64,000 bases of DNA. Origin: Arthrobacter caoxuetaonis (lineage in GTDB: Bacteria; Actinomycetota; Actinomycetes; Actinomycetales; Micrococcaceae). The translations under genes and the position numbers were made by a program. The notes beneath the pieces were generated by a model. That model ran no database searches and was not told the DNA's origin. It was given only the letters and a program-made list of their open reading frames with translations. The DNA is taken from positions 3,224,001-3,288,000 of the forward strand of contig NZ_CP099466.1 of the NCBI RefSeq assembly GCF_023921125.1, read 5' to 3'. Positions 1-64,000 of this stretch are shown here, in pieces; the first letter of the stretch is position 1; each line of letters starts with the position of its first letter.

Positions 1-162
1 CCGGGCAACGTCTCGCAGTACGTGACGCAGACGGACGGATTCGGGCTGGACACCGACCAGAAGCGGCTCGTCCGGCTCTTTTTCCAGCCGCTGCTGGTTA
101 TCTGGGCTCTGTGGTCCACCGGCGCGTGGCAGGCCCTGCGCACTGCATTCCGCCGGAAGTAG
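1..162 (+). CDS. C-terminal end of an unidentified membrane protein (5' partial)
   Basis: Frame 1 is open from the window edge to a TAG at 160-162 and gives 53 residues. The end contains a hydrophobic stretch (RLFFQPLLVIWALWSTGAW) followed by a basic tail (RTAFRRK), which looks like a final membrane segment with a cytoplasmic C-terminus. The start lies outside the window. I do not recognise the family, and the fragment is too short to assign a function. Codon use matches the surrounding genes, so this is a real coding end rather than a shadow frame. Confidence 0.6.
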   Translation, partial: PGNVSQYVTQTDGFGLDTDQKRLVRLFFQPLLVIWALWSTGAWQALRTAFRRK

Positions 163-299
163 CCGGGCGCGTGCGCGGCCCCAGTGGTCGAACTTGATGC
201 CCGCCACAGCATCATGTGCGCAACACCACGGCTTTGCCTGCGCGGTATGTGATGGGGGTTATGCAAAGCGACCCCCGGGTTCCCTAGCCTTTTAAGTGG

Positions 300-345
300 G
301 AGTGGGGGTTGGCGCGCCCTTGCACGCCGCCGAAATCCCCCACTC
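300..345 (+). promoter_or_regulatory. Leader hairpin ahead of the small exported peptide
   Basis: GAGTGGGGG at 300-308 pairs perfectly with CCCCCACTC at 337-345 (9 bp, 28-nt loop). It lies about 12 nt before a strong AAAGGAGG ribosome-binding site. It is not followed by a T-run, so it is more likely an RNA leader structure or protein-binding site than a terminator. No known riboswitch class was recognised. Confidence 0.4.
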
Positions 346-367
346 ATGACCATCGAAAGGAGGACCT

Positions 368-538
368 ATGTTCCAGACAAGGTCCACGCGTGGAACCACC
401 AAGCGGACAACAGCCCTCCTCACGGGCATCGCAATCGCTTCTGCCCTCGTGGCGGGCGGCGTCTCCGCCGTTGAAATGAGCTTTGAGACTGCTCCGTCCC
501 TGGGCGCTGCTGTCGAAGCAGCTCCGGCCTCAGCCTAG
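368..538 (+). CDS. Small exported peptide, 56 aa
   Basis: ATG at 368 is preceded by an AAAGGAGG Shine-Dalgarno at good spacing, which is stronger than most in the window. The product has a basic N-terminus (about residues 1-14, TRSTRGTTKR) and then a hydrophobic segment (about 15-33, ending VAGGVSA), which fits a Sec signal peptide. A short acidic, Ala-rich tail of roughly 20 residues follows. A clear hairpin terminator sits just downstream. No family is recognised. A peptide this short with a strong RBS, its own leader hairpin and its own terminator is probably a highly expressed secreted or membrane-bound peptide; that role is inferred only from layout. Confidence 0.6.
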   Translation: MFQTRSTRGTTKRTTALLTGIAIASALVAGGVSAVEMSFETAPSLGAAVEAAPASA

Positions 539-560
539 GCTCCGGCCCGGCTGAATCCCG

Positions 561-593
561 AAGTCCCGCAGATGAATTGTCTGCGGGACTTTC
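561..593 (+). terminator. Rho-independent-like terminator
   Basis: AGTCCCGCAGA (562-572) and TCTGCGGGACT (580-590) form an 11-bp perfect stem with a 7-nt loop, followed by a short TTC. It lies 24 nt after the stop of the 56-aa peptide gene and probably ends that transcript. Confidence 0.7.
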
Positions 594-689
594 AGCTCTC
601 CGGGTGCAGTGGAAGAATCGCGGCAAGCCAAGGAACTGTATACCAAGGAACTGCACAGCACGGCGGTACAACGTCCAGGAGCTGATCGC

Positions 690-1007
690 ATGGCTGGGAC
701 CCAACGCAAGCCCACGGGACCGGATTACGGCAACGTCCCCGTCATCGCGTCCGGCGTTATCGCAGCATTCGTTGCCATTACGACGGCGGTGGTTTCCACG
801 GGCGGGGCAGAGAACGAATTCCGCTGGCAGCTCGGCCTCGCGGCCGGATGCATTGCCTTCATCGTTTGCCTTGCCACGTTCTCGCTGATGATCCTCGCTG
901 GCAAACCCAATCCTGATTCCATGGGCCACGGATCGGGCGTCAACCGCCGGTTCGGTGCCGAACCGGATGCCCGGGAAAGGGACCAGGAGGAGCCGGGCAA
1001 AGATTGA
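690..1007 (+). CDS. Small two-TM membrane protein, 105 aa
   Basis: ATG at 690 is chosen because AGGAG lies 8 nt upstream. An in-frame start at 609 is possible but has no RBS. Two hydrophobic segments are visible, about residues 17-37 (VIASGVIAAFVAITTAVV) and 48-69 (LGLAAGCIAFIVCLATFSLM). A charged C-terminal tail rich in Asp, Glu and Arg follows. This is the pattern of a small integral membrane protein with a cytoplasmic tail. The TGA stop lies inside the left arm of the terminator at 998-1037. No function can be assigned from sequence. Confidence 0.65.
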   Translation: MAGTQRKPTGPDYGNVPVIASGVIAAFVAITTAVVSTGGAENEFRWQLGLAAGCIAFIVCLATFSLMILAGKPNPDSMGHGSGVNRRFGAEPDARERDQEEPGKD

Positions 1008-1037
1008 GCGGCCGGGTTACCGGCCGCTCAATCTTTG
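998..1037. terminator. Bidirectional terminator between convergent genes
   Basis: An 18-bp perfect stem (998-1015 with 1020-1037) with a GTTA loop. The flanking A/T-rich ends (CAAAGATT...AATCTTTG) give weak T-tracts on both strands. It serves the 105-aa membrane protein on the plus strand and the LPXTG adhesin on the minus strand, and its left arm contains the stop codon of the former. Confidence 0.85.
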
Positions 1038-1046
1038 CGCAGGGTG

Positions 1047-4000
1047 TTAGTTCCGGCCGCGGCGGCGGTTAGCAGCAGCCACACCCAATCCGCCCAGGGC
1101 GATCAGCCCCGCTCCCATGGCTAGGAATCCGCCGGTGAACTCTGCTCCAGTGGACGGAAGCCGTTTCTTGGCCGGAGCAGGCTTGGACGTTGCCGTGTAG
1201 GTGTTGACTACCCGAAGTTCCGAACCAGCCGCGGCCGCAATGGTCACCGGGTCAGGCACCGTGGTGCTCACTTCCAGCCCCGTGGTAACTCCGGTTGCTG
1301 TTTCCGTCACCGCGCACTCGGATCCGGGTACCAGGTTCCCGTAGGTGGATGTCACCTCACCCGTGGCGCCGGCAGGGACCGTCACCGTTTCATCCAGGAC
1401 GGTCTCGCCGTCCACAGTGCAGATGACGTTCAGTACGACTTCGCCCTGCTGGCCCGCTGCGGCACCTGCGATCTGCTTCGTGACCTCAAGGGTTCCAGGA
1501 TTGTAGAAGTAGGTATTTGTCACCTCCACTGCAACTCCGGACCCAGCCTCGATCGTCACGGGATCCGGCTCCACGGTGCTGACGCCAATGGTGTCCGTGG
1601 CACCGTTTTGTGTTTCCGTTACGGTGCATTCAGCGCCCACAGGCAGCTCCGCGTACTCAGTCGATTCGGTCCCGGTTGACTGTTCGGGAATGGTGAACGA
1701 TTCATCTAGGACCGTTTCACCGTCCAGGATGCAGACGGTTCGCAGCTGGACCTCCTCCTGGTTTCCTGCGGCTTCGCCGTCGATCACCTTGCTAACTGAG
1801 ATTGCACCGGGGGCGAAGGTGTAGGTGTTGATCACCGTGGCTTCGACCTCGCCTCCGGCCGGAACGGTGAACGGATCCGAAAGGTCCGTTTCCACCAGGA
1901 TGGCCGGGGTGCTGCCATCCTCCAGCTCGGTCACGGCACAGGCTGCTCCGGCCGGTACGTTCAGATAGCGGCCGAAGACCGGGGAGGTCACCTGCGCCGG
2001 CCCCTGGAAGGTCTCCTCGAAAACGGTGGCTCCGTCCAAGGTGCAGGTGACTTGAATTTCGACAGCCTCCTGGCTGCCGGCAGCCGGCCCCTCAAAGTTC
2101 TTGTACACCGTGATGATGCCGGGTTTCTCCGTGTAGGTGTTCGTTACGGTGGCGGTCCCCGTTCCTCCGGGCGCAATGACGACGGAATCCGGAAGGTCCA
2201 CCTCTACCGCGATCTGGTCGGTCTCGCCCGTCAACGACTCGGTGACGGCGCATTCGCTGCCGGCCGGAATATCACCGAAGGTTTCTGTTGTCGGATCCGT
2301 GGTCCCGGCCGCAATGGTAATGGAGGTGCTGAAGGTGGTCTCGTCGTCGAGCCGGCAGAGGATATCCACCTGCACTTCGCCCTGCTGCCCCGCAAAGGCC
2401 CCCGCAATGACCTTACTGACGGTCAGGGACCCGGGATTCTCCGAATAGGTATTCGTGACCGTCACCTCGACGCCGCCCTCGACAGGGATGATGACGGTAG
2501 CCCCCGCCGGATCGAATACCGTCTCGACGCCGATCTCCGTACTCGATCCGTTCGCTGTCTCGGTGACTACGCAGCTGGTGCCCGCGATCAGTCCGGGGTA
2601 TTCCTCCGGGTCCGTCTCGGTCGCCCCGGCCGGGATGGTGATTGTTGTGCTCAGTGTGGAGCCTCCGGTGCAGACCACGCTGAGTGTCACTTCGCCCTGC
2701 TGGCCGGCCGCGGCGCCCTCGATGAGCTTGCGGACGGCCAGGACACCGGTCCTGAACGTGTAAGTGTTGGTGACGGCCGCTTCGACGCTGCCGGCGGCCG
2801 GAACGGTGAAGGTTCCCGTTCCAATGGTCTCCACCGCAATGTTGGGGGTCTCTCCGCTGCTGGTTTCCGTGACGACGCAGCTGGTGCCTGCTGGCAGGTC
2901 CCCGTACTCAGTGGGGGTGACTTCTGTGGCGTTGGCCGGAATGTTGATCGTGTCATTGACCACCTCGGTTTCACCGGACGTGCAAACCACAGTGATGACC
3001 ACTTCGTCCTGGGCGCCGGCTGCCTCGCCGGCGATGGTCTTGGTTACCGCCAGGGTGCCCGGGAGAAAGGTGTAGGTGTTGGCGACGGTGGCGGTTGCGG
3101 TTGTCCCGGCAGTGATGGCTACCGGGTCGGGCGGGACCGTGGTCACCGCTACGGTTTCCGTCTCGCCGTTCGTGGGCTCAGTGATGGTGCAGGTGGAGCC
3201 CACGGGAATCTCGTTAAATGTCTGGCTGGTGGGTTCCGTGGTGCCTTCATCGATATTGAACGTGAACTGGTAGCCCGGTCCGCAATCGATGTTTATGACA
3301 ACTGCGCCCTGGCTGCCGGCGGCCTCGCCGGCAATGGTCTTGGTGACTGCCAGGGATCCGACCTCGAAGAACGACGCCGATGCGTTGGCGTTGGAGGTCA
3401 GGGTCCGGGTGGCGGCCAGGATGAGCTTCTGCGCCTGGGTGGTTCCGGGCGTGGCGTTGTCGTAGAGATACACGTTGCCGGTGGGGACTGTCACCGCCGC
3501 CTGGGCAAGGATGTCCGCAGGTCCGGTGTTCCCGGCGTCGCTGCGCACCCACACCTGTGTACCGGAAGCGACAGGATTGGTGAGCGGCACCGTTCCGGCG
3601 GCGTCTGCGTAGAGAGTGAAACCGTCCGCGGTGCTGACGGTGATATCAGCACCTTCCTGGGCGGTAACCGTGTACGGCCCGGCGACCCCGTTGACGGAGG
3701 CTTCCGCAGTGGCGGGGGTGATGGAGATATCCGGTGCGGGCGGTTCGGCCTGCGGCCCGGCAGCGATCGTCTCATTGACGACCTGCGCGACCAGCGGATA
3801 AATGGGGTCAGTACGCCGCACAACGTAGCCGTCGGTGAAGAACCAGATGGCCGCCTGGACCGCCGCCGCACGGCGGTTGTTGTCCTGTGCTGCCGGCAGG
3901 TTGCTGGAAGGATAGTACGTGTTCAGGATGCGTTCGACGTAGCCGATATTGGGAACGTTGGCCTCAGTCCAGGTCCCGTTCTCGTACCCGATCCCTACCC

Positions 4001-4385
4001 GTGTGCTGGTACGCAAATCGATGCAGTACATCTGCGCACTTGTAGTGCCCTGGGCATCCTGGGTGTTGATGATTCCGGCAAAATCAACGTTTTCGGTGGT
4101 GTATCCCTGGGGGACCGACGTCGGATAGGACGTGATTGGCCAGGTTGCCCCTACCGGCGGCAGTGCTCCGTTCACCGCGCGCCCGTCGCCCAGCGCCGTA
4201 ATGACTATGTCCGTCCTGTCCGTGATTCCGACCGGGTCGTTCCGCACTGGCTGGTCCAGGCGCGCGTGGACCGGGCCGGCGAAAGGAAGAAGCAGCAGCA
4301 GGGCGAGGACAAACCCTACAAGGCCCCTCATCCTCAGGCGCGAATGGGTTGCTCTCCGGCGGGCAGGAAACTTCTGGGTATTCAT
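1047..4385 (-). CDS. LPXTG-anchored thioester-domain adhesin with seven repeats
   Basis: A 1112-aa surface protein. The start at 4385 has GAGGGG at good spacing and gives a signal peptide ending near PVHA (about residue 41). An N-terminal thioester (TQXA-type) domain is visible: YCIDL with Cys121, and AVQAAIW with Gln177, the pair expected to form the internal Cys-Gln thioester used for covalent attachment. From about residue 343, seven repeats of about 100 residues begin with patterns like PGTLAVTKTIAGEAAG and contain a CxVTE motif (DUF5979-like, Ig-type stalk). The C-terminus has LPSTG at 1076-1080, a hydrophobic span and RRRGRN, which is a sortase signal. The likely role is a covalent adhesin or minor pilin on the cell wall. 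No sortase gene lies in the window, so anchoring must rely on one elsewhere. Confidence 0.9.
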   Translation of the reverse strand: MNTQKFPARRRATHSRLRMRGLVGFVLALLLLLPFAGPVHARLDQPVRNDPVGITDRTDIVITALGDGRAVNGALPPVGATWPITSYPTSVPQGYTTENVDFAGIINTQDAQGTTSAQMYCIDLRTSTRVGIGYENGTWTEANVPNIGYVERILNTYYPSSNLPAAQDNNRRAAAVQAAIWFFTDGYVVRRTDPIYPLVAQVVNETIAAGPQAEPPAPDISITPATAEASVNGVAGPYTVTAQEGADITVSTADGFTLYADAAGTVPLTNPVASGTQVWVRSDAGNTGPADILAQAAVTVPTGNVYLYDNATPGTTQAQKLILAATRTLTSNANASASFFEVGSLAVTKTIAGEAAGSQGAVVINIDCGPGYQFTFNIDEGTTEPTSQTFNEIPVGSTCTITEPTNGETETVAVTTVPPDPVAITAGTTATATVANTYTFLPGTLAVTKTIAGEAAGAQDEVVITVVCTSGETEVVNDTINIPANATEVTPTEYGDLPAGTSCVVTETSSGETPNIAVETIGTGTFTVPAAGSVEAAVTNTYTFRTGVLAVRKLIEGAAAGQQGEVTLSVVCTGGSTLSTTITIPAGATETDPEEYPGLIAGTSCVVTETANGSSTEIGVETVFDPAGATVIIPVEGGVEVTVTNTYSENPGSLTVSKVIAGAFAGQQGEVQVDILCRLDDETTFSTSITIAAGTTDPTTETFGDIPAGSECAVTESLTGETDQIAVEVDLPDSVVIAPGGTGTATVTNTYTEKPGIITVYKNFEGPAAGSQEAVEIQVTCTLDGATVFEETFQGPAQVTSPVFGRYLNVPAGAACAVTELEDGSTPAILVETDLSDPFTVPAGGEVEATVINTYTFAPGAISVSKVIDGEAAGNQEEVQLRTVCILDGETVLDESFTIPEQSTGTESTEYAELPVGAECTVTETQNGATDTIGVSTVEPDPVTIEAGSGVAVEVTNTYFYNPGTLEVTKQIAGAAAGQQGEVVLNVICTVDGETVLDETVTVPAGATGEVTSTYGNLVPGSECAVTETATGVTTGLEVSTTVPDPVTIAAAAGSELRVVNTYTATSKPAPAKKRLPSTGAEFTGGFLAMGAGLIALGGLGVAAANRRRGRN
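1194..3359 (-). repeat. Seven tandem DUF5979-like coding repeats
   Basis: Seven units of about 300 bp within the adhesin. Each starts with a G-x-[LI]-x-V-x-K pattern, followed by AxGxQxxV, one early Cys, and CxVTE near the end, closing with V(T/I)NTY. The two cysteines per unit could pair. The units have diverged in sequence, so they are old duplications rather than a recent expansion. Confidence 0.85.
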
Positions 4386-4553
4386 ATTTCCCCTCAGGTG
4401 CGAGATCAGGCGGTGCGTCCCGCGTGACACGGGACTGCTGGAACCACCCCTGGCCGCCGAGGCTAATCCCCGGTTCGGCCGGCCACCAGAGGGGACGGCT
4501 GATCCCACTCTCCTAAGTCCGAATAACCCTCCGCTCACCCCACACGCTGCTGA

Positions 4554-4985
4554 TTACCCCACGGAGCGGGAGACATGCCGCAGCCAGCGCGCCACCGTTG
4601 CGAGTTCCTCCGCGGTGAAGCCCTCAGTGATCAGGTCGTTGAGCTCGGTGATGGCTTCCCGGATGTCCGCCATGGCGGCCTCACCCGACGGGCCAAGGGC
4701 AACCCGGATGGTCCGCCGGTCAGCCGGGTCGGGCTTCCGGATAACCAGCCCGGACTGCTCCATCCGTGCCAGCAGGCCGGAGGTGCCTGCGGCTGATCCG
4801 TGAATCGCTGCGGCGACTTCGCCGGTAGTCGCCTCGGGCGCTGCAGCGACGTGGAACAGTACCCCGGCCGCGGGAGCGCTTATGCCGCGTTTACGTCCGC
4901 GGTTGCTGATCCAGCGGGCCAGGCGGCGCTCCGCTTCCAGGGTGAGGAAAACCAGCCGGGGCGGCTCACCGCCGTCGGGGTTCAT
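4554..4985 (-). CDS. MarR-family transcriptional regulator
   Basis: 143 aa from the ATG at 4985, which overlaps the upstream hydrolase stop as ATGA. A longer start at 5036 would lie inside the hydrolase gene and is not needed. The winged-helix region contains AAIHGSAAGTSGLLARMEQ (recognition helix) followed by the wing pattern IRKPDPADRRTIRVAL, typical of MarR proteins. Being co-translated with the hydrolase, it is probably the regulator of that operon. The palindrome at 5872-5889 in front of the operon is the best candidate operator, so autoregulation is likely. The ligand is unknown. Confidence 0.85.
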   Translation of the reverse strand: MNPDGGEPPRLVFLTLEAERRLARWISNRGRKRGISAPAAGVLFHVAAAPEATTGEVAAAIHGSAAGTSGLLARMEQSGLVIRKPDPADRRTIRVALGPSGEAAMADIREAITELNDLITEGFTAEELATVARWLRHVSRSVG

Positions 4986-5881
4986 GACCGGGACTTCCCG
5001 GCCCGGGCAGCCAGCCAGGCCGCTGCGTCGGGCCACAGCACGACACCGGGACCACGGCGGAAATAACCCATGTGCCCGATTGCCCCCACGCCGGCATCTG
5101 CCGGAGAGTAGGTCCTGGTCTCAACCTTGGCGTTCACCAGCTGCCGGGCAATCACGCCGATCTGCGCCGGCGTGGCCCAGGGATCGTCGTCGAGCCCTAT
5201 GCACAGCACACTGGTCCGCACCCGTGCTGTCCGTTCCCGGGCATGCATGGTGGGGTCGTCAAAGAAGTAGCCCGGCGTGCGGGACCATTTGCTCCACTCC
5301 AGCATCGCGGCTGCCGGTATGTCCTCGCCCAATCCCATCCTGCGTCCGGGAACGTACCCCAGGACCCGGGCCGCGCCGGGTCCCAGCACGCGCAGGATCA
5401 GTTCCACCCGGGCGCGCTCGGCACGGTCCGGGATGGAACGGGAGACCCCTGCATGAGAGGCCACCGTGATGAAGCCTAGGAGGTCCGCGCCGCCGTTGCC
5501 CAGCGCGAGCGCGTGCCCGCCCAGACTGTGTCCCACCGCAACGTGCGGCAGTTCCGGAAAGCGTTCCCGCAGCCAGGCGGCAGCGGCGGGGACGTCGTCG
5601 TCCATCCAATCGCGCATGCGGAGGCCGCGGTTGTCCCTGGCCTTACCGGACTCACCGGTGCCCCGGTAGTCGTAGGACAGGACGGCGAATCCTTCGGCTG
5701 CCAGGTACTGCGCGAATCCGTTGTACAGCCGCTGTGGAACGGCGGTGGCCGGATGGACGGCGACGGCGGCCCGGGGAACTCCTTCGAGGGGAAAGTGCAG
5801 CGTCCCGCTGATCGTGCCGCCGGCCCCCACGGCGATCATCGCGTGTTCCGTCCGGACGTCCCGGACATCAATATTTCGCAT
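4982..5881 (-). CDS. Alpha/beta hydrolase (serine hydrolase)
   Basis: 299 aa. An oxyanion region around YDYRGTGESG (about 70-79), the nucleophile elbow GHSLGG with Ser119, an acid candidate at LDDDP (Asp231-233) and GAIGHMGYF with His270 give a full catalytic triad. It is first in a two-gene operon with MarR and overlaps it by 4 nt. The substrate is unknown. MarR-linked hydrolases often act on small aromatic or lipophilic esters, but this is only family knowledge. The ATG start codon lies at the exact centre of the 18-bp palindrome at 5872-5889, so a repressor bound there would also cover the translation start. Confidence 0.85.
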   Translation of the reverse strand: MRNIDVRDVRTEHAMIAVGAGGTISGTLHFPLEGVPRAAVAVHPATAVPQRLYNGFAQYLAAEGFAVLSYDYRGTGESGKARDNRGLRMRDWMDDDVPAAAAWLRERFPELPHVAVGHSLGGHALALGNGGADLLGFITVASHAGVSRSIPDRAERARVELILRVLGPGAARVLGYVPGRRMGLGEDIPAAAMLEWSKWSRTPGYFFDDPTMHARERTARVRTSVLCIGLDDDPWATPAQIGVIARQLVNAKVETRTYSPADAGVGAIGHMGYFRRGPGVVLWPDAAAWLAARAGKSRS

Positions 5882-5889
5882 GCGAAATA
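5872..5889. promoter_or_regulatory. Perfect 18-bp palindrome, probable MarR operator
   Basis: TATTTCGCATGCGAAATA is a perfect inverted repeat without spacer. Length and symmetry match the operators of dimeric MarR proteins. It spans the start codon of the hydrolase at 5879-5881. No ribosome-binding site is evident in front of this ATG, so the transcript may start very close to it. Confidence 0.6.
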
Positions 5890-6001
5890 ACCTACCCGGG
5901 ACCCGGCGCGAGCACCATAGGGGCGCTTCAAGAGTTTCACTTGGCAGCCATACACTCGTCGGACGATTAGCGAATAGTAATGTTGCGTAATTCGCCCGCG
6001 C

Positions 6002-6020
6002 TTAGGCTAGGCTAACCATG
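6002..6020 (+). promoter_or_regulatory. IdeR/DtxR iron box upstream of the siderophore operon
   Basis: TTAGGCTAGGCTAACC closely matches the actinobacterial iron-box consensus TTAGGTTAGGCTAACC. It lies about 75 nt upstream of the GTG start of the siderophore-binding lipoprotein, which is the expected location for Fe(II)-dependent repression. It predicts induction of the whole operon in iron limitation. Confidence 0.75.
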
Positions 6021-6093
6021 CCGCGGTTGTCCGCGACAATTGCCACTTAAGCACCGCCTGTCCCAGTCGGGACCCGCATTCAAGGAGTACCTC

Positions 6094-7098
6094 GTGCGCT
6101 TTCCCCTGCCCAAAAAGGCCCTGGCCGTTGCTGCTGCCGCGGCAGTGGCCCTTACCGTCAGCTCCTGCAGCGGCTCCGCCGAGGCCGAGTCCACGGACAG
6201 CCCGGCAGCCTCCGCTGAGTGGCCGCGGACTATCACGCACGAAGCCGGCGAGACCGTCATTGAAGCCAAACCGGAGAGCATCGCCTCCACGTCCCTGTCC
6301 GTCACCGGCACCCTCTTGGCCATCGACGCCCCGGTCACTGCCACGTCCGTGAGCAAGGCCCGCGGCGGCACCGCCGACGAAAACGGTTTCTTCTCCCAGT
6401 GGGCCGACGTCGCCGTCGAACGCGGTGTGGAGCCGCTCTACACGATCGGCGAACTGGACCTTGAAGCCGTCATCGCCGAAGACCCGGACCTGATTGTTGT
6501 TTCCACCTCCGGCGCCGATTCCGTGCTGGACCAGTACGATGCCCTGAGCGAGATCGCACCCACCATTGTGGTCAACTACGGCGACCAGACCTGGCAGGAC
6601 CTGGCCGTGGAGCTGGGCGAGGCCACGGGGCTGGAAGACAAAGCTGCCTCCGTAGTGGAAGAGTTTGATGCCTCAGTTGCCGCCGCCGCTGAGAACCTGG
6701 CCATCGAAGAAGGCACCACAGCCTCGATCGTCAGCTACAACGCCGGCGACGTCTCCCCCGTGGGCAAGGGCACCGGCCCGCACTCCCAGCTGCTGACCGC
6801 CCTGGGTTTCACCGTGGCTGAACCGGATGAGCAGTACGACACCTCCACGCAGAAACGTGAAGACTTCGCCTTCACGTCATACGAAGGCCTCTCTGCATCT
6901 GTGACCGGCGACTACACCTTCCTGATCAGCTCCACCGAGAAGACGGTGGAAGAGTTCACCGCCGATCCGACCCTGTCGAACCTGCCGTCCGTCCAGTCCG
7001 GCCAGGTCTACTCCATGGGACCCGAATCCTTCCGCCTGGATTACTTCAGCGCCAGTGACATCGTGGACTGGTTCAACACGTCCTTCACGGCGAAGTAG
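6094..7098 (+). CDS. Fe(III)-siderophore ABC transporter binding lipoprotein
   Basis: 334 aa. The GTG at 6094 is preferred over the ATG at 6040 because AAGGAG lies 7 nt upstream and it produces a clean lipoprotein signal (VRFPLPKKALAVAAAAAV...) with lipobox VSSC. The mature part is a FecB/FepB-type periplasmic binding fold: ITHEAGETVIEAKPESIAS at the N-terminus and ADVAVERGVEPLYTIGELDLEAV typical of the helical-backbone cluster. It is the first gene of a six-gene operon with permeases, ATPase, siderophore-interacting protein and esterase, under the iron box at 6002-6020. The substrate is probably a catecholate siderophore, inferred from the esterase. Confidence 0.9.
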   Translation: MRFPLPKKALAVAAAAAVALTVSSCSGSAEAESTDSPAASAEWPRTITHEAGETVIEAKPESIASTSLSVTGTLLAIDAPVTATSVSKARGGTADENGFFSQWADVAVERGVEPLYTIGELDLEAVIAEDPDLIVVSTSGADSVLDQYDALSEIAPTIVVNYGDQTWQDLAVELGEATGLEDKAASVVEEFDASVAAAAENLAIEEGTTASIVSYNAGDVSPVGKGTGPHSQLLTALGFTVAEPDEQYDTSTQKREDFAFTSYEGLSASVTGDYTFLISSTEKTVEEFTADPTLSNLPSVQSGQVYSMGPESFRLDYFSASDIVDWFNTSFTAK

Positions 7099-7134
7099 CC
7101 CCCACCCGGCTAACCGGCAAAAGAAACGCAGCAC

Positions 7135-8154
7135 GTGTTCCAGACACCGCGCACGCAGCACCGGCAGGCAAGCACCTGGGCCCTCGGCCTGGCCCTGCTG
7201 GTGCTGCTGGCGTTCGCCAGCTTCGCCTCCGGGTCCCGGACCATCCCGCTGGCGGACACCTGGGCTGCGCTCACCGCCTTCGATCCGACCCGCGACACCC
7301 ACCTGCTGGTTCGTGAGCTCCGCCTGCCCCGCACCTTCCTGGCCATCACGGTCGGCGCGGCCCTGGGCCTGGCCGGCGCCCTGATGCAGGCGCTGACCCG
7401 CAATCCGCTGGCCGAACCCGGTCTGCTGGGCGTCAACGCCGGCGCCGCCTTCGCGGTGGCCATTGGACTGGGCTTCTTCAATATGAGGTCCCCGTATGAG
7501 TACATGTGGCTGGGCTTCGCGGGTGCAGCGGCCACCTCGGTACTGGTTTACCTGCTGGGACGTGCGCACGACGCCGGGACGAATCCGGTGCGCCTGGTAC
7601 TGGCCGGGGCAGGGCTGTCAGTCATGCTGGGCGCGGGAACGAAAATCATCCTGATCGGCGGTCCGGATGAAACCATCACGGCTTACGCTGCCTGGGCCTC
7701 CGGCTCGCTGCAGGGCCGCGGGTACGACGTGCTTCCCTGGGTGCTGGGCGCCTGCCTGATCGCCGTACTGGCAGCCCTGCCGCTCTCCCAGAGCCTGGAC
7801 ACCCTGTCCCTCGGGACGGACCTGGGCAGGACCTTGGGAGTCCGGATCCGCACCACCTGGGTCCTCGGGGCCCTCGCCATCCTAGTCCTGGCCGGCGCTG
7901 CCACCGCTGCGGCCGGCCCCATCGCCTTTCTCGGGCTGGCCGCTCCGCACATTGCCCGGATGATCACAGGACCCAGCCACCGTCGGCTGCTGCCGCTGTC
8001 CATGCTCTTCGGCGCCCTGCTGCTCCTCTTCGCGGACATCACCGGGCGCCTCGTGGCCGCGCCGGCGGAGATCGGCGCCGGAGTCATGAGCGCGCTGGTT
8101 GGCGCTCCCTTCTTTATTGCGCTGGCCCGCCGGCGGAGGCTGGCAAAGCTGTGA
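7135..8154 (+). CDS. Siderophore ABC transporter permease (FecCD family), first subunit
   Basis: 339 aa, GTG start at 7135. FecCD family markers are visible: RELRLPRTFLAITVGAALG near residue 60-80, GALMQALTRNPLAEPGLLGVNAGAA (family signature, about 83-105) and AGPIAFLGLAAPHIARM (about 261-277), which is the coupling region that contacts the ATPase. About nine to ten membrane spans. It ends in a GTGA overlap with the second permease, so the two are co-translated and presumably form a heterodimer. Confidence 0.92.
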   Translation: MFQTPRTQHRQASTWALGLALLVLLAFASFASGSRTIPLADTWAALTAFDPTRDTHLLVRELRLPRTFLAITVGAALGLAGALMQALTRNPLAEPGLLGVNAGAAFAVAIGLGFFNMRSPYEYMWLGFAGAAATSVLVYLLGRAHDAGTNPVRLVLAGAGLSVMLGAGTKIILIGGPDETITAYAAWASGSLQGRGYDVLPWVLGACLIAVLAALPLSQSLDTLSLGTDLGRTLGVRIRTTWVLGALAILVLAGAATAAAGPIAFLGLAAPHIARMITGPSHRRLLPLSMLFGALLLLFADITGRLVAAPAEIGAGVMSALVGAPFFIALARRRRLAKL

Positions 8155-9194
8155 GAATCTCCAAAACCGCTCCTACCCGCACCCTTTCCCTGGGCCCGGT
8201 GCGGCTCCGCTACCGCCGCCGGACCCTCGTGACCGGCGTAATCCTCGCCGCAGCCGCCGCCGCACTCGGCATTGCAGGCATGCAGACCGGTACGATCGCC
8301 CTGGCCTTCGGCGACGTGTTCGGTGCAATCTTCGGCCAGGGCGAGGACAAAACCCTGAAGGTGGTGCAGAAGATCCGGCTGCCCCGCACCGTCACCGCCC
8401 TGGGTGTCGGAGCGTGCCTCGGCGCCGCCGGTGCCACCTTCCAGTCCATCTCCCGCAACGCGCTGGGCTCTCCGGACATCATCGGGTTCACCACCGGGGC
8501 GGCCACCGGGGCGGTGGCGCAAATCGTGCTGTTCGACGCCGGACCCGGCGCTACCGCACTCGCCGCGGTAGCGGGCGGCCTGCTGGCTGCCGGCATTGTC
8601 TACCTGCTCTCGCTGAGCGGCGGCGTCACCGGCGGCTACCGCCTGGTCCTGATCGGCATCGGAGTCGGCGCCATGCTCGCCGCCGTGAACACCATCCTGC
8701 TGGCCAAGGGCGACTCCGACCTCGCCGCGGAAGCCCACCTGTGGCTTTCCGGCTCCCTGGCTGCACGGAACTGGGGGCACGCGGTGCCGGTGCTTGTCGC
8801 CGTCGCGCTCCTGCTCCCGGTGCTGCTGGTGCTGTCCCGGAGCCTGAACCAGATGGAGATGGGCGACGACGCCGCCCGCGCCCTGGGGATCCGCACCGAA
8901 CGTACCCGCATCCTGGCCATGGCCGCCGCTGTGGGACTCACGGCCGTGGCGACTGCGGCCGCCGGGCCGATTGTCTTTGTGGCTCTCGCCGCTCCGCAGC
9001 TCGCATCCCGGCTCACGCGCTCTCCCGGCGTCCATATCGGCACAGGGGCTTTGATGGGTGCCGTCCTGGTAGCCGGATCAGACCTTCTCTCGCAGCGCCT
9101 TCCCATTCAGGCAGCGGTGCCAATCGGGCTGATGACAGGCCTGGTTGGCGGCGTGTACCTGCTCTGGCTCCTGACCCGCAGCAAGCAGGTCTGA
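8151..9194 (+). CDS. Siderophore ABC transporter permease (FecCD family), second subunit
   Basis: 347 aa, GTG start at 8151 overlapping the previous stop. It carries the same family motifs: KIRLPRTVTALGVGACLG, ATFQSISRNALGSPDIIGFT and AGPIVFVALAAPQLASRL. About ten membrane spans are expected. It pairs with the upstream permease to form the transmembrane channel for ferric siderophore import, powered by the ATPase that follows 23 nt downstream. Length and order match FepD-FepG-FepC type systems. Confidence 0.92.
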   Translation: MRISKTAPTRTLSLGPVRLRYRRRTLVTGVILAAAAAALGIAGMQTGTIALAFGDVFGAIFGQGEDKTLKVVQKIRLPRTVTALGVGACLGAAGATFQSISRNALGSPDIIGFTTGAATGAVAQIVLFDAGPGATALAAVAGGLLAAGIVYLLSLSGGVTGGYRLVLIGIGVGAMLAAVNTILLAKGDSDLAAEAHLWLSGSLAARNWGHAVPVLVAVALLLPVLLVLSRSLNQMEMGDDAARALGIRTERTRILAMAAAVGLTAVATAAAGPIVFVALAAPQLASRLTRSPGVHIGTGALMGAVLVAGSDLLSQRLPIQAAVPIGLMTGLVGGVYLLWLLTRSKQV

Positions 9195-9217
9195 CCATGT
9201 CCACCAAGGAGAATCCC

Positions 9218-10072
9218 ATGGAAGACGTCCTCTCCGGCCGCGGCCTCACCATCGGCTACGACGGCCGAACGGTCTCCGAACACCTGGATGTGAGGATCCC
9301 GCCCGGCTCCTTCACGGCCATCATCGGACCGAATGCCTGCGGCAAGTCGACGCTGCTCCGTGCCTTGTCCCGGCTGCTGAAGCCCGCGGCCGGACACGTG
9401 TTCCTGCAGGGGAAGGACATCGAGTCCTACCCAACCCGGGAAGTGGCCCGCCGGCTGGCCCTGCTGCCGCAGAGTTCGACGGCACCGGACGGCATTACCG
9501 TGGCCGATCTGGTGGCCCGCGGGCGCTTCCCGCACCAGTCCCTGCTGCGCCAGTGGTCCGACGCTGACCAGAAAGCCGTTTACGCGGCGATGGAAGCCAC
9601 GGGCGTGCAGGACCTGGCTGACCGCACGGTGGGCGAGCTTTCGGGCGGACAGCGCCAGCGGGTCTGGCTGGCACTGGTCCTGGCGCAGGACACCCCCGTG
9701 CTGCTGCTGGATGAACCGACCACCTTCCTGGACATTTCCCATCAGCTGGAGGTCCTGCGGCTGTGCCGCACCCTGCACCGGACCGGCAATTACACGCTGG
9801 TAACCGTGCTGCATGAGCTCGGCATGGCCTTTCGCTTTGCCGACCACGTGATCGCCATGAAGGACGGACGGATCGTGGCCCAGGGCACCCCGGTGGAGAT
9901 CGCCACCCCGGAACTCATGAAGGAGATCTACGGGATCGACGCGGTGGTCATTTCCGATCCGGCAACGGGAGGACCACTGGTTGTGCCCATGGAACCCGGA
10001 TACCCGGACACCTCAGCAACCCGCAGCGCAGCGGGTGTTCCAGCATCGCTTACCGAAGGAGCCAGCGCATGA
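9218..10072 (+). CDS. Siderophore ABC transporter ATP-binding protein
   Basis: 284 aa. The ATG at 9218 has AAGGAG 6 nt upstream; the in-frame ATG at 9197 has none. Walker A GPNACGKST (about residue 39), Q-loop LLPQSSTAPDGITV, signature LSGGQRQRVWLA and Walker B LLLDEPTTFLD are all intact, followed by the H-loop in VLHELG. It is a FepC/FecE-type ATPase with a C-terminal extension rich in Ala and Ser. It ends in an ATGA overlap with the siderophore-interacting protein. Confidence 0.93.
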   Translation: MEDVLSGRGLTIGYDGRTVSEHLDVRIPPGSFTAIIGPNACGKSTLLRALSRLLKPAAGHVFLQGKDIESYPTREVARRLALLPQSSTAPDGITVADLVARGRFPHQSLLRQWSDADQKAVYAAMEATGVQDLADRTVGELSGGQRQRVWLALVLAQDTPVLLLDEPTTFLDISHQLEVLRLCRTLHRTGNYTLVTVLHELGMAFRFADHVIAMKDGRIVAQGTPVEIATPELMKEIYGIDAVVISDPATGGPLVVPMEPGYPDTSATRSAAGVPASLTEGASA

Positions 10073-10935
10073 GCGGCCATGTACTCACCGTCGAACGCGT
10101 CGAAGACGTGACACCTCGTATGCGGAGGGTCCACTTCGGCGGCCCCGGCGTTGCCGGCTACGTGAACGCCGGCGCCCATCTTCCCAACGTCAAGCTCTAT
10201 TTTCCTGTCCCGGGCCAGCCCCTTGACCTTCCCGAACGCGGTGAGCGCGGCTGGGTGTGGAAACCGGGCCAGCGTGAACGGGTACGCACCTACACCGTCC
10301 GCAGCCTGGCGGACGATGCCTCCGCGATGAGCGTGGACTTTGTCCGGCACAGCGGAACTTCCGTCGCCGCTTCCTGGGCCGAGTCCGCGGCACCCGGCGA
10401 CCAGATTGCTGCCCTCGCCGGCGGTGGCGTGGTGGTGGGCGAAGCTGACTGGGTATTGCTCGCCGGTGACGAAACGGCCCTGCCTGCGATCGCCGGCACG
10501 CTGGAACGTTTTGGCCCGCAGCAGCGCGGACTGGCCCTCATTGAGGTGGCGGGACCGGAGGAGGAACAGGACCTTGCTGCTCCCCAGGGTGTGGAGCTGC
10601 GCTGGCTGCACCGGCGCGGAGCAGCTCCGGGGACCACCACCCTGCTGTCGGATGCACTGGCTGCGGTGGAGTTCCCCGCCGCTGAGCTGGCCGCCGGGCA
10701 GGTGGAGGTGTGGGTGTCGGCGGAATCCGCCGTCGTCCGCTTCGCCCGCAGCCACCTGAAGGAATGCGGTTTCCCGCGGCGGCAGCAACTGATTATCGGC
10801 TACTGGAACCGCGGAATCGACGAAGTAACCTACGGCCGGGCTACCGACCATGACCGGGTGGACGGGGAACTGGATACTGTCCTTCCGGGCCAGGCAGAAC
10901 CCCGCCGCCACCACGCACCCGCCAATGGCCATTAG
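10069..10935 (+). CDS. Siderophore-interacting protein (FAD-dependent ferric-siderophore reductase)
   Basis: 288 aa. The N-terminal FAD-binding barrel contains the RVRTYTVRSLADDASAMSVDFV pattern (FAD contact RxYT, about residues 65-85), then WLLAGDETALPAIAGTLE (about 126-145), the NAD(P)H-binding-like module typical of SIP/ViuB proteins. It reduces the imported Fe(III)-siderophore in the cytosol to release Fe(II). It overlaps the ATPase by ATGA, and its 3' end overlaps the esterase start, so it is part of the same iron-regulated transcript. Confidence 0.9.
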   Translation: MSGHVLTVERVEDVTPRMRRVHFGGPGVAGYVNAGAHLPNVKLYFPVPGQPLDLPERGERGWVWKPGQRERVRTYTVRSLADDASAMSVDFVRHSGTSVAASWAESAAPGDQIAALAGGGVVVGEADWVLLAGDETALPAIAGTLERFGPQQRGLALIEVAGPEEEQDLAAPQGVELRWLHRRGAAPGTTTLLSDALAAVEFPAAELAAGQVEVWVSAESAVVRFARSHLKECGFPRRQQLIIGYWNRGIDEVTYGRATDHDRVDGELDTVLPGQAEPRRHHAPANGH

Positions 10936-12286
10936 CCCTGCAGCCGCGGTGGAACGGGACTTCCCTGCCCCGAGGGAGCCCGTCCCCCAGCCCCCTGCCC
11001 GCATCCGTGTCCTGACGGGTTACTTCCGCACGCACTGGGAAACCCTCTCCGCACCGGAGCAGCAGCAGCTTCAGGCAGGCTGGGACACTCGCGCGCTGCC
11101 ACTTATTGAAGACGACCCCGACGGCGACCCGGACGTCCGTGCCGTCACGTTCCTCTACCGGAACTCCGCGGCAGCCGCGGTGATCCTGTCTGCAAACGCG
11201 ATGGTGCATCCCGACACACTCGGCGCCTGCGAGTTCGAGGCCCTGCCCGACGGACTCTGGGCTCTCACCTGGCAAATGCCGGCTTCCTGGGAAGCCAGCT
11301 ACCGGATTACTGTGCACACCGGAACGGGCACCCCGCCCTGGCGTACAGCCGCGGACCGACGCGGAGTTCGCCTGGCTGCCGATGCCGGAGGACCGGACCC
11401 CCGGAACTCGGTGCTGTCCACCGGCATGTCAGGAGCGGCAACGTCGGTGCTGCGGCTGCCCGCCGCGCCGCCCGCCCCCTGGCTGGCCACGCCCGTTCCG
11501 GCTGCTTCCGCCGGCACCAGCATCATGGGTGACGACAGTGCCGCGGGTCTGCTTCCACAGGGCCGCTGCTGGGCCGGCGGCAGGACCTCCGGTCCGCGGC
11601 ATGTCCTGGGCGACTTTGTGCGAAGTTTGGAACTGCGCCGTGTCCGCGACCGGCATACCGGACGGATGCGCAACGTCTGGCTCTACCGTCCGCGCGTGCC
11701 CCTGGCCGCGCCAACCCCGCTGCTCGTGCTGCATGACGGACAGGTGTGGGCAAAATACCAAAACCTCGCCGGCACGCTGGACGCGGCGATCGACGCGGGC
11801 ATCCTGCCCCCGCTGCACGTCGCCATGGTGGACTCCGTGGATGTGCCCACCCGCTCGCGCGAACTCTCCGGTCCGACGGGAAGCGTGGACTTCGCCGCTT
11901 GTGATCTCATCCCTGAACTGCGCCGATCCCTGCCCCTCTCGCCGGACCCGCTGCACACAGTCATCTCGGGCGCCAGCTACGGAGGACTGGCTGCCTTGTG
12001 GCAGGTGGCACGTTTCCCGGGGACGGCGGCCACGGCCCTGGCCCAGTCACCGTCGCTGTGGCGGTATGACCTGGACCAGCCTCTGCTGGAGGCAGCCGGC
12101 CGGATCCGGGTGCGCCTGCAGGCCGGGTGTTATGAGCCGAGCATCCACGCACCGGCCCGGGCACTCCACGCCGCCCTGGCGGAAAGCGGAGTGGATACGG
12201 ACTTTCGGTCCGTTACGGGCGGCCATGACTGGGCCTGGTGGCATCCCTGGCTGATCCGCGGCCTCGCGGCAGTCCTGGCCGATTGA
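10925..12286 (+). CDS. Enterochelin-esterase-like protein (Fes family)
   Basis: 453 aa from the ATG at 10925, which overlaps the previous stop by 11 nt. A longer start at 10850 exists, but neither start has a clear RBS, so translational coupling is likely. The N-terminal part has the esterase N-domain (VRAVTFLYRN, about 70-80). The catalytic part shows LLVLHDGQVWAK, the nucleophile motif GASYGG and a C-terminal GGHDWAWWHPWL with the active His. Fes-type enzymes hydrolyse the trilactone backbone of enterobactin-like siderophores to release iron. This gene is the main reason for proposing a catecholate trilactone as the imported ligand. Confidence 0.85.
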   Translation: MAISPAAAVERDFPAPREPVPQPPARIRVLTGYFRTHWETLSAPEQQQLQAGWDTRALPLIEDDPDGDPDVRAVTFLYRNSAAAAVILSANAMVHPDTLGACEFEALPDGLWALTWQMPASWEASYRITVHTGTGTPPWRTAADRRGVRLAADAGGPDPRNSVLSTGMSGAATSVLRLPAAPPAPWLATPVPAASAGTSIMGDDSAAGLLPQGRCWAGGRTSGPRHVLGDFVRSLELRRVRDRHTGRMRNVWLYRPRVPLAAPTPLLVLHDGQVWAKYQNLAGTLDAAIDAGILPPLHVAMVDSVDVPTRSRELSGPTGSVDFAACDLIPELRRSLPLSPDPLHTVISGASYGGLAALWQVARFPGTAATALAQSPSLWRYDLDQPLLEAAGRIRVRLQAGCYEPSIHAPARALHAALAESGVDTDFRSVTGGHDWAWWHPWLIRGLAAVLAD

Positions 12287-12303
12287 GAGCCGGGGCAGGT
12301 CCG

Positions 12304-12558
12304 CTACGGGGCGTCTTCGGGGTACTCCGGGCCTGAGTCGCGCGGATAGTCTTCCTCGCCGTCGGGCGCACCGCCGTCGCGCGCCTGCTCCAGCCGGTCA
12401 GCCTCGGAGCCGCCGGGGAACAGCGGATCTCCGTGCGGCTGGACTTCCTCTGCAGCTCCGCTGTCCTCAGCGGGGTCCGGCTCTGCCGGCAGCTGCTGCT
12501 CCAGGGTGTCTTCCTCGTTCGCTTCGGGAATTGCCGGACCGTCATGTGACATGGCCAT
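12304..12558 (-). CDS. Small acidic hydrophilic protein, 84 aa
   Basis: Start at 12558 chosen for AAGGAG 9 nt upstream; the ATG six bases further in is less well spaced. The product is very rich in Glu, Asp, Pro and Gly (EEDTLEQQLPAEPDPAEDSG...) without hydrophobic segments or cysteines, so it is probably an unstructured cytosolic protein. No family recognised and no motif visible. It is convergent with the siderophore operon and divergent from the MarR gene at 12728. Confidence 0.5.
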   Translation of the reverse strand: MAMSHDGPAIPEANEEDTLEQQLPAEPDPAEDSGAAEEVQPHGDPLFPGGSEADRLEQARDGGAPDGEEDYPRDSGPEYPEDAP

Positions 12559-12727
12559 GTGCCCATTCTCCTTCGCAGCTTCGGGTTCGTTGCCGGACAG
12601 CATGCTAGGTGCCGCCTACCGGTATTGGCTGGATTAACAGCGTAGATCATCAGCCTTCTTACCTGCCGCTGAAATATTGCCGGAGTAAATAGGAAGCCTA
12701 GTATTCCGCTGGGCTAGACTTGTGCGC

Positions 12728-13225
12728 ATGCCTGAAACCGCGAACCCTACAGGTGCAGGCTACTGGTACAGCCAGGCACCTGAGACCGCCGGCGGCGTCG
12801 ACGTACTCAACGCCCTCCGCGCCTACCGCGCAGCCGAAGCCGCCATGCGTCGCCGCACCCGCGATTCGATGCGCATGAACGAGACGGACCTCCTGGCCAT
12901 CCGCTTTGTCATGCAAGCCCGCCAAGCCGGCCATTCCATCGGCCCCAAGGACCTGTCCCGTGTCCTGAACATCTCCACGGCATCCACCACGGCCCTCATT
13001 GACCGCTTGCAGAAGGGCGGATACCTGGTCCGGCGGCCACATCCTACGGACCGGCGTGCCTTGGAGATCATTCCAACAGAGAACGCAGACCATGAGGTGC
13101 GTGAAACCCTTGGCAAAATGCACCGAAAAATGCTGGACACCGCCGAATCACTGACCCCTGAGGAGGCAGCAACCATTACCCGATTCCTGCAGGAAATGAC
13201 CCGGGTACTGGAGGACGACAGGTAG
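12728..13225 (+). CDS. MarR-family transcriptional regulator
   Basis: 165 aa from the ATG at 12728 (a GTG two codons upstream is an alternative). Helix-turn-helix and wing are visible: GPKDLSRVLNISTASTTALI followed by LVRRPHPTDRRALEIIPT. There is no RBS, so the mRNA may be leaderless or nearly so. The promoter region holds CCTAGTATTCC and GGGCTAGAC, and CTAG-rich sequence recurs before the next gene (13275-13300: GCCTGTCTAGCTAGTTGCTA). The regulator may therefore control both itself and the downstream 84-aa gene; this is inferred from the shared CTAG elements only. Confidence 0.85.
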   Translation: MPETANPTGAGYWYSQAPETAGGVDVLNALRAYRAAEAAMRRRTRDSMRMNETDLLAIRFVMQARQAGHSIGPKDLSRVLNISTASTTALIDRLQKGGYLVRRPHPTDRRALEIIPTENADHEVRETLGKMHRKMLDTAESLTPEEAATITRFLQEMTRVLEDDR

Positions 13226-13317
13226 GATAGGTCTCCAAACTGTACAAGGCAGGCAACTTGGTTTATAAATAGCCTGTCTAGCTAGTTGCTAGCCTACCTA
13301 TCGAAGGATGCAGTCCT

Positions 13318-13572
13318 ATGACCGTCATAGATCCACAGCAGGAGCCTTCTTACCCTGCCCCGGACGAAGACGCCCTCTCCACCCTCGCCATGGCTGCCTC
13401 CAACCTGGAGGCACAGCAGTGGGCAGTGGACCGGGCCGAACAGGTTCTTACCGACCTCGTGCAGTCCGCCGTCAGCGAGGGCCTTGAGACGGGGAGTATC
13501 GCCGCCGTTGCCGGCCTGACTACCGAACAGGTCGAGAAAATGTCAGCTGAGGGCTCCACACCCAACCCGTAA
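13318..13572 (+). CDS. Small hypothetical protein, 84 aa
   Basis: ATG at 13318 with GAAGG about 10 nt upstream. The product is mostly helical: LSTLAMAASNLEAQQWAVDRAEQVLTDLV, followed by IAAVAGLTTEQVEKM. The latter resembles the second half of a helix-turn-helix (TxEQV), as in small proteins that append an HTH to a dimer helix. No firm family. It follows the MarR gene by 92 bp with a CTAG-rich promoter region in between. Confidence 0.6.
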   Translation: MTVIDPQQEPSYPAPDEDALSTLAMAASNLEAQQWAVDRAEQVLTDLVQSAVSEGLETGSIAAVAGLTTEQVEKMSAEGSTPNP

Positions 13573-13684
13573 GCATCCAGCTGCGCAGTATCCACGCAAC
13601 CGTCATAAAACACGCCAGCTACACCAATGCCCTTGACCGCGCTAACGTGACTTGGAGCACAGAGTCGACGGGCGGGGGATAAGA

Positions 13685-14938
13685 GTGACGGTTTCGAACC
13701 GGGCGAGGTCCACGCCACCCGTACGAGCGGGCCTGGCCCTCACCGGAGTCCTACTCATCGGGATCAACCTGCGGGTCGCGTTCGTTTCGGTAGGGCCGCT
13801 GCTCGCGGACATTGGCCGTGAATTCGACTTCACCAGCGCACAATCCGGCCTCCTCACCGGATTGCCCCTTGTCGCCTTTGCGCTGTTTTCCCCACTCGCT
13901 CCGGCAATTGCGCTCCGGACCGGGCTGGACCGCGCCCTGTGGCTCTCGCTGGCCCTTCTGGCTGCCGGCACCGTGTTCCGGTCCATGCCGGTTCCCACCG
14001 CGCTCTGGACCGGCACCGTCCTGGTCGGCATCGCCATTGCCTTCCTCAACGTGCTGCTTCCCTCCCTGATCAAGCGTGATTTCCCCGGGAAGGTCAGCCA
14101 GCTCACGGGCCTCTACATTGCTGCCCAAAGCCTCGTCACTGCCCTGGGTGCCGCCGTCGTCGTTCCAGTTTCCCTGATCCCCGGTTCCGGCTGGCGCCTG
14201 GCACTGGGCCTCTGGGCCGGGCTGGCGCTGATCGCCATGGCCATACTTCTCCCGGGCCTGAAACGCGGAACGAACGACGACGGCGCGTCCGGATCCGCTG
14301 CAAATGAACCGTCCGCGCCGGTGCGGTTCCGCTCCCCCTGGAAGACACTGCTTGGCTGGCAGGTGACCCTGTTCATGGGCTTTCAGTCCGTGGGGTTCTT
14401 TGTGGTGACCACCTGGCTGCCCAGCATCGAACGGGACCAGGGCATTTCTGAGACCGTTTCCGGACTGCACGTCTCCGCGTTCCTGGTGGTAGGCACCGTG
14501 TCATCCCTGCTGACCGGCGCGGTCCTCGGGCGTTTTGCCGACCAGCGGCTGCTGGGCATGGTTGGCAGCCTGCTGGCCATGGCCGGTTTCCTGGGGCTGC
14601 TGGCCGCACCCGGACTGTCCCTGGTGTGGGTGGTTGTGAGCGCTTCGGGCTGCGGCAGCATGATTGTGACGGCCCTGTCCCTGTTCAGCCTGCGCACTAC
14701 CAACCATGTCCAGGCGGCAGCGCTCTCCGGCATGGCACAGTCTGTGGGCTACGCAATCGGAGCCGCGGGGCCGGTGCTCTTTGGCTTCCTGTATGACCTC
14801 ACCGGTGACTGGACCGTTCCGCTGGCGGCCAGCGCCGGCATTATGGGGCTGGCCTGCGCCATGGCGTTCCTCGCCGGCCGCGACCGGGTTCTTCCCGAGC
14901 AGCCCCGGCAGCGGCCCGCTGCGCCGGCCGGACCCTAG
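13685..14938 (+). CDS. MFS transporter, CynX/NimT-like
   Basis: 417 aa from the GTG at 13685; the TTG at 13652 lacks an RBS. Twelve hydrophobic spans are expected. GVLLIGINLRVAFVSVGPLL at the N-terminus and ALSGMAQSVGYAIGAAGPVLFG near residue 335-355 match the cyanate/nitroimidazole (CynX/NimT) branch, whose members take up or export small anions and drugs. The substrate cannot be told from sequence. It shares its stop palindrome CTAG (14935-14938) with the convergent Nudix gene. Confidence 0.85.
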   Translation: MTVSNRARSTPPVRAGLALTGVLLIGINLRVAFVSVGPLLADIGREFDFTSAQSGLLTGLPLVAFALFSPLAPAIALRTGLDRALWLSLALLAAGTVFRSMPVPTALWTGTVLVGIAIAFLNVLLPSLIKRDFPGKVSQLTGLYIAAQSLVTALGAAVVVPVSLIPGSGWRLALGLWAGLALIAMAILLPGLKRGTNDDGASGSAANEPSAPVRFRSPWKTLLGWQVTLFMGFQSVGFFVVTTWLPSIERDQGISETVSGLHVSAFLVVGTVSSLLTGAVLGRFADQRLLGMVGSLLAMAGFLGLLAAPGLSLVWVVVSASGCGSMIVTALSLFSLRTTNHVQAAALSGMAQSVGYAIGAAGPVLFGFLYDLTGDWTVPLAASAGIMGLACAMAFLAGRDRVLPEQPRQRPAAPAGP

Positions 14939-15639
14939 GTCCGCTCGTAGCGCCAGTCGCTGCCGCGCATCACCAGGCGATGCCGGTTCCCGGGCTGCCT
15001 GGCATCATCGGCGGGGTACTCTTCATCGCCGTGCCAGGCAATGACGGCGTCCGGTTCATACCCGTCCAGCAGGCGGCTGCTGAAGGTCTCCGGTACCGCG
15101 CCGGCAGCATGCTCCAATACGGCAGCAACGTCCTGGAACTGCTGCAGCAGCGTCAACGTGACAAAGGTCGGAGCAACCAGGAGCATCTTGCCCCCGCGGT
15201 GCAGCTGGAGGGCATCGGCCGGCGTCAGCCAGGCGTAATCGATCAGCTCGCCGGGGTTCAGCCGGATATCACCTGCCGGCGCCGGCGCCAGGAAGAACCA
15301 TGTGCGCAGTCGTTTGGGTGCCTGCAGCGGCGGCACCCAGCAGGAAAGTTCCACCAGCGAATCCGGCGCCAGCACCAGGCCGGTCTCCTCAACGGTCTCC
15401 CGCACTCCGGCGATCCTCGCGGCGGGCAGGTCCGCTTCCGGGCTCCGCGGCTCGGCCTGCAGGTCCGGCGGCACGGATCCGGCGGCGTCGTAGTCCTCCG
15501 GATCCACCCGGCCGCCGGGGAAAACCCAGGCACCGGCAAACGTGCCCGTGTGCCGCGGCCGTTCCAGCAGGAGGACTTCCAGCCCTGACTTCCCGTCCCG
15601 AAGCAGCACCACGGTTGCGGCGGTCCCTACCAGTGTCAT
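14935..15639 (-). CDS. Nudix hydrolase
   Basis: 234 aa from the ATG at 15639 (GGGGAG close upstream). The Nudix box is present with an insert: AWVFPGGRVDPEDYDAAG, then about 25 residues, then ARIAGVRETVEETGL containing the REXXEEXG metal-binding core. The insert before the box and the length resemble the NUDT19/CoA-type group, which cleaves CoA esters. That is a family-level guess. It is divergent from the GyrI-like gene at 15748 and its stop overlaps the MFS stop. Confidence 0.85.
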   Translation of the reverse strand: MTLVGTAATVVLLRDGKSGLEVLLLERPRHTGTFAGAWVFPGGRVDPEDYDAAGSVPPDLQAEPRSPEADLPAARIAGVRETVEETGLVLAPDSLVELSCWVPPLQAPKRLRTWFFLAPAPAGDIRLNPGELIDYAWLTPADALQLHRGGKMLLVAPTFVTLTLLQQFQDVAAVLEHAAGAVPETFSSRLLDGYEPDAVIAWHGDEEYPADDARQPGNRHRLVMRGSDWRYERT

Positions 15640-15747
15640 AGCTCCCCTGTTCCAAAGTTGTTGCTCCTTGGATCGTAGCGAACCCGGGCCTGCCGCCTTG
15701 CCCCGGGGCAGCAGCAGGACTTTGATGGACTCCCAGGAGGCACAGTC

Positions 15748-16377
15748 ATGGACCCAGCCGGAAGCAAACCCAAGTACGACGTCAAAAAGGCAGAGCGGGA
15801 ACTGTACGCACCCGGGCGGACCTTCACGCTGGTCGAGGTTCCCACCCAGCAGTTCCTGGCCGTGGACGGCCACGGAAACCCCAACACCTCCCCGGAATAT
15901 GCCGCTGCGCTGGAGGCGCTCTACTCAGTGGGCTACACGCTGAAGTTCTCGGTTCGGCGCAGGACCGGGCAGGACGCAGTGGTCGGCCCATTGGAAGGGC
16001 TGTGGCGCGCGGATAACCCGGAGGTCTTTGTCCAGGGAAACAAGGACTCCTGGGACTGGACCATGCTGATCAGCCAGCCGGAGTGGATCAGCCAGGAGAT
16101 GGCCGCCGAAGCAGCCGCCGAGGTCCGGGTGAAGAAAGGGCTGGATACGGGCAAAATCCGTTGGCTGGAACTGGAGGAAGGCCTCTCCGTGCAGGTCCTG
16201 CACGTCGGCTCCTACGACGACGAGGCACCGGTCCTGGCGCGGCTGCACCATGAATTCATGCCCTCAAACCAGCTGGACTTCAATGGCGACCATCACGAGA
16301 TCTACCTCAGCGATCCGCGGCGCACCGCCCCCGAGAAGCTGAAAACCATCCTGCGCCAGCCCGTTCGCCGCAAATAA
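15748..16377 (+). CDS. GyrI-like small-molecule-binding domain protein
   Basis: 209 aa, ATG at 15748 with AGGAGG 7 nt upstream. Features of the stand-alone GyrI-like (SOUL/BmrR effector-fold) group are YDVKKAERELYAPGRTFTLVEVPTQQFLAVDGHG at the N-terminus, GLWRADNPEVF in the middle, and VQVLHVGSYDDEAPVLARLH plus HHEIYLSDPRRTAPEKLKTI at the end. There is no DNA-binding domain. Such proteins bind cationic drugs or cyclic compounds, and some hydrolyse cyclopropanoid substrates. The specific ligand is unknown. Confidence 0.85.
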   Translation: MDPAGSKPKYDVKKAERELYAPGRTFTLVEVPTQQFLAVDGHGNPNTSPEYAAALEALYSVGYTLKFSVRRRTGQDAVVGPLEGLWRADNPEVFVQGNKDSWDWTMLISQPEWISQEMAAEAAAEVRVKKGLDTGKIRWLELEEGLSVQVLHVGSYDDEAPVLARLHHEFMPSNQLDFNGDHHEIYLSDPRRTAPEKLKTILRQPVRRK

Positions 16378-16390
16378 AACAATCTACCTA

Positions 16391-16422
16391 TTGCAATGTT
16401 GTGCGTGACACACCATAGTGTG
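16391..16422 (+). promoter_or_regulatory. Promoter and overlapping palindrome for the PadR operon
   Basis: TTGCAA (16391-16396), a 17-nt spacer and CATAGT (16414-16419) form a plausible sigma-70-type promoter. Initiation would fall at about 16426, directly at the ATG (16427). CACACCATAGTGTG (16409-16422) is an inverted repeat over the -10 box and a good candidate PadR operator. No Shine-Dalgarno is present, consistent with a leaderless mRNA. Confidence 0.5.
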
Positions 16423-16426
16423 AGTC

Positions 16427-16765
16427 ATGGACCAAGAACTGCTGGGTGGACATCTCCAGGAACTGCGCCGAGGAACCGTGGTGCTGGCCTGCCTCTCCAT
16501 CCTTAAACAACCCGGCTACGGCTACGGCCTGCTCGAAGCACTGGAACGGGCCGGTTTCGGCGTGGAAGCCAATACGCTCTACCCGCTGCTGCGCCGCCTT
16601 GAAAAACAGGGACTGCTGACCAGTTCCTGGGATACCGAAGAGGCACGTCCGCGGAAGTTCTACACCACCAGCGAGCACGGCATCGAGCTGCTTCAGGCCC
16701 TGTTGAAGGACTGGGAAGCCCTGCATGCCTCCATCCGCCAGCTCAACGAAGGACAACCATCATGA
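16427..16765 (+). CDS. PadR-family transcriptional regulator
   Basis: 112 aa. Typical PadR wing-helix: LACLSILKQPGYGYGLLEAL, then NTLYPLLRRLEKQGLL and PRKFYTTSEHG. The C-terminal helix is short, as in the PadR-s2 group. It overlaps the downstream membrane protein gene by ATGA and is co-translated with it. It probably represses its own operon through the palindrome at 16409-16422. The effector is unknown. Confidence 0.9.
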   Translation: MDQELLGGHLQELRRGTVVLACLSILKQPGYGYGLLEALERAGFGVEANTLYPLLRRLEKQGLLTSSWDTEEARPRKFYTTSEHGIELLQALLKDWEALHASIRQLNEGQPS

Positions 16766-17742
16766 GTACCCTCACTGACCGTTATGTCTTTGCGGCGCTG
16801 CGCTCAATCCCTGAGGGGCAGCGCGGCGACATCGAACGCGAACTGCGCGGCTCCATCACCGACGACGTCGAAGCGCGGGTGGAGGGCGGACAGGCACCTG
16901 CCGACGCCGAAACCGCCGTTCTCGCCGAACTCGGGGATCCGGCCCGCCTCGCCGCGCAGTACAGCGGCCGGCCGCTGTACCTGATCGGACCGGACCTGTT
17001 CCTGGACTGGTGGCGGCTGCTCAAGACCCTGGCCATCATCATCACTCCGTTTTCCTTCGTAGGCTCGGTCGTGGTGCGAATGGCCCTTGAGCCCGGCGAC
17101 CCCGCCGGGGCCTTCGGAGCAGCGATCAGCACCGCGATCAACGTCCTGGTGCACCTGGGTTTCTGGGTGACGCTGGTCTTCGCGATCATCCAGTTCAACG
17201 GCACCCGCCGGAAGGATCTGGGGCTGCAGCCGTGGTCGCCCGCCATGCTCCCCCAGGTTCCGCGGAAGTCCCAGGTGTCCCTCGGCGACACCATCACCAC
17301 GGTGGTCTTCATCGCGTTCTTTATCGGCCTGCTCCTCTGGCAGCGGATCGGTTCGATGCTGTACCTGAACGGTGAACCGGTGCTGGTCCTGCAGGAAAGC
17401 CTCTGGAGTTTCTGGCTTCCGTACGTGATCATCCTGCTGGTCATCGAGGCGGGCTTCACCGTCGTGCTGTACCTGGCCGGGCGGTGGACGTATGCCTTCG
17501 CGGTGGTCAACACGGTCCTGGCGCTGGCGTTCATGGTGCCCGTACTCTGGCTGCTGGCCACGGAACAGGTCTACGACTGGGCGTTCCTTGCCAACGTGGA
17601 CTGGGCGCCGGATGCCTCCGCCTGGATCGCCGGCATCACGGCCGCGCTGGTCCTGTTTATCAGCCTATGGGACATCGGTGACGGCTTCCTTAAGGCCTGG
17701 AAGTCCAGCCGGCCGGCGCCGGTTCCTGCTGGCGTCCGGTAG
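16762..17742 (+). CDS. HAAS-domain multi-pass membrane protein
   Basis: 326 aa, ATG overlapping the PadR stop. The N-terminal 65 residues (DRYVFAALRSIPEGQRGDIERELRGSI, then AVLAELGDPARLAAQYSGRP) match the HAAS/permease-prefix domain that accompanies PadR regulators. Six or seven hydrophobic segments follow, starting near residue 85 (LLKTLAIIITPFSFVGSVVV). PadR-HAAS pairs are common in Gram-positive bacteria and often linked to envelope stress or drug response. The membrane part has no recognisable catalytic motif. Confidence 0.8.
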   Translation: MSTLTDRYVFAALRSIPEGQRGDIERELRGSITDDVEARVEGGQAPADAETAVLAELGDPARLAAQYSGRPLYLIGPDLFLDWWRLLKTLAIIITPFSFVGSVVVRMALEPGDPAGAFGAAISTAINVLVHLGFWVTLVFAIIQFNGTRRKDLGLQPWSPAMLPQVPRKSQVSLGDTITTVVFIAFFIGLLLWQRIGSMLYLNGEPVLVLQESLWSFWLPYVIILLVIEAGFTVVLYLAGRWTYAFAVVNTVLALAFMVPVLWLLATEQVYDWAFLANVDWAPDASAWIAGITAALVLFISLWDIGDGFLKAWKSSRPAPVPAGVR

Positions 17743-17749
17743 TTAAACC

Positions 17750-17792
17750 ACGACGGCGCCGCCCGGGAATGAGTCCCGGGCGGCGCCGTCGT
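17750..17792. terminator. Strong bidirectional hairpin terminator
   Basis: A 19-bp perfect stem (17750-17768 with 17774-17792) and ATGAG loop lies between the convergent HAAS membrane gene and the ABM-domain gene. GC-rich arms end in ACGACG/CGTCGT, with a short TTCT on the plus strand. Confidence 0.85.
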
Positions 17793-17807
17793 TCTATCTG
17801 CGTTTTG

Positions 17808-18407
17808 TCAGGAACGCCGGCGCTGCAGCCACGGCTGCAGCAGGCCGGTGACCCAGGGCAGCACCCAGTAGGCCATGATCGGGGTGAGGATCGCCGTCGT
17901 GATGAAGACGCGAAGCGGCATCAGGACGTCGTCCCAGCCGGGAACGGCGACGGCAGCCAGCCAGGTGAAAGCCAGGTTTACCGGGAAGAAGCCCAGCCAG
18001 ATGGCCACGGCCTGCTTCCAACGCGGCGGCTTTACCGGAGCTTGAAGGTCAGTGGTGGACGACGGCGCGTCGAACCAGCCTTCGATGCCGGTGCGGCGGG
18101 TGACGGTGCGGTCTTCCACCATGTCCCGGCCCCGTTCGAGCCAGGACCGGCGTGGTTCGGAGTGCTCCCACGCGTCCAGCGCAGCGGCGTCGGAGAAGCG
18201 GTAGAGCATGTGCCATTCATCGGAGGTGGCGGAGGCGCGGACCCATCCGGAGCCAAGGAACCCGGGCCAGGTGTTGGCGAGGTTGACGCCCTCCTGGACC
18301 CAGTGGGTGGCCTCAGACACGCGGCGGGGATCGACCCGCCGGGTGATGGAGACCGTCACCGCCTCCGGCCCCCGGGCCGGAAGGGTGTCAGTGTGCTGTG
18401 ATGTCAT
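17808..18407 (-). CDS. Antibiotic-biosynthesis-monooxygenase-fold membrane protein
   Basis: 199 aa from the ATG at 18407. Residues about 18-110 form an ABM-like ferredoxin fold (VTVSITRRVDPRRVSEATHWVQ, then GSGWVRASATSDEWHMLYRF). The C-terminal third has two hydrophobic segments (AVAIWLGFFPVNLAFTWLAA and FITTAILTPIMAYWVLPWV). This ABM plus two-TM arrangement is a known actinobacterial and proteobacterial family of unclear function. The N-terminal domain may bind a quinone or small aromatic, but no catalytic residues can be named. Confidence 0.75.
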   Translation of the reverse strand: MTSQHTDTLPARGPEAVTVSITRRVDPRRVSEATHWVQEGVNLANTWPGFLGSGWVRASATSDEWHMLYRFSDAAALDAWEHSEPRRSWLERGRDMVEDRTVTRRTGIEGWFDAPSSTTDLQAPVKPPRWKQAVAIWLGFFPVNLAFTWLAAVAVPGWDDVLMPLRVFITTAILTPIMAYWVLPWVTGLLQPWLQRRRS

Positions 18408-18453
18408 GCTTTCCAGTATCGGGTCAGGGATTCGGCGGGGACGAATCCGCGGT

Positions 18454-19191
18454 TCAGGCCAGCAGCGAGGCGGCTTGTTCGGCGAGCAGCACCAAGGACA
18501 GGCACACCATGATGATGCCGCTGCCCAGGGTGACGGCGCGGGCGCCGGCGGGCCGCGAACGCAGCAGCCGGCGGGCGGCCAGGGACACACACGTGTAGAC
18601 GACGATGGACACGGCAAAGTGGGACAACCCCAGGACCAGTGTCTGCAGCGGCACGGCGAGAGCGGCGCCGGGGTCGACGAACTGCGGGATCAGGGCCAGG
18701 TACAGCAGCAGCGCTTTGGGGTTGGTGCCGCTGGTTCCGAGGCCCTTCAGGAAGTCCCGCCGGGTGTCGGAGCGCGGCGGCGCCGGCCGGGTGTCGGAGC
18801 GCGGCGGCGCCGGCCGGGTCAGGAGTGCAACACTGCCTTCCGCCGTAACCGGAGCGGGAGCTGCTCCACCGGGAGCGGGCGCCGTCGTCGTGTCCGCCGT
18901 GAATCCGGCCGAGCGCCAGGTGCGGATGGTGGCAACCCCGAGCCACAACAGATAGGCCGCGCCCAAAAGGGTCAGGCCGGTCAGCAGCTGCGGCGTCGCC
19001 GCGATGACGGCGGCCAGCCCGGCCACGATCAGGGCGGTGTGGAAAAGATAGCCAGCGCAGAGTCCCGCGACGGCCGGGGCGACCCGGCGGGCCCGCAGCC
19101 CTGACGAGATGCAGTAGGCCCAGTCAGCACCCGGCGTCATGGCCAAGGTAACGGAGACGGCCGCGAAGCCTGCGAGCTGCTGAAATTCCAT
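18454..19191 (-). CDS. LysE/RhtB-family amino-acid exporter
   Basis: 245 aa. The signature of the family is present: VSVTLAMTPGADWAYCISSGLRAR at the N-terminus and LKGLGTSGTNPKALLLYLALIPQFV in the second half, with about six membrane spans. The cytoplasmic loop (about residues 95-145) is expanded, Pro/Ala-rich and contains a recent 9-residue tandem duplication. It is divergent from an Lrp/AsnC regulator, the classical arrangement for an amino-acid exporter induced by its substrate. Confidence 0.88.
   Translation of the reverse strand: MEFQQLAGFAAVSVTLAMTPGADWAYCISSGLRARRVAPAVAGLCAGYLFHTALIVAGLAAVIAATPQLLTGLTLLGAAYLLWLGVATIRTWRSAGFTADTTTAPAPGGAAPAPVTAEGSVALLTRPAPPRSDTRPAPPRSDTRRDFLKGLGTSGTNPKALLLYLALIPQFVDPGAALAVPLQTLVLGLSHFAVSIVVYTCVSLAARRLLRSRPAGARAVTLGSGIIMVCLSLVLLAEQAASLLA
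18761..18814 (-). repeat. 27-bp tandem duplication inside the LysE gene
   Basis: Two identical 27-bp units (18761-18787 and 18788-18814) encode RPAPPRSDT twice in the loop between membrane segments. Perfect identity shows the duplication is recent; it keeps the reading frame. Confidence 0.9.
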
Positions 19192-19272
19192 GAGCTCCAG
19201 CCTAGGGATCCGGCCGCGAAAAGTGCTGACCCATAAATACCTCCATCAGCACCGTAAAGATAAGATTCTTGC

Positions 19273-19722
19273 GTGACCGATGCCATTGACCGGGAAATTT
19301 TGCGCCTTCTCCAAAAGGACGGGCGAATGTCTGCCACCGCACTGGCGGCCGAAGTGGGCCTGACCGTGGCTCCGTGCCACCGGCGCATCAAGGAACTCGA
19401 ACGCCGGGGCGTGCTGACCGGCTACCGTGCCGTCGTGGATCCGGCCGCTGTTGGGCTCGGCTTCCAGGCGCTGGTGTTCGTCACGCTCCGGGACCGGGCC
19501 CACATGCTCGCGTTCGAAGAGGAGGTGGGCCGCAGCGGGCAGATCGTGGCGGCGGACCGTCTCTTTGGCAACCCCGACTTCCTGCTGAAGGTCGTCGCCG
19601 CCGACCTCCAGGCCTACCAGCAGTTCTATGACGAAGTCCTGGTCGAGCTGCCCGGTGTGGAAAAACTGACCAGCACGATCGTGATGAAGACGCTGAAGGA
19701 AGAAGGGGCCCTTCCGCTGTGA
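19273..19722 (+). CDS. Lrp/AsnC-family regulator
   Basis: 149 aa, GTG start at 19273. HTH: DREILRLLQKDGRMSATALAAEVGLTVAPCHRRIKELE; RAM ligand domain: LFGNPDFLLKVVAADLQAYQQFYDEVL and LPGVEKLTSTIVMKTLKEEG. It is divergent from the LysE exporter with an 81-bp shared promoter region, so it is probably the activator of that exporter responding to an amino acid. Confidence 0.9.
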   Translation: MTDAIDREILRLLQKDGRMSATALAAEVGLTVAPCHRRIKELERRGVLTGYRAVVDPAAVGLGFQALVFVTLRDRAHMLAFEEEVGRSGQIVAADRLFGNPDFLLKVVAADLQAYQQFYDEVLVELPGVEKLTSTIVMKTLKEEGALPL

Positions 19723-19755
19723 TTCCCGGCCGCTGCCGGGCGTAGATTGGAACGC

Positions 19756-20430
19756 ATGCCACTGGAGTCCGAAGAACTAACCGTCAATGCAGGGGACGGC
19801 ACCGTCTCCGCTGCCTATGCGCGGCCGTCCGATGCCTGGGCGTCCTTGGTGGTGGCGCACGGAGCCGGCTCCGGCATGGAGCATCCCTTCCTGACCGGCT
19901 TTACCGATGCAATGAACGACGGCGGCGTGGCCACGTGGCGCTTCAACTTCCCCTACCGGGAAGCAGGGAAGAAGTTCCCGGACCGCGCACCGGCAGCGAT
20001 TGCGGCCTGGCGTGCAGTGATGTTCGCGGCCGAAGACAACGCCGGCGGTGTTCCCGTCTGGGCCTGCGGGAAGTCCTTCGGCGGGCGGATGGCGTCCATG
20101 GCCGTGGCCGAGGGTATGCAGGCCGCCGGACTCGTGTTCCTCGGCTACCCGCTGCACCCGCCGGGCAAACCGGAGAAGCTGCGCGACGAGCACCTGTACG
20201 GACTGACCCTGCCCATGCTGTTCCTGCAGGGCACCCGCGATCCGTTTGCCCTCCCGGGTGAGCTGGAACCGGTGGCCGAAAGGATCGGGCCGAACGCCGT
20301 CGTCGAGCGTATTGAAGGCGGAAACCACATGTTCGAGGTGGCCGGGAACAAGCGTCCGCAGGATGTGATCGGGGCGTCTCTGGCGGCGCCGGTGCTGGAG
20401 TTCCTGCGGGCGCACACGCCTGGGCGCTAG
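19756..20430 (+). CDS. Alpha/beta hydrolase (KANL3/Tex30-like)
   Basis: 224 aa from the ATG at 19756. Family features are LVVAHGAGSGMEHPFLTGF (oxyanion region), WACGKSFGGRMAS with nucleophile Ser in GKSFGG, LFLQGTRDPF (acid) and GGNHMFEV (His). The motif GxSxGGRMA is characteristic of the KANL3/Tex30-like hydrolases. The substrate is unknown. The gene stands alone after the Lrp regulator. Confidence 0.8.
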   Translation: MPLESEELTVNAGDGTVSAAYARPSDAWASLVVAHGAGSGMEHPFLTGFTDAMNDGGVATWRFNFPYREAGKKFPDRAPAAIAAWRAVMFAAEDNAGGVPVWACGKSFGGRMASMAVAEGMQAAGLVFLGYPLHPPGKPEKLRDEHLYGLTLPMLFLQGTRDPFALPGELEPVAERIGPNAVVERIEGGNHMFEVAGNKRPQDVIGASLAAPVLEFLRAHTPGR

Positions 20431-20466
20431 TCCCCGCGGCGGGGCGCGAGCTGCGCCGCCGGGCGC

Positions 20467-20610
20467 AAACCTTCGGGGAGATAACGTCCCCTGCTGGGCG
20501 TCCGCCCAAACCTTCGGGGAGATAACGTCCCCTGGGGCGCTCCGAAAGAACGTTTACTCCCCGAGGGTTCGTCAAGCAGGGCGCTAAAGAACGTCAGCTC
20601 CCCGAAGGTT
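20467..20610. repeat. Two direct plus two inverted copies of a 22-26-bp motif, 41-bp period
   Basis: Direct copies at 20467-20492 and 20508-20533 (AAACCTTCGGGGAG core, then ATAACGTCCCCT). Inverted copies at 20548-20570 and 20589-20610, whose reverse complements read AACCCTCGGGGAG and AACCTTCGGGGAG followed by ACGTTC. The spacing is 41 bp in both arms. The whole block lies in the 213-bp gap between a hydrolase and a DUF3592 gene and could fold as a long interrupted cruciform. Confidence 0.85.
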
Positions 20611-20643
20611 GCACGAGTATTCCCGGACTGCCGGTATCCTGCC

Positions 20644-21378
20644 ATGGTGAAAAACAGTGACACCAGGCCGCAGGCGGACAGTGCGCCGACGGGGCCCAAG
20701 GCGTTCGTAGTACCCGAAGGCTGGACCCGTTCCCCTCACCGCAATACCAGCAAGTACGCCATGGAGGTGGCCTATGGCCGGCACGCATGGCGCGGAATCT
20801 ACCTAAACGACGGCGCCGGCAACGGCTACTTCGCCCCGGGGTGGAATGGGGTGCGGCTGGCGCGGAATATGCGCGTGGTGCAGCGTGCGACTGGTGCCCT
20901 GACCATTTTGTCCCTCCTGGTCTTCGGTGGCTGGACCGTAAAGACGGTACTCGACAACAGGGAGTACTACCGGCTCTCCGCTGAGGGGGTCCAGGTCCAG
21001 GCCCTGGTGCAATCGGTTTCGACCGAGACATCGACGCGGCACCCCAAAAACAGCGACCGGTCCTACACAACCAAGACAGCAGCTGTTGTCAGCTATTCGG
21101 TGGGCGGGGGTTCATTCTCGGGGACGGTGGAACACCGGTCCCACTCAAAAGACGGATATCCCGAACCTGAATGGCAGCCTGGGGAACTGGTGGAGCTGTA
21201 TGCCGATCCGGCTGCTCCCGAGAAAATCGTGGTTCTCAGCCCGTACCTTGAAGATCGGACCAGCCCCGTCAACGGCGCCACGTGGTTCTTGATGATCGCA
21301 GGCTTGGCGATATCGGCTGTTCCTGCGGCCATTTACTTCGTTGCCCGCAGCAGCCGGCGCAAGGCAGAAGCACTCTAG
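20644..21378 (+). CDS. DUF3592-type membrane protein
   Basis: 244 aa. A cytoplasmic N-terminus of about 80 residues, a membrane segment about 84-103 (TGALTILSLLVFGGWTVKTV), an extracytoplasmic part with the DUF3592 pattern (VVSYSVGGGSFSGTVEHRS, then PGELVELYADPAAPEKIV), and a second membrane segment about 217-236. Family members have no established function. There is no clear RBS before the ATG at 20644. Confidence 0.7.
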   Translation: MVKNSDTRPQADSAPTGPKAFVVPEGWTRSPHRNTSKYAMEVAYGRHAWRGIYLNDGAGNGYFAPGWNGVRLARNMRVVQRATGALTILSLLVFGGWTVKTVLDNREYYRLSAEGVQVQALVQSVSTETSTRHPKNSDRSYTTKTAAVVSYSVGGGSFSGTVEHRSHSKDGYPEPEWQPGELVELYADPAAPEKIVVLSPYLEDRTSPVNGATWFLMIAGLAISAVPAAIYFVARSSRRKAEAL

Positions 21379-21517
21379 TCCGTCGCCGGCCAGGGGGATG
21401 CAGGTTTTGACGGAACTGCGGTGTCCTGCCACGATCAGTCTGGGCATTCGCCGACGTCAACACGCCCATCCGCATTATGCGCCGCAGGATCCTGCGGCCC
21501 CTGTCCAGGAGGAATCT

Positions 21518-22213
21518 TTGTCGCCACATCCCGCTTTGCAGGCTGTTCTCTGGGATATGGACGGCACGCTCGTGGACACCGAACCGTATTGGTTCGCCGC
21601 CGAGAAGGAGCTGATGGCCCGGTTTGGAGTTCGTTGGAGCGATGAGCAGGCCATGGAACTGGTGGGCAATGCCCTGCCCGATTCAGCCCGTGCACTGCAG
21701 GCGGCGGGCGCTGACCTGGGCATCCGCGAGATCCTCGATGAGCTACTGAAGAGCGTGGTCCGCGCGGTCCAGCAGAAGACTCCGTGGCGGCCGGGGGCCC
21801 GTGAGATGCTTGCCGATCTCCACTCCGAGGGGATTCCCTGCGCCATGGTCACTATGAGCGAGACCCTGCTGGCCCGCGTCGTCGCCGACCAGCTGCCCGA
21901 GGGCACTTTCCGCTTCCTTGTCACCGGGGAGATGGTCTCCCTGGGCAAGCCCGATCCGGAGCCCTACCTGCTGGCGGCGAAGCTGATGGGCGAAGAGCTC
22001 GGGGCATCCGTGGACCTGGACCGCGTGGTCGCGGTGGAGGATTCGCTTCCCGGCGTCGCCTCGGCCAAGGCATCGGGCGCTGTGACGCTCACCGTTCCGA
22101 ACGCCGTCGAGGTCCCGGAGCAGCCTGGCATCACGCGCTGGGAGACCCTGGCCGGCCGCACCGTTGCTGATCTGCAGGCGCTGGTTGTGGAGCGAAGCAC
22201 CCTCCGGGTTTAA
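21518..22213 (+). CDS. HAD-superfamily phosphatase
   Basis: 231 aa from a TTG start at 21518, chosen because AGGAGG lies 6 nt upstream and the protein then begins right before the catalytic motif. Motif I WDMDGTLVDTEPYWF (Asp13, Asp15), motif II VTMSETL, motif III Lys in SLGKPDPEPYLLAA and motif IV VAVEDSLPGVASAKASG are all intact, as in phosphoglycolate phosphatase/beta-phosphoglucomutase-like enzymes. The substrate is undetermined. Its TAA stop shares the palindrome TTAA with the convergent ferredoxin reductase. Confidence 0.88.
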   Translation: MSPHPALQAVLWDMDGTLVDTEPYWFAAEKELMARFGVRWSDEQAMELVGNALPDSARALQAAGADLGIREILDELLKSVVRAVQQKTPWRPGAREMLADLHSEGIPCAMVTMSETLLARVVADQLPEGTFRFLVTGEMVSLGKPDPEPYLLAAKLMGEELGASVDLDRVVAVEDSLPGVASAKASGAVTLTVPNAVEVPEQPGITRWETLAGRTVADLQALVVERSTLRV

Positions 22214-23493
22214 GGCATCTGGTTCGTAACCTCAGGCGGGTACCCGGGGAACCACTGATTCTTTGAGTCCCTGGCCAGGTTCGCGTCCGGCGGGATATCC
22301 ATCCCCTGGGCCAGGGCGTTTCGCACCGCCATGAAGTCCCGCGGAGTGTTGACGCAGTCCGCAGCAATGATCCGGCCTTCGCGGTAGTAGAGAACGGAGA
22401 ATCTTTCGCTCTCCGGATCCCCGCGCAGGACAGTGCTGTCGTGCCCTGCGGACAAGCCGGCGATCTGCAGTTTCAAGTCCCCCTGATCCGACCAGAACCA
22501 CGGCACCGTCCGGTACTCCGCTTCCAGGCCCAGCAGCGACCGCGCGGCGGTTTTCGCCTGTTCGACGGCGTTCTGGACACTCTCCAGCCGCACGTTCCCG
22601 CTGCCGTAGTCCGCGACGAATGGATTGGGCATGTTGGCACAATCCCCCGCAGCCACCGTGACACCGTCCGAGGCAACCGCGCTCGAATCCACCACAACGC
22701 CGTTGCTGACTTCCAGGCCAAGACGTTCGGCCAGTTCGGTGCGTGGAAGCACCCCCACCCCGATGACGACGACCTCGGCTGGGACTGTGGGGCCTTGAGC
22801 AAGCTCAACTCCTGTAACTCGGCCGTCTTCGCCAGCGATACGGACAATTTCCGCGTTCAGTAAAACTGTTGTTCCGCGGCGCCGGTGTGCCCAGAGATAG
22901 AAATCGCTCGTCGTTTCGGCAACCGCCCGGCCCACCAGCCGGGGCGCGGCCTCAATGATAGTTACTTGTTTGCCGGCCGCCCGGGCAGCGGTGGCCACCT
23001 CCAGCCCAATGAATCCGCCACCAATGACCGCCACGCTGCGGGCCTTGCCGAGCAAGCTGTGCAGGGACGCTGCCTGGTCTGCATCGCGCAGATAGCACAC
23101 ACCCTCCATCTCCGCCCCGGCAAGAGGGAGCTTCCGCGGAGCTGCACCGGTGGTCAGTGCGAGCCTCGTAAAAGGGAACACCCTCCCGCTCACGCCGACG
23201 GCGGTGCCGCCGTCGGTGCCCCTAGAGATATCCACGATTTCTTCCCCTGTGACCAATTCAATCCCCTGCTGGTCAAACCACTCCTCGGTTCGGAAGGTCA
23301 GCGAGGCTGCGGTCGCTTCCCCCTTGAGGAAGGCTTTGGACAGGGCAGGCCGCTGGTAGGGGAGGTAGGACTCTTCGCCGACCAGCACAATGGGCGCCGC
23401 ATCCCCGAGCTCCCGCAGGGTGGTAGCCAGTTGAACTCCGGCCTGGCAGTTTCCGATGATCAGGGTCGCGCCGGTGGAGTTGCTCGTTTCCAT
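22210..23493 (-). CDS. Ferredoxin reductase of the P450 system
   Basis: 427 aa from the ATG at 23493 (a GTG one codon upstream is possible). FAD/NAD(P) two-dinucleotide fold: ATLIIGNCQAGVQLATTLRE, PYQRPALSKAFLKG, SVAVIGGGFIGLEVATAA and GVTVAAGDCANMPN. These are standard for putidaredoxin-reductase-like partners of cytochrome P450. It is the last gene of the operon SBP-P450-ferredoxin-reductase, immediately after the ferredoxin stop. It would take electrons from NADH to the [2Fe-2S] protein. Confidence 0.92.
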   Translation of the reverse strand: METSNSTGATLIIGNCQAGVQLATTLRELGDAAPIVLVGEESYLPYQRPALSKAFLKGEATAASLTFRTEEWFDQQGIELVTGEEIVDISRGTDGGTAVGVSGRVFPFTRLALTTGAAPRKLPLAGAEMEGVCYLRDADQAASLHSLLGKARSVAVIGGGFIGLEVATAARAAGKQVTIIEAAPRLVGRAVAETTSDFYLWAHRRRGTTVLLNAEIVRIAGEDGRVTGVELAQGPTVPAEVVVIGVGVLPRTELAERLGLEVSNGVVVDSSAVASDGVTVAAGDCANMPNPFVADYGSGNVRLESVQNAVEQAKTAARSLLGLEAEYRTVPWFWSDQGDLKLQIAGLSAGHDSTVLRGDPESERFSVLYYREGRIIAADCVNTPRDFMAVRNALAQGMDIPPDANLARDSKNQWFPGYPPEVTNQMP

Positions 23494-23496
23494 CAC

Positions 23497-23811
23497 TTAG
23501 ACCTGCGTTTCCGGGATCCGGACCCTGATATCCACGTCTACCCGAAGCTGGCAGGAGAGCCGGCTGCCTTCTTCCCGCTCGGCTGCCGCGCAGTCAAGCA
23601 TCTCGTCCTCCACGGCGGAGATCTCCGGCAGCCTCGCCCGGTCACCTGGTTCGACGTAAACGTGGCAGGTGGCGCACATTGCGCTGCCGCCGCACTCGGC
23701 AACGATCCCCGGAACGCCGGAGGAGACTGCCGTGCGCATAACGCTGGCGCTTGCTTCGGCTTCGACAATCATTTCAGTGCCGTCAGGCTGGATATAGGTT
23801 ACTTTTGGCAT
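23497..23811 (-). CDS. [2Fe-2S] ferredoxin (putidaredoxin type)
   Basis: 104 aa. Cluster ligands appear as ECGGSAMCATC plus a fourth Cys in RLSCQL, giving the C-x5-C-x2-C-xn-C pattern of the adrenodoxin/putidaredoxin class. It lies between the P450 and the reductase genes and is separated from the latter by no bases, so the three form a complete electron-transfer chain. Confidence 0.93.
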   Translation of the reverse strand: MPKVTYIQPDGTEMIVEAEASASVMRTAVSSGVPGIVAECGGSAMCATCHVYVEPGDRARLPEISAVEDEMLDCAAAEREEGSRLSCQLRVDVDIRVRIPETQV

Positions 23812-23827
23812 CTTTGGCTCCGGGAGT

Positions 23828-25033
23828 TCAGACGGACGGGGTGAGGCGCAGCGGCAGGGAATCTAGTCCGCGGAGCGTGTTGTTGAGCTGTTGGATAGGC
23901 GCGCCGATAATCTCGATCTTCTGCACACGTCGGGCCAGTGCCGAGAGGATACACTCGCCCTCCATCCGTGCGAGCATCTGACCTAGGCAGGCATGGATAC
24001 CGAAGCCGAAACCGACATGGCCCATGGTTTTGCGGGTGATGTCGAAGACCTCCGGGTTTTCCCATCTACGGGGATCACGGTTTGCCGCGGCAATGAACAT
24101 TAGGATTTTGGCGCCCTCAGGAATTTTGATGCCTGAAAGTTCCGTGTCTCTGGACGTGGTGCGGAAGAACGTCTGGACTGGTGATTCGTACCGGATCGTC
24201 TCTTCGAACGCGGCTCGCGCCAGCGACGGGTCATTGTGCAGCAGCCGGTACTGATCCGGATGTTGGGCAAGACACAGCAGTGCATTGCCGATCCCGTGGA
24301 CGGTGGTGTCCACGCCGGCGGAAAGGAAGGAGCGCAGCAGCCTGGCTGAGTCCTCCGCTTCATAGCCAGCTTCGGCAGCGGCGGCGTGGATCCGGTTGCC
24401 CAAACCGTCCCCGCTGAGCGCCCCCGGCTGGCACTGCTCCATAACCCAGCCGGCGGCCTTTGACCCTCTTTCCATGGCCTTTTCGAAATGTCCGTTCCTT
24501 GGCCCGAACGTGTTAAAAACCATGGACCCGTAGGGCAGCAGGTTCTCGCGTCCTTCCTTGGGTAACCCGACAAAGTCAGGAAAGACCTCAAGCGGATATG
24601 CCTCAGCCAGGTCTCTGACTCCGTCAATATCGCCACTTGCCGCGACCTGTTCCACCATGCGATCCGCTCGTTCCTGGAAGCCGACCTTGAGCTCGCGAAG
24701 GAATTTGGGGCTCAGTATGCTCGTCACAACGTGCCGTGCCCTGGTGTGCTCCGGGGGATCCGCCTCCAGCAGGAGGCTCGGGGCCCGCCAGGGTTTGTCT
24801 TTGCGGAAATCCGTGATGCCGACGCCCGCCGAGGAAATGAAAGTCTCATGGTTTGAGAACACCTGCGAAACCTCGTCATGGCGGGCGACTGCCCAGACTT
24901 GGTAACGATCCAACCATGTCACCGGACCTGCTTCGCGCAACTGAGAATGGGCTTCGTATGGGTCGGCCAGAAAGGTATCGGCGAACGGGTCCAGATCGAG
25001 AACCGGGATATCGGATTCTGTTGTTGCAGTCAT
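23828..25033 (-). CDS. Cytochrome P450, CYP199-like (p-substituted benzoate oxidation)
   Basis: 401 aa. Heme-binding loop GFGFGIHACLG with Cys349, I-helix AGVDTT (239-244) and ExxR at 278-281. Long stretches recall CYP199A enzymes of Rhodopseudomonas, for example SSAGVGITDFRKDKPWRAPS and HGIGNALLCLA. Residues Arg83, Ser86 and Ser235 lie nine positions before CYP199A4 Arg92, Ser95 and Ser244, which bind the substrate carboxylate. This predicts 4-substituted benzoates such as 4-methoxybenzoate as substrates, with O-demethylation as the likely reaction. The assignment rests on remembered family sequence, not on a search. Ferredoxin and reductase follow in the same operon. Confidence 0.88.
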   Translation of the reverse strand: MTATTESDIPVLDLDPFADTFLADPYEAHSQLREAGPVTWLDRYQVWAVARHDEVSQVFSNHETFISSAGVGITDFRKDKPWRAPSLLLEADPPEHTRARHVVTSILSPKFLRELKVGFQERADRMVEQVAASGDIDGVRDLAEAYPLEVFPDFVGLPKEGRENLLPYGSMVFNTFGPRNGHFEKAMERGSKAAGWVMEQCQPGALSGDGLGNRIHAAAAEAGYEAEDSARLLRSFLSAGVDTTVHGIGNALLCLAQHPDQYRLLHNDPSLARAAFEETIRYESPVQTFFRTTSRDTELSGIKIPEGAKILMFIAAANRDPRRWENPEVFDITRKTMGHVGFGFGIHACLGQMLARMEGECILSALARRVQKIEIIGAPIQQLNNTLRGLDSLPLRLTPSV

Positions 25034-25041
25034 GTGTCCTC

Positions 25042-25989
25042 CTAGTCCGCGAGCAGTGGACGGGTGTCCAATGTGGTGTCGATGATCTTGTATTTGTGCA
25101 TCAGATCTGCAGTTTTCTGCAGCTGATCACCGTCGAGGTTGCCCTGGAAACTGGGCATTTCGATTTGTTCCACGACTTCTGCGGGGACCTTGGTAAAGGT
25201 GGGGACCAGCTCAACCAGCCGCGGACGGTTGTCCTGGAGTTCCTCCGCTGATACAGCAATGGCCTTGCGGAAACCTTCGACTGCGTCGGGGTTCTCCTGC
25301 AGGAATTGTTCCGTCGTGAGCCATCCTGCCACCGGCATTCCGTCGACCGGCCCAGTGAACAGGTTTGAGATTTTGACGAAGCCAGCCGCTTCCGCACTGG
25401 CCTGGAATGGCTCAACCTGCCAGATGGCGTCCACAGCTCCGCGCTCCAGGGCTGCCTGCATATCCGGGTATGGCATCTCGATCAGGTCCACGGCCGAAGA
25501 ATCCAGTCCGGCATCCTCAAGCAGCGCGTAGACGGCGACGGAACCGATGTTCTGGAGATTGTTCACCGCGAATGTCTTGCCGGCGAGATCCTCTATCCCG
25601 GTGATGCCTGAATCCTTAGCCACAAAGATTCCGTGGTCGGCCGCGCCGACGTCGTTCCCGGAAATGAAGCGCACCGGCAGCCCCTGCTTTACCGCCAGCA
25701 GCGCCGAGGTGTAGTTGGCATAGGTGACGTCGACGCCGCCCGAGACCAGGTTTGGGATCGCGGCGGCCCCACCCTGAGTCTGGACGAGTTCGACTTCGAG
25801 GTCTTCGGCAGCAAATAGGCCATTCTTCTCCGCATGCACCGCGGTAGAGGTGTGCACCAAAGGGAAATAGCCGACCTTCACAGTTACGTCTGATGCCGCC
25901 TGCGAAGACCCGCACGCGGCTAGCCCCAGCGTTGCTGCAGAAAGAGCCGCGATTGTGAAGTAACGCTGGAAATTTCCGCGTGCAATCAT
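25042..25989 (-). CDS. NitT/TauT-type ABC substrate-binding lipoprotein
   Basis: 315 aa from the ATG at 25989 (AAAGGA 6 nt upstream). Lipoprotein signal with lipobox LAAC. The SsuA/TauA/NMT1-like fold is visible in VKVGYFPLVHTSTAVHAEKN, VSGGVDVTYANYTSALLAVK and DLAGKTFAVNNLQNIGSVAV. It is the first gene of the P450 operon, 9 nt before the P450 start. No permease or ATPase gene accompanies it, so it must use a transporter encoded elsewhere or work as a sensor. The likely ligand is the P450 substrate (an aromatic acid), by context only. Confidence 0.85.
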   Translation of the reverse strand: MIARGNFQRYFTIAALSAATLGLAACGSSQAASDVTVKVGYFPLVHTSTAVHAEKNGLFAAEDLEVELVQTQGGAAAIPNLVSGGVDVTYANYTSALLAVKQGLPVRFISGNDVGAADHGIFVAKDSGITGIEDLAGKTFAVNNLQNIGSVAVYALLEDAGLDSSAVDLIEMPYPDMQAALERGAVDAIWQVEPFQASAEAAGFVKISNLFTGPVDGMPVAGWLTTEQFLQENPDAVEGFRKAIAVSAEELQDNRPRLVELVPTFTKVPAEVVEQIEMPSFQGNLDGDQLQKTADLMHKYKIIDTTLDTRPLLAD

Positions 25990-26125
25990 CGTTTTCCTTT
26001 CAAAGGGCGCCTCATTGCGCCTGATCAATGTCCTGCTAATAAGCGGTTTTCAGATCGAACCCCCTCGCCCGAGTATGAGATGTGTCACAATGCTGGCTCC
26101 AGCTAGTTTCCGTTGAAAGGAAAAT

Positions 26126-27001
26126 ATGGCCAACGGTTCTTCGGGGCGGTCAGCACTCAGCAGGATTATGCAGATTCTGGGCACCTTTGACGTAAATTCC
26201 GCATTCCTTACCGTGTCCCAGCTGTCACAGCGAAGCGGTCTGCCGCTCGCAACTACACACCGGGTGGTGTCGGAACTCGAGCAGTTTGGCTTGCTTGAAC
26301 GGGAACGGGACAAGACTTATCGGATAGGCGTACGCCTGTGGGAAATCGCCTGCCGTACACCGGGTGCCCTGGGGATCCGTGAAATAGCCATGCCCTATCT
26401 TCAGGAAATCCACTTCGCCGTGCGGCAGCATGCCCAGCTGGGCATCCTCCAAGGCCATGATGTGCTCTTCCTGGAACGACTTTCGACCCGGAACGCCGTT
26501 GTGAATGTGACGCTCATTGGCGGGCGGCTGCCCCTGCACGCCTCCTCCAGCGGACTGGTTCTCCTCGCGCACGGGCCCGGCAGTCTCCAAGATGAGGTAC
26601 TTTCCTCAGAGCTCGTGAAATACACAAAAGATACGGTCCAGAGTCCGGCGCACCTCCGCCGGTTGCTGGCCCAAATCCGCGAACAGGGCCATGCAGTCGG
26701 CAATGGCTTCATCCATCCCCATGCCCGGGGAATAGCCGTCCCGGTTTACGGGATGCAGGAAACGGTCGTTGCCGCCATCAGCGTGGTGATTCCCAATGAC
26801 GCTACTCCGACGCTTCCGACGGTACGCCTGCTAAAGGACGCCGCCCACCAGGTTTCAACGGCGTTGCGGGCCGCCTACCTACCGCTAGGCGACCCCCACG
26901 ACCCCCAGTCGACCGTTGGCGGCAAATACCGCACTCTGGTGAACTCCTCCATGAATTCCATGGACTTCTTTGCGCGGCACCGGCAGAATCATTCGCTGTA
27001 A
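26126..27001 (+). CDS. IclR-family regulator of the P450 operon
   Basis: 291 aa, ATG at 26126 with AAAGGA upstream. N-terminal wHTH (ALSRIMQILGTFDVNSAFLT, then LSQRSGLPLATTHRVVSELE) and C-terminal effector domain (IREIAMPYLQEIHFAVRQHA, GIAVPVYGMQETVVAAISVV). It is divergent from the SBP-P450-ferredoxin-reductase operon across a 136-bp shared promoter region, which makes it the probable regulator. IclR proteins of aromatic catabolism usually bind the substrate or an intermediate. Confidence 0.9.
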   Translation: MANGSSGRSALSRIMQILGTFDVNSAFLTVSQLSQRSGLPLATTHRVVSELEQFGLLERERDKTYRIGVRLWEIACRTPGALGIREIAMPYLQEIHFAVRQHAQLGILQGHDVLFLERLSTRNAVVNVTLIGGRLPLHASSSGLVLLAHGPGSLQDEVLSSELVKYTKDTVQSPAHLRRLLAQIREQGHAVGNGFIHPHARGIAVPVYGMQETVVAAISVVIPNDATPTLPTVRLLKDAAHQVSTALRAAYLPLGDPHDPQSTVGGKYRTLVNSSMNSMDFFARHRQNHSL

Positions 27002-27017
27002 GTATGCGAAGTCGCGG

Positions 27018-27374
27018 CTAGTACGGCGTGTGCTGGTGCAGGGCAAGCTTCCACTCGCCGTCCTCCTTCGCATACACACTGCTCAGCAAGGCCGTGTAAG
27101 GAGTGCCCTCCCGGTCGGCCCGCACCTTGTAGGTGAGGACGCCGACGTCGTTCCCCAGGTAGTTCTCCAGCGGGTCGATGATCTCGAACGCCGACCAGGG
27201 CGGCCCGCCCATCGAATCGATGATCTGCTGGCGGTCCGTGATCCGCAGGCCGTTGGTCAGCATCACCACGGGCTCCCGGGCCAGCACCCGGGCATAGAAC
27301 GCCGTTGCCGCCGCCGGCCCGGTGGACAGCGCGTGCCAGCCGGACGTCTCCAGTTCCACAAGTTCGTTTTCCAT
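27018..27374 (-). CDS. NTF2-like/SnoaL-fold protein
   Basis: 118 aa with the DUF4440/SnoaL-like pattern: a first helix (VELETSGWHALSTGPAAATAFYARVLA), then VVMLTNGLRITDRQQIIDSM, PLENYLGNDVGVLTYKV, and the terminal strand EWKLALHQHTPY. Small cone-shaped NTF2-fold proteins may be enzymes or ligand binders; no catalytic residues can be named here. It is convergent with the IclR gene and divergent from the luciferase-like monooxygenase. Confidence 0.75.
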   Translation of the reverse strand: MENELVELETSGWHALSTGPAAATAFYARVLAREPVVMLTNGLRITDRQQIIDSMGGPPWSAFEIIDPLENYLGNDVGVLTYKVRADREGTPYTALLSSVYAKEDGEWKLALHQHTPY

Positions 27375-27455
27375 GGTCCGGCACTGTAGCCCGGGTCAGC
27401 GGGAGGAAACAGGGGCGGCCGGAATATCCGCAGTGCACCGGACGCTGACACCAAC

Positions 27456-28475
27456 GTGAAGAAGATTGGATTCCTTTCCTTTGGCCACTATCAGGACGTT
27501 CCGGGGTCGCTGACGCCGACGGCCGGTGACGCGCTGCTGCAGGCCATCGACCTGGCGGTCGCGGCCGAAGAAGTCGGTGCCGACGGAGCGTTTGTGCGCG
27601 TGCACCATTTCGCCCCGCAGCAGGCCTCGCCGTTCCCGCTTCTCGCGGCGATGGCTGCCCGCACCAAGCGCATTGATCTGGGCACCGGCGTGATCGACAT
27701 GAGGTACGAAAACCCGCTGTACATGGCTGAGGAAGCCGCGGCAACGGACCTGATCAGCGGCGGCAGGCTGCAGCTCGGCATCAGCCGGGGATCCCCCGAG
27801 CCTGCGCTGCGCGGCGCTGAGTCGTTCGGCTATGTACCCGGCGAGGGACAGACCGACGCCGATATGGCCCGGCACCACACCGATGTTTTCCGCGCGGCCA
27901 TCATCGGCCGCGGCATGGCGCCCGCCAACCCGGAGATGACCGGGCACCGCGGACTGCTGCCCATCGAGCCCCAGTCCCCCGGCCTCAGCGACCGCATCTG
28001 GTGGGGTTCAGGCACCCGGGCAACGGCTAAGTGGACCGGCGAGCAGGGCATGAACCTGATGAGCTCCACCCTGCTGACCGAGGACACCGGCGTCCCCTTC
28101 GATGAGCTGCAGGCCGAGCAGATCCACGTCTACAAGGAAGCGTGGAAGGCTGCCGGCCATCCCGGGCAGGGCAAGGTCTCCGTGAGCCGGAGCATCATTC
28201 CCCTGGTTTCCGACGCCGACCGCCGTTACTTCGGTGTGCGTGCCCAGGTTGAAGGCCGGGATCAGGTGGGCAGGCTGGAGGGCGGCCTGGCCCGGTTCGG
28301 GCGCAGCTATGTGGGTGAGCCGGACGTGATCGCCAAGGAACTGGCCGCCGACGCTGCGGTCCAGCTTGCGGACACCGTGCTGGTCACGGTGCCGAACCAG
28401 CTGGGCGTGGACTACAACGCGGCGCTGCTGGAGAACATCGTCAAGCTCGTGGCTCCGGACGCCGGCTGGCGGTAG
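27456..28475 (+). CDS. Luciferase-like (LLM class) flavin-dependent monooxygenase
   Basis: 339 aa, GTG start at 27456 with no RBS. TIM-barrel luciferase-like features: IGFLSFGHYQDV at the N-terminus, VAAEEVGADGAFVRVHHFAPQ, GTGVIDMRYENPLYMAEEAA and ISGGRLQLGISRGSP. This group uses reduced FMN and oxygen (or F420 in actinobacteria). The presence of SPEP after the glycine-rich turn favours the FMN alkanal-monooxygenase-like branch, but the cofactor cannot be settled by eye. Confidence 0.85.
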   Translation: MKKIGFLSFGHYQDVPGSLTPTAGDALLQAIDLAVAAEEVGADGAFVRVHHFAPQQASPFPLLAAMAARTKRIDLGTGVIDMRYENPLYMAEEAAATDLISGGRLQLGISRGSPEPALRGAESFGYVPGEGQTDADMARHHTDVFRAAIIGRGMAPANPEMTGHRGLLPIEPQSPGLSDRIWWGSGTRATAKWTGEQGMNLMSSTLLTEDTGVPFDELQAEQIHVYKEAWKAAGHPGQGKVSVSRSIIPLVSDADRRYFGVRAQVEGRDQVGRLEGGLARFGRSYVGEPDVIAKELAADAAVQLADTVLVTVPNQLGVDYNAALLENIVKLVAPDAGWR

Positions 28476-28484
28476 TCCGAGGGT

Positions 28485-28952
28485 TCATTCAGTGGCTCCC
28501 GTGACGGCGGCCGCGATCACTGCACCGGCGCTGTCTTCGACACCACCGCTCAGACGGATTGCGCTGATCTGCTCGAGCGGTGCGGCCAGCGGTACCGTGC
28601 GCGGTTGGCTATCGCAGGTCAGAGTGAAGGGGTCGATGCCGCTCCATGAGGACTCTGCGCGCACCATGGCGCCGAAGCTGGCTTCACCGCCACCGAAACA
28701 GGCCACACTGATGCCCTCGATGCGAGCCTCCGCCGGATAGCTCAGAGTCACTCCGTCAAATGGCACTTCCTCGCTCTGTGTGGCGCGCCAAGTACCGGCA
28801 CCGAGGGAGCTCTCACTCGTCGCGGCAGTCTCGATGAAGGCGTCCGCCTGGGCCTGGGCTGTATCCCAGTCGGGTTCGGCCGGTGAGGCGCAGGACGCCA
28901 AACCGATCGAGAGCGTGGCAGGAATGACGAGCAGGGATCGGCGTCGGTGCAT
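28485..28952 (-). CDS. Putative lipoprotein, 155 aa
   Basis: The start at 28952 gives a short basic N-terminus (MHRRRS), a hydrophobic stretch and a lipobox LASC; longer starts would put the signal in the middle. The mature part has two further cysteines (SVACFGGG and LTCDS) that may pair. No known domain recognised. Exported and membrane-anchored, function unknown. It is convergent with the LLM monooxygenase, and its promoter side holds repeat copy A. Confidence 0.65.
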   Translation of the reverse strand: MHRRRSLLVIPATLSIGLASCASPAEPDWDTAQAQADAFIETAATSESSLGAGTWRATQSEEVPFDGVTLSYPAEARIEGISVACFGGGEASFGAMVRAESSWSGIDPFTLTCDSQPRTVPLAAPLEQISAIRLSGGVEDSAGAVIAAAVTGATE

Positions 28953-29015
28953 GGCGGTGATCGTAACACCAGCGCTCACAGCGATCTCAGCGCGCCGCGC
29001 CCCGGCGTCGTCATC

Positions 29016-29080
29016 CCCATCGAGAGGCCAGTTACGGCTCCTCTGAGCCCTCAAACGGGCCGTAAGTGGCCTCTCGGCGG
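29016..29080. repeat. Palindromic repeat, copy A
   Basis: Left arm CGAGAGGCCAGTTACGGCTC (29021-29040). The right arm at 29057-29077 is its inverse with three differences. The 16-nt loop differs from copies B and C. It is the most diverged of three family members in this region. Confidence 0.85.
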
Positions 29081-29092
29081 AGGAAGAGAGGG

Positions 29093-29392
29093 CTACTTCT
29101 TCCGGCCGAAAACCAGGGACGCGAGCGCGGTCGCCGCAGTGACGGTGTAGACCGACGGCCAGGCGCCCATCTTCTTGGCGAGGGGATGCGAGAGCCCAAA
29201 GGCTGCCACATAGGTGGTGGTGAGGGCGACGGCGGTACCGGTGCCGGCGTCGCGCTTCCAGAGTGCAAACGCAGCTGCGCCCGCAACGGCGAGGACGGCT
29301 CCCCCGAGCTGCCGGTTGCCGGTGTCGCGGGCAGTCTTGTAGCCGCCGATCAGGCCGGCGGACGTGATGAGCGGGGTCAGCAAAGATGCCAC
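29093..29392 (-). CDS. Small membrane protein, 99 aa
   Basis: GTG start at 29392 with AAGGAG 5 nt upstream. The product has three weakly to strongly hydrophobic segments (LLTPLITSAGLIGGY, LGGAVLAVAGAAAFALW, AVALTTTYVAAFGL) and a basic tail (FGRKK). Similar small proteins occur in many actinobacteria without known function. It stands between palindromic repeats A and B. Confidence 0.65.
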   Translation of the reverse strand: MASLLTPLITSAGLIGGYKTARDTGNRQLGGAVLAVAGAAAFALWKRDAGTGTAVALTTTYVAAFGLSHPLAKKMGAWPSVYTVTAATALASLVFGRKK

Positions 29393-29430
29393 GATTTCTC
29401 CTTGGGTTGGACTCCTTCCAGCCTAACCCC

Positions 29431-29496
29431 GCCCATCGAGAGGCCAGTTACGGCTCGTTTCAGTGCTGAAAAGAGCCGTAACTGGCCTCTCGGCGG
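29431..29496. repeat. Palindromic repeat, copy B
   Basis: Arms at 29437-29456 and 29474-29493 are perfectly complementary over 20 bp (CGAGAGGCCAGTTACGGCTC and inverse). Including the loop and the leading CCTAACCCCGCCCAT, about 60 bp are nearly identical to copy C. Confidence 0.92.
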
Positions 29497-29619
29497 TTGG
29501 GGCGGCGGTTGAGGGCAGGTGAGGGGAGAGCGCGGCAAATTCCGTTTGGGACCCTACCTATCAGCGGCAGCTCGGCGTTTACTGGAGAGCACCAAGAACC
29601 GAACCACAAGGGAGTGGAG

Positions 29620-31422
29620 ATGGCTGATTCTGCACAGGCAGATCTGGACCGGGGCGTGGAAGCCTGGCTTGCCGCATTCAATACCGCGCTTCAGGACCGC
29701 AATGCCGCGGCGGCGGCAGATCTGTTCGAAGAAGACGGACTCTGGCGGGACTTCGTCTCCTTCACCTGGAACCTGAAAACCCTCGACGGACGGCAGCAGA
29801 TCGCCGAAATGCTGGAAGCTGTCCTTGACGATGTGCAGCCCACCGGCTGGACCCTGGCCGAACCCGCGACGGGAGACGACGGTGTCACCGAAGCATGGAT
29901 TACGTTCGAGACCGCACCCTCCCGCGGCTGGGGACACCTGCGGCTGCGCGACGGCAAGGCCTGGACCCTGCTCACCACCATGCAGGAGCTGAAGGGCTTC
30001 GAAGAGGAGAAAGGCGCCAACCGGCCCAAGGGCGTGGAACACACCATCGAGCGCGGGCGGAAGTCCTGGCTCGAGCAGAAACAGGAGCACCAGGCCCGGC
30101 TGGGCTATGAGGATCAGCCGTACTGCGTGATCGTGGGCGGAGGGCAGGGCGGCATCGGCCTGGCCGCGCGGCTGCGGCGGCTGAACGTGCCCACCATCGT
30201 GATCGAGCGGAATGAGAGCGCCGGCGATTCGTGGCGCAAACGGTACAAGTCCCTCGCCCTGCACGACCCGGTCTGGTACGACCACCTGCCCTATCTCAAG
30301 TTTCCCGATGACTGGCCGGTGTTCGCTCCCAAGGACAAGATCGGAGACTGGCTGGAGCACTACACCGCGATCATGGAGCTGGACTACTGGTCCGGCACCG
30401 AGTGCCTGGGCGCCGCATATGACGACGACGCCGGCACTTGGGAACTGCGGGTCCGCCGGCGTGGCGAAGAGGTCACGCTCCGTCCGCAGCAGCTGGTATT
30501 CGCGCTCGGAGTCTCCGGCTACCCCAATGTGCCGGAGTTCGACGGCGCCAAGGCCTTCCTCGGCGAGCAGTACCACTCCTCGCAGTACCCCGGCGGCGGA
30601 GACCAGGCCGGGAAGAAGGCCCTGATCGTCGGTTCGAACAACTCGGCCCACGACATCGCCGCCGATCTCTGGGAACACGGTGCGGACGTCACCATGCTGC
30701 AGCGCTCCTCCACTCATATCGTCCGAAGCGATTCGCTGATGGAGTTCGCGCTCGGGGACCTCTACTCCGAGCGGGCGCTGGCCGCCGGCACGACCACCGA
30801 AAAAGCGGACATGCTCTTCGCCTCACTCCCCTACCGGATCCTGCCCGACGCCCAGATCCCGATCTACGACACCATTGCCGAGCACGACGCCGAATTCTAT
30901 GACCAGCTCCGCGCGGCGGGGTTCGACCTCGATTTCGGTGAAGATGGTTCCGGCCTGTTCCTGAAGTATCTGCGCCGTGGCTCCGGCTACTACATCGATG
31001 TCGGCGCCTCCCAGCTGATCATCGACGGGCGGGTGAAGCTGAAGCAGGGCCAGGTCGCCAAGCTCACCGGCAGCGGTGCGGTGCTCGATGACGGGACGGA
31101 ACTGGACGCGGACATCATCATCTACGCCACCGGGTACGGGTCAATGAACAACTGGCTGGCGGACCTGATCTCCCCGGAGGTCGCCGACCAGGTAGGCAAG
31201 TGCTGGGGCTACGGCTCCGGCACCACCAAGGATCCGGGCCCATGGGAGGGCGAGCTGCGCAACATGTGGAAACCGACCAACGTGGAGAACCTCTGGATCC
31301 ACGGCGGAAACCTGCACCAGAGCCGGCACTACTCAACCTTCCTGGCGCTGCAGCTCAAGGCCCGGATGGAGGGGCTGCCAACTCCGGTGTACGGACTGCA
31401 GGAGGTACACCACACGCGCTGA
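29620..31422 (+). CDS. NTF2-domain/flavin-containing monooxygenase fusion
   Basis: 600 aa from the ATG at 29620 (GGGAG upstream). Residues about 10-130 form an NTF2-like domain (VEAWLAAFNTALQDRNAAAAADLF). From about 168 the FAD fold begins with CVIVGGGQGGIGLAARL (173-178 GGGQGG), and a second nucleotide-binding motif IVGSNNSAHDIAADL (about 336-348) is the NADPH site of flavoprotein monooxygenases. IYATGYGSMNNWLADLI is the C-terminal ATG motif. This architecture is known for CzcO-like/YUC-like NAD(P)-dependent oxidoreductases; it probably oxidises a small organic substrate. Palindromic repeats B and C flank the gene on both sides. Confidence 0.88.
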   Translation: MADSAQADLDRGVEAWLAAFNTALQDRNAAAAADLFEEDGLWRDFVSFTWNLKTLDGRQQIAEMLEAVLDDVQPTGWTLAEPATGDDGVTEAWITFETAPSRGWGHLRLRDGKAWTLLTTMQELKGFEEEKGANRPKGVEHTIERGRKSWLEQKQEHQARLGYEDQPYCVIVGGGQGGIGLAARLRRLNVPTIVIERNESAGDSWRKRYKSLALHDPVWYDHLPYLKFPDDWPVFAPKDKIGDWLEHYTAIMELDYWSGTECLGAAYDDDAGTWELRVRRRGEEVTLRPQQLVFALGVSGYPNVPEFDGAKAFLGEQYHSSQYPGGGDQAGKKALIVGSNNSAHDIAADLWEHGADVTMLQRSSTHIVRSDSLMEFALGDLYSERALAAGTTTEKADMLFASLPYRILPDAQIPIYDTIAEHDAEFYDQLRAAGFDLDFGEDGSGLFLKYLRRGSGYYIDVGASQLIIDGRVKLKQGQVAKLTGSGAVLDDGTELDADIIIYATGYGSMNNWLADLISPEVADQVGKCWGYGSGTTKDPGPWEGELRNMWKPTNVENLWIHGGNLHQSRHYSTFLALQLKARMEGLPTPVYGLQEVHHTR

Positions 31423-31429
31423 CCCCTAA

Positions 31430-31510
31430 CCCCGCCCATCGAGAGGCCAGTTACGGCTCGTTTCAGCGCTGAGAAGAGCCGTAACTGGCCTCTCGGCCTC
31501 TCGGCGGGGG
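31430..31510. repeat. Palindromic repeat, copy C
   Basis: Arms 31440-31459 and 31477-31496 are perfectly complementary. The right end carries an extra CCTCTCGG, so the arm tip is duplicated (TCTCGGCCTCTCGGCGG). Sequence and flanks match copy B. It lies between the convergent monooxygenase and RelA/SpoT-type genes. Confidence 0.92.
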
Positions 31511-31537
31511 ACGGGGGACGGGGGAGGTGACCACGCC

Positions 31538-32563
31538 CTACGGTCCCAGACGACGCAGCCGGTACTCCAGCTTGGCGCGGCGGGTGCCGTCGTCGTCCAT
31601 GAAGTGCGTGCGGTCCACGTACTGGGTGCCGAAGCGGTGCAGCAGCACGTCGTCGGCCGCGCGCACATGCCCGGGCGGGAAACGGTACTCGATCCGGCGT
31701 GCGGCGAAGGCCCAGTCCGCCGTCTTGAACAAGGCGTACGCCAGCGGAACGGTATCCACCCCATTGGCCCGCAGCACGTCAACCAGCCATTCATACTGTT
31801 CAGCGCGGCTGCGCGGATTCTGCGGCAGCTCATGCTCCAGGATGCCCCGGACCGCAGCAGCGGTGAGCTCCAGTGAAGGTTCCGTGGCTGCCTGCACCGA
31901 TTCGCGTTCGTCGAGCGCTTTTTGGGCGGTGACCACCTCGTTGATGGTGTCGAACTCGCGGTCAGCCAACTCGATCAGCCCGGACGCCAGCGTGAAGGCC
32001 CGGTTGACCTCTGGAGGCACCTCGCCGCCGTTCTTGTAGCGGATGTCGTGCTCGAACTCAGCCCAGGCATGCTGCAGGATGGTGCGCAGCTGCACCTCAA
32101 ACCGCTGGCCGGCAAACGCGTCGCACCCCGGCGGCGGCCGGCGGGCCGGAACGGCGAGGACCAGGTGCTGGCCGGAATAGCCGAACTCTCCGCGGGAGCG
32201 CTGCTCGCTGGCTTTGTCGACGTGGCCGAGCTGGTCAAAGGCTCCGGCGAGCGCCCCAATCGCGCTGCTGATGTCCGATTCGAGGAACAGGATGACCCGC
32301 AGCCCGATGATGTCATCAATGTCCTGCATCCCGCCCGGATACTTCGGCGCACCGTCTGGCAGCAGCCGGGACAGCTTGGTGTTCAGCGAGCCGTGGCCCT
32401 TCACCCGGTGCTGGATGTCGTGGTAATTCAGCCCGTCATCCCCGAGCCGCGCGACGACGGCGGAGTGGATGGCGGACTCAGCTGCCTCAAACTGCGGACG
32501 CACGGCTTGGAAGGCCTGGGTCCATTGCTCAACCTGGTCGCTGTGGACCGGCGGAATCTGCAC
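31538..32563 (-). CDS. RelA/SpoT-domain (GTP pyrophosphokinase-like) protein
   Basis: 341 aa from the GTG at 32563 (AAGGAG 5 nt upstream); the frame stays open far upstream but lacks coding character there. Synthetase motifs: HRVKGHGSLNTKLSR (about 52-66), DIDDIIGLRVILFLESD (about 77-93), GYSGQHLVL and FEVQLRTILQHAWAEFEHDIRY with the catalytic EVQLRT. It has no HD hydrolase, TGS or ACT domain, so it resembles a small alarmone synthetase with a C-terminal extension of about 130 residues. The usual GYRSIH appears as GYSGQH, which leaves activity open. Confidence 0.85.
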   Translation of the reverse strand: MQIPPVHSDQVEQWTQAFQAVRPQFEAAESAIHSAVVARLGDDGLNYHDIQHRVKGHGSLNTKLSRLLPDGAPKYPGGMQDIDDIIGLRVILFLESDISSAIGALAGAFDQLGHVDKASEQRSRGEFGYSGQHLVLAVPARRPPPGCDAFAGQRFEVQLRTILQHAWAEFEHDIRYKNGGEVPPEVNRAFTLASGLIELADREFDTINEVVTAQKALDERESVQAATEPSLELTAAAVRGILEHELPQNPRSRAEQYEWLVDVLRANGVDTVPLAYALFKTADWAFAARRIEYRFPPGHVRAADDVLLHRFGTQYVDRTHFMDDDGTRRAKLEYRLRRLGP

Positions 32564-32845
32564 GTTTTCTCCTTGCCGGGTTGCGGGGCCGCCCACCGCG
32601 GATGCGGCGGCCGTCTCTCCGGTAAAGGTACGACGCCGAACCCACCCCACCAGTGTTTGTCCGGTTCCGGCCAAAGACAACACCTGCCCGCGGACCCGCG
32701 GCCCGGCGGTGCCGGTTGGACCCGGGCTATGGTTCCGGAAAAGCGTTGAAAGCCGCGCCCGGCAGGCGAAGAATTGGCAGAGCATGATTCCCAGCCTTCC
32801 CGTCCCCGGTCCGGACGGCCTGGTGTATTCGAGGCGGAGGAACCC

Positions 32846-34279
32846 ATGACCCAGACTCCAGCTCCTGATGCAGCGCCCAACGCCGTCGCCTGGCCCCAGC
32901 CCGCGAACAGCCTTTACCCGGCCCTGGCGGATACTCTCAGCGGATCCCTCACCCTGTTCGGTGACGACGGCTACGATGCCCAGCGCCGGGTCTGGAACGG
33001 GATGATCGATGTGCTGCCTGCCGCCGTGGTGCGTGCCGCGAATACCGAGGATGTTGCAGCTGTCCTCGCCTTTGCCCAAGCCACCGGGCTTCCGCTGGCG
33101 GTCCGCGGCGGCGGCCATAATGTGGCCGGGAACGGCACGGTCGACGGCGGCATAGTGCTCGACCTGGGCGATCTGCGGGGCGTCGAGGTCGATCCGGCAG
33201 CGGGCACGGCGACCGTCGGAGGCGGCGCCACCCTGTCCGACGTCGACTCGGCGACCGTACCGCTGGGCCTGGCCGTTCCGCTGGGGGTGGTCTCGGGAAC
33301 CGGCGTCGCGGGCCTGACCCTGGGCGGCGGCGTCGGGTGGATGACCCGGTCGCACGGGCTCAGCGTGGATAACCTGCTGGGCGCCGACGTCGTGCTCGCG
33401 GACGGGACCACGGTCCATGCCTCCGCAGAGGAAAACCCTGAACTCTTCTGGGGCCTGCGCGGCGGAGGCGGGAACTTCGGCGTCGTCACGTCCTTGACGT
33501 TCCGGGCGTGGCCGCTGCCCGAAAGCGTCTACAGCGGGAACCTGATCTATCTTGGCGACCGGTTCGAGAATGCCCTGCATGCCTTCTCCGCGTGGAGCGC
33601 CGATGTGCCCGATCAGCTCACCACGATCGTGTCCTTCCTGGTTCCGCCCGCGGAGTGGGAGCAGGGCGATGATCCGATCATGGCGGTCGGCTTCGCCTGG
33701 GCGGGTGAGGACCAGGCGGAAGCGGAGGCCGTCATCGACCGGCTGCGGGCCCTGGCCGCCCCGGATGCCGAACTGGTGCAGCAGACGCCGTGGCTGGACT
33801 GGCAGTCCGCGGTGGACGGCGTGTTCCCGCACGGATCCCGTGCCTACTGGAAGAACACGTCCTTCAACTCCCTGGACCCCGCTCTCATCGACGTGCTGGC
33901 CCGCCGTGCGCGGGAACAGTCCTGGCGCGGCACCGGGTTCGACCTGCACCACATGGGCGGTGCGTTTGGCCGGATACCGGAGGACGCGACGTCGTTCCCG
34001 GTCCGCGACGCCCGCTACTGGCTCAACATCTACGGCTATTGGAATGATCAGGCCGACGACGAGCACCACACGGCGTTCGTGCGGGGACTCTCAGCAGACA
34101 TGGAACCGCATGCCGGCGGCGGGCAGTACGTGAACTTCATGGGCGCCGAAGACCCGATCCAGGCTGCGCCGGGCGTCTATTCCGGCGACAAGCTGGCGCG
34201 GCTCAGGGCTTTGAAGCAGTCCGTGGACCCGGGCAATCTGTTTCGCCGCAACCACAACATTGCGCCGGGTACTGTGTGA
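32846..34279 (+). CDS. FAD-linked oxidoreductase, berberine-bridge type
   Basis: 477 aa from the ATG at 32846 with GGAGG 5 nt upstream. The PCMH FAD-binding domain shows LPLAVRGGGHNVAGNGTVDG (His in GGGHN is the usual site of covalent flavin attachment) and GVAGLTLGGGVGWMTRSHG. The second Cys used for bicovalent linkage is absent. The C-terminal BBE segment GQYVNFMGAED...LRALKQSVDPGNLFRRNHNI is present. These oxidases act on sugars, alkaloids or phenolics; the substrate is unknown. Confidence 0.9.
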   Translation: MTQTPAPDAAPNAVAWPQPANSLYPALADTLSGSLTLFGDDGYDAQRRVWNGMIDVLPAAVVRAANTEDVAAVLAFAQATGLPLAVRGGGHNVAGNGTVDGGIVLDLGDLRGVEVDPAAGTATVGGGATLSDVDSATVPLGLAVPLGVVSGTGVAGLTLGGGVGWMTRSHGLSVDNLLGADVVLADGTTVHASAEENPELFWGLRGGGGNFGVVTSLTFRAWPLPESVYSGNLIYLGDRFENALHAFSAWSADVPDQLTTIVSFLVPPAEWEQGDDPIMAVGFAWAGEDQAEAEAVIDRLRALAAPDAELVQQTPWLDWQSAVDGVFPHGSRAYWKNTSFNSLDPALIDVLARRAREQSWRGTGFDLHHMGGAFGRIPEDATSFPVRDARYWLNIYGYWNDQADDEHHTAFVRGLSADMEPHAGGGQYVNFMGAEDPIQAAPGVYSGDKLARLRALKQSVDPGNLFRRNHNIAPGTV

Positions 34280-34305
34280 GCACCGCGGCAAGCCGCGCGC
34301 GCTCT

Positions 34306-34338
34306 CAGCTCAGTTCAGTCCAGTTCAGTTCAGTTCAG
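34306..34338. repeat. AGTTC/CAGTC pentanucleotide repeat
   Basis: About six imperfect units of CAGTT (CTCAGTTCAGTCCAGTTC and on) in 33 bp. The last unit overlaps the TGA stop of the heme protein on the minus strand. Replication slippage is the likely origin. Confidence 0.8.
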
Positions 34339-34562
34339 CGCCAGTAGTTGTTGGCGGCCGCGATGGTGGCAAACTCGATGGCCACCACCTGCGATGAGGC
34401 GATCAGTTCCTCCGGGTCCGTCGAATACACGTCACGGCCCGCCTTAAGGACGTTCTCGTCGGGCTGGATGGCGTAAATGCTGTGCAGGGCCATATCCAGC
34501 GCCAGCTTGCGGCCCTCCTCCGGCGTCGCGGTGATAAGGGAATTACCCGGGATCAGTTCCAT
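34335..34562 (-). CDS. Hexameric tyrosine-coordinated heme protein (HTHP)
   Basis: 75 aa. The family pattern is clear: LITATPEEGRKLALDMA, IQPDENVLKAGRDVYSTD, then ELIASSQVVAIEFATIAAANNYW. The proposed heme-ligating tyrosine is Tyr46 in RDVYSTD, in the same context as in the structurally known marine homologue. Family proteins are small hexamers with one heme per monomer and weak peroxidase/catalase activity. The neighbour at 34687 is a heme-degrading-type monooxygenase in the same direction. Family recognised from memory. Confidence 0.8.
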   Translation of the reverse strand: MELIPGNSLITATPEEGRKLALDMALHSIYAIQPDENVLKAGRDVYSTDPEELIASSQVVAIEFATIAAANNYWR

Positions 34563-34642
34563 GCTGCACCTGGTTTCTGTTGGTTGCTGTACTTGGCTCC
34601 TTGATCCACGATCCCAGTACCGGCGGACGGCCGGTAGCCCCG

Positions 34643-34660
34643 GGGGCGGTTCCCCGCCCC
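34643..34660 (-). terminator. Short GC hairpin after the MhuD-like gene
   Basis: GGGGCGG (34643-34649) pairs with CCGCCCC (34654-34660) around TTCC. It lies 27 nt downstream of the minus-strand stop at 34687 and has no clear T-run, so termination is possible but not certain. Confidence 0.4.
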
Positions 34661-34686
34661 TGCAGCCTCAGGCGCCGGGCCGGGGC

Positions 34687-35016
34687 TCAGGCCTCCGGCG
34701 TGCTACCGCCGGCGGTGCGGTAGCTCCAGAGTTCGGCGCTGACGCCGACCGGCTTCTGCCGCTCCTTGTCCGCCCCCTCGCCGTGTCCGTGGCCGTGGCC
34801 GAAGTTCTTGGATGCGACCCAGTCCTGGAAGGCCTTCTCATCCCGCCAGCGCGTCAGAACCAGCCACGTGGTCCGGTCATCCGTGGGCTGGAGCAGTTCG
34901 AAGCCTTCAAATCCGTCCTGGTTGTCGACTGCGCCGGCGCGGGCCGCGAAACGGTGGGCCAGCTCGTCGCCGGAGTCGGCGGGGACAGTGATTGCATTGA
35001 TTTTGATGATGCTCAT
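34687..35016 (-). CDS. MhuD-like heme-degrading monooxygenase
   Basis: 109 aa with the ABM fold. It resembles mycobacterial MhuD in KINAITVPADSGDELAHRFA and AGAVDNQDGFEGFELLQP. The key residues fit: Asn7 and Trp66 are at the same numbers as in MhuD, and a GHGHGHG stretch (73-79) supplies histidines at 74, 76 and 78 near the MhuD heme ligand His75. The expected reaction is oxidative cleavage of heme in the cytosol with release of iron. The His cluster itself is unusual and could bind metal. It is followed downstream by the HTHP gene in the same direction. Confidence 0.75.
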   Translation of the reverse strand: MSIIKINAITVPADSGDELAHRFAARAGAVDNQDGFEGFELLQPTDDRTTWLVLTRWRDEKAFQDWVASKNFGHGHGHGEGADKERQKPVGVSAELWSYRTAGGSTPEA

Positions 35017-35079
35017 AGCCCCATTATCTCCATGGCGTCCCTGCAACTCCGATGCGGCGGTGGCACTAAGCTCGGATTC

Positions 35080-35700
35080 ATGAGAACGGATTTCGACCCC
35101 GCAGCCATGGGCGGCCGCAGCTTCTACCGGCTGCTGACCTCGGTTGTGGTGCCGCGGCCCATCGCCTGGGTTTCCACGCGTTCGGCAGACGGTGTGGACA
35201 ACCTGGCCCCGCACTCCTTCTTCACCATCGCCTCGGTCAACCCTCCCGTGGTGTCTTTCACCTCCGTGGGCGAGAAGGACTCGCTGCGCAACATCCGGAA
35301 AACGGGCGAGTTCGTCATCAGCCTCGCACCGGAGAACCTTTTCGAAGCCATCAACGCCACCGGCACCGGCTTCACCGCGGACATCAGCGAGTTCGACGCC
35401 GCCGGGATCGCCCGGGAGCCCAGTGCCACGGTGCGTCCGCCCAGGGTTGCCGGATCGCCGGTGGCCCTGGAGTGCAGGCTGCACGAGATCCATCCCGTCG
35501 GAGACTGCTTTGTTGTGTACGGGGAGATCACGTGCGCCGCAGTCCAGACCGATACCCTCGACGACGACTCCCATCCCAGGATCGAAAAGCTCAGGCCGCT
35601 CTCCCGCCTCGGGCTGAACGAGTGGGGCACCGTCGGCGACGTCCGGGACATCACGCGTATTCGCCCCGAGGAGTGGCCCGGCCACTACCGGGGCGCCTAA
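35080..35700 (+). CDS. Flavin reductase-like domain protein
   Basis: 206 aa from the ATG at 35080. FMN-binding split barrel: YRLLTSVVVPRPIAWVSTRS, DNLAPHSFFTIASVNPPVVSF, KDSLRNIRKTGEFVISL. This branch (with RLGLNEWGTV near the end) contains FMN-binding proteins of the flavin-reductase-like family found next to oxidoreductases. It may supply or bind reduced FMN. It is divergent from the MhuD-like gene across 63 bp. Confidence 0.85.
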   Translation: MRTDFDPAAMGGRSFYRLLTSVVVPRPIAWVSTRSADGVDNLAPHSFFTIASVNPPVVSFTSVGEKDSLRNIRKTGEFVISLAPENLFEAINATGTGFTADISEFDAAGIAREPSATVRPPRVAGSPVALECRLHEIHPVGDCFVVYGEITCAAVQTDTLDDDSHPRIEKLRPLSRLGLNEWGTVGDVRDITRIRPEEWPGHYRGA

Positions 35701-35763
35701 CAGCTCGGCGGCACGGGATTCCCGGATTTGCTACCTTGGAATCAGGGCCCGCACACCCGGCCC

Positions 35764-35804
35764 CCGGACGACGGTTCAGTACCCGGCACGCGACAAGACT
35801 GGCC
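35764..35804 (+). promoter_or_regulatory. Guanidine-III riboswitch
   Basis: A 41-nt segment matches the guanidine-III (ykkC-III) class as in Thermobifida fusca. It has CCGGACGA at the 5' end (35764-35771), GTACCCGG (35779-35786) and GACAAGAC (35792-35799) ending in GGCC. CCGG 35764-35767 can pair with CCGG 35783-35786 (P1). The segment around 35773-35780 pairs with 35798-35804 (P2, one bulged U), which gives the class pseudoknot. The AAAGGAG of the SMR gene follows at 35805, so control of translation is expected: guanidinium binding opens expression of the exporter. Confidence 0.88.
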
Positions 35805-35817
35805 AAAGGAGCTAGCC

Positions 35818-36132
35818 ATGTCATGGGTTGTCCTCATAGCCTCCGGAATGCTTGAAGCCGTCTGGGCTACAGCACTGGGGAAGTCGAACAACTTCAAGAA
35901 ACCCCTCCCCACCCTCGTTTTCGCCCTGGCACTGACCGCCAGCATGGCCGGCCTGGCGTGGGCGATGCTCAGCATCCCGGTGGGCACCGCGTATGCCGTG
36001 TGGGTGGGAATCGGCGCCGTGCTCACGGCCGGTTATGCCATGGTCTTCGGCGGCGAGAAAGCCACCGTCATCAAGGTGGTGCTGCTGATGGGAATCGTCG
36101 GATGCGTTGTTGGCCTGAAGCTGGTGGCATAG
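35818..36132 (+). CDS. SMR-family guanidinium exporter subunit, first of a pair
   Basis: 104 aa, ATG at 35818 with AAAGGAG directly after the riboswitch. Four membrane spans. The SMR glutamate is in SGMLEAVWATALGKSN (Glu13), and IPVGTAYAVWVGIGAVLT matches the Gdx (formerly SugE) subtype rather than the Qac subtype. The first member of a two-gene pair similar to YkkC/YkkD, which form a heterodimeric guanidinium/proton antiporter. The riboswitch strongly supports guanidinium as the substrate. Confidence 0.92.
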   Translation: MSWVVLIASGMLEAVWATALGKSNNFKKPLPTLVFALALTASMAGLAWAMLSIPVGTAYAVWVGIGAVLTAGYAMVFGGEKATVIKVVLLMGIVGCVVGLKLVA

Positions 36133-36134
36133 CC

Positions 36135-36488
36135 ATGGCCTGGATCATCCTTCTGCTCAGCGCCGTCCTCGAAGCCGTTTGGGCCACCGCACTCGAGGCT
36201 TCCAACGGGTTCACCGTCCTGGCGCCGTCGATCATCTTTGCCGTGGCGGCCGCCCTGTCCATGGCCGGCCTCGGCTACGCCATGAAGCACATTCCCATCA
36301 GCACCGCCTATGCCGTCTGGACCGGTTTGGGGGCGGTGCTCACCGTGGCCTGGGCCATGTTCACCGGCACGGAGGAACCCGGCGTGCTGAAGGTCCTGTT
36401 CCTGGCCGGAATCATCGGCTGCGTGATCGGCCTGAAGTTCGTGGACAAGCCCGCGCCTGAACCCGCCGGAAAGTCACACGACTCCTGA
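36135..36488 (+). CDS. SMR-family guanidinium exporter subunit, second of a pair
   Basis: 117 aa, starting 2 nt after the first subunit without its own RBS (translational coupling). It has the same signature: SAVLEAVWATALEASNGFT and IPISTAYAVWTGLGAVLT, four spans, plus a C-terminal tail KPAPEPAGKSHDS. Two adjacent, different SMR genes normally encode an antiparallel heterodimer. Its last 15 nt overlap the 3' end of the minus-strand gene at 36474. Confidence 0.92.
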   Translation: MAWIILLLSAVLEAVWATALEASNGFTVLAPSIIFAVAAALSMAGLGYAMKHIPISTAYAVWTGLGAVLTVAWAMFTGTEEPGVLKVLFLAGIIGCVIGLKFVDKPAPEPAGKSHDS

Positions 36489-36755
36489 GCCGGACCCTGC
36501 CCGGTTGTTATCCACGTGCCGCATGACCAGGGCTGCGGCGATCAGGGCCGCCGAGAATGACAGGCAGGCTCCCGGAGCCAGCAACACGATCTGCGTCAGG
36601 GTGACGAAAAACCCGTTCCCGCCGTTGTAGGTGAGCGCGCCGAAGCTGGCCATGAACGGGTTGGTCAGGAGCGCGATCAGAATTCCAGCCGCGCCGACGG
36701 CGATGCCCGCCCAAAGCGTCTTCCGGTACATGCCCACTGCGGCGGCTTCTGCCAT
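36474..36755 (-). CDS. Small two-TM membrane protein, 93 aa
   Basis: ATG at 36755 with AGGGGG upstream; a longer frame upstream runs through the repeat cassette and is not coding. Two hydrophobic segments: about residues 13-31 (TLWAGIAVGAAGILIALLT) and 48-75 (GFFVTLTQIVLLAPGACLSFSAALIAAAL). Function unknown. It converges on the SMR pair with a 15-nt overlap of coding ends. Confidence 0.6.
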   Translation of the reverse strand: MAEAAAVGMYRKTLWAGIAVGAAGILIALLTNPFMASFGALTYNGGNGFFVTLTQIVLLAPGACLSFSAALIAAALVMRHVDNNRAGSGSGVV

Positions 36756-37060
36756 GATTCCCCCTGAGATAGCTGCTGGCTGTTGGGGTTCACCTAAACA
36801 GGCATCAGCGGACGGGGCAAGCTTTGCGCGGTTGTGTGGGAACCCCGACCCGCCCCGGGGCGCGGGGCAGTTCCCTGCACTTTGGGACATCCCTTCCGCT
36901 TTGGGACATTCCTGCGCGGCATCACAGCAGGAATGTCCCAAAGTGGCGGGGATGTCCCAAAACGCCGTCGTTACTCGCGGGAAGGGTGTGCCCCCCCCCG
37001 GTAACACCCGTCACAACCGGCGGGAATCCACGCCGGAACCCCCGCCGGAACCCGAGCGGC
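36756..37060. other. Gene-free region holding the 19-bp-period repeat cassette
   Basis: 305 bp between two minus-strand genes. It contains the TTTGGGACAT repeat cassette (36880-36961), a run of nine C (about 36992), and two GCCGGAACCC units (37041-37060 area). No start with an RBS or coding-like frame was seen in it. Confidence 0.6.
36880..36961. repeat. Two direct plus two inverted copies of TTTGGGACAT, 19-bp period
   Basis: Direct copies CTTTGGGACATCCC (36880-36893) and CTTTGGGACATTCC (36899-36912). Inverted copies GGAATGTCCCAAAG (36930-36943) and GGGATGTCCCAAAA (36949-36962). The spacing is 19 bp in both arms. The outer pair shares ACATCCC and the inner pair ACATTCC, so the block is one long stem whose arms are each an internal duplication. 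Confidence 0.88.
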
Positions 37061-38587
37061 CTAGCGGCGCGCAGCCTCGGGGAGGCTGGTGCCCGTCTCG
37101 ATGAAGCGCTGGTGGAAGGCGAGGGACTCGTCGAGCAGGTGCGGCGTGTGCTTGCCGACGCTCTCGCGGCTGGCCCGGTCGAAATAGTCCTGCAGCAGCG
37201 GCTGGAAGTCCGGGTGGGCGCACTTCTCGATGATCGTCCGGGCACGCTGCTTCGGGGAAAGCCCGCGCAGGTCCGCCAGGCCGCGTTCGGTGATGATCAG
37301 CATGGTGTCGTGCTCGGTGTGGTCCACGTGGCTGGCCATCGGCACGATTCCGGAGATTTTCCCGCCCTTGGCCGTACTCGGGGACATAAACGCGGAGAGG
37401 AAGCCGTTGCGGGCAAAGTCTCCGGAGCCGCCGATGCCGTTCATCATGGCCGTGCCGCCCACGTGGGTGGAGTTCACGTTGCCGTAGATGTCCGCTTCGA
37501 TCATGCCGTTCATGGCGATGCAGCCCAGCCGGCGGATCAGTTCCGGATGGTTGGAGATTTCCTGGGTCCGCAGGATGATCCGCTTGCGGTAGAAGTCGAT
37601 GTTGGAGTTGAACTCCTCAATCCCGGCCGGGCTCAGCGAGAAGGAGGTGGCCGACGCCACCCGGATCACGCCGTCGCGGATCAGCTCCAGCATGCCGTCC
37701 TGGATCACCTCGGTATAGGCGGTGAGTCCGGTGTAACCGGCGCCGGAGAGGCCTGCCAGCACGGCGTTGGCGATGTTGCCGACGCCGGACTGCAGCGGCA
37801 GGAGCTTGTTGGTCAGCCGTCCGGCCTTGATCTCGGATTCGAAGAAGTCCAGCAGGTGCCCGGCGATCATCTGCGAGGTTTCATCCGGCGCAGCGAAGGG
37901 CGTCATCCGGTCCGGGGCGTCCGTTTCGACGACGGCGATCACCTTTTCCGGATCCAGGCGCAGGTAGGGCTCACCGATCCTGTCGTCCGGGTTGACCAGC
38001 ATGATCGGCTTCCGGTGCGGGGGCAGCGCTGTGCCGTAGTAAACGTCGTGCATCCCGTCCATCGCGGCAGGCTGCTGCATGTTGACCTCGAGGATGATCT
38101 TGTCCGCCTGCTCAATCCAGGTCTTGTTGTTGCCCACCGAGGAGGAGGGGATGAGGCTGCCGTCCTCGTTGATCCCGACGACCTCGATAACGGCCAGGTC
38201 GATGTGTCCGTAGAACCCGAACCAGGTGTACTGGGCCACGTGCCCGAGGTGGATGTCGATGTATTCGAGTTCGCCGTCGTTGATCCGCTTCCGCAGGGTG
38301 GGATCCGACTGGTACGGCAGGCGAAGTTCCATGCCGCCGGCCTGGGCGAGCACGCCGTCGAGCTCCGGGGCGGTGGAGGCGCCGGTGAGCACCTTGATTT
38401 GGAAGTCCTCGCCGCGGGCGTGCGCTTCTTCCATCTGGGCGGCCAGGGCACCCGGCACAGCCTTGGGATAGCCGGCTCCGGTGAAGCCGCTCATCGCCAC
38501 CGTCATCCCCGGTTTGATCATCGCGGCTGCCTGCTCGGCAGTCATCACAAGTTTGGAGAGTCCCGGGTGGGAAATACGGTCGCGCAT
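37061..38587 (-). CDS. Acetyl-CoA hydrolase/succinyl-CoA:acetate CoA-transferase
   Basis: 508 aa from the ATG at 38587 (AAAGG 8 nt upstream). Class I CoA-transferase features: GMTVAMSGFTGAGYPKAVP near the N-terminus, LPLQSGVGNIANAVLAGL (263-280), the catalytic glutamate Glu293 in AYTEVIQDGML, and GGSGDFARNGFLSAF. This group (AarC/Cat1/ScpC-like) moves CoA between succinate and acetate or propionate. It probably links acetate to the TCA cycle. It is divergent from the APC permease across 189 bp. Confidence 0.92.
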   Translation of the reverse strand: MRDRISHPGLSKLVMTAEQAAAMIKPGMTVAMSGFTGAGYPKAVPGALAAQMEEAHARGEDFQIKVLTGASTAPELDGVLAQAGGMELRLPYQSDPTLRKRINDGELEYIDIHLGHVAQYTWFGFYGHIDLAVIEVVGINEDGSLIPSSSVGNNKTWIEQADKIILEVNMQQPAAMDGMHDVYYGTALPPHRKPIMLVNPDDRIGEPYLRLDPEKVIAVVETDAPDRMTPFAAPDETSQMIAGHLLDFFESEIKAGRLTNKLLPLQSGVGNIANAVLAGLSGAGYTGLTAYTEVIQDGMLELIRDGVIRVASATSFSLSPAGIEEFNSNIDFYRKRIILRTQEISNHPELIRRLGCIAMNGMIEADIYGNVNSTHVGGTAMMNGIGGSGDFARNGFLSAFMSPSTAKGGKISGIVPMASHVDHTEHDTMLIITERGLADLRGLSPKQRARTIIEKCAHPDFQPLLQDYFDRASRESVGKHTPHLLDESLAFHQRFIETGTSLPEAARR

Positions 38588-38776
38588 TAATGGCCTTTCA
38601 CAGAACGAATCCATCAACCCTAACCGCAGGTGAGCCGAACCTCACACTCCGCCCCTCCGCCAGCGGAGCCCTCCCTGCGGCCGAAGTTGGCGCAGGGGCT
38701 TCCGGGTATGCCCGGAGAAGACGATACTTCTCCACATCATTGCGTTCCAGGCATTCCACGCACTCCAGGAGCCGAT

Positions 38777-40261
38777 ATGTCAGTGGACGACAGAGGAACC
38801 TCGATTTTCCGGCGCAAGCCCATCGAAGAAACCGAAGACGAAGTTTCCGGCTCCAAGCTTTTCAAGAGCCTGGGGCTGTGGCAGCTGACAGCCATCGGTG
38901 TCGGCGGCATCATCGGCATCGGCATCTTCACCTTGGCAGGGCTGGTCGCCAACGGAGGGCCCGACGCCGAGGGCGTGGGTCCTGCGGTCCTGATCTCCTT
39001 CCTGATCGCCGGACTGGCGAGCGCGGCCGCAGCGCTCTCCTACGCCGAGTTCGCCGGCATGGTCCCGCGCGCAGGGTCGGCCTACACCTACGGCTACGTT
39101 GCCCTGGGTGAGGTCATCGGCTGGTTCATCGGCTGGGACCTGCTGCTGGAGTACACGGCGATCGTCGCCGTCGTCGCCATTGGCATTTCCGGGTACTTCA
39201 CGGAGTTCATGGCCGGGATCGGTTTGGATGTCCCGGTCTGGATGCAGGGAACGGGCGACGTCGTGGAGGGCGGCCTGGTAAACCTGCCGGCACTGATCGT
39301 GTGCCTGTTCATCACCTTTATCCTGAGCCGCGGCACCAAGACGTTCGGCCGGTTTGAACTGGTGGCAGTCGGATTGAAGGTGCTGCTGATCCTCTTCATC
39401 ATCGGGATGGGCATCTTCTTCGTGAACACCGACAACTACACGCCGTTCCTTCCCAACGGTTTCGGCGTGGTGTTCACCGGCGCGGCAACGGTCTTTTTCG
39501 CCGTCTTCGGTTACGACGCCATGAGCACCGCCGCCGAAGAGGCGAAAGACGGCAAGAAGCATATGCCCAAAGCCATCCTGCTCTCCCTCGGCGTCGCGAT
39601 GGTCCTCTACATCCTCGCCACCCTGGTCCTCACGGGAATGCAGAACTACACCGAGATCAGCCCGACGGCGGGATTCGCCTCCGCGTTCCAGAACGTGGGC
39701 CTGCCGGTTATCGCCACCGTGATTTCCGCTTTCGCGGTGCTCTCCATCCTGACCGTGATGCTGACCTTCCTGCTCGGTGTCACCCGGGTCTGGTTCTCCA
39801 TGAGCCGCGACGGGCTGCTGCCGCGGTGGTTCTCCGGGACGGACTCCCGCGGCACCCCGCAGCGGGTCACCTGGATTGCCGGCGGAGTCTCCGCAGTGCT
39901 GGCCGGCTTCTTCCCGATCCGGGCGGTTGCGGACCTGACCAACATCGGCATCCTGGCGGCCTTCGTGGTGGTCTGTGTGGCGGTGATCGTGCTGCGGCGC
40001 ACCCAGCCGGACGCTCCGCGGGAGTTCCGCCTCCCCCTGATGCCCTGGATTCCGGCGTTCGGTGTGCTTGCCTCCGGGTTCCTGATGCTGCAGCTGCACT
40101 GGGAAACCTGGCTGCGGTTCGGCATCTGGCTGGTGATCGGGCTGATCATCTATTGGTTCTACGGCCGGAAGCATTCGCTGCTGAACCCGGACAGCCCGCG
40201 GCACTCACCACGGGACCCCAGCCCTGCCCCGCCGACCCCTGAGCCCGACGCCGCCGGCTAG
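38777..40261 (+). CDS. APC-superfamily amino-acid permease
   Basis: 494 aa from the ATG at 38777 with AGGAG upstream. LWQLTAIGVGGIIGIGIFTLAG is the unwound TM1 substrate site (GxGxGIF). PRAGSAYTYGYVALGEVIGWFIGWDLLLEY and FFAVFGYDAMSTAAEEAKD belong to the cationic amino-acid transporter-like branch, with about twelve membrane spans. It imports amino acids; the exact substrate is unclear. Its TAG shares the palindrome CTAG with the convergent MFS gene. Confidence 0.9.
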   Translation: MSVDDRGTSIFRRKPIEETEDEVSGSKLFKSLGLWQLTAIGVGGIIGIGIFTLAGLVANGGPDAEGVGPAVLISFLIAGLASAAAALSYAEFAGMVPRAGSAYTYGYVALGEVIGWFIGWDLLLEYTAIVAVVAIGISGYFTEFMAGIGLDVPVWMQGTGDVVEGGLVNLPALIVCLFITFILSRGTKTFGRFELVAVGLKVLLILFIIGMGIFFVNTDNYTPFLPNGFGVVFTGAATVFFAVFGYDAMSTAAEEAKDGKKHMPKAILLSLGVAMVLYILATLVLTGMQNYTEISPTAGFASAFQNVGLPVIATVISAFAVLSILTVMLTFLLGVTRVWFSMSRDGLLPRWFSGTDSRGTPQRVTWIAGGVSAVLAGFFPIRAVADLTNIGILAAFVVVCVAVIVLRRTQPDAPREFRLPLMPWIPAFGVLASGFLMLQLHWETWLRFGIWLVIGLIIYWFYGRKHSLLNPDSPRHSPRDPSPAPPTPEPDAAG

Positions 40262-41490
40262 GGTGCAGGCAGCGGCTTCAGTGCCCGGCCGGACGATCCC
40301 GCCCGGCGGTAGGCGAGGCCTATTCCGACGCAGGCAAGATAGAAGCCGCCGATCGCCAGCCACCCGCCCAGGAAACCGCCGGAGAATTCCAGCAGCAGCC
40401 CCATGGCCAGCGGACCGGCCGCGAACCCGGCGTACATTCCCAGCGACACGGCACCGGAGGCGGCCCCGACCCGCTGTTGGGACACTTCACGGAGCACCCC
40501 GGCCATCACCACCACGTTCACGCCCAGGACCGACGCTCCGTGGAAGAGCACTCCGGCCCACAGCAGCAGCGGATTCCCCGTCTGTCCGGCAGCCAGCAGC
40601 AGTCCCGCACCTACAATCGCTCCGCCGGCAAGGATGAGCAGGAGCGTGGAGGCCCGGACTCCCTCGGCCATCCGCCGTCCCCACAGCACGCGGGATGCCA
40701 CACCTACGACGCCGGCAGCTGCCGCGGCCACTCCGCCCATCACCAGGGAGAAGCCCAGCTCACGCTGCGCGAACAGCGGAAGGTAGACGTTGGTGGCCTG
40801 CATCCCCGCACCGGAAAACAGGGCGAAGGCGGCCAGCAGCCAGACAGTGGCCGGGAACCTGCGGTCCACCGGTCCACGCTCGGCCTTGGGCGTGGAGGGC
40901 ACTCTGGGTTCCGGCGGCAGCCGGGTCCAGGAATAGGCGAGCAGCAGCGCCAGCACGACGGCGGCACCGGCTGCGGCACCGCGCCAGCCGGCCACCAGGG
41001 CAGCGGCGGGGAAGAACAGGCTGGAGAAGAGCTGGCTCGCCTGCACGCCGGATTGTTTGATGCCCATCCATCCGGGCCTCTTGGCAGGCTCCACGGCGTG
41101 GCTGATGACCCGGTTGGTCGTGGGGTTGGAAATCGCCTGTGCGGGGCCCGACAGCAGCACGGCCGCAAGCAGCCAGAGGTAGTTTCCCGAGACCGCCATC
41201 AGGACCAGGGCGAGGGCGGTGCCGCCGAAAATGATGGCCAGCTGGGACCTGGCCGTGATGCGGTCACTCAGCCGGCCCAGTGACATTGAGGACAGGGCAG
41301 CGCTGGCAAAACAGGTGGAGGCAAGCAGTCCGAACTGGGTCTCACTGATGCCGAGGTCCGCCATGATGAGCGTGCTGGTGGCGGACAGCCCGTAGTTCAT
41401 CACCGGCCCGGCACCCATGGCGCAGACCAGCACAAACAACAAACCCGGACCTGACGTGGAGCGCAAAATAATCCCTTCGTGAAACGACAC
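40258..41490 (-). CDS. MFS transporter
   Basis: 410 aa. Twelve hydrophobic segments are expected. The MFS loop motif between TM2 and TM3 appears as SLGRLSDRITARSQL, and the central loop is Pro/Lys/Glu-rich. No subfamily signature was recognised, so uptake versus drug efflux cannot be decided. It lies alone, with its stop overlapping the APC permease stop and a 102-bp gap to the next gene. Confidence 0.85.
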   Translation of the reverse strand: MSFHEGIILRSTSGPGLLFVLVCAMGAGPVMNYGLSATSTLIMADLGISETQFGLLASTCFASAALSSMSLGRLSDRITARSQLAIIFGGTALALVLMAVSGNYLWLLAAVLLSGPAQAISNPTTNRVISHAVEPAKRPGWMGIKQSGVQASQLFSSLFFPAAALVAGWRGAAAGAAVVLALLLAYSWTRLPPEPRVPSTPKAERGPVDRRFPATVWLLAAFALFSGAGMQATNVYLPLFAQRELGFSLVMGGVAAAAAGVVGVASRVLWGRRMAEGVRASTLLLILAGGAIVGAGLLLAAGQTGNPLLLWAGVLFHGASVLGVNVVVMAGVLREVSQQRVGAASGAVSLGMYAGFAAGPLAMGLLLEFSGGFLGGWLAIGGFYLACVGIGLAYRRAGSSGRALKPLPAP

Positions 41491-41592
41491 AAACCATTGT
41501 TGCTTGTGTTAGCCAGAGTTACGTGCAAGAGGGACTAATATCAGCCTTAGGGTCCATCCATCATTGGACCCGCTTAGCTGGGGGAGATCCAA

Positions 41593-42177
41593 ATGGGCAG
41601 TGAGTCTCAGGCGAGCGTGCCTTCCGCGCGCCGCCGCTCCGTGATGCTCTTTCGCCGTGCACGTACCGTCCTGGTGGCCGTAGGCGTGTTCTGGCTCTGG
41701 ATGCTGTTCTTCAGTGCCTCCATGGTCGCGTCACTCTTCGACCGCCCCTTTTACGCCATGATGGCCCTGTACGCGCTGGGCGCGCTGACACTGATTTCGC
41801 TCCTCGTCGCTCCGGTGGCGCTGTCCTACCTGCTGATGAACCGCCCGCCCAAACCGGCGTCCTCCGCCGCGCGGCCGTCCGGCCCCGCACGCCTGGCACT
41901 GCTGGTGGAGCAGCTGCGCTCCGGAGCAGCTGCGCGTTCGATTCGACCCCAGCGGCCGGCTGGACCTGCGCGGCCAGCTGGACCTGTGCAGCCGGGTGCG
42001 CCTGCGCGTTCGGGTGCGCCGGCGCGGCCCGAAACGGGTCCGCGGACCCACGAACCCCACCGCTCCGTCCGCTCCGACCTGGCACCGGTCATCAAAATGA
42101 TTCCCCGCAGGGTCAAGGACAGCGGCTCTGCCCTTGGCAGCCGCGCCGCCGCCAAGTGGCGGGACCTGGCTTCCTAG
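41593..42177 (+). CDS. Two-TM membrane protein with Pro/Ala/Arg-rich tail
   Basis: 194 aa, ATG at 41593 with GGGGAG 7 nt upstream. Membrane segments at about 25-48 (TVLVAVGVFWLWMLFFSASMVAS) and 53-78 (FYAMMALYALGALTLISLLVA). The tail has a low-complexity part (about 125-150) made of short GPA/GAPARSGAP repeats. Cell-envelope protein of unknown function. The frame has genuine coding bias despite the repeats. Confidence 0.6.
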   Translation: MGSESQASVPSARRRSVMLFRRARTVLVAVGVFWLWMLFFSASMVASLFDRPFYAMMALYALGALTLISLLVAPVALSYLLMNRPPKPASSAARPSGPARLALLVEQLRSGAAARSIRPQRPAGPARPAGPVQPGAPARSGAPARPETGPRTHEPHRSVRSDLAPVIKMIPRRVKDSGSALGSRAAAKWRDLAS

Positions 42178-42283
42178 CCAGCCGCAACCCGGCGCCGTCG
42201 GCTGAGGCAGTTCCGGCAGTTTCCGCAGGTCCCGGCAGACGGACCAGGCAGCAATGTCAGTGCCGTCCTCCAGAGTGGAGTGC

Positions 42284-42598
42284 ATGAGTCTCACTGCCCG
42301 GCCGATGCCTTCCCCGACCCACGAGCGCCCGCGCGTCTCCCACGCTCCGTACCGGCGCGAGCCGTACGTCCGCTGCCGTGCCGGCGCGCTGTCCGTGGAC
42401 GGCAAAGCCGTCGCCTGGACCCGGACCCATGTGCTGGTGCACTGGATTGACGACGACGGCCAGGCGCACAACCGCTGGGTGCCGGCCGCCGCCGTCGTGC
42501 GCATCCTGCGGGACGAGTCCGCCTGGCGTGATCCCTACGATGACTTTGGGTTCTACTATGCCGACACTTCAGTGCAGCCGGGGGCCGCAGCCGCCTAG
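42284..42598 (+). CDS. Hypothetical protein, 104 aa
   Basis: ATG at 42284 with GGAG close upstream; an ATG ten codons earlier (42254) is an alternative. The middle forms a compact beta-rich segment YVRCRAGALSVDGKAVAWTRTHVLVHWIDDDGQAHNRWVPAAAVVRI, which looks like a small SH3/KOW-like barrel of about 50 residues. No family recognised. It ends 4 nt before the DUF1622-like gene. Confidence 0.6.
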   Translation: MSLTARPMPSPTHERPRVSHAPYRREPYVRCRAGALSVDGKAVAWTRTHVLVHWIDDDGQAHNRWVPAAAVVRILRDESAWRDPYDDFGFYYADTSVQPGAAAA

Positions 42599-42602
42599 GT
42601 TA

Positions 42603-42890
42603 TTGACACAGGAACCGCCGCCGGAGCTCAGTGGAATACTGGCGCGGCGCGCCGATGTCTACGAGATGTACCGCCAGCAGCTCGGCCGGGCGATCCTGCT
42701 GGGTCTGGAACTGCTGGTGGCGGCGGACATCATCCGCACCGTGGCCGTCACTCCCACCTTCGAGTCCCTGGGGGTGCTGGCCGTGATCGTTCTGATCCGT
42801 ACATTCCTGAGCTATTCCCTCCAGCTGGAAGTCACCGGGAAGCTGCCATGGCAGCAGCCGGTTCCCGAAAAGCCCTCACCAGCACGATGA
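42603..42890 (+). CDS. DUF1622-family membrane protein, N-terminally short
   Basis: 95 aa from a TTG at 42603, the only plausible start after the preceding stop. The conserved DUF1622 core is clear: VYEMYRQQLGRAILLGLELLVAADIIRTVAVTPT, then LAVIVLIRTFLSYSLQLEVTGKLPW. The family normally begins with another membrane helix of about 30 residues; it is missing here because the preceding gene occupies that space. The protein is either a truncated relic or a natural short form. Its 3' end overlaps the convergent gene at 42832 by 59 nt. Confidence 0.65.
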   Translation: MTQEPPPELSGILARRADVYEMYRQQLGRAILLGLELLVAADIIRTVAVTPTFESLGVLAVIVLIRTFLSYSLQLEVTGKLPWQQPVPEKPSPAR

Positions 42891-43308
42891 CCGCAACCAG
42901 CAGGGTCGCGATGCCGAACGGGTTGGCCAATGCTGCGGAGTATCCCAGGACGTCGTTTCCGGCAACGGCCGAAAGCACCGATCCGCTGCCGTCCTCGCCA
43001 AAGTCCGGGACGAAGAAACCGAAGGCTCCCGCCAGGACGTAGTTGCCCAGCAGCAGGAACGAGGTTTTCAGCGGCGCACCGAACGGCCGGCGTGCCGCTG
43101 CGTTGACCGTGATCCGTATCGCCGCGGTCAACATCAGAATCGCCAGGACCGGGCCTGCCGTCACGGCGAAAATGGGAACCAGGTGCCCGTCCACCCCGAA
43201 GGCCATGCGCCCCGCGGTAATCCACAGCGGAATCACCAGGGCCATGGGAATACTTACGGCGGCCATGACGGCGCACAGAACGCGGGCGGGGGAAGAAGGC
43301 GGTTGCAT
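42832..43308 (-). CDS. Four-TM membrane protein, 158 aa
   Basis: Four hydrophobic segments, about 8-32, 43-66, 83-101 and 122-147 (LANPFGIATLLVAVIVLVRAF). No motif or known family. The last 59 nt overlap the DUF1622-like gene on the other strand. That makes the exact C-terminus uncertain, but the frame keeps coding bias and there is no earlier stop. Confidence 0.6.
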   Translation of the reverse strand: MQPPSSPARVLCAVMAAVSIPMALVIPLWITAGRMAFGVDGHLVPIFAVTAGPVLAILMLTAAIRITVNAAARRPFGAPLKTSFLLLGNYVLAGAFGFFVPDFGEDGSGSVLSAVAGNDVLGYSAALANPFGIATLLVAVIVLVRAFREPAAAMAASR

Positions 43309-43563
43309 GCTTCAACTCTAGGCTCGCGGCCCCACCTCAGCGGACGGGATGAGCACGGCGGCAAGGAAGTCATCTTCAGGGATGATGCGGCCCCCTGGTG
43401 CGGCTCCCTAGGATGAAAGGCATACGGGCCCGGCCCGGCTACTGTTCAGGCCTGTACACCCCCCACAACGTTGTCCTCCTGCTTCATCGGCGCTGCCCTT
43501 ATAGACACCCCCTTGGGAGCACCGCCGTCATTCGACACCGACCGAAAGCGTCCCGGTACCGCC

Positions 43564-43833
43564 ATGCCCGTCGAGGTCCTCATGTGGATTCCAGCAGCCG
43601 CACTGCTGCTCCTGCTCATCGTGACCCTGACAATCGGCGCGCTCATCAGCCTGTGGCACACCGACGGGGTCACCGGCCCCAGGAGAGCCTTCTGGTGCAC
43701 CGGGATCCTGCTGTTCCCGGTTGCAGGTGCCCTGGTCTGGCTTGCCGCACTCCACCGCAGCAGCAGCGGCGGTGTACCCGAGGCTGCCGGCTCGCAGGAG
43801 CTTCGGCCCAGGGAGCCCACGGAAAGCGGCTAG
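43564..43833 (+). CDS. PLD-nuclease N-terminal-like small membrane protein
   Basis: 89 aa from the ATG at 43564 (an ATG six codons later is equally possible). Two membrane segments, VLMWIPAAALLLLLIVTLTIGALISLW and FWCTGILLFPVAGALVWLAAL. They carry the PLDc_N pattern (hydrophobic helix, short loop, W-x-LLFPVxGALxW) that is found alone in many actinobacterial small proteins. Function unknown. Confidence 0.65.
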   Translation: MPVEVLMWIPAAALLLLLIVTLTIGALISLWHTDGVTGPRRAFWCTGILLFPVAGALVWLAALHRSSSGGVPEAAGSQELRPREPTESG

Positions 43834-43843
43834 GGGAACCGAT

Positions 43844-43887
43844 TTCATTCAGTGAGCTGGGCAACTTCATGCAGTGAACTGGGCAAC
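43844..43887. repeat. 22-bp tandem repeat upstream of mntH
   Basis: Two copies, TTCATTCAGTGAGCTGGGCA(AC) at 43844-43865 and TTCATGCAGTGAACTGGGCA(AC) at 43866-43887, identical at 20 of 22 positions. They lie about 75 nt before the mntH start and end about 40 nt before the candidate operator. Confidence 0.85.
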
Positions 43888-43925
43888 GGATGGCTGACGT
43901 GTTCCCCACTCCTGACAAATAGTCT

Positions 43926-43940
43926 TAGGCGACCCGAACT
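43926..43940 (+). promoter_or_regulatory. Motif shared with the mntABC promoter (candidate Mn operator)
   Basis: TAGGCGACCCGAACT here and TCGGTGCCCCGAACT at 53905-53919 agree at 12 of 15 positions. Both lie 20-40 nt before the start codon of a manganese-type importer. A shared MntR-like repressor site is inferred. Confidence 0.45.
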
Positions 43941-43960
43941 CGCGGTGCTACGTTGGCAAT

Positions 43961-45229
43961 ATGCTCGATAAGGCAGCGACCGCCGACGCTGCGGCCAACC
44001 CCGTCATCACCAGGAAAGGCCCCCGCCTCCCCTGGCTGCTCGGCCCCGCACTGGTGGCAGGCGTCGCCTACCTGGATCCCGGCAATGTAGCCAGCAACAT
44101 GACCGCCGGAGCCCGTTTTGGCTATCTGCTTGTCTGGGTGGTCATCGCCGGAAACACCATGGCCTGGCTCGTGCAGTACCTCTCGGCCAAGCTGGGCCTG
44201 GCTACCGGACGCAGCCTGCCCGAGCTGGTGGGGATCCGCCTGAAGTCCAACGCCGGCCGGCGGCTGTACTGGCTGCAGGCCGAACTCGTTGCCATGGCAA
44301 CCGACGTCGCGGAGGTGATCGGCGGCGCCGTCGCACTGTGGCTCCTCTTCGACCTTCCGCTGCTGCTGGGCGGGCTGATCACCGGTGCCGTATCGATGAC
44401 TGTCCTGACGCTGCAGGGCAGCGGCCGGCACCGCGGCTTCGAGTACGTCATTGTTTCCATGATGGTGATCATTGCCGTCGGCTTCACCGCCGGAGTCTTC
44501 ATTGCTCCGCCGGACCCGGGCGCCGTCGCAACTGGCCTGCTGCCCCGGTTCGAGGGTTCAGAGTCTGTGCTGCTCGCGGCATCAATCCTGGGCGCCACCG
44601 TCATGCCGCATGCCATCTACGCCCACTCCGCCCTGACGCGGGACCGTTTTCCGGAACGGACCCAGGGCATCACCACGACGACGCTGATCCGCGCCACCCG
44701 CTGGGACGTAACGATCGCCCTGGTGGTCGCCGGAACAGTGAACCTTGCCATCCTGCTGCTGGCAGCCACCTCGCTGCAGGGAGTGGACGGGACAGACACA
44801 CTCGACGGTGCCCATGCGGCCATCGAGACCGCACTCGGCGGGGGCATCGCCTTCCTCTTCGCGATCGGGCTGCTGGCCTCCGGGCTGGCGTCGACCTCAG
44901 TCGGTGCCTACGCCGGTGCCGAGATCATGCAGGGCCTGCTTCGCATCCGCATCCCCATGCTGCTGCGGCGCCTTATTACGCTCCTGCCGGCCCTGGCCAT
45001 CCTCGCAGCCGGCATTGATCCGACCTGGGCGCTGGTGCTGAGCCAGGTAGTGCTGTCCTTCGGCATTCCGTTTGCCCTGGTGCCCCTCCTCTGGCTCACG
45101 TCCCGCGCGGATCTGATGGGTGAACACCGCAACCGGTGGTGGACCACCGTCCTGGGCGTCGTCGTCGTCGGCCTGCTCATCACCCTGAACGTTGCACTGC
45201 TGTTCCTGACCTTCACCGGAGCCGGTTAG
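43961..45229 (+). CDS. mntH: Nramp-family Mn(II)/Fe(II) transporter
   Basis: 422 aa. Metal-site motifs are intact: TM1 VAYLDPGNVASNMTAG (DPGN) and TM6 GATVMPHAIYAHSAL (MPH). Eleven membrane spans and the GSGRHRGFEYVIV loop are standard for bacterial MntH. It imports Mn(II), and possibly Fe(II), with protons. There is no RBS in front of the ATG at 43961. The upstream region has a 22-bp tandem repeat and a motif shared with the Mn-type ABC operon at 53.9 kb. Confidence 0.92.
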   Translation: MLDKAATADAAANPVITRKGPRLPWLLGPALVAGVAYLDPGNVASNMTAGARFGYLLVWVVIAGNTMAWLVQYLSAKLGLATGRSLPELVGIRLKSNAGRRLYWLQAELVAMATDVAEVIGGAVALWLLFDLPLLLGGLITGAVSMTVLTLQGSGRHRGFEYVIVSMMVIIAVGFTAGVFIAPPDPGAVATGLLPRFEGSESVLLAASILGATVMPHAIYAHSALTRDRFPERTQGITTTTLIRATRWDVTIALVVAGTVNLAILLLAATSLQGVDGTDTLDGAHAAIETALGGGIAFLFAIGLLASGLASTSVGAYAGAEIMQGLLRIRIPMLLRRLITLLPALAILAAGIDPTWALVLSQVVLSFGIPFALVPLLWLTSRADLMGEHRNRWWTTVLGVVVVGLLITLNVALLFLTFTGAG

Positions 45230-45295
45230 CTTCAGTCCAGCGTTCCCGTGCAGTAGCTGGTCGAGCCGCTCGCCAGGGCCCCGAAAGCCGCTCGG

Positions 45296-46177
45296 CTAGG
45301 CCCGGACCCGTCCGCGGATCCGGATAGCTGCCACCAGCGTAAACACCACGGTCATGGCGGCGAGCACGAAGATCACATATCCAGTGCCCACCTGCCAGTC
45401 CCCTACCTGTGCCGTGATGCCAAAGACGCTCTGCAGCTCCTCAATGGCTGCAGGCTGGTCCCCGGTCATGGCAGGAAGGGTCTCCGCGGTCATTTCCTGG
45501 CGGACCAGCATGGAGGACTGCAGGAACGGCAGCGCACTCACGAATTCCCGCACACCCTCCGGGAAGTTGCCCACCGGAATATAGGAACCGGCGATGAAGC
45601 CCAGCACGGTGCCGACAATCGTCGACAGGGCCGAGTACGCGCCGGCGGTTCGAATGAAGGAGACCGCAAAGGCGCTCAGCGCGGAGAATGCGAAACATGA
45701 CAGCGCCAGGTACCCGCAGATCCGCAGCAGCGGTACGGCGCCGATGGTGACGCCGCTGACCACGAACAGGTAGACGAGGCTGACGATCAGCACCACGGCG
45801 GTCATGATCATCGAAATCATCACCGCGGAGAGCAAATAGCCCAGGATCAGCTTCTCCCGCCGGATCGGCGAGACCAGGAAGTCCTGGAAGCGTCCGGAGC
45901 CGGAGTCCTCCACGAACACAACCATGGCGCCCAGCGCCGTCGTAATGGTGGTGATGCCCAGGATGCCGGCGAACATCCAGCTGTCCACGAACCCGCGGAT
46001 CTCGTCCTCGGTGGCCTGCGGAAAGGACTCGCCCAGCCCTTCGGTCTGCAGGTTGCCCAGGAACAGTGTGTAGAGCAGGAAGACGACCAGCGCGGAGACG
46101 AGGGAGAAGAACACGCCCAGCCGGTCGCGGAAGAACAGCCGCAGGTTCCGGGTGGTGATGTCCAGGACGACGTTCAT
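45296..46177 (-). CDS. ABC-2 type exporter permease
   Basis: 293 aa with six hydrophobic spans typical of ABC-2 permeases (DrrB/NodJ-like): LRLFFRDRLGVFFSLVSALVVFLLYTLFLG near the N-terminus, MVVFVEDSGSGRFQDFLVSPIRREKLILGYLLSA in the coupling region. Its start overlaps the ATPase stop (ATGA), so the two subunits are made together. Substrate unknown; probably a lipophilic drug or a lipid. Confidence 0.9.
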   Translation of the reverse strand: MNVVLDITTRNLRLFFRDRLGVFFSLVSALVVFLLYTLFLGNLQTEGLGESFPQATEDEIRGFVDSWMFAGILGITTITTALGAMVVFVEDSGSGRFQDFLVSPIRREKLILGYLLSAVMISMIMTAVVLIVSLVYLFVVSGVTIGAVPLLRICGYLALSCFAFSALSAFAVSFIRTAGAYSALSTIVGTVLGFIAGSYIPVGNFPEGVREFVSALPFLQSSMLVRQEMTAETLPAMTGDQPAAIEELQSVFGITAQVGDWQVGTGYVIFVLAAMTVVFTLVAAIRIRGRVRA

Positions 46178-47130
46178 CGTTGGGTTCCTTCCGGTGCTGC
46201 GGTGTCTGCCGGGACTTCCCTGCCGGTCAGGGTCAGGAACACGTCGTCCATGGTGCCGTGGCGGAACTCGAAGTCCAGGACGTCGTCGCCGTGCCGTTCC
46301 AGGATGCGGCGGGCGGTGTCTGCGGTTTCGACGCCGATGCGCACCGCCGCGCTGTCCCCGTCCTTGAGCTGCCCGCCCAGTTCCAGGACCAGTGCGTCGA
46401 GGCCGGGCCGGTTGCGGGTGGTCACGGTGAGGATGCTGCTGGAGTACTCCGACCGCAGCTGGGCCGGGGTGCCGTCGGCGATGATCCTGCCGGCGTCGAT
46501 GATGCAGACCCGGTCCGCTTCCTCGGTTTCCTCCATGTAGTGCGTGGTGAGGAAGACCGTGAGCCCGTGCGCATCCCGCAAATCGTGGATGGTTTTCCAG
46601 ACGATCGCCCGGCTGGCCGGATCCAGGCCCGCCGTGGGCTCGTCCAGGAAGATGATCGGCGGGGCGTGAAGCAGTGCCCTGGCAATGTCCACCCGGCGGC
46701 GCTGCCCGCCCGAATAGGTCCCGTAGCGGCGGTCAATGAACTCCCTCAGCTGAACGAGTTCCGCTAATTCGTTGATCCGCGCCTCGTTCTTCGCTGAGTC
46801 CGGGGAGTAGAAGCGTGCGCGGACGCGCAGGTTCTCGCGGCCGGTGAGCAGCGGGTCCAGGACAGAATCTTGGAAAACGACGCCGATGTCCCGCCGCACG
46901 CGGTCCCCGGCCGTGCGCACGTTGTGTCCGGAGACCTCCGCCGATCCGGCATCAAAGGGATTGACCGTGGTCAGGCATCCGATGGTGGTGGACTTTCCCG
47001 CGCCGTTAGTGCCCAGGAACGCGAAGACACTGCCTGCTTCGACATCGAAACTGATGTCGTCGACGGCAGTCTTCGGCCCATATTTTTTCGTCAAGCCCCG
47101 TACCGAGATGGCAGGCTGGTTCGCCGTCAC
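46174..47130 (-). CDS. ABC exporter ATP-binding protein (DrrA-like)
   Basis: 318 aa, GTG start at 47130 with AAGGAG upstream. Walker A LGTNGAGKST, signature YSGGQRRRVDIA, Walker B IIFLDEPTAGLD, H-loop TTHYMEE. The C-terminal domain (SILTVTTRNRPGLDALVLEL, then DVLDFEFRHGTMDDVFLTLTG) is the DrrA-type accessory region. It is first in a two-gene operon with the ABC-2 permease. Confidence 0.93.
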   Translation of the reverse strand: MTANQPAISVRGLTKKYGPKTAVDDISFDVEAGSVFAFLGTNGAGKSTTIGCLTTVNPFDAGSAEVSGHNVRTAGDRVRRDIGVVFQDSVLDPLLTGRENLRVRARFYSPDSAKNEARINELAELVQLREFIDRRYGTYSGGQRRRVDIARALLHAPPIIFLDEPTAGLDPASRAIVWKTIHDLRDAHGLTVFLTTHYMEETEEADRVCIIDAGRIIADGTPAQLRSEYSSSILTVTTRNRPGLDALVLELGGQLKDGDSAAVRIGVETADTARRILERHGDDVLDFEFRHGTMDDVFLTLTGREVPADTAAPEGTQR

Positions 47131-47184
47131 CGTGCTCCTTTTGAAAGTCGTCCGCAGAATCCCGGCGGACGGGAGCAGCAGAAA

Positions 47185-47219
47185 GCCCCCTGACCGGAAA
47201 GACTATCCGACCAGGGGGC
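47185..47219 (-). terminator. Terminator of the penicillin-binding protein gene
   Basis: GCCCCCTG (47185-47192) pairs with CAGGGGGC (47212-47219). Read on the minus strand the stem is followed by TTTCT. It lies 43 nt after the PBP stop and separates that gene from the ABC exporter operon. Confidence 0.7.
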
Positions 47220-47261
47220 CCTGCGTCCTGACGTGGAGTTTTTTGAATCCAGCCGGCTGGG

Positions 47262-49616
47262 CTACGGGGTGGCGCCGGGGCTCGGCGTCACGGCTCCCCC
47301 TGCTTCAGGCGCCGGAGACGCGGCGGGTTCTGTCGTTTCGACAGCAGGCGGCGGTGCTGCCGGGGGCGTGGGCGTCGCCTTCGCGGGACGCGGCACGGCA
47401 GTAGCCGACGGCTTCGGTGCAGTCTCCTCGTCCTCTTCTGCCTCTTCCGACTCGGAGGGGGACGGGCTCGGGCTGGGGTTGACCAGCAGGTTGCCCGGCG
47501 GGTTTGCGAACGGTTCACCCGGGTAGAGGCTGCCTGCCTGCTGCATGAACTTTGCCCAGGACGGAGCCGCGATCAGTGAGCCGTCAATTTCCGGGTAGAG
47601 GCGTCCGCCGATCTGCAGGCCGGACAGGGATTCGGTTCCGGCCTTCCAGTTGCCGATCCAGCTGGCCGTGGCCATGCCGGAGTTGTAGCCGATGAACCAG
47701 GTCTGCGAGCGGGAGTCGTTGGTTCCGGTCTTGCCTGCCATCGGCTGGAAGCCGTAGTTCAGGAGGGAGCCGGAACCGGACTTCATGACTTCCTGCGTCG
47801 CATAGTTCACGCCGCGTGCGGTTTCCTTGCTGATGACCTGCTCGCACTCGGGTTCGGGGACGTCATAGGTCTTGCCGCGCACATCGGTGACTTCCACCAG
47901 CGCGCGGGGTTCGCACACGTTGCCCTCTGCCGCGAAGCCGGCGAAGGCCTGGGCCATCGCCATCGGGGAAACGTCCTCCACGCCACCGATGAGGGCGGAG
48001 GGCTTCACTGAAAGCGGCTCTTCCTGACCGGAGGCGCTCTTGCCGTTGTGGACGCCCATCGATTCGGCAATCTCCATGATGCGGCACAGGTCCAGCTGCT
48101 TGGCGGTGGAGAAGGTGATGGTGTTCAGGGACTGCGCCAGCCCGTGGAGCACTGTGGCGTCGCCGTAGTTGGTGTCGCCGTAGTTCTGCGGAGTCCAACC
48201 CTCCGCCTCCCCGATCGGGTAGGCGCCGCCGTCGAGGCAGCTGGCCGTCCAGCGGTCGCCCTGCGGATACGTCTTCTTGCGGCCATCGAGCTGCGTGCCG
48301 AGCGACTTGCCCGCATCCACCCAGGCGGCCACGGTAAACGGCTTGAACGTTGACCCGGGCTGGAAGCCTCCGATGCCGCCCAGGCTCTTCGTGGGGTCGC
48401 CGTCCTGGTACTGGTCGACGTTGAAGTTCAGCATCGAGTCGCCGGGGTTCTCACCCGGGGTGAATCGGGTGTTCTGGGCCATGGAGAGGATGTTGCCGGT
48501 ACCGGGCTGCAGGCTGATCATCGAGTGCCCCACCTGGCCGGCCGTAGTATCCGGGTTGGCGGTTTCGTTGACGGCAGCCTGGGCAGCCTGCTGGACAGCG
48601 GGGTCCAGCGTCGTCTTGATCGTCAGGCCGGAACGGTACAGCACGGAACTGCGTTCCTCCGGGGTGTCCCCGAACTCTTCGCTGTTCAGGACCAGGTGTT
48701 CCACGTAGGAGCAGAAGTACGGCGCCTGTTCGGCGGCTACGCAACCGTTCAGGGTCGGGGTGATGTTGAGGTCCATCCCGGTGGCGATCGCGGCGTCGTA
48801 CTGCGCCTGATCGATCTTGCCGTGCTCCAGCATGGTGCCCAACACGAGGTTCCGGCGTTCCAGCGCCGCCTCAGGGTATACCTGGGGATCGTAGGCGCTC
48901 GGACCCTTGACCAAGCCTGCGAGCAGGGCGCTCTGCTCGATGTTCAGGTCCTTGGCATCGACGTTGAACAGATACTTGGCTGCGGCTTGAACGCCGTAGG
49001 TGTCACCGGTGAAGGAAACAATGTTCAAATATCCCTCAAGGATCTCTTCCTTGCTCATCTCGTTTTCCACGGCGATGGCCAGGCGGACTTCGCGGACCTT
49101 GTCCGAAATGTTCTTGCTGCCGTTGAGGACCGCTTCTTCGCCGCGTTCCCTGGCCCCGTTGGCCAGCACGTTAGTGACGAACTGCTGCGTGATGGTCGAG
49201 GCTCCGCGGTTCGTTCCGGAGGACACGTTGCTGGCAATGGCGCCAAAAATACCCTGCACGTCTACGCCGCCGTGCTCGTAGTAGCGGTAGTCCTCAACGG
49301 AGAGCAGCGCATCGACCATGTGCGGAGAGATCTGGTCGAGGGTAACCGGCTGGCGGTTCTCTTCATACAGGGTGGCGATCAGCGAATCGTCAGACGCGAG
49401 GATCCGCGTGGGCTGGGCCAAAGTGGCACGCTCCAGGTCCGCGGGAAGTCCGTCGAAGAACGTGATCGAGGCCGAAGCAGCGGATCCGGCGCCTGCCGCC
49501 ATGGGAACGAACAGCCCCGCGGTCAGCACGCCGCAGAGCACGCTGACTCCCAAAAAGGTGAGCAGGCGTCCGAAGGTGGTTGCCGTGGTGAACACGGGAG
49601 GTTTACGTGCAGCCAT
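47262..49616 (-). CDS. Bifunctional penicillin-binding protein (transglycosylase/transpeptidase)
   Basis: 784 aa. One N-terminal membrane anchor (about 17-40). GT51 domain: SVEDYRYYEHGGVDVQGI (catalytic Glu) and GASTITQQFVTNVL. Transpeptidase: SxxK in PGSTFKPFTVAAW, SLNT as SxN-like motif, and KTG in MAGKTGTNDSRS. The last 60 residues are a Pro/Ser/Glu-rich extracellular tail (NPSPSPSPSESEE...), common in actinobacterial PonA-type PBPs. It polymerises and cross-links peptidoglycan. It stands alone, with its own terminator and no clear RBS at the ATG. Confidence 0.93.
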   Translation of the reverse strand: MAARKPPVFTTATTFGRLLTFLGVSVLCGVLTAGLFVPMAAGAGSAASASITFFDGLPADLERATLAQPTRILASDDSLIATLYEENRQPVTLDQISPHMVDALLSVEDYRYYEHGGVDVQGIFGAIASNVSSGTNRGASTITQQFVTNVLANGARERGEEAVLNGSKNISDKVREVRLAIAVENEMSKEEILEGYLNIVSFTGDTYGVQAAAKYLFNVDAKDLNIEQSALLAGLVKGPSAYDPQVYPEAALERRNLVLGTMLEHGKIDQAQYDAAIATGMDLNITPTLNGCVAAEQAPYFCSYVEHLVLNSEEFGDTPEERSSVLYRSGLTIKTTLDPAVQQAAQAAVNETANPDTTAGQVGHSMISLQPGTGNILSMAQNTRFTPGENPGDSMLNFNVDQYQDGDPTKSLGGIGGFQPGSTFKPFTVAAWVDAGKSLGTQLDGRKKTYPQGDRWTASCLDGGAYPIGEAEGWTPQNYGDTNYGDATVLHGLAQSLNTITFSTAKQLDLCRIMEIAESMGVHNGKSASGQEEPLSVKPSALIGGVEDVSPMAMAQAFAGFAAEGNVCEPRALVEVTDVRGKTYDVPEPECEQVISKETARGVNYATQEVMKSGSGSLLNYGFQPMAGKTGTNDSRSQTWFIGYNSGMATASWIGNWKAGTESLSGLQIGGRLYPEIDGSLIAAPSWAKFMQQAGSLYPGEPFANPPGNLLVNPSPSPSPSESEEAEEDEETAPKPSATAVPRPAKATPTPPAAPPPAVETTEPAASPAPEAGGAVTPSPGATP

Positions 49617-49872
49617 GATATGGGAGCATAACCCAGCATCCTAGGAATCCCGCGCTGATTGCGGCCCGATTACTGGACGGTAACGTTGCGCTTGAGCGCT
49701 TGTGGAGGATAATTGGGCACCCGCAGGAGTGACAGGTCTCATGTTTTTCAGTGCCGTTTTCAGGCCATGGACCCTCCCAGGAACTAATCTTCAGCACCCC
49801 ATCCCAGCGGCGGTCTGCCACTGCTAGACTCCTGCACACTGGATGCCCGGACCACCCCGGCCGAGGAGAATC

Positions 49873-50463
49873 ATGGCTCGATTACTCCACGATCTGCGCC
49901 GCCTGCGGAAGTCCGCGGGCGGGCGGCTCAGGACACCGCCGCCAACGCGCGGCAACCATGAAGAAATCCATGCACGGCTGAGTGCTGCCATGAGTTCCGC
50001 CCAGGCTACGGGCCGAATGCTGGACGAGCAGGAACGGGTCGCAACCGAGGCAGCAGCGCACTTCGCCTCTGTGGCTGAGGCCTACCGGCTGCGCCATGAA
50101 GCAGTGGAGACGGTTATGTCCGGAACCTCGGAGCCATCCACCTCAGTCCTTACCCTCGCTGGAACAGCCCGCAGGATGCACAGCCTCGCCCACGACAGGC
50201 AGGAACTCGCTGCATCACACCTGGACGACGTGCGTTCCCGCAGGGAACGGGTCCAGGAGCTGATTTCCGATCTGGTCAAGGCGCAGGCCCAGCTCCGTCT
50301 AGCCGTCACTGTTGAACAGAGCAAGGCAAGGCTGGACGGATTGGGCGGACCTCCAGCTGCCCTCCCCGGGCCCTCCAGCTCATTCGATGAAGAACTCCGT
50401 GAGGCCACCCGGCTGGCGCGGGAAGCAGAAGCCCTGGCAGAACTGAAAGGCGGATGGGCATGA
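49873..50463 (+). CDS. Coiled-coil protein, 196 aa
   Basis: ATG at 49873 with GAGGAG upstream. The sequence is almost entirely charged and helical (ARLSAAMSSAQATGRMLDEQ, SHLDDVRSRRERVQELISDL, DEELREATRLAREAEALAEL), with no membrane segments, so long coiled coils are likely. No family recognised. It overlaps the downstream membrane protein by ATGA. The two are co-translated and may act together at the membrane. Confidence 0.65.
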   Translation: MARLLHDLRRLRKSAGGRLRTPPPTRGNHEEIHARLSAAMSSAQATGRMLDEQERVATEAAAHFASVAEAYRLRHEAVETVMSGTSEPSTSVLTLAGTARRMHSLAHDRQELAASHLDDVRSRRERVQELISDLVKAQAQLRLAVTVEQSKARLDGLGGPPAALPGPSSSFDEELREATRLAREAEALAELKGGWA

Positions 50464-51044
50464 GTTCAGAGTCCAGCGTTCGTGTAGGTGTTCCGTTCAC
50501 CCCGCCCCGGTCGTATTCCGAGAAGGCCGTCAGCCGCATGGTTTTTGTGGCTGCGGCCTTCGTCATTTTTGGTGGCTTCAACGTGATCGCCGTCCTCCTT
50601 GCCGCCTTGCTGATTGTCTACCCTCTGCTCATCGTGCGGGAGCGGCTGATACTTCGCCCCCGCAGGGAGGAAACCGAGACAGCGGCACTGAACGACGCCG
50701 TCGCACAGTATTTCCCGGACGCTCCCAAGGTGCAGCGCGAGCAGTGGCGGGCACTGATGACCGCTCGCAAGGGCAAGGCGTTCCGTTTCCGGGACGACGT
50801 CGGCGGCGAAGTTCGCATGGTCCGGACCGGCCGTGCCGCCCTTGCCGGGCACACTGCCATGGCCGGCCAGCCGATGCGGCCGCACAGCGCCAGGCGCACC
50901 GAGATCGAAGTGACCTGCCGCTACGGGGATGTGGGCCTGGCAGATTTCGATACGGTCATGACGGCCTCGGGCCGCGACCCCAACATTGCCCGGGCGATCG
51001 CGGAAGTCCGCCGCGGTTACCGCCAGGGGCGGGAGTCGGCTTAG
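50460..51044 (+). CDS. Membrane-anchored hypothetical protein, 194 aa
   Basis: ATG at 50460 chosen for the ATGA overlap with the preceding stop; the ATG at 50454 is too close to the AAAGG. A double hydrophobic segment (about 26-58, MVFVAAAFVIFGGFNVIAVLLAALLIVYPLLIV) is followed by a soluble C-terminus with a conserved-looking EIEVTCRYGDVGLADFDTVM. Unknown function. It forms a two-gene operon with the coiled-coil protein. Confidence 0.65.
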   Translation: MSSESSVRVGVPFTPPRSYSEKAVSRMVFVAAAFVIFGGFNVIAVLLAALLIVYPLLIVRERLILRPRREETETAALNDAVAQYFPDAPKVQREQWRALMTARKGKAFRFRDDVGGEVRMVRTGRAALAGHTAMAGQPMRPHSARRTEIEVTCRYGDVGLADFDTVMTASGRDPNIARAIAEVRRGYRQGRESA

Positions 51045-51075
51045 GGCGGGATGTGGAGGGCAAAGCTGCGGGGCC

Positions 51076-51190
51076 GCCGGACGCCGGGTGCCAGCGGCAA
51101 GGGGCTGCCGGACGGCGGGTGCCGCGGCGAGGGGCTGCCGGACGGCCGGTGCCGGCCGCGAAGGGCTGGACGGCGGGTGCCGGCGGCGGG
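51076..51190. repeat. GC-rich imperfect tandem repeat, about 30-bp unit
   Basis: Four units with GCCGGACGGCGGGTGCCG-type cores start near 51076, 51107, 51137 and 51165. They differ by a few bases each. The stretch is non-coding and lies between the membrane-protein stop (51044) and the terminator at 51222. Confidence 0.75.
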
Positions 51191-51221
51191 GGGCCGCGAT
51201 TCACGAGGAGCCGCCACATGG

Positions 51222-51250
51222 AAAAGGCCCGCTTGAGGGCGGGCCTTTTT
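51222..51250. terminator. Bidirectional terminator
   Basis: AAAAGGCCCGC (51222-51232) pairs with GCGGGCCTTTT (51239-51249) around TTGAGG, with six T on the plus strand and TTTTCC on the minus. It ends the plus-strand two-gene operon and the minus-strand tRNA-Ala. Confidence 0.9.
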
Positions 51251-51256
51251 TGGGTG

Positions 51257-51329
51257 TGGAGCTTAGGGGAATCGAACCCCTGACCTTTTCATTGCGAACG
51301 AAACGCTCTACCAACTGAGCTAAAGCCCC
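51257..51329 (-). tRNA. tRNA-Ala (anticodon CGC)
   Basis: The reverse complement folds fully. Acceptor GGGGCTT/AAGCTCC (one G-U), D-stem GCTC/GAGC with AGTTGGTA loop, anticodon stem TTTCG/TGAAA with loop TTCGCAA (anticodon CGC, codon GCG), variable AGGTC, T-stem AGGGG/CCCCT with TTCGATT, discriminator A73. The CCA end is not encoded. A strong terminator follows 7 nt downstream. Confidence 0.95.
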
Positions 51330-51516
51330 GGGTCCTGCATCGTGCCGGATGACCGGCCTTGTTAGGCTACGCCGATTCTAGGCACGCGAACAGTCTGCGG
51401 GCAAAATGCAGGCGTCCGGTTGAGGCCCGCTGGTGGCGTGGCTAGGCTCGCACAACGCACGGCCGGGTTCCGCCGCGTTCCCGGCTACCTGTCGTCGAAC
51501 ACCTAAGGAGCAGAAG

Positions 51517-51924
51517 ATGAGCCTGATCAAAGACATGCTGACTTCCCACCCGGCCGGGAACTCGAATGTAGACATGGATGCACTCGCCGCCTGCATCGAA
51601 ACTTGTTTTGACTGTGTCCAGACCTGTACAGCCTGTGCCGATGCCTGCCTGAGCGAGGACATGCTCGGCGATATGGTCAGCTGCATCCGGGCCGACCTGG
51701 ACTGTGCAGAAATCTGTTCGGCCACCGGCCGGGTCCTGGCCCGTGCCGGCATGGGCTATGCCTCGGCTGCGGACCTCGTCCGGGCCTGCGCCGCTGCCTG
51801 CCGCCGCTGCGCGGAGGAGTGCGAGCAGCATGCGTCCGCCCATGACCACTGCCGCATCTGTGCCGAGGCCTGCCACCGCTGCGCCGCCGCCTGCGATGCC
51901 CTGCTCCTGACGATTGGCTCCTAG
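51517..51924 (+). CDS. Cys-rich four-helix-bundle copper-storage-like protein (Csp/DUF326)
   Basis: 135 aa from the ATG at 51517 (AAGGAG 7 nt upstream). It contains 18 cysteines, many as CxxxC or CxxC in helices (ETCFDCVQTCTACADAC, CAAACRRCAEEC, CRICAEACHRCAAAC), the hallmark of copper-storage proteins that line a four-helix bundle with Cys thiolates and bind many Cu(I). No signal peptide, so a cytosolic Csp3-like protein is likely. It stands alone after the tRNA. Confidence 0.88.
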   Translation: MSLIKDMLTSHPAGNSNVDMDALAACIETCFDCVQTCTACADACLSEDMLGDMVSCIRADLDCAEICSATGRVLARAGMGYASAADLVRACAAACRRCAEECEQHASAHDHCRICAEACHRCAAACDALLLTIGS

Positions 51925-52196
51925 CTGGCGTTTGGTGTGGTTCCGGCTGGCCCGCCAGGAAGCTCCTTCCGGCGGATGGCACTGCGGCTGGGGCCAGGAC
52001 GGCGGGCGGCCTTGGCCTGGGACCAACCGGCCGAGAGTTCATTCTTTGCCTGAAAGGTGTACTGCCCTGAGGACCTCCCTATACCAACACGGCTCTTCCG
52101 TGAGCTTTCCCAGCCCTCGTTACCCCTGTAACCCTGTGTGACCCCATTGGCCACACCCGTAACGAGGTGTGGGAAACCACGCAGCGCCGACCCGGG

Positions 52197-52296
52197 ATTC
52201 GCTGCGTTTTGTCGGAATCGCTGCATCTTGGGACTGGGTTCGCTGCACTGTGGGAAAAAACCACCGACCTGGGACAAGATTTACTGCAGTTTGGGA
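52197..52296. repeat. Four direct copies of a TTCGCTGCAnTnTGGGA motif
   Basis: Copies at 52197-52216 (most diverged), 52216-52233, 52238-52255 and 52279-52296. The aligned CGCTGC cores are 19, 22 and 41 bp apart. The last two copies are each followed by a run of A (TGGGAAAAA). Unlike the cassettes at 20.5 and 36.9 kb, all copies point the same way. Confidence 0.75.
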
Positions 52297-52408
52297 AAAA
52301 CTCGTCGCTGAGGGAGTTTCCGCGTACTGCGCCACGCAGCATTTTCCCTACACGGCCGAAAAGTCCCGGAACGCAGCAAACCGGCGGGACGCCACGGGCT
52401 CCGGGGGC

Positions 52409-52545
52409 ACAACGCCTCCGGTTGAGGTCCCGGGCGCCGGCGGGCGCCGGGCGCCGGCGGGTCCAGACGGCGACAACGCCTCGGTTGAGGTCCCGGGTCC
52501 CGGGCGCCGGCGGGCGCCGGGCGCCGGGCGCCGGGTGCCGGGTGC
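52409..52545. repeat. GC-rich direct repeat, two copies
   Basis: Units beginning ACAACGCCTC and continuing GGTTGAGGTCCCGGG occur at 52409 and 52473 (64 bp apart). Each ends in reiterated CGGGCGC motifs; the second copy has extra CGGGCGC and CGGGTGC units. Confidence 0.75.
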
Positions 52546-52620
52546 CACCGATGGTCCTGCCCGGCGGGGCAGAGTGGATCCGGCAAGGCAAGAACGCTCC
52601 GGGCTGCGGCGCAGCGGGAC

Positions 52621-52650
52621 CCGCACCCGCACCCGCACCCGCACCCGCAC
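52621..52650. repeat. CCGCAC hexamer repeat, five units
   Basis: Five perfect tandem CCGCAC units end 2 nt before the minus-strand TAG stop of the YtfJ-like gene (52653-52655). A slippage-prone sequence that may vary between strains. Confidence 0.9.
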
Positions 52651-52652
52651 GG

Positions 52653-52958
52653 CTAACCCCGCGATTGCAGCACCCGCCCGATAATCCAGACAATCGGCGT
52701 GGCCACGCCCAGCAGGGCGATCGGGTTCGGACGGAACACCGCCGGACCGCCGTCACGCCCGGCATACACCCCGAGCGGCAGCACCAGGCCCCCGCCGCCT
52801 CCGCCGCCGTCGCCGTCGGCATCTCCTCCGCCGCCGAACCCTGCCTGCACCAGCGCCACCGGCACCAGGGTTTCCCCGCCCACCTGCACCGGCTCGCCGT
52901 AGGCCCGCTGGACGGACACCGAGCGGAAGGATTCGGCCAGCTTCTCCACGATATTCAC
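52653..52958 (-). CDS. GerW/YtfJ-family protein
   Basis: 101 aa, GTG start at 52958 overlapping the DinB stop (GTGA). The family signature is present: VQRAYGEPVQVGGETLVPVAL, then the glycine-rich GFGGGGDADGDGGGGGGGL, and a C-terminal hydrophobic segment (LLGVATPIVWIIGRVL). Members are found in sporulating and non-sporulating bacteria; the role in actinobacteria is not known. It is co-translated with the DinB-like protein. Confidence 0.85.
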   Translation of the reverse strand: MNIVEKLAESFRSVSVQRAYGEPVQVGGETLVPVALVQAGFGGGGDADGDGGGGGGGLVLPLGVYAGRDGGPAVFRPNPIALLGVATPIVWIIGRVLQSRG

Positions 52959-53476
52959 GAGGCACCGCCGCCCGAAGCCAGCATCCCGCGGATGTACGCA
53001 GCCTGTCCGGCGTGCTCCAGGCAGTCCGCCAGCGAACTGACCAGCCGGACGCCGAGGGTGACGGGCGGATCCCAGGACGTATCCACCACGCGGTCCAGGT
53101 CGGACGGGCCAAGCCCCGAGACAAACGCGATGGTCCGGGCGCTGACGGCGTCGTAATATCCCTGGAGCACTTCCCCGGACTGCACCCGGACCCTGGCAAC
53201 TTCCTCGGAAGTGTGCCCGTACCCTGTGTCCTCGACTGCGAGCGGAAGACCCACACGATCCGCCCAGCCTTCGGCCGTCCACACCTGCTGGTGCCCCGCG
53301 ACGTCGGAGACCTGGGCGTCCTCAACCCGGGCCAGGTGCCAGATGAGCCAGGCAATCGAGTTGCCGTCGGGGTACGGCCGGTGGTTCAGCTGGTCCGCGT
53401 CCAGCCCGGTGAGCACCCGGTTCACGGTTTGCGGCAGCCGCCCAAAGGCGTCAACTAGCAGGTCGCTGGCTTCCAT
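52955..53476 (-). CDS. DinB-superfamily protein (mycothiol-transferase type)
   Basis: 173 aa, ATG at 53476 with GGGGAG 6 nt upstream. The four-helix DinB fold with metal-ligand histidines is visible in SIAWLIWHLARVEDAQVSDVAG and SLADCLEHAGQAAYIRGML. This subgroup in actinobacteria uses mycothiol in thiol-transfer or detoxification reactions; the substrate is unknown. First gene of a two-gene operon with the YtfJ-like gene. Confidence 0.85.
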   Translation of the reverse strand: MEASDLLVDAFGRLPQTVNRVLTGLDADQLNHRPYPDGNSIAWLIWHLARVEDAQVSDVAGHQQVWTAEGWADRVGLPLAVEDTGYGHTSEEVARVRVQSGEVLQGYYDAVSARTIAFVSGLGPSDLDRVVDTSWDPPVTLGVRLVSSLADCLEHAGQAAYIRGMLASGGGAS

Positions 53477-53658
53477 GAGGTCTCCCCTGTCATCGACGGA
53501 TCGCGACGGCGTCCGCCGCCGCAGGTGGGCCTGCCCGCCATGGTGCCATCCCGCGCAGCCTGCCGAAAGGGGAAGGGTGCGCCGGCTTCTGTGCGGCAGC
53601 CTGAAAGAAAAGACCGGTGCCCGGTTACAGGCTATGGACCCGGTCCTAAACTGGCCGA

Positions 53659-53883
53659 ATGGAGTGGATCGATGAACGTCCCGCCTGGCTTCCGCCCATC
53701 CCTCCTCCGCATCGGGGCCGGGCCCGGATCGTGGCGGGAATGCTGCTGGTTTCCGCCGTAATGCTCGCGGTCCTGGTCACTGCTTTTCTGGGCGGGACTA
53801 TCTCCATGTATCTCTGGTGGCCGCTGGCCGGGGGCCTGTTCCTCCTCGCTTCCGGGCTGCTGAGCCGGCGTCCTTACCCCTGA
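53659..53883 (+). CDS. Small two-TM membrane protein, 74 aa
   Basis: ATG at 53659. Cytoplasmic N-terminus with PAWLPPIPPPHRGRAR and two hydrophobic segments, about 26-46 (GMLLVSAVMLAVLVTAFLGG) and 50-67 (YLWWPLAGGLFLLASGLL). No known family. It ends 18 nt before the operator of the manganese-type ABC operon. Confidence 0.55.
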   Translation: MEWIDERPAWLPPIPPPHRGRARIVAGMLLVSAVMLAVLVTAFLGGTISMYLWWPLAGGLFLLASGLLSRRPYP

Positions 53884-53900
53884 AACCCCGTGCCGCGGGA

Positions 53901-53947
53901 AAGTTCGGTGCCCCGAACTTGTTTCACTCGCCTTGCCGAAGTTATGT
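53901..53947 (+). promoter_or_regulatory. Promoter and inverted-repeat operator of the Mn-type ABC operon
   Basis: AAGTTCGG (53901-53908), TGCC, CCGAACTT (53913-53920) is a perfect 8-bp inverted repeat. It abuts a -35-like TTGTTT (53919-53924) with a 17-nt spacer to TTATGT (53942-53947). Initiation would fall at about 53954, directly at the ATG of mntA (53955), so the mRNA would be leaderless. A DtxR/MntR-family repressor is the natural candidate. Confidence 0.6.
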
Positions 53948-53954
53948 TTCAGGC

Positions 53955-54914
53955 ATGAAGACGACGACGTTTCCGCCCCGACTGCGACGCCTGGCCACCG
54001 GAGCTGCCCTCCTGATCGTCCTCTCAGCCTGTTCCGGTTCCGCGGACGCTGATGGCAGCAGCGACAGCAGTGGCGCCGGCGCGGAAGACAAACCCGTAGT
54101 CCTGACCACCTTCACTGTGCTCGCAGACCTGGCCTCGAACGTGGCAGGGGAACACCTGAGCGTCGAGTCGATCACGAAGGCGGGCGCCGAAATCCACGGC
54201 TACGAGCCAACCCCGGGAGACATCCGCCGCGCGTCCAACGCCGACCTCATCCTGGATAACGGCATGTTCCTGGAAGCCTGGTTCGAGCAGTTCACCGCAG
54301 ACCTGGACGTTCGCCGCGTCATGGTCAGCGAGGGCGTGGAGCCAATCAGCATCGCGGAAGACGCCTACGAAGGACTGCCGAATCCGCACGCCTGGATGTC
54401 CCCGCTCAACGCGCAGGCCTACGTGGACAACATGGCCCATGCCTTCGCCGAGCTCGACCCGGAGAACGCCGACGCTTTCCGGGCCAATGCCGCGGCCTAC
54501 AAGGAAGAACTCCAGGACGTCCACGACCAGCTGGTGACCGGGCTCGGGGCGCTGCCGGAAAACCAGCGGGCGCTGGTCACCTGCGAGGGCGCGTTCTCCT
54601 ATCTGGCGCGCGACGCCGGACTCACTGAACGCTACATCTGGGCCGTCAATGCCGAACGGCAGGCCACCCCGCAGCAGATCACCGCGACGATCGAATTCGT
54701 CAGGGAAAACAATGTGCCGGCAGTCTTCTGCGAGTCCACGGTCTCCGACGCTCCCATGCAGCAGGTCGTCGAAGCCACGGACACGGAGTTCGGCGGCGTG
54801 CTCTATGTCGATTCCCTCTCCGAAGAAGGCGGCCCCGTGCCCACGTACCTCGACCTGATCCGCTACGACACTGAAACCATTCTCGCGGGCCTGACGGGGG
54901 CGGACGCACAATGA
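53955..54914 (+). CDS. mntA: Manganese-type ABC transporter binding lipoprotein
   Basis: 319 aa from the ATG at 53955. Lipoprotein signal with lipobox LSAC, then a Ser/Asp/Gly linker. Cluster A-I (ZnuA/PsaA/MntA) fold: VVLTTFTVLADLASNVAGEHL, EIHGYEPTPGDIRRASNADLIL (metal-ligand His), LPNPHAWMSPLNAQAYVDNM (second His), VTCEGAFSYLARDAGL and YVDSLSEEGG. There is no His-rich loop, which favours Mn or Fe over Zn. First gene of a four-gene operon. Confidence 0.88.
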   Translation: MKTTTFPPRLRRLATGAALLIVLSACSGSADADGSSDSSGAGAEDKPVVLTTFTVLADLASNVAGEHLSVESITKAGAEIHGYEPTPGDIRRASNADLILDNGMFLEAWFEQFTADLDVRRVMVSEGVEPISIAEDAYEGLPNPHAWMSPLNAQAYVDNMAHAFAELDPENADAFRANAAAYKEELQDVHDQLVTGLGALPENQRALVTCEGAFSYLARDAGLTERYIWAVNAERQATPQQITATIEFVRENNVPAVFCESTVSDAPMQQVVEATDTEFGGVLYVDSLSEEGGPVPTYLDLIRYDTETILAGLTGADAQ

Positions 54915-55696
54915 GCACCTGGGCCCTGGAACTGGACTCGGTGACGGTCAGGTACGACGACGTCACGGCCCTCGACGAGGTCAGCCTCGCGGTGGCGCCC
55001 GGGCGGGTCTGCGGCCTGATCGGCATGAACGGCTCCGGCAAGTCGACCCTCTTCAAGTCCCTGATGGGCCTTGTGAAGCCGGTCTCCGGAATAGTCCGGA
55101 TCAGCGGACTGCCTCCCGCCAAGGCCCGCAAATCCGGACTGGTTGCCTACGTTCCGCAGAGCGAGGACGTCGACTGGTCGTTTCCGCTCAGCGTGCGGGA
55201 TGTGGTGATGACCGGCCGCTACGGCCATATGGGCCCCGCCCGCCGTCCCCGTCCGGCGGACCGCAACGCCGTTTCCGAGGCACTGGAACGGGTGGAACTT
55301 ACTGACGTGGCGGACCGGCAGATCGGACGGCTCTCCGGCGGCCAGAAGAAACGCGCCTTCGTAGCCCGCGGCATCGCCCAGGGCGCGTCGGTGATGTTGC
55401 TTGATGAGCCGTTCGCCGGCGTCGACAAGCGCTCCGAGGCGACCATCACCGCACTGCTGCGGGAGCTGGCCTCAGCCGGGAGGACCATCCTGGTCTCCAC
55501 CCATGACCTGCATGCCCTGCCCCAGCTCGCTGACGAGGCGGCCCTGCTGATGCGGCGTGTCCTGGCGCACGGCAGCCCGCAGGAAGTGCTGCGTCCCGAA
55601 CAGCTGGCGCGCGCCTTCGGCCTGGACATGCCCGACGGCGGCACACCGGCCAGCGCGCCCGAAGTCGCCGGCCTCCCGGAAGGCGCCCGGCCATGA
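54911..55696 (+). CDS. mntB: Manganese-type ABC transporter ATP-binding protein
   Basis: 261 aa, ATGA overlap with mntA. Walker A IGMNGSGKST, Q-loop YVPQSEDVDWSFPLSVRDVV, signature LSGGQKKRAFVA, Walker B VMLLDEPFAGVD. The stretch DVVMTGRYGHMG is characteristic of Mn/Fe importers (MntB/SitB) rather than ZnuC. It overlaps the permease gene by 4 nt. Confidence 0.9.
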   Translation: MSTWALELDSVTVRYDDVTALDEVSLAVAPGRVCGLIGMNGSGKSTLFKSLMGLVKPVSGIVRISGLPPAKARKSGLVAYVPQSEDVDWSFPLSVRDVVMTGRYGHMGPARRPRPADRNAVSEALERVELTDVADRQIGRLSGGQKKRAFVARGIAQGASVMLLDEPFAGVDKRSEATITALLRELASAGRTILVSTHDLHALPQLADEAALLMRRVLAHGSPQEVLRPEQLARAFGLDMPDGGTPASAPEVAGLPEGARP

Positions 55697-56574
55697 TCGA
55701 GCTGCTCACCGAACCCCTCGCCTACGACTTCATGGTCCGCGCCCTGGCCACCGCCGTCATTGCCTCGGTGGTCTGTGGGGTCCTCTCCTGCTGGCTCGTC
55801 CTGATCGGCTGGTCGCTGATGGGCGACGCCGTTTCCCATGCCGTGCTGCCCGGCGTCGTCCTCGCGTACCTGGTGGGAGCGCCCTTCGCCCTGGGCGCAG
55901 TGGTTTTCGGGTTCCTGGCTGTCGGGCTGATCGGCCTCGTCCGCGACACCAGCCGGGTGAAGGAGGACGCGGCGATCGGAATCGTGTTCACCACGCTGTT
56001 CGCCGCCGGCCTCGTGCTGATCTCCGTGACCCCCAGCCACACGGACCTGAACCACATCATCTTCGGCAACCTGCTCGGCGTCAGCTCCGCGGACCTGCTG
56101 CAGGTCGCCGTCCTCGCCGCGCTGACCCTGGGCGTCCTGCTCTTCAAGCGGCGCGACTTCACCCTCTACGCCTTCGACCGGACCCATGCCCACGCCGTCG
56201 GGCTCAATCCCCGGCTGCTCGGAGCGGCGCTGCTGGGCCTGCTGGCGCTGACCGCCGTCGTCGCGCTTCAGGCCGTTGGCGTGATCCTGGTGGTGGCCAT
56301 GCTGATCATCCCCGGCGCGGCGGCATACCTGCTGACCGACAAGTTTTCCGCCATGCTCTGGATCGCACCCGCAATTGCGGCGGGCTGTGCCGTCTCGGGC
56401 GTCTACGCGAGCTACTACCTGGACACCGCGACGGGCCCCATGGTGGTGCTCGCCCAGGGCGCCGTATTCACCCTGGCCTACCTCTTTAGCCCACGTCAGG
56501 GCGTTCTTGGACGCGGACTTGCCGCACGCCGCCGGGTCCGCGCCGCACGGCAAACCCCTATGATTGGCGCATGA
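55693..56574 (+). CDS. mntC: Manganese-type ABC transporter permease
   Basis: 293 aa, ATGA overlap with mntB. ABC-3 family permease: VVCGVLSCWLVLIGWSLMGDAVSHAVLPGV, VKEDAAIGIVFTTLFAAGLVLIS, HIIFGNLLGVSSADLL and AVGVILVVAMLIIPGAAAYLLT, about eight spans. Its stop overlaps the IclR start (ATGA), so the regulator is made with the transporter. Confidence 0.9.
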   Translation: MIELLTEPLAYDFMVRALATAVIASVVCGVLSCWLVLIGWSLMGDAVSHAVLPGVVLAYLVGAPFALGAVVFGFLAVGLIGLVRDTSRVKEDAAIGIVFTTLFAAGLVLISVTPSHTDLNHIIFGNLLGVSSADLLQVAVLAALTLGVLLFKRRDFTLYAFDRTHAHAVGLNPRLLGAALLGLLALTAVVALQAVGVILVVAMLIIPGAAAYLLTDKFSAMLWIAPAIAAGCAVSGVYASYYLDTATGPMVVLAQGAVFTLAYLFSPRQGVLGRGLAARRRVRAARQTPMIGA

Positions 56575-57287
56575 CTTCTGCTGCGTCGCCGGGTTCCGGA
56601 TCCCAGTCCCAGACCCTCTCCCGCGGCATCCAGGCGCTGGAACTGCTGGCTGAGGCCGAAACTCCGCTGAGCATTGCCGAGCTGTCGGTGGGCCTGGGCG
56701 TGCACCGCTCCATCGCGTACCGGATCCTGCGGACGCTCGAAGCGCATTCGCTCGTAATGCGCGACGACGCCGGCCGGGTTTCCGCTGCGCCCGGACTCGC
56801 CGCGCTGGCCCGGGGTGTGTCCCGCGACCTCCAGTCTGCTTCCCTGCCGGAACTCACCGTCCTGGCAAACGAGCTCGCCATGACTGCGTTCATCGCGGTC
56901 TGGGACCAGCACGACTGCGTCACCCTGGTCACCGTCGAGCCCCGGCACAGCCGCACCGCGCTGGTCCAGCGCCCCGGCACCCGGCACTCATTCACCGCCG
57001 GTGCGCCGGGCATCGCCATCCAGTCCGCCGTCTCGGAGGAGCACTGGAACCGGCTCGCCCCCGGACAGCCCTACCGCGAGGAAGCGAAACTGGCCCGCCA
57101 GCGCGGCTACGCGACCAGCCACAGCGAAGTCATCGAGGGGGTCGGGTCCGTCGCGGTTCCGGTCCAGGTGCCCGGCCAGCTGCCGGCGTCGCTGTCCGTG
57201 GTGTACTTCGGTCCCGGCAAGGACGATGCCGGCATCGGCGCCCGGCTCATTGAAAGTGTCCGCCAGATCGAGGCGCAGCTGCACTAG
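56571..57287 (+). CDS. IclR-family regulator in the manganese operon
   Basis: 238 aa, ATGA overlap with mntC. N-terminal wHTH: LSRGIQALELLAEAETPLSIAELSVGLGVHRSIAYRILRTLE; the C-terminal effector domain is shorter than usual (LTVLANELAMTAFIAVWDQH, VIEGVGSVAVPVQVPG). IclR proteins normally sense organic metabolites, so co-translation with a metal importer is unexpected. No metal-binding motif is visible in it. Confidence 0.88.
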   Translation: MTSAASPGSGSQSQTLSRGIQALELLAEAETPLSIAELSVGLGVHRSIAYRILRTLEAHSLVMRDDAGRVSAAPGLAALARGVSRDLQSASLPELTVLANELAMTAFIAVWDQHDCVTLVTVEPRHSRTALVQRPGTRHSFTAGAPGIAIQSAVSEEHWNRLAPGQPYREEAKLARQRGYATSHSEVIEGVGSVAVPVQVPGQLPASLSVVYFGPGKDDAGIGARLIESVRQIEAQLH

Positions 57288-57380
57288 GGCCCGCGTTCCG
57301 GGGGAAAACTCCGGAGCCTGCGCGGTTAGGCAAGGTTTCTCTTGCTGGCAACCGGCGCCAAAGGAGCCTAAAACGAAAGC

Positions 57381-59315
57381 ATGGCCCTTAACCGTGTGTC
57401 CTTTCAGAAGGCAGTCCGGACCTATCCGGTGGTGGCGTCGACAGTAGTGGTACTCGCCGCCGTCCTCATGCTGTGGGGGGCCGGTGCCGCAGGCCCCGCG
57501 CAGTGGATCGCCAGCCTGTACACGCTGGGAATCGTGGCGGTGACCGGCGTCGGGATGGTCCGTGACATCAAGCGCGGCCACTACGGCCTGGATATCCTGG
57601 CTGTCATCGCCATGCTGGCCACCGTCGCCGTGGGTGAGTACCTTGCTTCGCTGATCATCGTCCTGATGCTCTCCGGAGGAGAGGCACTGGAGGACTACGC
57701 CGCCGGGCGGGCCAAGGGAGAACTCGACGCACTGCTGGACCGCGCGCCGCAGATCGCGCACCGGCTGCCCGACGACGCTGACACCGGCGGAACACCGAAG
57801 CCGGGGCGCGAGCTGGCTGAGGATATTCCCGCCACCGAGGTCTGCGTGGGCGAGACCCTGCTCATCAAACCCTCCGAAGTGGTCCCCGTTGACGGCGTGC
57901 TGCTCTCAGCAGCCGCGTCCTTCGACGAGTCGTCCCTGACGGGTGAGTCCATTCCGGTTGCCCGCACCGCGGGAGAAGCGGTGATGAGCGGTTCGGTCAA
58001 CGGCACGCAGGCGGTCCGGATCCGGGCCACCGCGACGACGGCGGACAGCCAGTACCAGCGGATCGTCGCCCTGGTCCGGGACGCTGCGGCGTCCAGGGCT
58101 CCGGTGGTCCGGCTCGCGGACCGGTTCGCGATTCCCTTCACTCTTGTCTCCCTGCTGATCGCAGGAATTGCCTGGGCGGTTTCCGGCGACCCGGTGCGGT
58201 TCGCTGAAGTGCTGGTCCTGGCCACGCCCTGCCCGCTGCTGATTGCCGCGCCGGTCGCCTTCATGGGCGGCATGAGCCGTTCGGCACGGCACGGCATCAT
58301 CGTCAAGGGCGGCGCCACGCTGGAACAGCTCGCCACCGCCAGGACCGCGGCCTTCGACAAGACCGGCACCCTGACGTACGGCCGCCCGGAGCTGGTGTCC
58401 GTGAATGCGCAGCCGGGTTTCAGCGCGGAGGAGCTGCTGGGGCTGGCTGCGTCCGCGGAGCAGTACTCCTCCCACGTCCTGGCCGCCTCCGTGCTGGCCG
58501 CCGCGGAGGAGCGCGGCCTGCCCGTTTCCCCGGCGGACACCGCACAGGAAGTGGCAACCAACGGCGTCGAGGCCCTCATTCACGGCCAAACCGTCCGGGT
58601 GGGCAAGCGCCGGTTCATTGAGGAAGTGGACCCGTCTGCCGGAAGCGTGGACCTCTCCCCCGGCCAGATGGTGGTCTACCTCAGCGTGGACGGCCGGTTT
58701 GCCGGCAGCCTGATCCTCAGCGACACCGCACGCCCGAACGCTGCCGCCACTCTGGACCGGCTGCGCAGCCTGGGCATCCGCGACACCGTGATGCTGACCG
58801 GAGACGGACAGGTGACTGCCAACAGCATCGCCGCCGCCGTCGGCATCTCCGATGTGCACGCGGAGCTGCTGCCGGAGGACAAGGTCAACGCCGTAGCCGC
58901 CCTCGAGCTGCGGCCGGTCATCATGGTGGGCGACGGCGTCAACGATGCCCCGGTGCTGGCGGCGGCCGACGTCGGAATCGCCATGGGTGCGCGCGGTTCG
59001 ACCGCGGCCAGTGAGTCCGCCGACGCAGTGATCGTTGCCGATGACATCTCCAAGGTCGCCACGGCCATGGACATCAGCAAGCGGACCCTGCGGGTAGCGC
59101 TGGGCAGCATCTGGCTGGGCATTGCCCTGAGCCTGGTCCTGATGCTGGTGGCCGCCTTCGGGTTCATCCCGGCCGTTGCCGGTGCCCTAACCCAGGAACT
59201 GGTGGACCTGGCCACCATCCTGAACGCCCTGCGGGCACTGCACGGCAAAACCCTGTTCCGGCGTGCGGACAAACCCGCTACGGTGGCTTCAGCGCCGATC
59301 CCCGGGTCCGTCTAG
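57381..59315 (+). CDS. P1B-type heavy-metal-transporting ATPase
   Basis: 644 aa, ATG at 57381 with AAAGGAG upstream. Motifs: TGES (187-190), membrane CPL in ATPCPLLIAAP (284-286), DKTGT (326-330, phosphorylated Asp), and VGDGVNDAPVLAAADVGIAMG hinge. There is no N-terminal CxxC metal-binding domain. The CPL motif instead of CPC argues against copper. Together with the Mn importer just upstream, an Mn, Co or Zn efflux role is plausible. Seven or eight spans. Substrate is inference only. Confidence 0.88.
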   Translation: MALNRVSFQKAVRTYPVVASTVVVLAAVLMLWGAGAAGPAQWIASLYTLGIVAVTGVGMVRDIKRGHYGLDILAVIAMLATVAVGEYLASLIIVLMLSGGEALEDYAAGRAKGELDALLDRAPQIAHRLPDDADTGGTPKPGRELAEDIPATEVCVGETLLIKPSEVVPVDGVLLSAAASFDESSLTGESIPVARTAGEAVMSGSVNGTQAVRIRATATTADSQYQRIVALVRDAAASRAPVVRLADRFAIPFTLVSLLIAGIAWAVSGDPVRFAEVLVLATPCPLLIAAPVAFMGGMSRSARHGIIVKGGATLEQLATARTAAFDKTGTLTYGRPELVSVNAQPGFSAEELLGLAASAEQYSSHVLAASVLAAAEERGLPVSPADTAQEVATNGVEALIHGQTVRVGKRRFIEEVDPSAGSVDLSPGQMVVYLSVDGRFAGSLILSDTARPNAAATLDRLRSLGIRDTVMLTGDGQVTANSIAAAVGISDVHAELLPEDKVNAVAALELRPVIMVGDGVNDAPVLAAADVGIAMGARGSTAASESADAVIVADDISKVATAMDISKRTLRVALGSIWLGIALSLVLMLVAAFGFIPAVAGALTQELVDLATILNALRALHGKTLFRRADKPATVASAPIPGSV

Positions 59316-59361
59316 CAGGGCCTTTCCCCGGCGCCGACGGCAGCCAAAGGAGGCTGAAAGC

Positions 59362-59391
59362 GTGAGCACACCCAATCGGCCGGTGGCCTAG
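59362..59391 (+). CDS. Nine-codon leader ORF before the ABC exporter (or frameshifted gene start)
   Basis: AAAGGAGG is followed by GTG at 59362 and nine codons (MSTPNRPVA) to a TAG at 59389-59391. The next frame starts with GTG at 59396, 4 nt later, without an RBS of its own. Either this is a coupled leader peptide, or one base has been lost or gained and 59362 is the true start of the ATPase. Confidence 0.4.
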   Translation: MSTPNRPVA

Positions 59392-59395
59392 TTCA

Positions 59396-60160
59396 GTGCA
59401 GCCGACGACGGCGGCGCTCTCCCTCCGCGGACTGCATAAGGCTTTCGGCGCGAAAGTCTCGGTGGACCGCGTGAGCCTGGACGTTCCGGCCGGAGCCTTC
59501 TACGGGATCGTCGGGCCCAACGGAGCAGGCAAGACGACGCTCCTGTCCATGGCTGTGGGCCTGCTCCGCCCCGATGCCGGAACCTCCGCCGTGCTGGGTA
59601 CCGATGTTTGGAGCGACAGCGTGCAGGCCAAGCGGGACCTGGGAGTCCTGCCCGATTCCCTCGCGATGCCCGAGTTCCTCACCGGCCGGGAAGTCCTGAC
59701 GTTCATGGGCCGGCTGCGCGGGCTGGCCCGTGACACAGTGGATGCCCGGGCCCAGGAGCTGCTGGCCGTGATGGACCTGCTGGGCGAGGAGCGCACGCTC
59801 GTGGTGGACTATTCCACCGGCATGCGCAGGAAGATCGGGCTTGCCACTGCTCTGCTGCACAACCCGCGGGTATTGGTCCTCGACGAGCCTTTCGAAGCGG
59901 TGGATCCTGTGTCCTCGCTGGTCCTGCGGCGGATCCTGACACGGTACGTGGCGAGGGGCGGCGCCGTGGTGCTCTCCAGCCACGTGATGCCGCTGGTCGA
60001 ACAGCTCTGCGACTCGGTGGCGGTGATGTCGCAGGGCACCATTGTTGCCAGCGGACCGCTGGACCTGGTCCGCGGGAACGGAACCCTGGAAGAGGCTTTC
60101 ACCGGCCTGGTCGAGAGCGGAGCGGGCAGTTCCGAAGGGCTGCCGTGGTTGGGGAACTGA
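59396..60160 (+). CDS. ABC exporter ATP-binding protein
   Basis: 254 aa from the GTG at 59396. Walker A VGPNGAGKTT, Walker B VLVLDEPFEAVD and H-loop LSSHVMP are intact. The signature is degenerate, YSTGMRRKIGLA instead of LSGGQ, as in some ABC-2 exporter ATPases. The start is uncertain: the strong AAAGGAGG is 34 nt further up in front of a 9-codon ORF in another frame. It overlaps the permease start by 16 nt. Confidence 0.85.
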   Translation: MQPTTAALSLRGLHKAFGAKVSVDRVSLDVPAGAFYGIVGPNGAGKTTLLSMAVGLLRPDAGTSAVLGTDVWSDSVQAKRDLGVLPDSLAMPEFLTGREVLTFMGRLRGLARDTVDARAQELLAVMDLLGEERTLVVDYSTGMRRKIGLATALLHNPRVLVLDEPFEAVDPVSSLVLRRILTRYVARGGAVVLSSHVMPLVEQLCDSVAVMSQGTIVASGPLDLVRGNGTLEEAFTGLVESGAGSSEGLPWLGN

Positions 60161-62013
60161 TCCGGATGCGGCTGGCGCTGGCCCGCAACGCGGCGGCTGC
60201 CGGTGGCGGTGCCGTTTGGAAATGGTGCGGGGCCGTCGTGGGCGGGGCCCTGGCCGTGGGGGTGGTGGTCCTCGCGGCGCTGCCGCTGCAACCGGCGTCG
60301 CTGGTTCCCGACCTGCTCGGCGTTGCCTATCTCAGCTGGCTGATCGGCTGGCTGGTGGGACCGGTGCTCTCCCCCGCGCCGCTGCTGCGGCCGTCCTACC
60401 TGGCAATGCTCCCGATGCCGCGGCGCAGGCTGGCGGCCGGGCTCCTGGTCGCCGGGTTCTTCGGTCTGTCCAGCGCCGTGACCGGGGTGCTTTTCACCAG
60501 CCTGGTGGTCTATGCCGTTCGCCTGGGAGTGTTTCCCGCGCTCCTGTCCCTGCCGCTGGCCGCACTCCAGATGTGCCTGCTGGTGCTGATGTCCCGGGTA
60601 GCCTACGTGGTCTTTGGCCGGCTGGCCCGGGCCCGCAGCGGGGCGGCACTGAACGGGCTGCTGCTCGCCGTCGTGCTGGTGCTGACCCAATCGGGCTGGA
60701 TGCTGTTCGTCGGGCTGGCCGCTTCCGGCCTGCTGGAGCAGGGCTTTCCGGCGGGCATATCAGCGGCCCTGAGGTGGGCGCCGTCGGGGTGGGCCCTCGC
60801 CGCGGTGGAATCGGCGGGCGCGGGAAACTGGGCACAGACGGTGGCCGCTGTCACGGGGATGCTGGTCTTTGGCGCGGTCCTGCTGATCCTGTGGAGCACC
60901 ACCCTGGGCGAGGCCCGCGGCGCCCGGGCGCTGGTCCGCGGTTCCGCCGGCCGCCGCACACCGCGCAGCATGATCCTGCCGGCCGCAGCCGTGCTGCAGA
61001 AGGAACTGCGCAGCTGGGTCCGTGATCCGTCCCGGCTGGCAGCCGTGACCACCCCGCTGGCATGGGGCCTGCTCACCGCTGTGCTGCCGCTGACCTACGG
61101 TTCGGCTGATCTGCTGCCCTGGGCCGGGACGCTTATTGCGGTCATGGGCGCGAGCATGTGCGCCAATCTGTACGGCTTCGACGGCACCGGGGTGTGGCTG
61201 GCCCTGCAAAGCGGCACTGAACGGGCGGACGTGCGGGGCCGGCAGTGGGCGTACCTGTCCCTGTTTGGTCCCGTGTCGCTGCTGGCCACCGTTGCCGGTA
61301 CGGCCTGGTCCGGGCTGGACTGGGCGTGGCCGTGGGCGCTGGCGGGGGTGGCAGGAGCGGTTGGCGGGGGTGCCGGGCTGATCGCCTGGACCTCCGTGGC
61401 AGCACCCGTTCCAGGACCCGATGCCACCGATCGGGCCGAGAACCCGGCGGAGGGAACGGAGGGCGTTGGGCCGGCATTCGCCGTGTTCTTCGCGGCGTTC
61501 ATCCCTCCGCTGCCGGGGTTGGCGGTTGTGCTGGCGGGAACGCTGACGGGATCGCCTGCACTGCAGTGGGCCGGGGTGCTGGCTGGTGCGTCCACCGGGG
61601 TCCTGCTGGCCTGGGGGCTGGGCCGGCTGGCTGCCGCCCGGCTTGTCCGGACCGGCCCGGAACTCCTGCAGCTGATGCGTACCCGGCATGCCGCACCGGC
61701 CAAAACCGCCGGCCCCACCCAGGAGCCGGAACTCACCGGGCGGGAAAGCACACTGGTACTTCTTGGCTGGATTGCCGGGCCGCTGGCAGGCATTGCGCAG
61801 GGTCTGGTTCCGGCGGTTCTCAAGCTGACCGGCAACACCGACGTGCGTGTCTGGTTCCTGGCCATGTACTTGCCGGAACCGTGGGGCTGGCTCACCAGCA
61901 TCGGCATGATGCTGCTTGGCGCGGCGCTGACCCGGATGGCACTTCAGGTGCGGAGGCGTGCTGCGGGAAATGCAGTGCCCGAAGCCGCCCCGGCCGTCCA
62001 GGCCAGCGGCTGA
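60145..62013 (+). CDS. ABC exporter membrane protein, 622 aa
   Basis: GTG start at 60145 inside the end of the ATPase gene. About twelve hydrophobic segments, so it is roughly twice the size of a usual ABC-2 permease and may be a fused dimer. The middle has KELRSWVRDPSRLAAVTTPLAWG, a pattern also seen after TM helices in such exporters. A low-complexity cytoplasmic loop (about 425-440) contains PVPGPDATDRAENPAEGTEG. Function in export of an unknown substrate, with the ATPase upstream. Confidence 0.75.
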   Translation: MVGELIRMRLALARNAAAAGGGAVWKWCGAVVGGALAVGVVVLAALPLQPASLVPDLLGVAYLSWLIGWLVGPVLSPAPLLRPSYLAMLPMPRRRLAAGLLVAGFFGLSSAVTGVLFTSLVVYAVRLGVFPALLSLPLAALQMCLLVLMSRVAYVVFGRLARARSGAALNGLLLAVVLVLTQSGWMLFVGLAASGLLEQGFPAGISAALRWAPSGWALAAVESAGAGNWAQTVAAVTGMLVFGAVLLILWSTTLGEARGARALVRGSAGRRTPRSMILPAAAVLQKELRSWVRDPSRLAAVTTPLAWGLLTAVLPLTYGSADLLPWAGTLIAVMGASMCANLYGFDGTGVWLALQSGTERADVRGRQWAYLSLFGPVSLLATVAGTAWSGLDWAWPWALAGVAGAVGGGAGLIAWTSVAAPVPGPDATDRAENPAEGTEGVGPAFAVFFAAFIPPLPGLAVVLAGTLTGSPALQWAGVLAGASTGVLLAWGLGRLAAARLVRTGPELLQLMRTRHAAPAKTAGPTQEPELTGRESTLVLLGWIAGPLAGIAQGLVPAVLKLTGNTDVRVWFLAMYLPEPWGWLTSIGMMLLGAALTRMALQVRRRAAGNAVPEAAPAVQASG

Positions 62014-62017
62014 CAGG

Positions 62018-62332
62018 TCAGGGTTGCAGCCCGGCAAGCAAACTGTTGGGCCCCGGACCCTTGTCGGTTTCCAGGATGTACTGGATGGGGATGGCACCGG
62101 TTGCGGCCACGCCCTTGAACACACGCACGCGGTGGCGGATGTCCCCTTCCAACCCGTCCCCGCGGACCAGGCGGGAGAAAATCGGAGCAGCCACGGAGGT
62201 GCTGCCGGTCTTCTCACACCAGATGATGTACATGCCATAGAGGTCCGCGGCGGGAAGTACGGCACTGTCATCGAGGTCCCGGACGGTGCATTCGTCGAGG
62301 AATTGGCGAACCTGCTGCTTGTGGATGTCCAT
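62018..62332 (-). CDS. Small protein with a D5-primase-like C-terminal winged helix
   Basis: 104 aa from the ATG at 62332; longer starts run into the intergenic operator region. Residues about 5-75 (QQVRQFLDECTVRDL, then ADLYGMYIIWCEKTGSTSVAAPIFSRLVRGDGLE) match the pattern LY-x2-Y-x2-WC-x3-G-x10-F-x2-L of the D5/P4-type primase C-terminal domain. That domain is a DNA-binding winged helix of phage and plasmid primases, but no primase or helicase domain is present. Possibly a small DNA-binding protein. Divergent from TetR. Confidence 0.55.
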   Translation of the reverse strand: MDIHKQQVRQFLDECTVRDLDDSAVLPAADLYGMYIIWCEKTGSTSVAAPIFSRLVRGDGLEGDIRHRVRVFKGVAATGAIPIQYILETDKGPGPNSLLAGLQP

Positions 62333-62482
62333 GATTCTCAGCTCTGAAGGTTGTGCGTGGGTGATGCGTTGGGGCCCGGGAATGGATCGAGTGCCGCTGC
62401 GCCCTGGGCGGGTCATCATGCGCGGACGGAGGAATCGGCGGTGGGCAGCTGCACAGGGGCTGGTAGCTGGAAGCCAGGAATG

Positions 62483-62510
62483 GTCTACACCGTAGACGCT
62501 AGCTGTAGAC
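62483..62510. promoter_or_regulatory. Probable TetR operator cluster
   Basis: GTCTACACCGTAGAC (62483-62497) is an inverted repeat with a 3-nt centre, and TGTAGAC (62504-62510) is a third half-site in the same orientation as the second. It lies between the divergent 62332 and TetR genes, 68 nt before the TetR start, and could control both. Confidence 0.6.
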
Positions 62511-62577
62511 TGCCTACTAAGCAACCTTACGGATAGAGTTCCGGTGTGCTCTTTCCCCTCAACGGAACGGATTGTCC

Positions 62578-63303
62578 ATGCCAGCTCCGCCGCGGATCCC
62601 GTCCAGTCCAGGGAACAAAAAGCCCCGGCTGAACCGCGATTTGGTGCTCAGCACCGCCCTGAAGCTGGTGGACTCGATCGGACTGGACTCTCTGAGCATG
62701 CGCCGGCTGGGCCAGGAGCTGAACTGCGACCCGATGGCTCTCTACCGCTACGCCGCCAACCGGGCAGAGCTGCTCGACGGAGTCACCGAACTGGTCCTGA
62801 ACGAACTGGCCATCGACCCGGACGCCTCGGACTGGCAGCGTCAGCTGCGAGCCACCGCCCATGATGTACGGCAGCTGGCGCTCCGCCACCCCAATGCCGT
62901 GCCGCTTCTGGTCACCCGGCCGCTCTCCACCCCGCTGGGGCTGCGGCCGCTGGGAATGCTGCGGCCGCTGGAGCTGATCGTGGCGCTGCTGATCCGGGCC
63001 GGCTTTGCACCGGCGGATGCACTGCACGCCTACCGGACCTATTACGGATTCCTCTACGGCCACATTCTCAACGAACTCCAGGAACTCGTTGTGAACCCGG
63101 AGGAAGAGGACCCGGTACTGCGCCTTGGCCTCTACCGGCTCCCGTCGAAGGATTTCCCCCACCTCCGGTCCCTGGCGCCGGTCCTGGCAGAGTACGACGG
63201 CGCTGCCGAGCTTGATGAAGGGCTGGATATCCTGCTCACGGGGCTGGCCCAGAAACTCGGCGGCGGGCCCGGCCCGCAGCTCGCAGGCCCTACTTCCCGC
63301 TGA
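62578..63303 (+). CDS. TetR-family regulator (tetracycline-repressor-like C-terminal domain)
   Basis: 241 aa from the ATG at 62578 (a TTG two codons up is an alternative). HTH: LVLSTALKLVDSIGLDSLSMRRLGQELNCDPMALYRYAANRAELL. The C-terminal part (LRATAHDVRQLALRHPNAVPLLVTRP, DEGLDILLTGLAQKLGG) resembles the TetR_C_1 domain of drug-responsive repressors. Its stop overlaps the convergent aldo/keto reductase by 14 nt. The nearby efflux genes (59.4-62.0 kb) are possible targets. Confidence 0.88.
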   Translation: MPAPPRIPSSPGNKKPRLNRDLVLSTALKLVDSIGLDSLSMRRLGQELNCDPMALYRYAANRAELLDGVTELVLNELAIDPDASDWQRQLRATAHDVRQLALRHPNAVPLLVTRPLSTPLGLRPLGMLRPLELIVALLIRAGFAPADALHAYRTYYGFLYGHILNELQELVVNPEEEDPVLRLGLYRLPSKDFPHLRSLAPVLAEYDGAAELDEGLDILLTGLAQKLGGGPGPQLAGPTSR

Positions 63304-64000
63304 ACACAGGGAACTTGCCGGACTTGCCGTAGTCGGTCACCCGCATGCCGTACAGGGTGTCCATGTCTTCGGCCGTGATGGTGAAGTCCACGTCCGCGTT
63401 GGCCCGCATATGGTCCGGGTTGGTGGTCTTCGGTAGCGGAACGGTTCCCAGCTGGACGGCGTAGCGGATGCACAGCTGCGCAACGGAGACCGAATACCGC
63501 ACAGCGATCGCGGCCACTTCCTCGTTTCGCAGGATCTCCCCGTGCGCGATGGGTGAATAGGCCTCCACCAACAGGTTGGTATCGGTACAGAAATCCAGCA
63601 GTTCAGTCGGGGTGTTGCCGACGTGGAGCAGGATCTGGTTGACCGACGGCGCCACGGTGCAGACGTTCAGGATGTTCTCGAGGTCCGCCTGTTCAAAGTT
63701 GGAGACGCCAATCGAACGCAACTTACCGGCGTCGTGCGCTGCCTCCAGGGCCCGCCAGGCTTCCCGGTTGCCTTCCGCGTAGGAGCCGCCGCGCCAGTCG
63801 TTCCAAGGCTGCGGGCTGTGGATCATCATCAGGTCCAGGTAGTCCAGGCCCATGGTCGCCAGTGACCCGTCGATTGCCGACACCGCACCCGCGTAGTCCT
63901 TGATTTCCGCGGCCAGCTTGCTGGAGATAAACAGCTCCTCCCTGGGAAGTCCGCTGGACCGTACGCCCTCGCCGACGCCGCGTTCGTTGCCGTAGGCCTG
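63290..64000 (-). CDS. Aldo/keto reductase (5' partial, runs off the window)
   Basis: The frame is open from the window end (QAYGNERGVGEGVRSSGLPR) through LDYLDLMMIHSPQPWNDWRG, GKLRSIGVSNFEQADLENIL and VAQLCIRYAVQLGTVPLPKT to a stop at 63290, giving about 236 residues of C-terminal sequence. These are the standard AKR motifs (LMMIH, GVSNF, PLPK with the NADPH-binding Lys). The catalytic Asp/Tyr region lies mostly beyond the window. The substrate is a carbonyl compound; no more can be said. Confidence 0.92.
   Translation of the reverse strand, partial: QAYGNERGVGEGVRSSGLPREELFISSKLAAEIKDYAGAVSAIDGSLATMGLDYLDLMMIHSPQPWNDWRGGSYAEGNREAWRALEAAHDAGKLRSIGVSNFEQADLENILNVCTVAPSVNQILLHVGNTPTELLDFCTDTNLLVEAYSPIAHGEILRNEEVAAIAVRYSVSVAQLCIRYAVQLGTVPLPKTTNPDHMRANADVDFTITAEDMDTLYGMRVTDYGKSGKFPVFSGK

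Follow-up and report, generated by a model that had tools for sequence, protein, structure and literature searches.

Arthrobacter genomes contain arrays in which forward copies of a site of 19-26 bp, a centre of fixed length and reverse copies of the site usually follow one another, with one to six copies per arm. Each family keeps a nearly constant period, of 41 or 19 bp, and a nearly constant centre, of 60, 52 or 56-57 bp measured 5'-to-5', while the letters of the spacers drift. That the distances are fixed while the sites differ by family suggests that something in the cell reads the spacing, and the arrays may be regarded, at a probability of about 45%, as phased candidate sites of a sequence-specific protein, symmetric about a dyad and forming REP/BIME-like dispersed intergenic elements.

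The window, a stretch of 64,000 nucleotides of Arthrobacter caoxuetaonis (genome G000), was scanned without reference to any motif for two forward and two reverse copies (FFRR) with near-equal periods. Exactly two arrays were found (20468-20610 and 36874-36968), and none in 20 dinucleotide shuffles of the window; looser settings added a third hit at 52426, a low-complexity GC-rich cluster. The earlier note had described motifs 1 and 2 as two direct and two inverted copies with spacings of 41/41 and 19/19 bp. Both descriptions were borne out, with gaps between 5' ends of 41, 60 and 41 bp in class A (motif 1) and of 19, 56 and 19 bp in class B (motif 2) (Table 1), and the layout, which might have proved no commoner than in shuffled sequence, held. 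The same scan of 400-kb samples gave two 19-bp arrays in G001 and one array of 33-bp palindromic sites in G035. The observation of the layout is thus confirmed as real, and wider than first described. The recurrence of motif 3 (class C) with 19, 22 and 41 bp was reproduced by its CTGC anchors. The view of the motifs as distinct stood for motifs 1 and 2; motifs 2 and 3 look related, with the common core CTGC-CTTTGGGA, so that the class C motif would be a relative of that of class B.

Table 1. Arrays and adjoining genes in the window; anchors refer to the CTGC core.
Feature	Position	Strand	Remarks
Alpha/beta hydrolase gene (PF20408)	19747..20430	+	class A array adjoins its 3' end
Class A unit F1	20468..20493	+	about 26 bp; 5' end 20468
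Class A unit F2	20509..20534	+	starts 41 bp past F1; 5' end 20509
Class A centre	20535..20543	.	dyad at about 20539
Class A unit R1	20544..20569	-	5' end 20569
Class A unit R2	20585..20610	-	41 bp beyond R1; 5' end 20610
DUF3592 gene	20644..21378	+	next gene downstream of class A array
Class B unit F1	36874..36892	+	19 bp; 5' end 36874
Class B unit F2	36893..36911	+	5' end 36893
Class B centre	36912..36930	.	CTGC...GCAG, putative hairpin loop region
Class B unit R1	36931..36949	-	tail letters agree with those of F2; 5' end 36949
Class B unit R2	36950..36968	-	5' end 36968
Acetyl-CoA hydrolase/transferase gene	37061..38617	-	class B array adjoins its 3' end
Class C forward copy 1	52197..52215	+	anchor 52202
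Class C forward copy 2	52216..52234	+	anchor 52221
Class C forward copy 3	52238..52258	+	anchor 52243
Class C forward copy 4	52279..52299	+	anchor 52284
Class C central hairpin	52327..52339	.	CTGCGCC-A-CGCAG
Class C reverse copy	52358..52381	-	anchor 52376

Over 31 bp the two forward units of the class A array share 97% identity, and the peculiar letters of its R1 unit recur at the orthologous locus of G019 and of G025. After the hydrolase gene a class A array was found in four species (degenerate in one) and a class-B-like array in two, while G023 and G010 are without an array at this locus, with no target duplication visible by eye. At the class B locus the flanks differ in 11 named relatives, and no array was seen there by eye. 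The central hairpin of class C and its reverse copy had been missed in the earlier reading; the hairpin was read by eye also at loci L010, L015 and L025, and the reverse anchor lies 92 bp from the last forward anchor, the same distance as at L010 and L015.

In G000 class A occupies nine loci; the layout is FFRR or FFRRR at eight and RR only at the ninth. Of the 41 matches listed at E<=5 these loci hold 35, the other six being isolated and weak. Since clear class A arrays occur in only 5 of 29 members of the genus (the host and four congeners), they are not essential to it. Class B matches (E<=0.01) were found in 28 of the 29. The gaps of classes A and H were taken between neighbours within 110 bp, the copies being found by score alone with no spacing rule. 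In class A, same-strand gaps equal 41 bp in 58/62 cases and the arm-to-arm distance (F2 to R1) is 60 bp in 26/26. In class H, from Arthrobacter sp. H35-D1, whose motif is apparently unrelated to that of class A, the same-strand gap is again 41 bp in 60/69 cases, with a centre of 52 bp in 22/22. The spacings elsewhere are therefore not random. Three class A' arrays, also of H35-D1, show distances of 40-41, 60 and 40 bp, with one gap of 38; the array at L242 has one gap of 40 bp, and the values of 19 and 56-57 bp were obtained in all eight class B arrays measured. A reverse copy followed by a forward one was met once in class A and once in class H. The proposal of one layout with different sequences is thus upheld, classes A, A', B and H each keeping a near-fixed geometry. 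At 10.5 bp per helical turn, 41 bp corresponds to 3.9 turns, in accordance with the helical phasing proposed in the earlier note; 19 bp corresponds to 1.8 turns, which is not a whole number, so that neighbours at this distance would not face quite the same side.

The comparison of same-locus arrays across species showed a divergence of 0.20 in sites and 0.41 in spacers and centre (16 ungapped pairs); the spacers thus change about twice as fast as the sites, their length remaining almost constant. Within class A the likeness of spacers is 0.369 within an arm and 0.359 between arrays, compared with 0.805 and 0.680 for sites, and L236 and L331 carry different site subtypes on their two arms. The freedom of the spacers and the mixing of arm subtypes argue for recognition rather than recent duplication. 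Inner F:R partners of class A are more alike (0.751) than partners from different arrays (0.667); in the ten G000 arrays alone they are as alike (0.769) as same-arm neighbours (0.735 and 0.773). Cells changed on both sides number 75 against a shuffled mean of 60.1, a value reached in 5 of 500 shuffles, so some base pairing is possible, with relatedness inflating this signal.

None of the 54 arrays of classes A, A' and H lies inside a called gene; two of them extend over the start of a called gene, one by 1 bp and the other by 11 bp. Tandem, convergent and divergent gaps hold 25, 25 and 4 of them, against 68/15/39 among control gaps; collapsed by hand to independent gaps the figures are 19/13/4 (divergent, p 0.018; convergent, p 0.0023). 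For classes A and A' the distribution is 15/2/1 against controls of 42/10/24; convergent gaps are not in excess (p 1.0) and divergent ones are weakly depleted (p 0.035). The arrays of H35-D1 are distributed 4/11/3 against 26/5/15, with a convergent excess (p 0.0001) and p 0.24 for divergent gaps. The convergent over-representation is therefore confined to H35-D1. The elements as a whole are intergenic, nearly always follow at least one gene end and are rarely found between divergent genes. Sampling of 20 stretches of G000 for origin-terminus skew gave no clean picture for placing the loci. A shared family of neighbour genes, considered as the source of a binding protein, was rejected: among the 25 largest groups the top one comprised 13 genes at 11 of 40 loci, its three tested members being ABC transporter ATPases. 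Several groups of 4-5 genes span 4-5 loci; where one or two members were tested, the group proved in every case to belong to a large family (AMP-binding enzyme, zinc dehydrogenase, MFS transporter, short-chain dehydrogenase, GntR/FCD regulator).

An origin of the arrays by chance, or as a low-complexity artefact of GC-rich intergenic DNA, is barely credible. FFRR hits of low-complexity or coding-like character do exist, in addition to the window and L105, at 6 of 80 loci of relatives, twice (low-complexity) in a 400-kb sample of G000 and once each (coding-like) in those of G003 and G035, but the shuffled windows gave none and the exact spacing recurs in several species. It is distinctly unlikely that the arrays are mobile non-autonomous elements, REP/REPIN- or MITE-like, with the sites serving for transposase binding at two ends that abut, and copying passing on the fixed geometry. 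Judged by eye, L010 and L015 of class C, which lie in the same genome at a distance of 1.17 Mb, look like close copies; spacers matching between H35-D1 loci number 40 pairs against a shuffled mean of 3.98, one class A pair at two loci has 14 of 15 spacer letters in common, and some congeners are without an array between the same genes. The remaining class A spacer matches between loci are nevertheless at the shuffled level (6 pairs, mean 5.86), and class A spacers are as unlike within an arm as between arrays. One H35-D1 array is partly duplicated 16 kb away; the copy runs past the array on the left and so may be an ordinary segmental duplication. In one G025 array an IS30-type transposase gene separates the two arms, and in a second, whose other arm is truncated by the contig end, the same element end begins at the same distance; PMC1525189 describes IS elements that insert at the symmetry axis of REPs. 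Against mobility, the Y1 (RAYT-type) transposase, PF01797, had no match in G000, the control being positive in 5 of 14 genomes, and the class A locus of the window bears no target duplication visible by eye.

Alternatively, the arrays could act as hairpins of RNA or single-stranded DNA which terminate or protect mRNAs, a role also proposed for REPs; transcription from either side would give long stem-loops, and the spacing would follow from symmetric stems. This is rather doubtful. In class B, 77.1% of the cells of the near palindrome are paired against 74.5% in shuffles, the covariation score is 0.181 against 0.133 (0/500 shuffles), double changes occur at the inner-stem columns 34-38 and 26, and the agreement of inner tails is 0.825, compared with 0.562 for partners that are not nested, although 12 of the 20 rows were obtained with a base-paired model, which favours paired examples. 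Four of the eight rows found without that model have identical inner tails, the outer partners match at only 0.367, and pairs changed on both sides number 19 against 17.6, a count reached by 150 of 500 shuffles. The covariation supports a class B hairpin, and the compensatory changes of the inner stem mean that a hairpin would account for the palindrome no less well than protein sites. Two arrays of the window, folded whole, gave -68 (class B) and -76.9 kcal/mol (class A), values with no shuffled comparison; inside single units only short inverted repeats are visible by eye. The spacers of classes A and H, by contrast, are not complementary, the arms in these classes can differ in site subtype, and a hairpin requires equal arms but neither a uniform period nor a uniform centre length. 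Intrinsic terminators, taken as a GC stem followed by a T run, numbered zero in the class A and B regions and one, against 0.5 expected, in class C. Above the gathering score, Rfam matched only tRNA and a guanidine-III riboswitch in the window, and no array.

Multi-site operators, iterons and transposon ends likewise have sites that are repeated with helical spacing and inverted around a centre, and typically occur once or a few times per replicon beside the gene of their own protein. The arrays resemble them in the inversion of repeated sites and differ in that class A stands at nine loci of one genome with no common neighbour gene family. No match was found for class A or B in plasmids, nor for class A in phages; class H gave three weak Streptomyces plasmid matches only, with 24% cover. 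The nearest named things are REP/BIME elements. These too are dispersed, extragenic and multi-copy; according to PMC3733652 they are short units clustered in both orientations near 3' ends, mostly between tandem or convergent genes, and the G025 array with its transposase recalls the insertion at the REP symmetry axis (PMC1525189). According to PMC2817692, BIME units are regularly spaced with alternating orientations, whereas the arrays run F(n) then R(m) with a fixed 41- or 19-bp period and free spacers, and REP copies usually exceed 100 per genome, far more than the arrays. The REP/RAYT system differs further by its Y1 transposase, not found in G000. CGTC-tagged REPs, presented in PMC3733652 as dispersed palindromic repeats without a dedicated transposase, are comparable in that many class A units contain CGTC; they have 8-9-bp stems and form mainly head-head pairs, whereas class A has a 26-bp unit, no such stem by eye, and rigid multi-copy arms. 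Such arrays are not named in the titles and abstract openings of the literature searched, mostly outside subscription journals; PMC12306157 gives repeat counts for an Arthrobacter genome, in which such repeats may be included.

In the reading as phased protein sites, each unit of the 41-bp families would be bound by a sequence-specific protein, and the spacing of about four turns would phase the copies for cooperative assembly on both arms about the dyad. In the 19-bp family the palindrome would in addition form a long hairpin, the inner stem of which shows conservation of its own. Since the elements are intergenic and nearly always follow a gene end, the complex would most likely act between genes, for instance as a boundary on two sides against read-through or transcriptional twist, this action as a boundary being the least certain element of the proposal. 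Since the spacing is kept while the letters of the spacers vary freely, and since a motif that seems unrelated shows it as well, the DNA and RNA readings could be told apart by means of spacer length alone.

It is tempting to speculate, and possible, that there exists a general class of geometry-coded elements, in which paralogous DNA-binding proteins, each with its own sites, would share the 41-bp period and the fixed dyad. What dispersed intergenic palindromes do has long been asked. If such a class exists, spacing rather than sequence would be the conserved signal, and an element of another family could occupy the same place, as may be the case at the hydrolase-gene locus.

When the window was scanned for any sequence laid out as forward-forward-reverse-reverse copies (FFRR) with nearly equal periods, exactly the class A array (site of about 26 bp, 41-bp period) and the class B array (19-bp site) were found in the 64 kb, and the same scan found none in 20 dinucleotide shuffles of the window. 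The CTGC-anchored class C, which has a common core with its relative class B, had been taken in the earlier note to consist of forward copies only; this is contradicted by a reverse copy and a central hairpin. Its last forward anchor lies 92 bp from the reverse anchor, a distance also found in the class C arrays L010 and L015 of the same genome (G000; 3.93 Mb, two contigs), and in a further one, L025, the distance is 55. L010 and L015, at two places far apart (C1, ~226.8 kb and 1401.4 kb), resemble each other, being long, with many CTGC forward anchors in steps of mostly 18-23 bp, and look like copies of each other. The class C array of the window is adjoined at 52426-52550 by GC-rich GGCGCCGGGC-like tandem repeats. 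The window also holds a guanidine-III riboswitch at 35742-35807 (+), whose 56 bits exceed the gathering score of 36, and an acetyl-CoA hydrolase gene (37061-38617) whose best segments are 96% identical to the Arthrobacter koreensis gene and 95% to that of A. gandavensis.

Coordinates of the arrays in the window and of the transposase elements within arrays of the congener G025
Feature	Sequence	Position	Remark
Class A array	window	20468-20610	
Class B array	window	36874-36968	
Class C array	window	52197-52381	
Class C central hairpin	window	52327-52339	
Class C reverse copy	window	52376	anchor
IS30-type element in array	L244 (G025)	6075-7481	
Same IS30-type element, end	L075 (G025)	from 1532	visible only up to contig end

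The geometry of class A, with gaps counted from 5' end to 5' end between neighbours within 110 bp, was obtained from 121 units recognised by score alone in 26 loci (window included) that were selected for presence of the motif and not for spacing. Same-strand gaps were 41 bp in 58 of 62 cases (others 40, 42, 42 and 50), forward-to-reverse gaps were 60 bp in 26 of 26, and the one reverse-to-forward gap was 62. Class A', a second motif of G000, gave 41/60/40, 40/60/40/38 and 40/60 in three of the loci fetched. When 80 loci of relatives and the window were scanned without a preset motif, with permitted periods of 15 to 70, arrays came up in Arthrobacter sp. H35-D1 that are built on a motif (class H) apparently unrelated to class A; the scan also matched six other relatives' loci, by eye low-complexity or coding-like. 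Among 127 class H sites from 15 loci fetched for the motif, the same-strand gap was 41 bp in 60 of 69 (others 30, 31, 31, 42 five times, and 52) and the forward-to-reverse gap 52 bp in 22 of 22. The matches listed for the H35-D1 genome include 39 exact copies of the 17-bp class H core; with three mismatches permitted there were 82 and 96 by strand against 69 and 66 for the reversed control, little excess. The first eight class B arrays measured, in which units were aligned manually wherever two frames offset by one base both scored, showed 19 bp within arms and 56 or 57 bp between them; two of these arrays (L272 and L282) came from the layout scan, L272 having one clear forward copy only. In another genus of the family (L344 of G035, ~4130-4280) palindromic sites (ACGCAAnTTTTGCGT) stand in tandem with a 33-bp period, about three helical turns, the same idea as in the arrays of the window.

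The class A search model, made from 58 copies out of four of the five array-bearing genomes (none from G005), describes the sequence of a single unit and is therefore silent on spacing. Of the 59 genomes searched, 29 belong to the genus, 8 to other genera of the family and 22 to the order; five, every one within the genus, carry clear arrays, with 35 (G000), 64 (G019), 25 (G025), 15 (G023) and 15 (G005) matches; ten further genomes had one or two weak matches each, with E of 0.007 or above. Of the 41 matches that G000 has at E up to 5, 35 lie in nine loci, eight FFRR or FFRRR and one RR only, with E no higher than 0.06 for any of them; the remaining six are solitary and weak.

The alpha/beta hydrolase gene preceding the class A array of the window is matched in all 29 members of the genus, and the first 330 bp 3' of it were inspected in 22 of them. 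G019 and G025 carry an array there, and both its reverse units retain the peculiar letters of G000, in which the two forward units are almost identical to one another. G005 has a degenerate array, G023 and G010 have none and show a short gap followed by a similar next gene, and in the remaining 14 no array was seen by eye in the 330 bp. In L382 (G020) and L383 (G024) a class-B-like array of CCTCCG-TTTTGGGA units follows this alpha/beta hydrolase gene in place of class A.

With gene calls from a codon-usage script, none of 54 arrays of classes A, A' and H lies within a called gene, although two extend across the start of one, by 1 and 11 bp. Their positions were tandem in 25, convergent in 25 and divergent in 4, against 68, 15 and 39 among control gaps, each 120 bp or longer, from the arrays' own loci. 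After manual merging into independent gaps, with two mixed-kind loci entered as tandem, the counts became 19, 13 and 4 (Fisher p 0.0023 convergent, 0.018 divergent). The orientation preference weakens once split by host: classes A and A' alone gave 15, 2 and 1 against 42, 10 and 24 (p 1.0 convergent, 0.035 divergent), and H35-D1 alone 4, 11 and 3 against 26, 5 and 15 (p 0.0001 and 0.24).

Formation of hairpins was considered through base pairing. The class B model, which comprises the whole array from eight sequences with base pairs included and can also pick up unrelated hairpins, found matches with E up to 0.01 in 28 of the 29 genus members; the arrays among the matches listed were mostly matched on both strands. 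At E up to 1e-6 it matched 5 among 120 genomes of the family, four being in the genus, and the congeners G023 and G005 gave no match in that survey. The motif was present in the 14 arrays used from new loci. In 20 arrays, 12 of them found via the paired model and thus biased toward pairing, 77.1% of cells were paired against 74.5 in shuffles, and the covariation score (0.181 against 0.133) lay above 500 of 500 shuffles. Two-sided changes cluster in the inner stem, and the pairs showing them were not in excess (19 against 17.6 in shuffles). Given this pairing and covariation, a hairpin probably matters in class B. In class A the covariation score was 0.190 against 0.151 in shuffles, and 75 cells had changed on both sides against 60.1; pairs with two-sided changes were not in excess (23 against 22.7), and related arrays inflate this signal. 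Inner partners in 29 class A and A' arrays were 0.751 alike, below same-arm neighbours (0.789, 0.781), a difference that does not hold in the ten G000 arrays alone (0.769 against 0.735 and 0.773).

Sites and spacers differ in their change. In 16 ungapped comparisons of arrays trimmed to 143 bp at five cross-species loci, differences were 0.20 at sites and 0.41 at spacers and centre; one comparison pairs two arrays from one genome, and three include L242, whose correspondence between species is uncertain and whose differences are inflated since its 40-bp gap puts the last unit one base out of register. A set of 23 class A arrays, trimmed to the standard 143 bp, fits 143 alignment columns. Class A sites were 0.805 alike within an arm against 0.680 between arrays, and spacers 0.369 against 0.359; the spacers are free in letters and nearly fixed in length. 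In class H spacer likeness was 0.563 within an arm against 0.356 between arrays, as after recent tandem duplication. In L236 and L331 the site subtype of the left arm differs from that of the right.

As to mobility, a search of G000 for a Y1 transposase gave no match. Between the arms of a G025 array lies an IS30-type transposase gene (integrase core and HTH_38), and in this array and a second one of G025 the end of the element starts 33 bp past the inner forward unit, ~3 bp from the dyad. Between loci of H35-D1 spacers match in 40 pairs, where shuffling gives a mean of 3.98, and a partial copy of one array, left flank included, lies 16 kb from it; among class A loci only one pair stands out.

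The neighbour genes of 40 loci, window excluded, were compared. The largest related group comprised 13 genes in 11 loci, with several groups of 4-5 genes in as many loci; within the 25 largest groups a neighbour family shared by the loci was rejected as the binding protein, the tested members all belonging to large common families. Directly before the array in L334 (G019) stands a GntR/FCD-family regulator gene (5762-6496), with relatives in three other array loci; as a DNA-binding protein its product might be a candidate binder, although nothing singles out this gene. The comparison with known systems draws partly on PMC3733652, PMC1525189, PMC2817692 and PMC12306157. A period that stays close to 41 bp while the spacer letters vary freely, and that reappears with another motif, is expected of phased protein sites and not of hairpins alone. 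We infer a protein that would recognise the arrays, its binding to them and any effect that it may have at gene ends.
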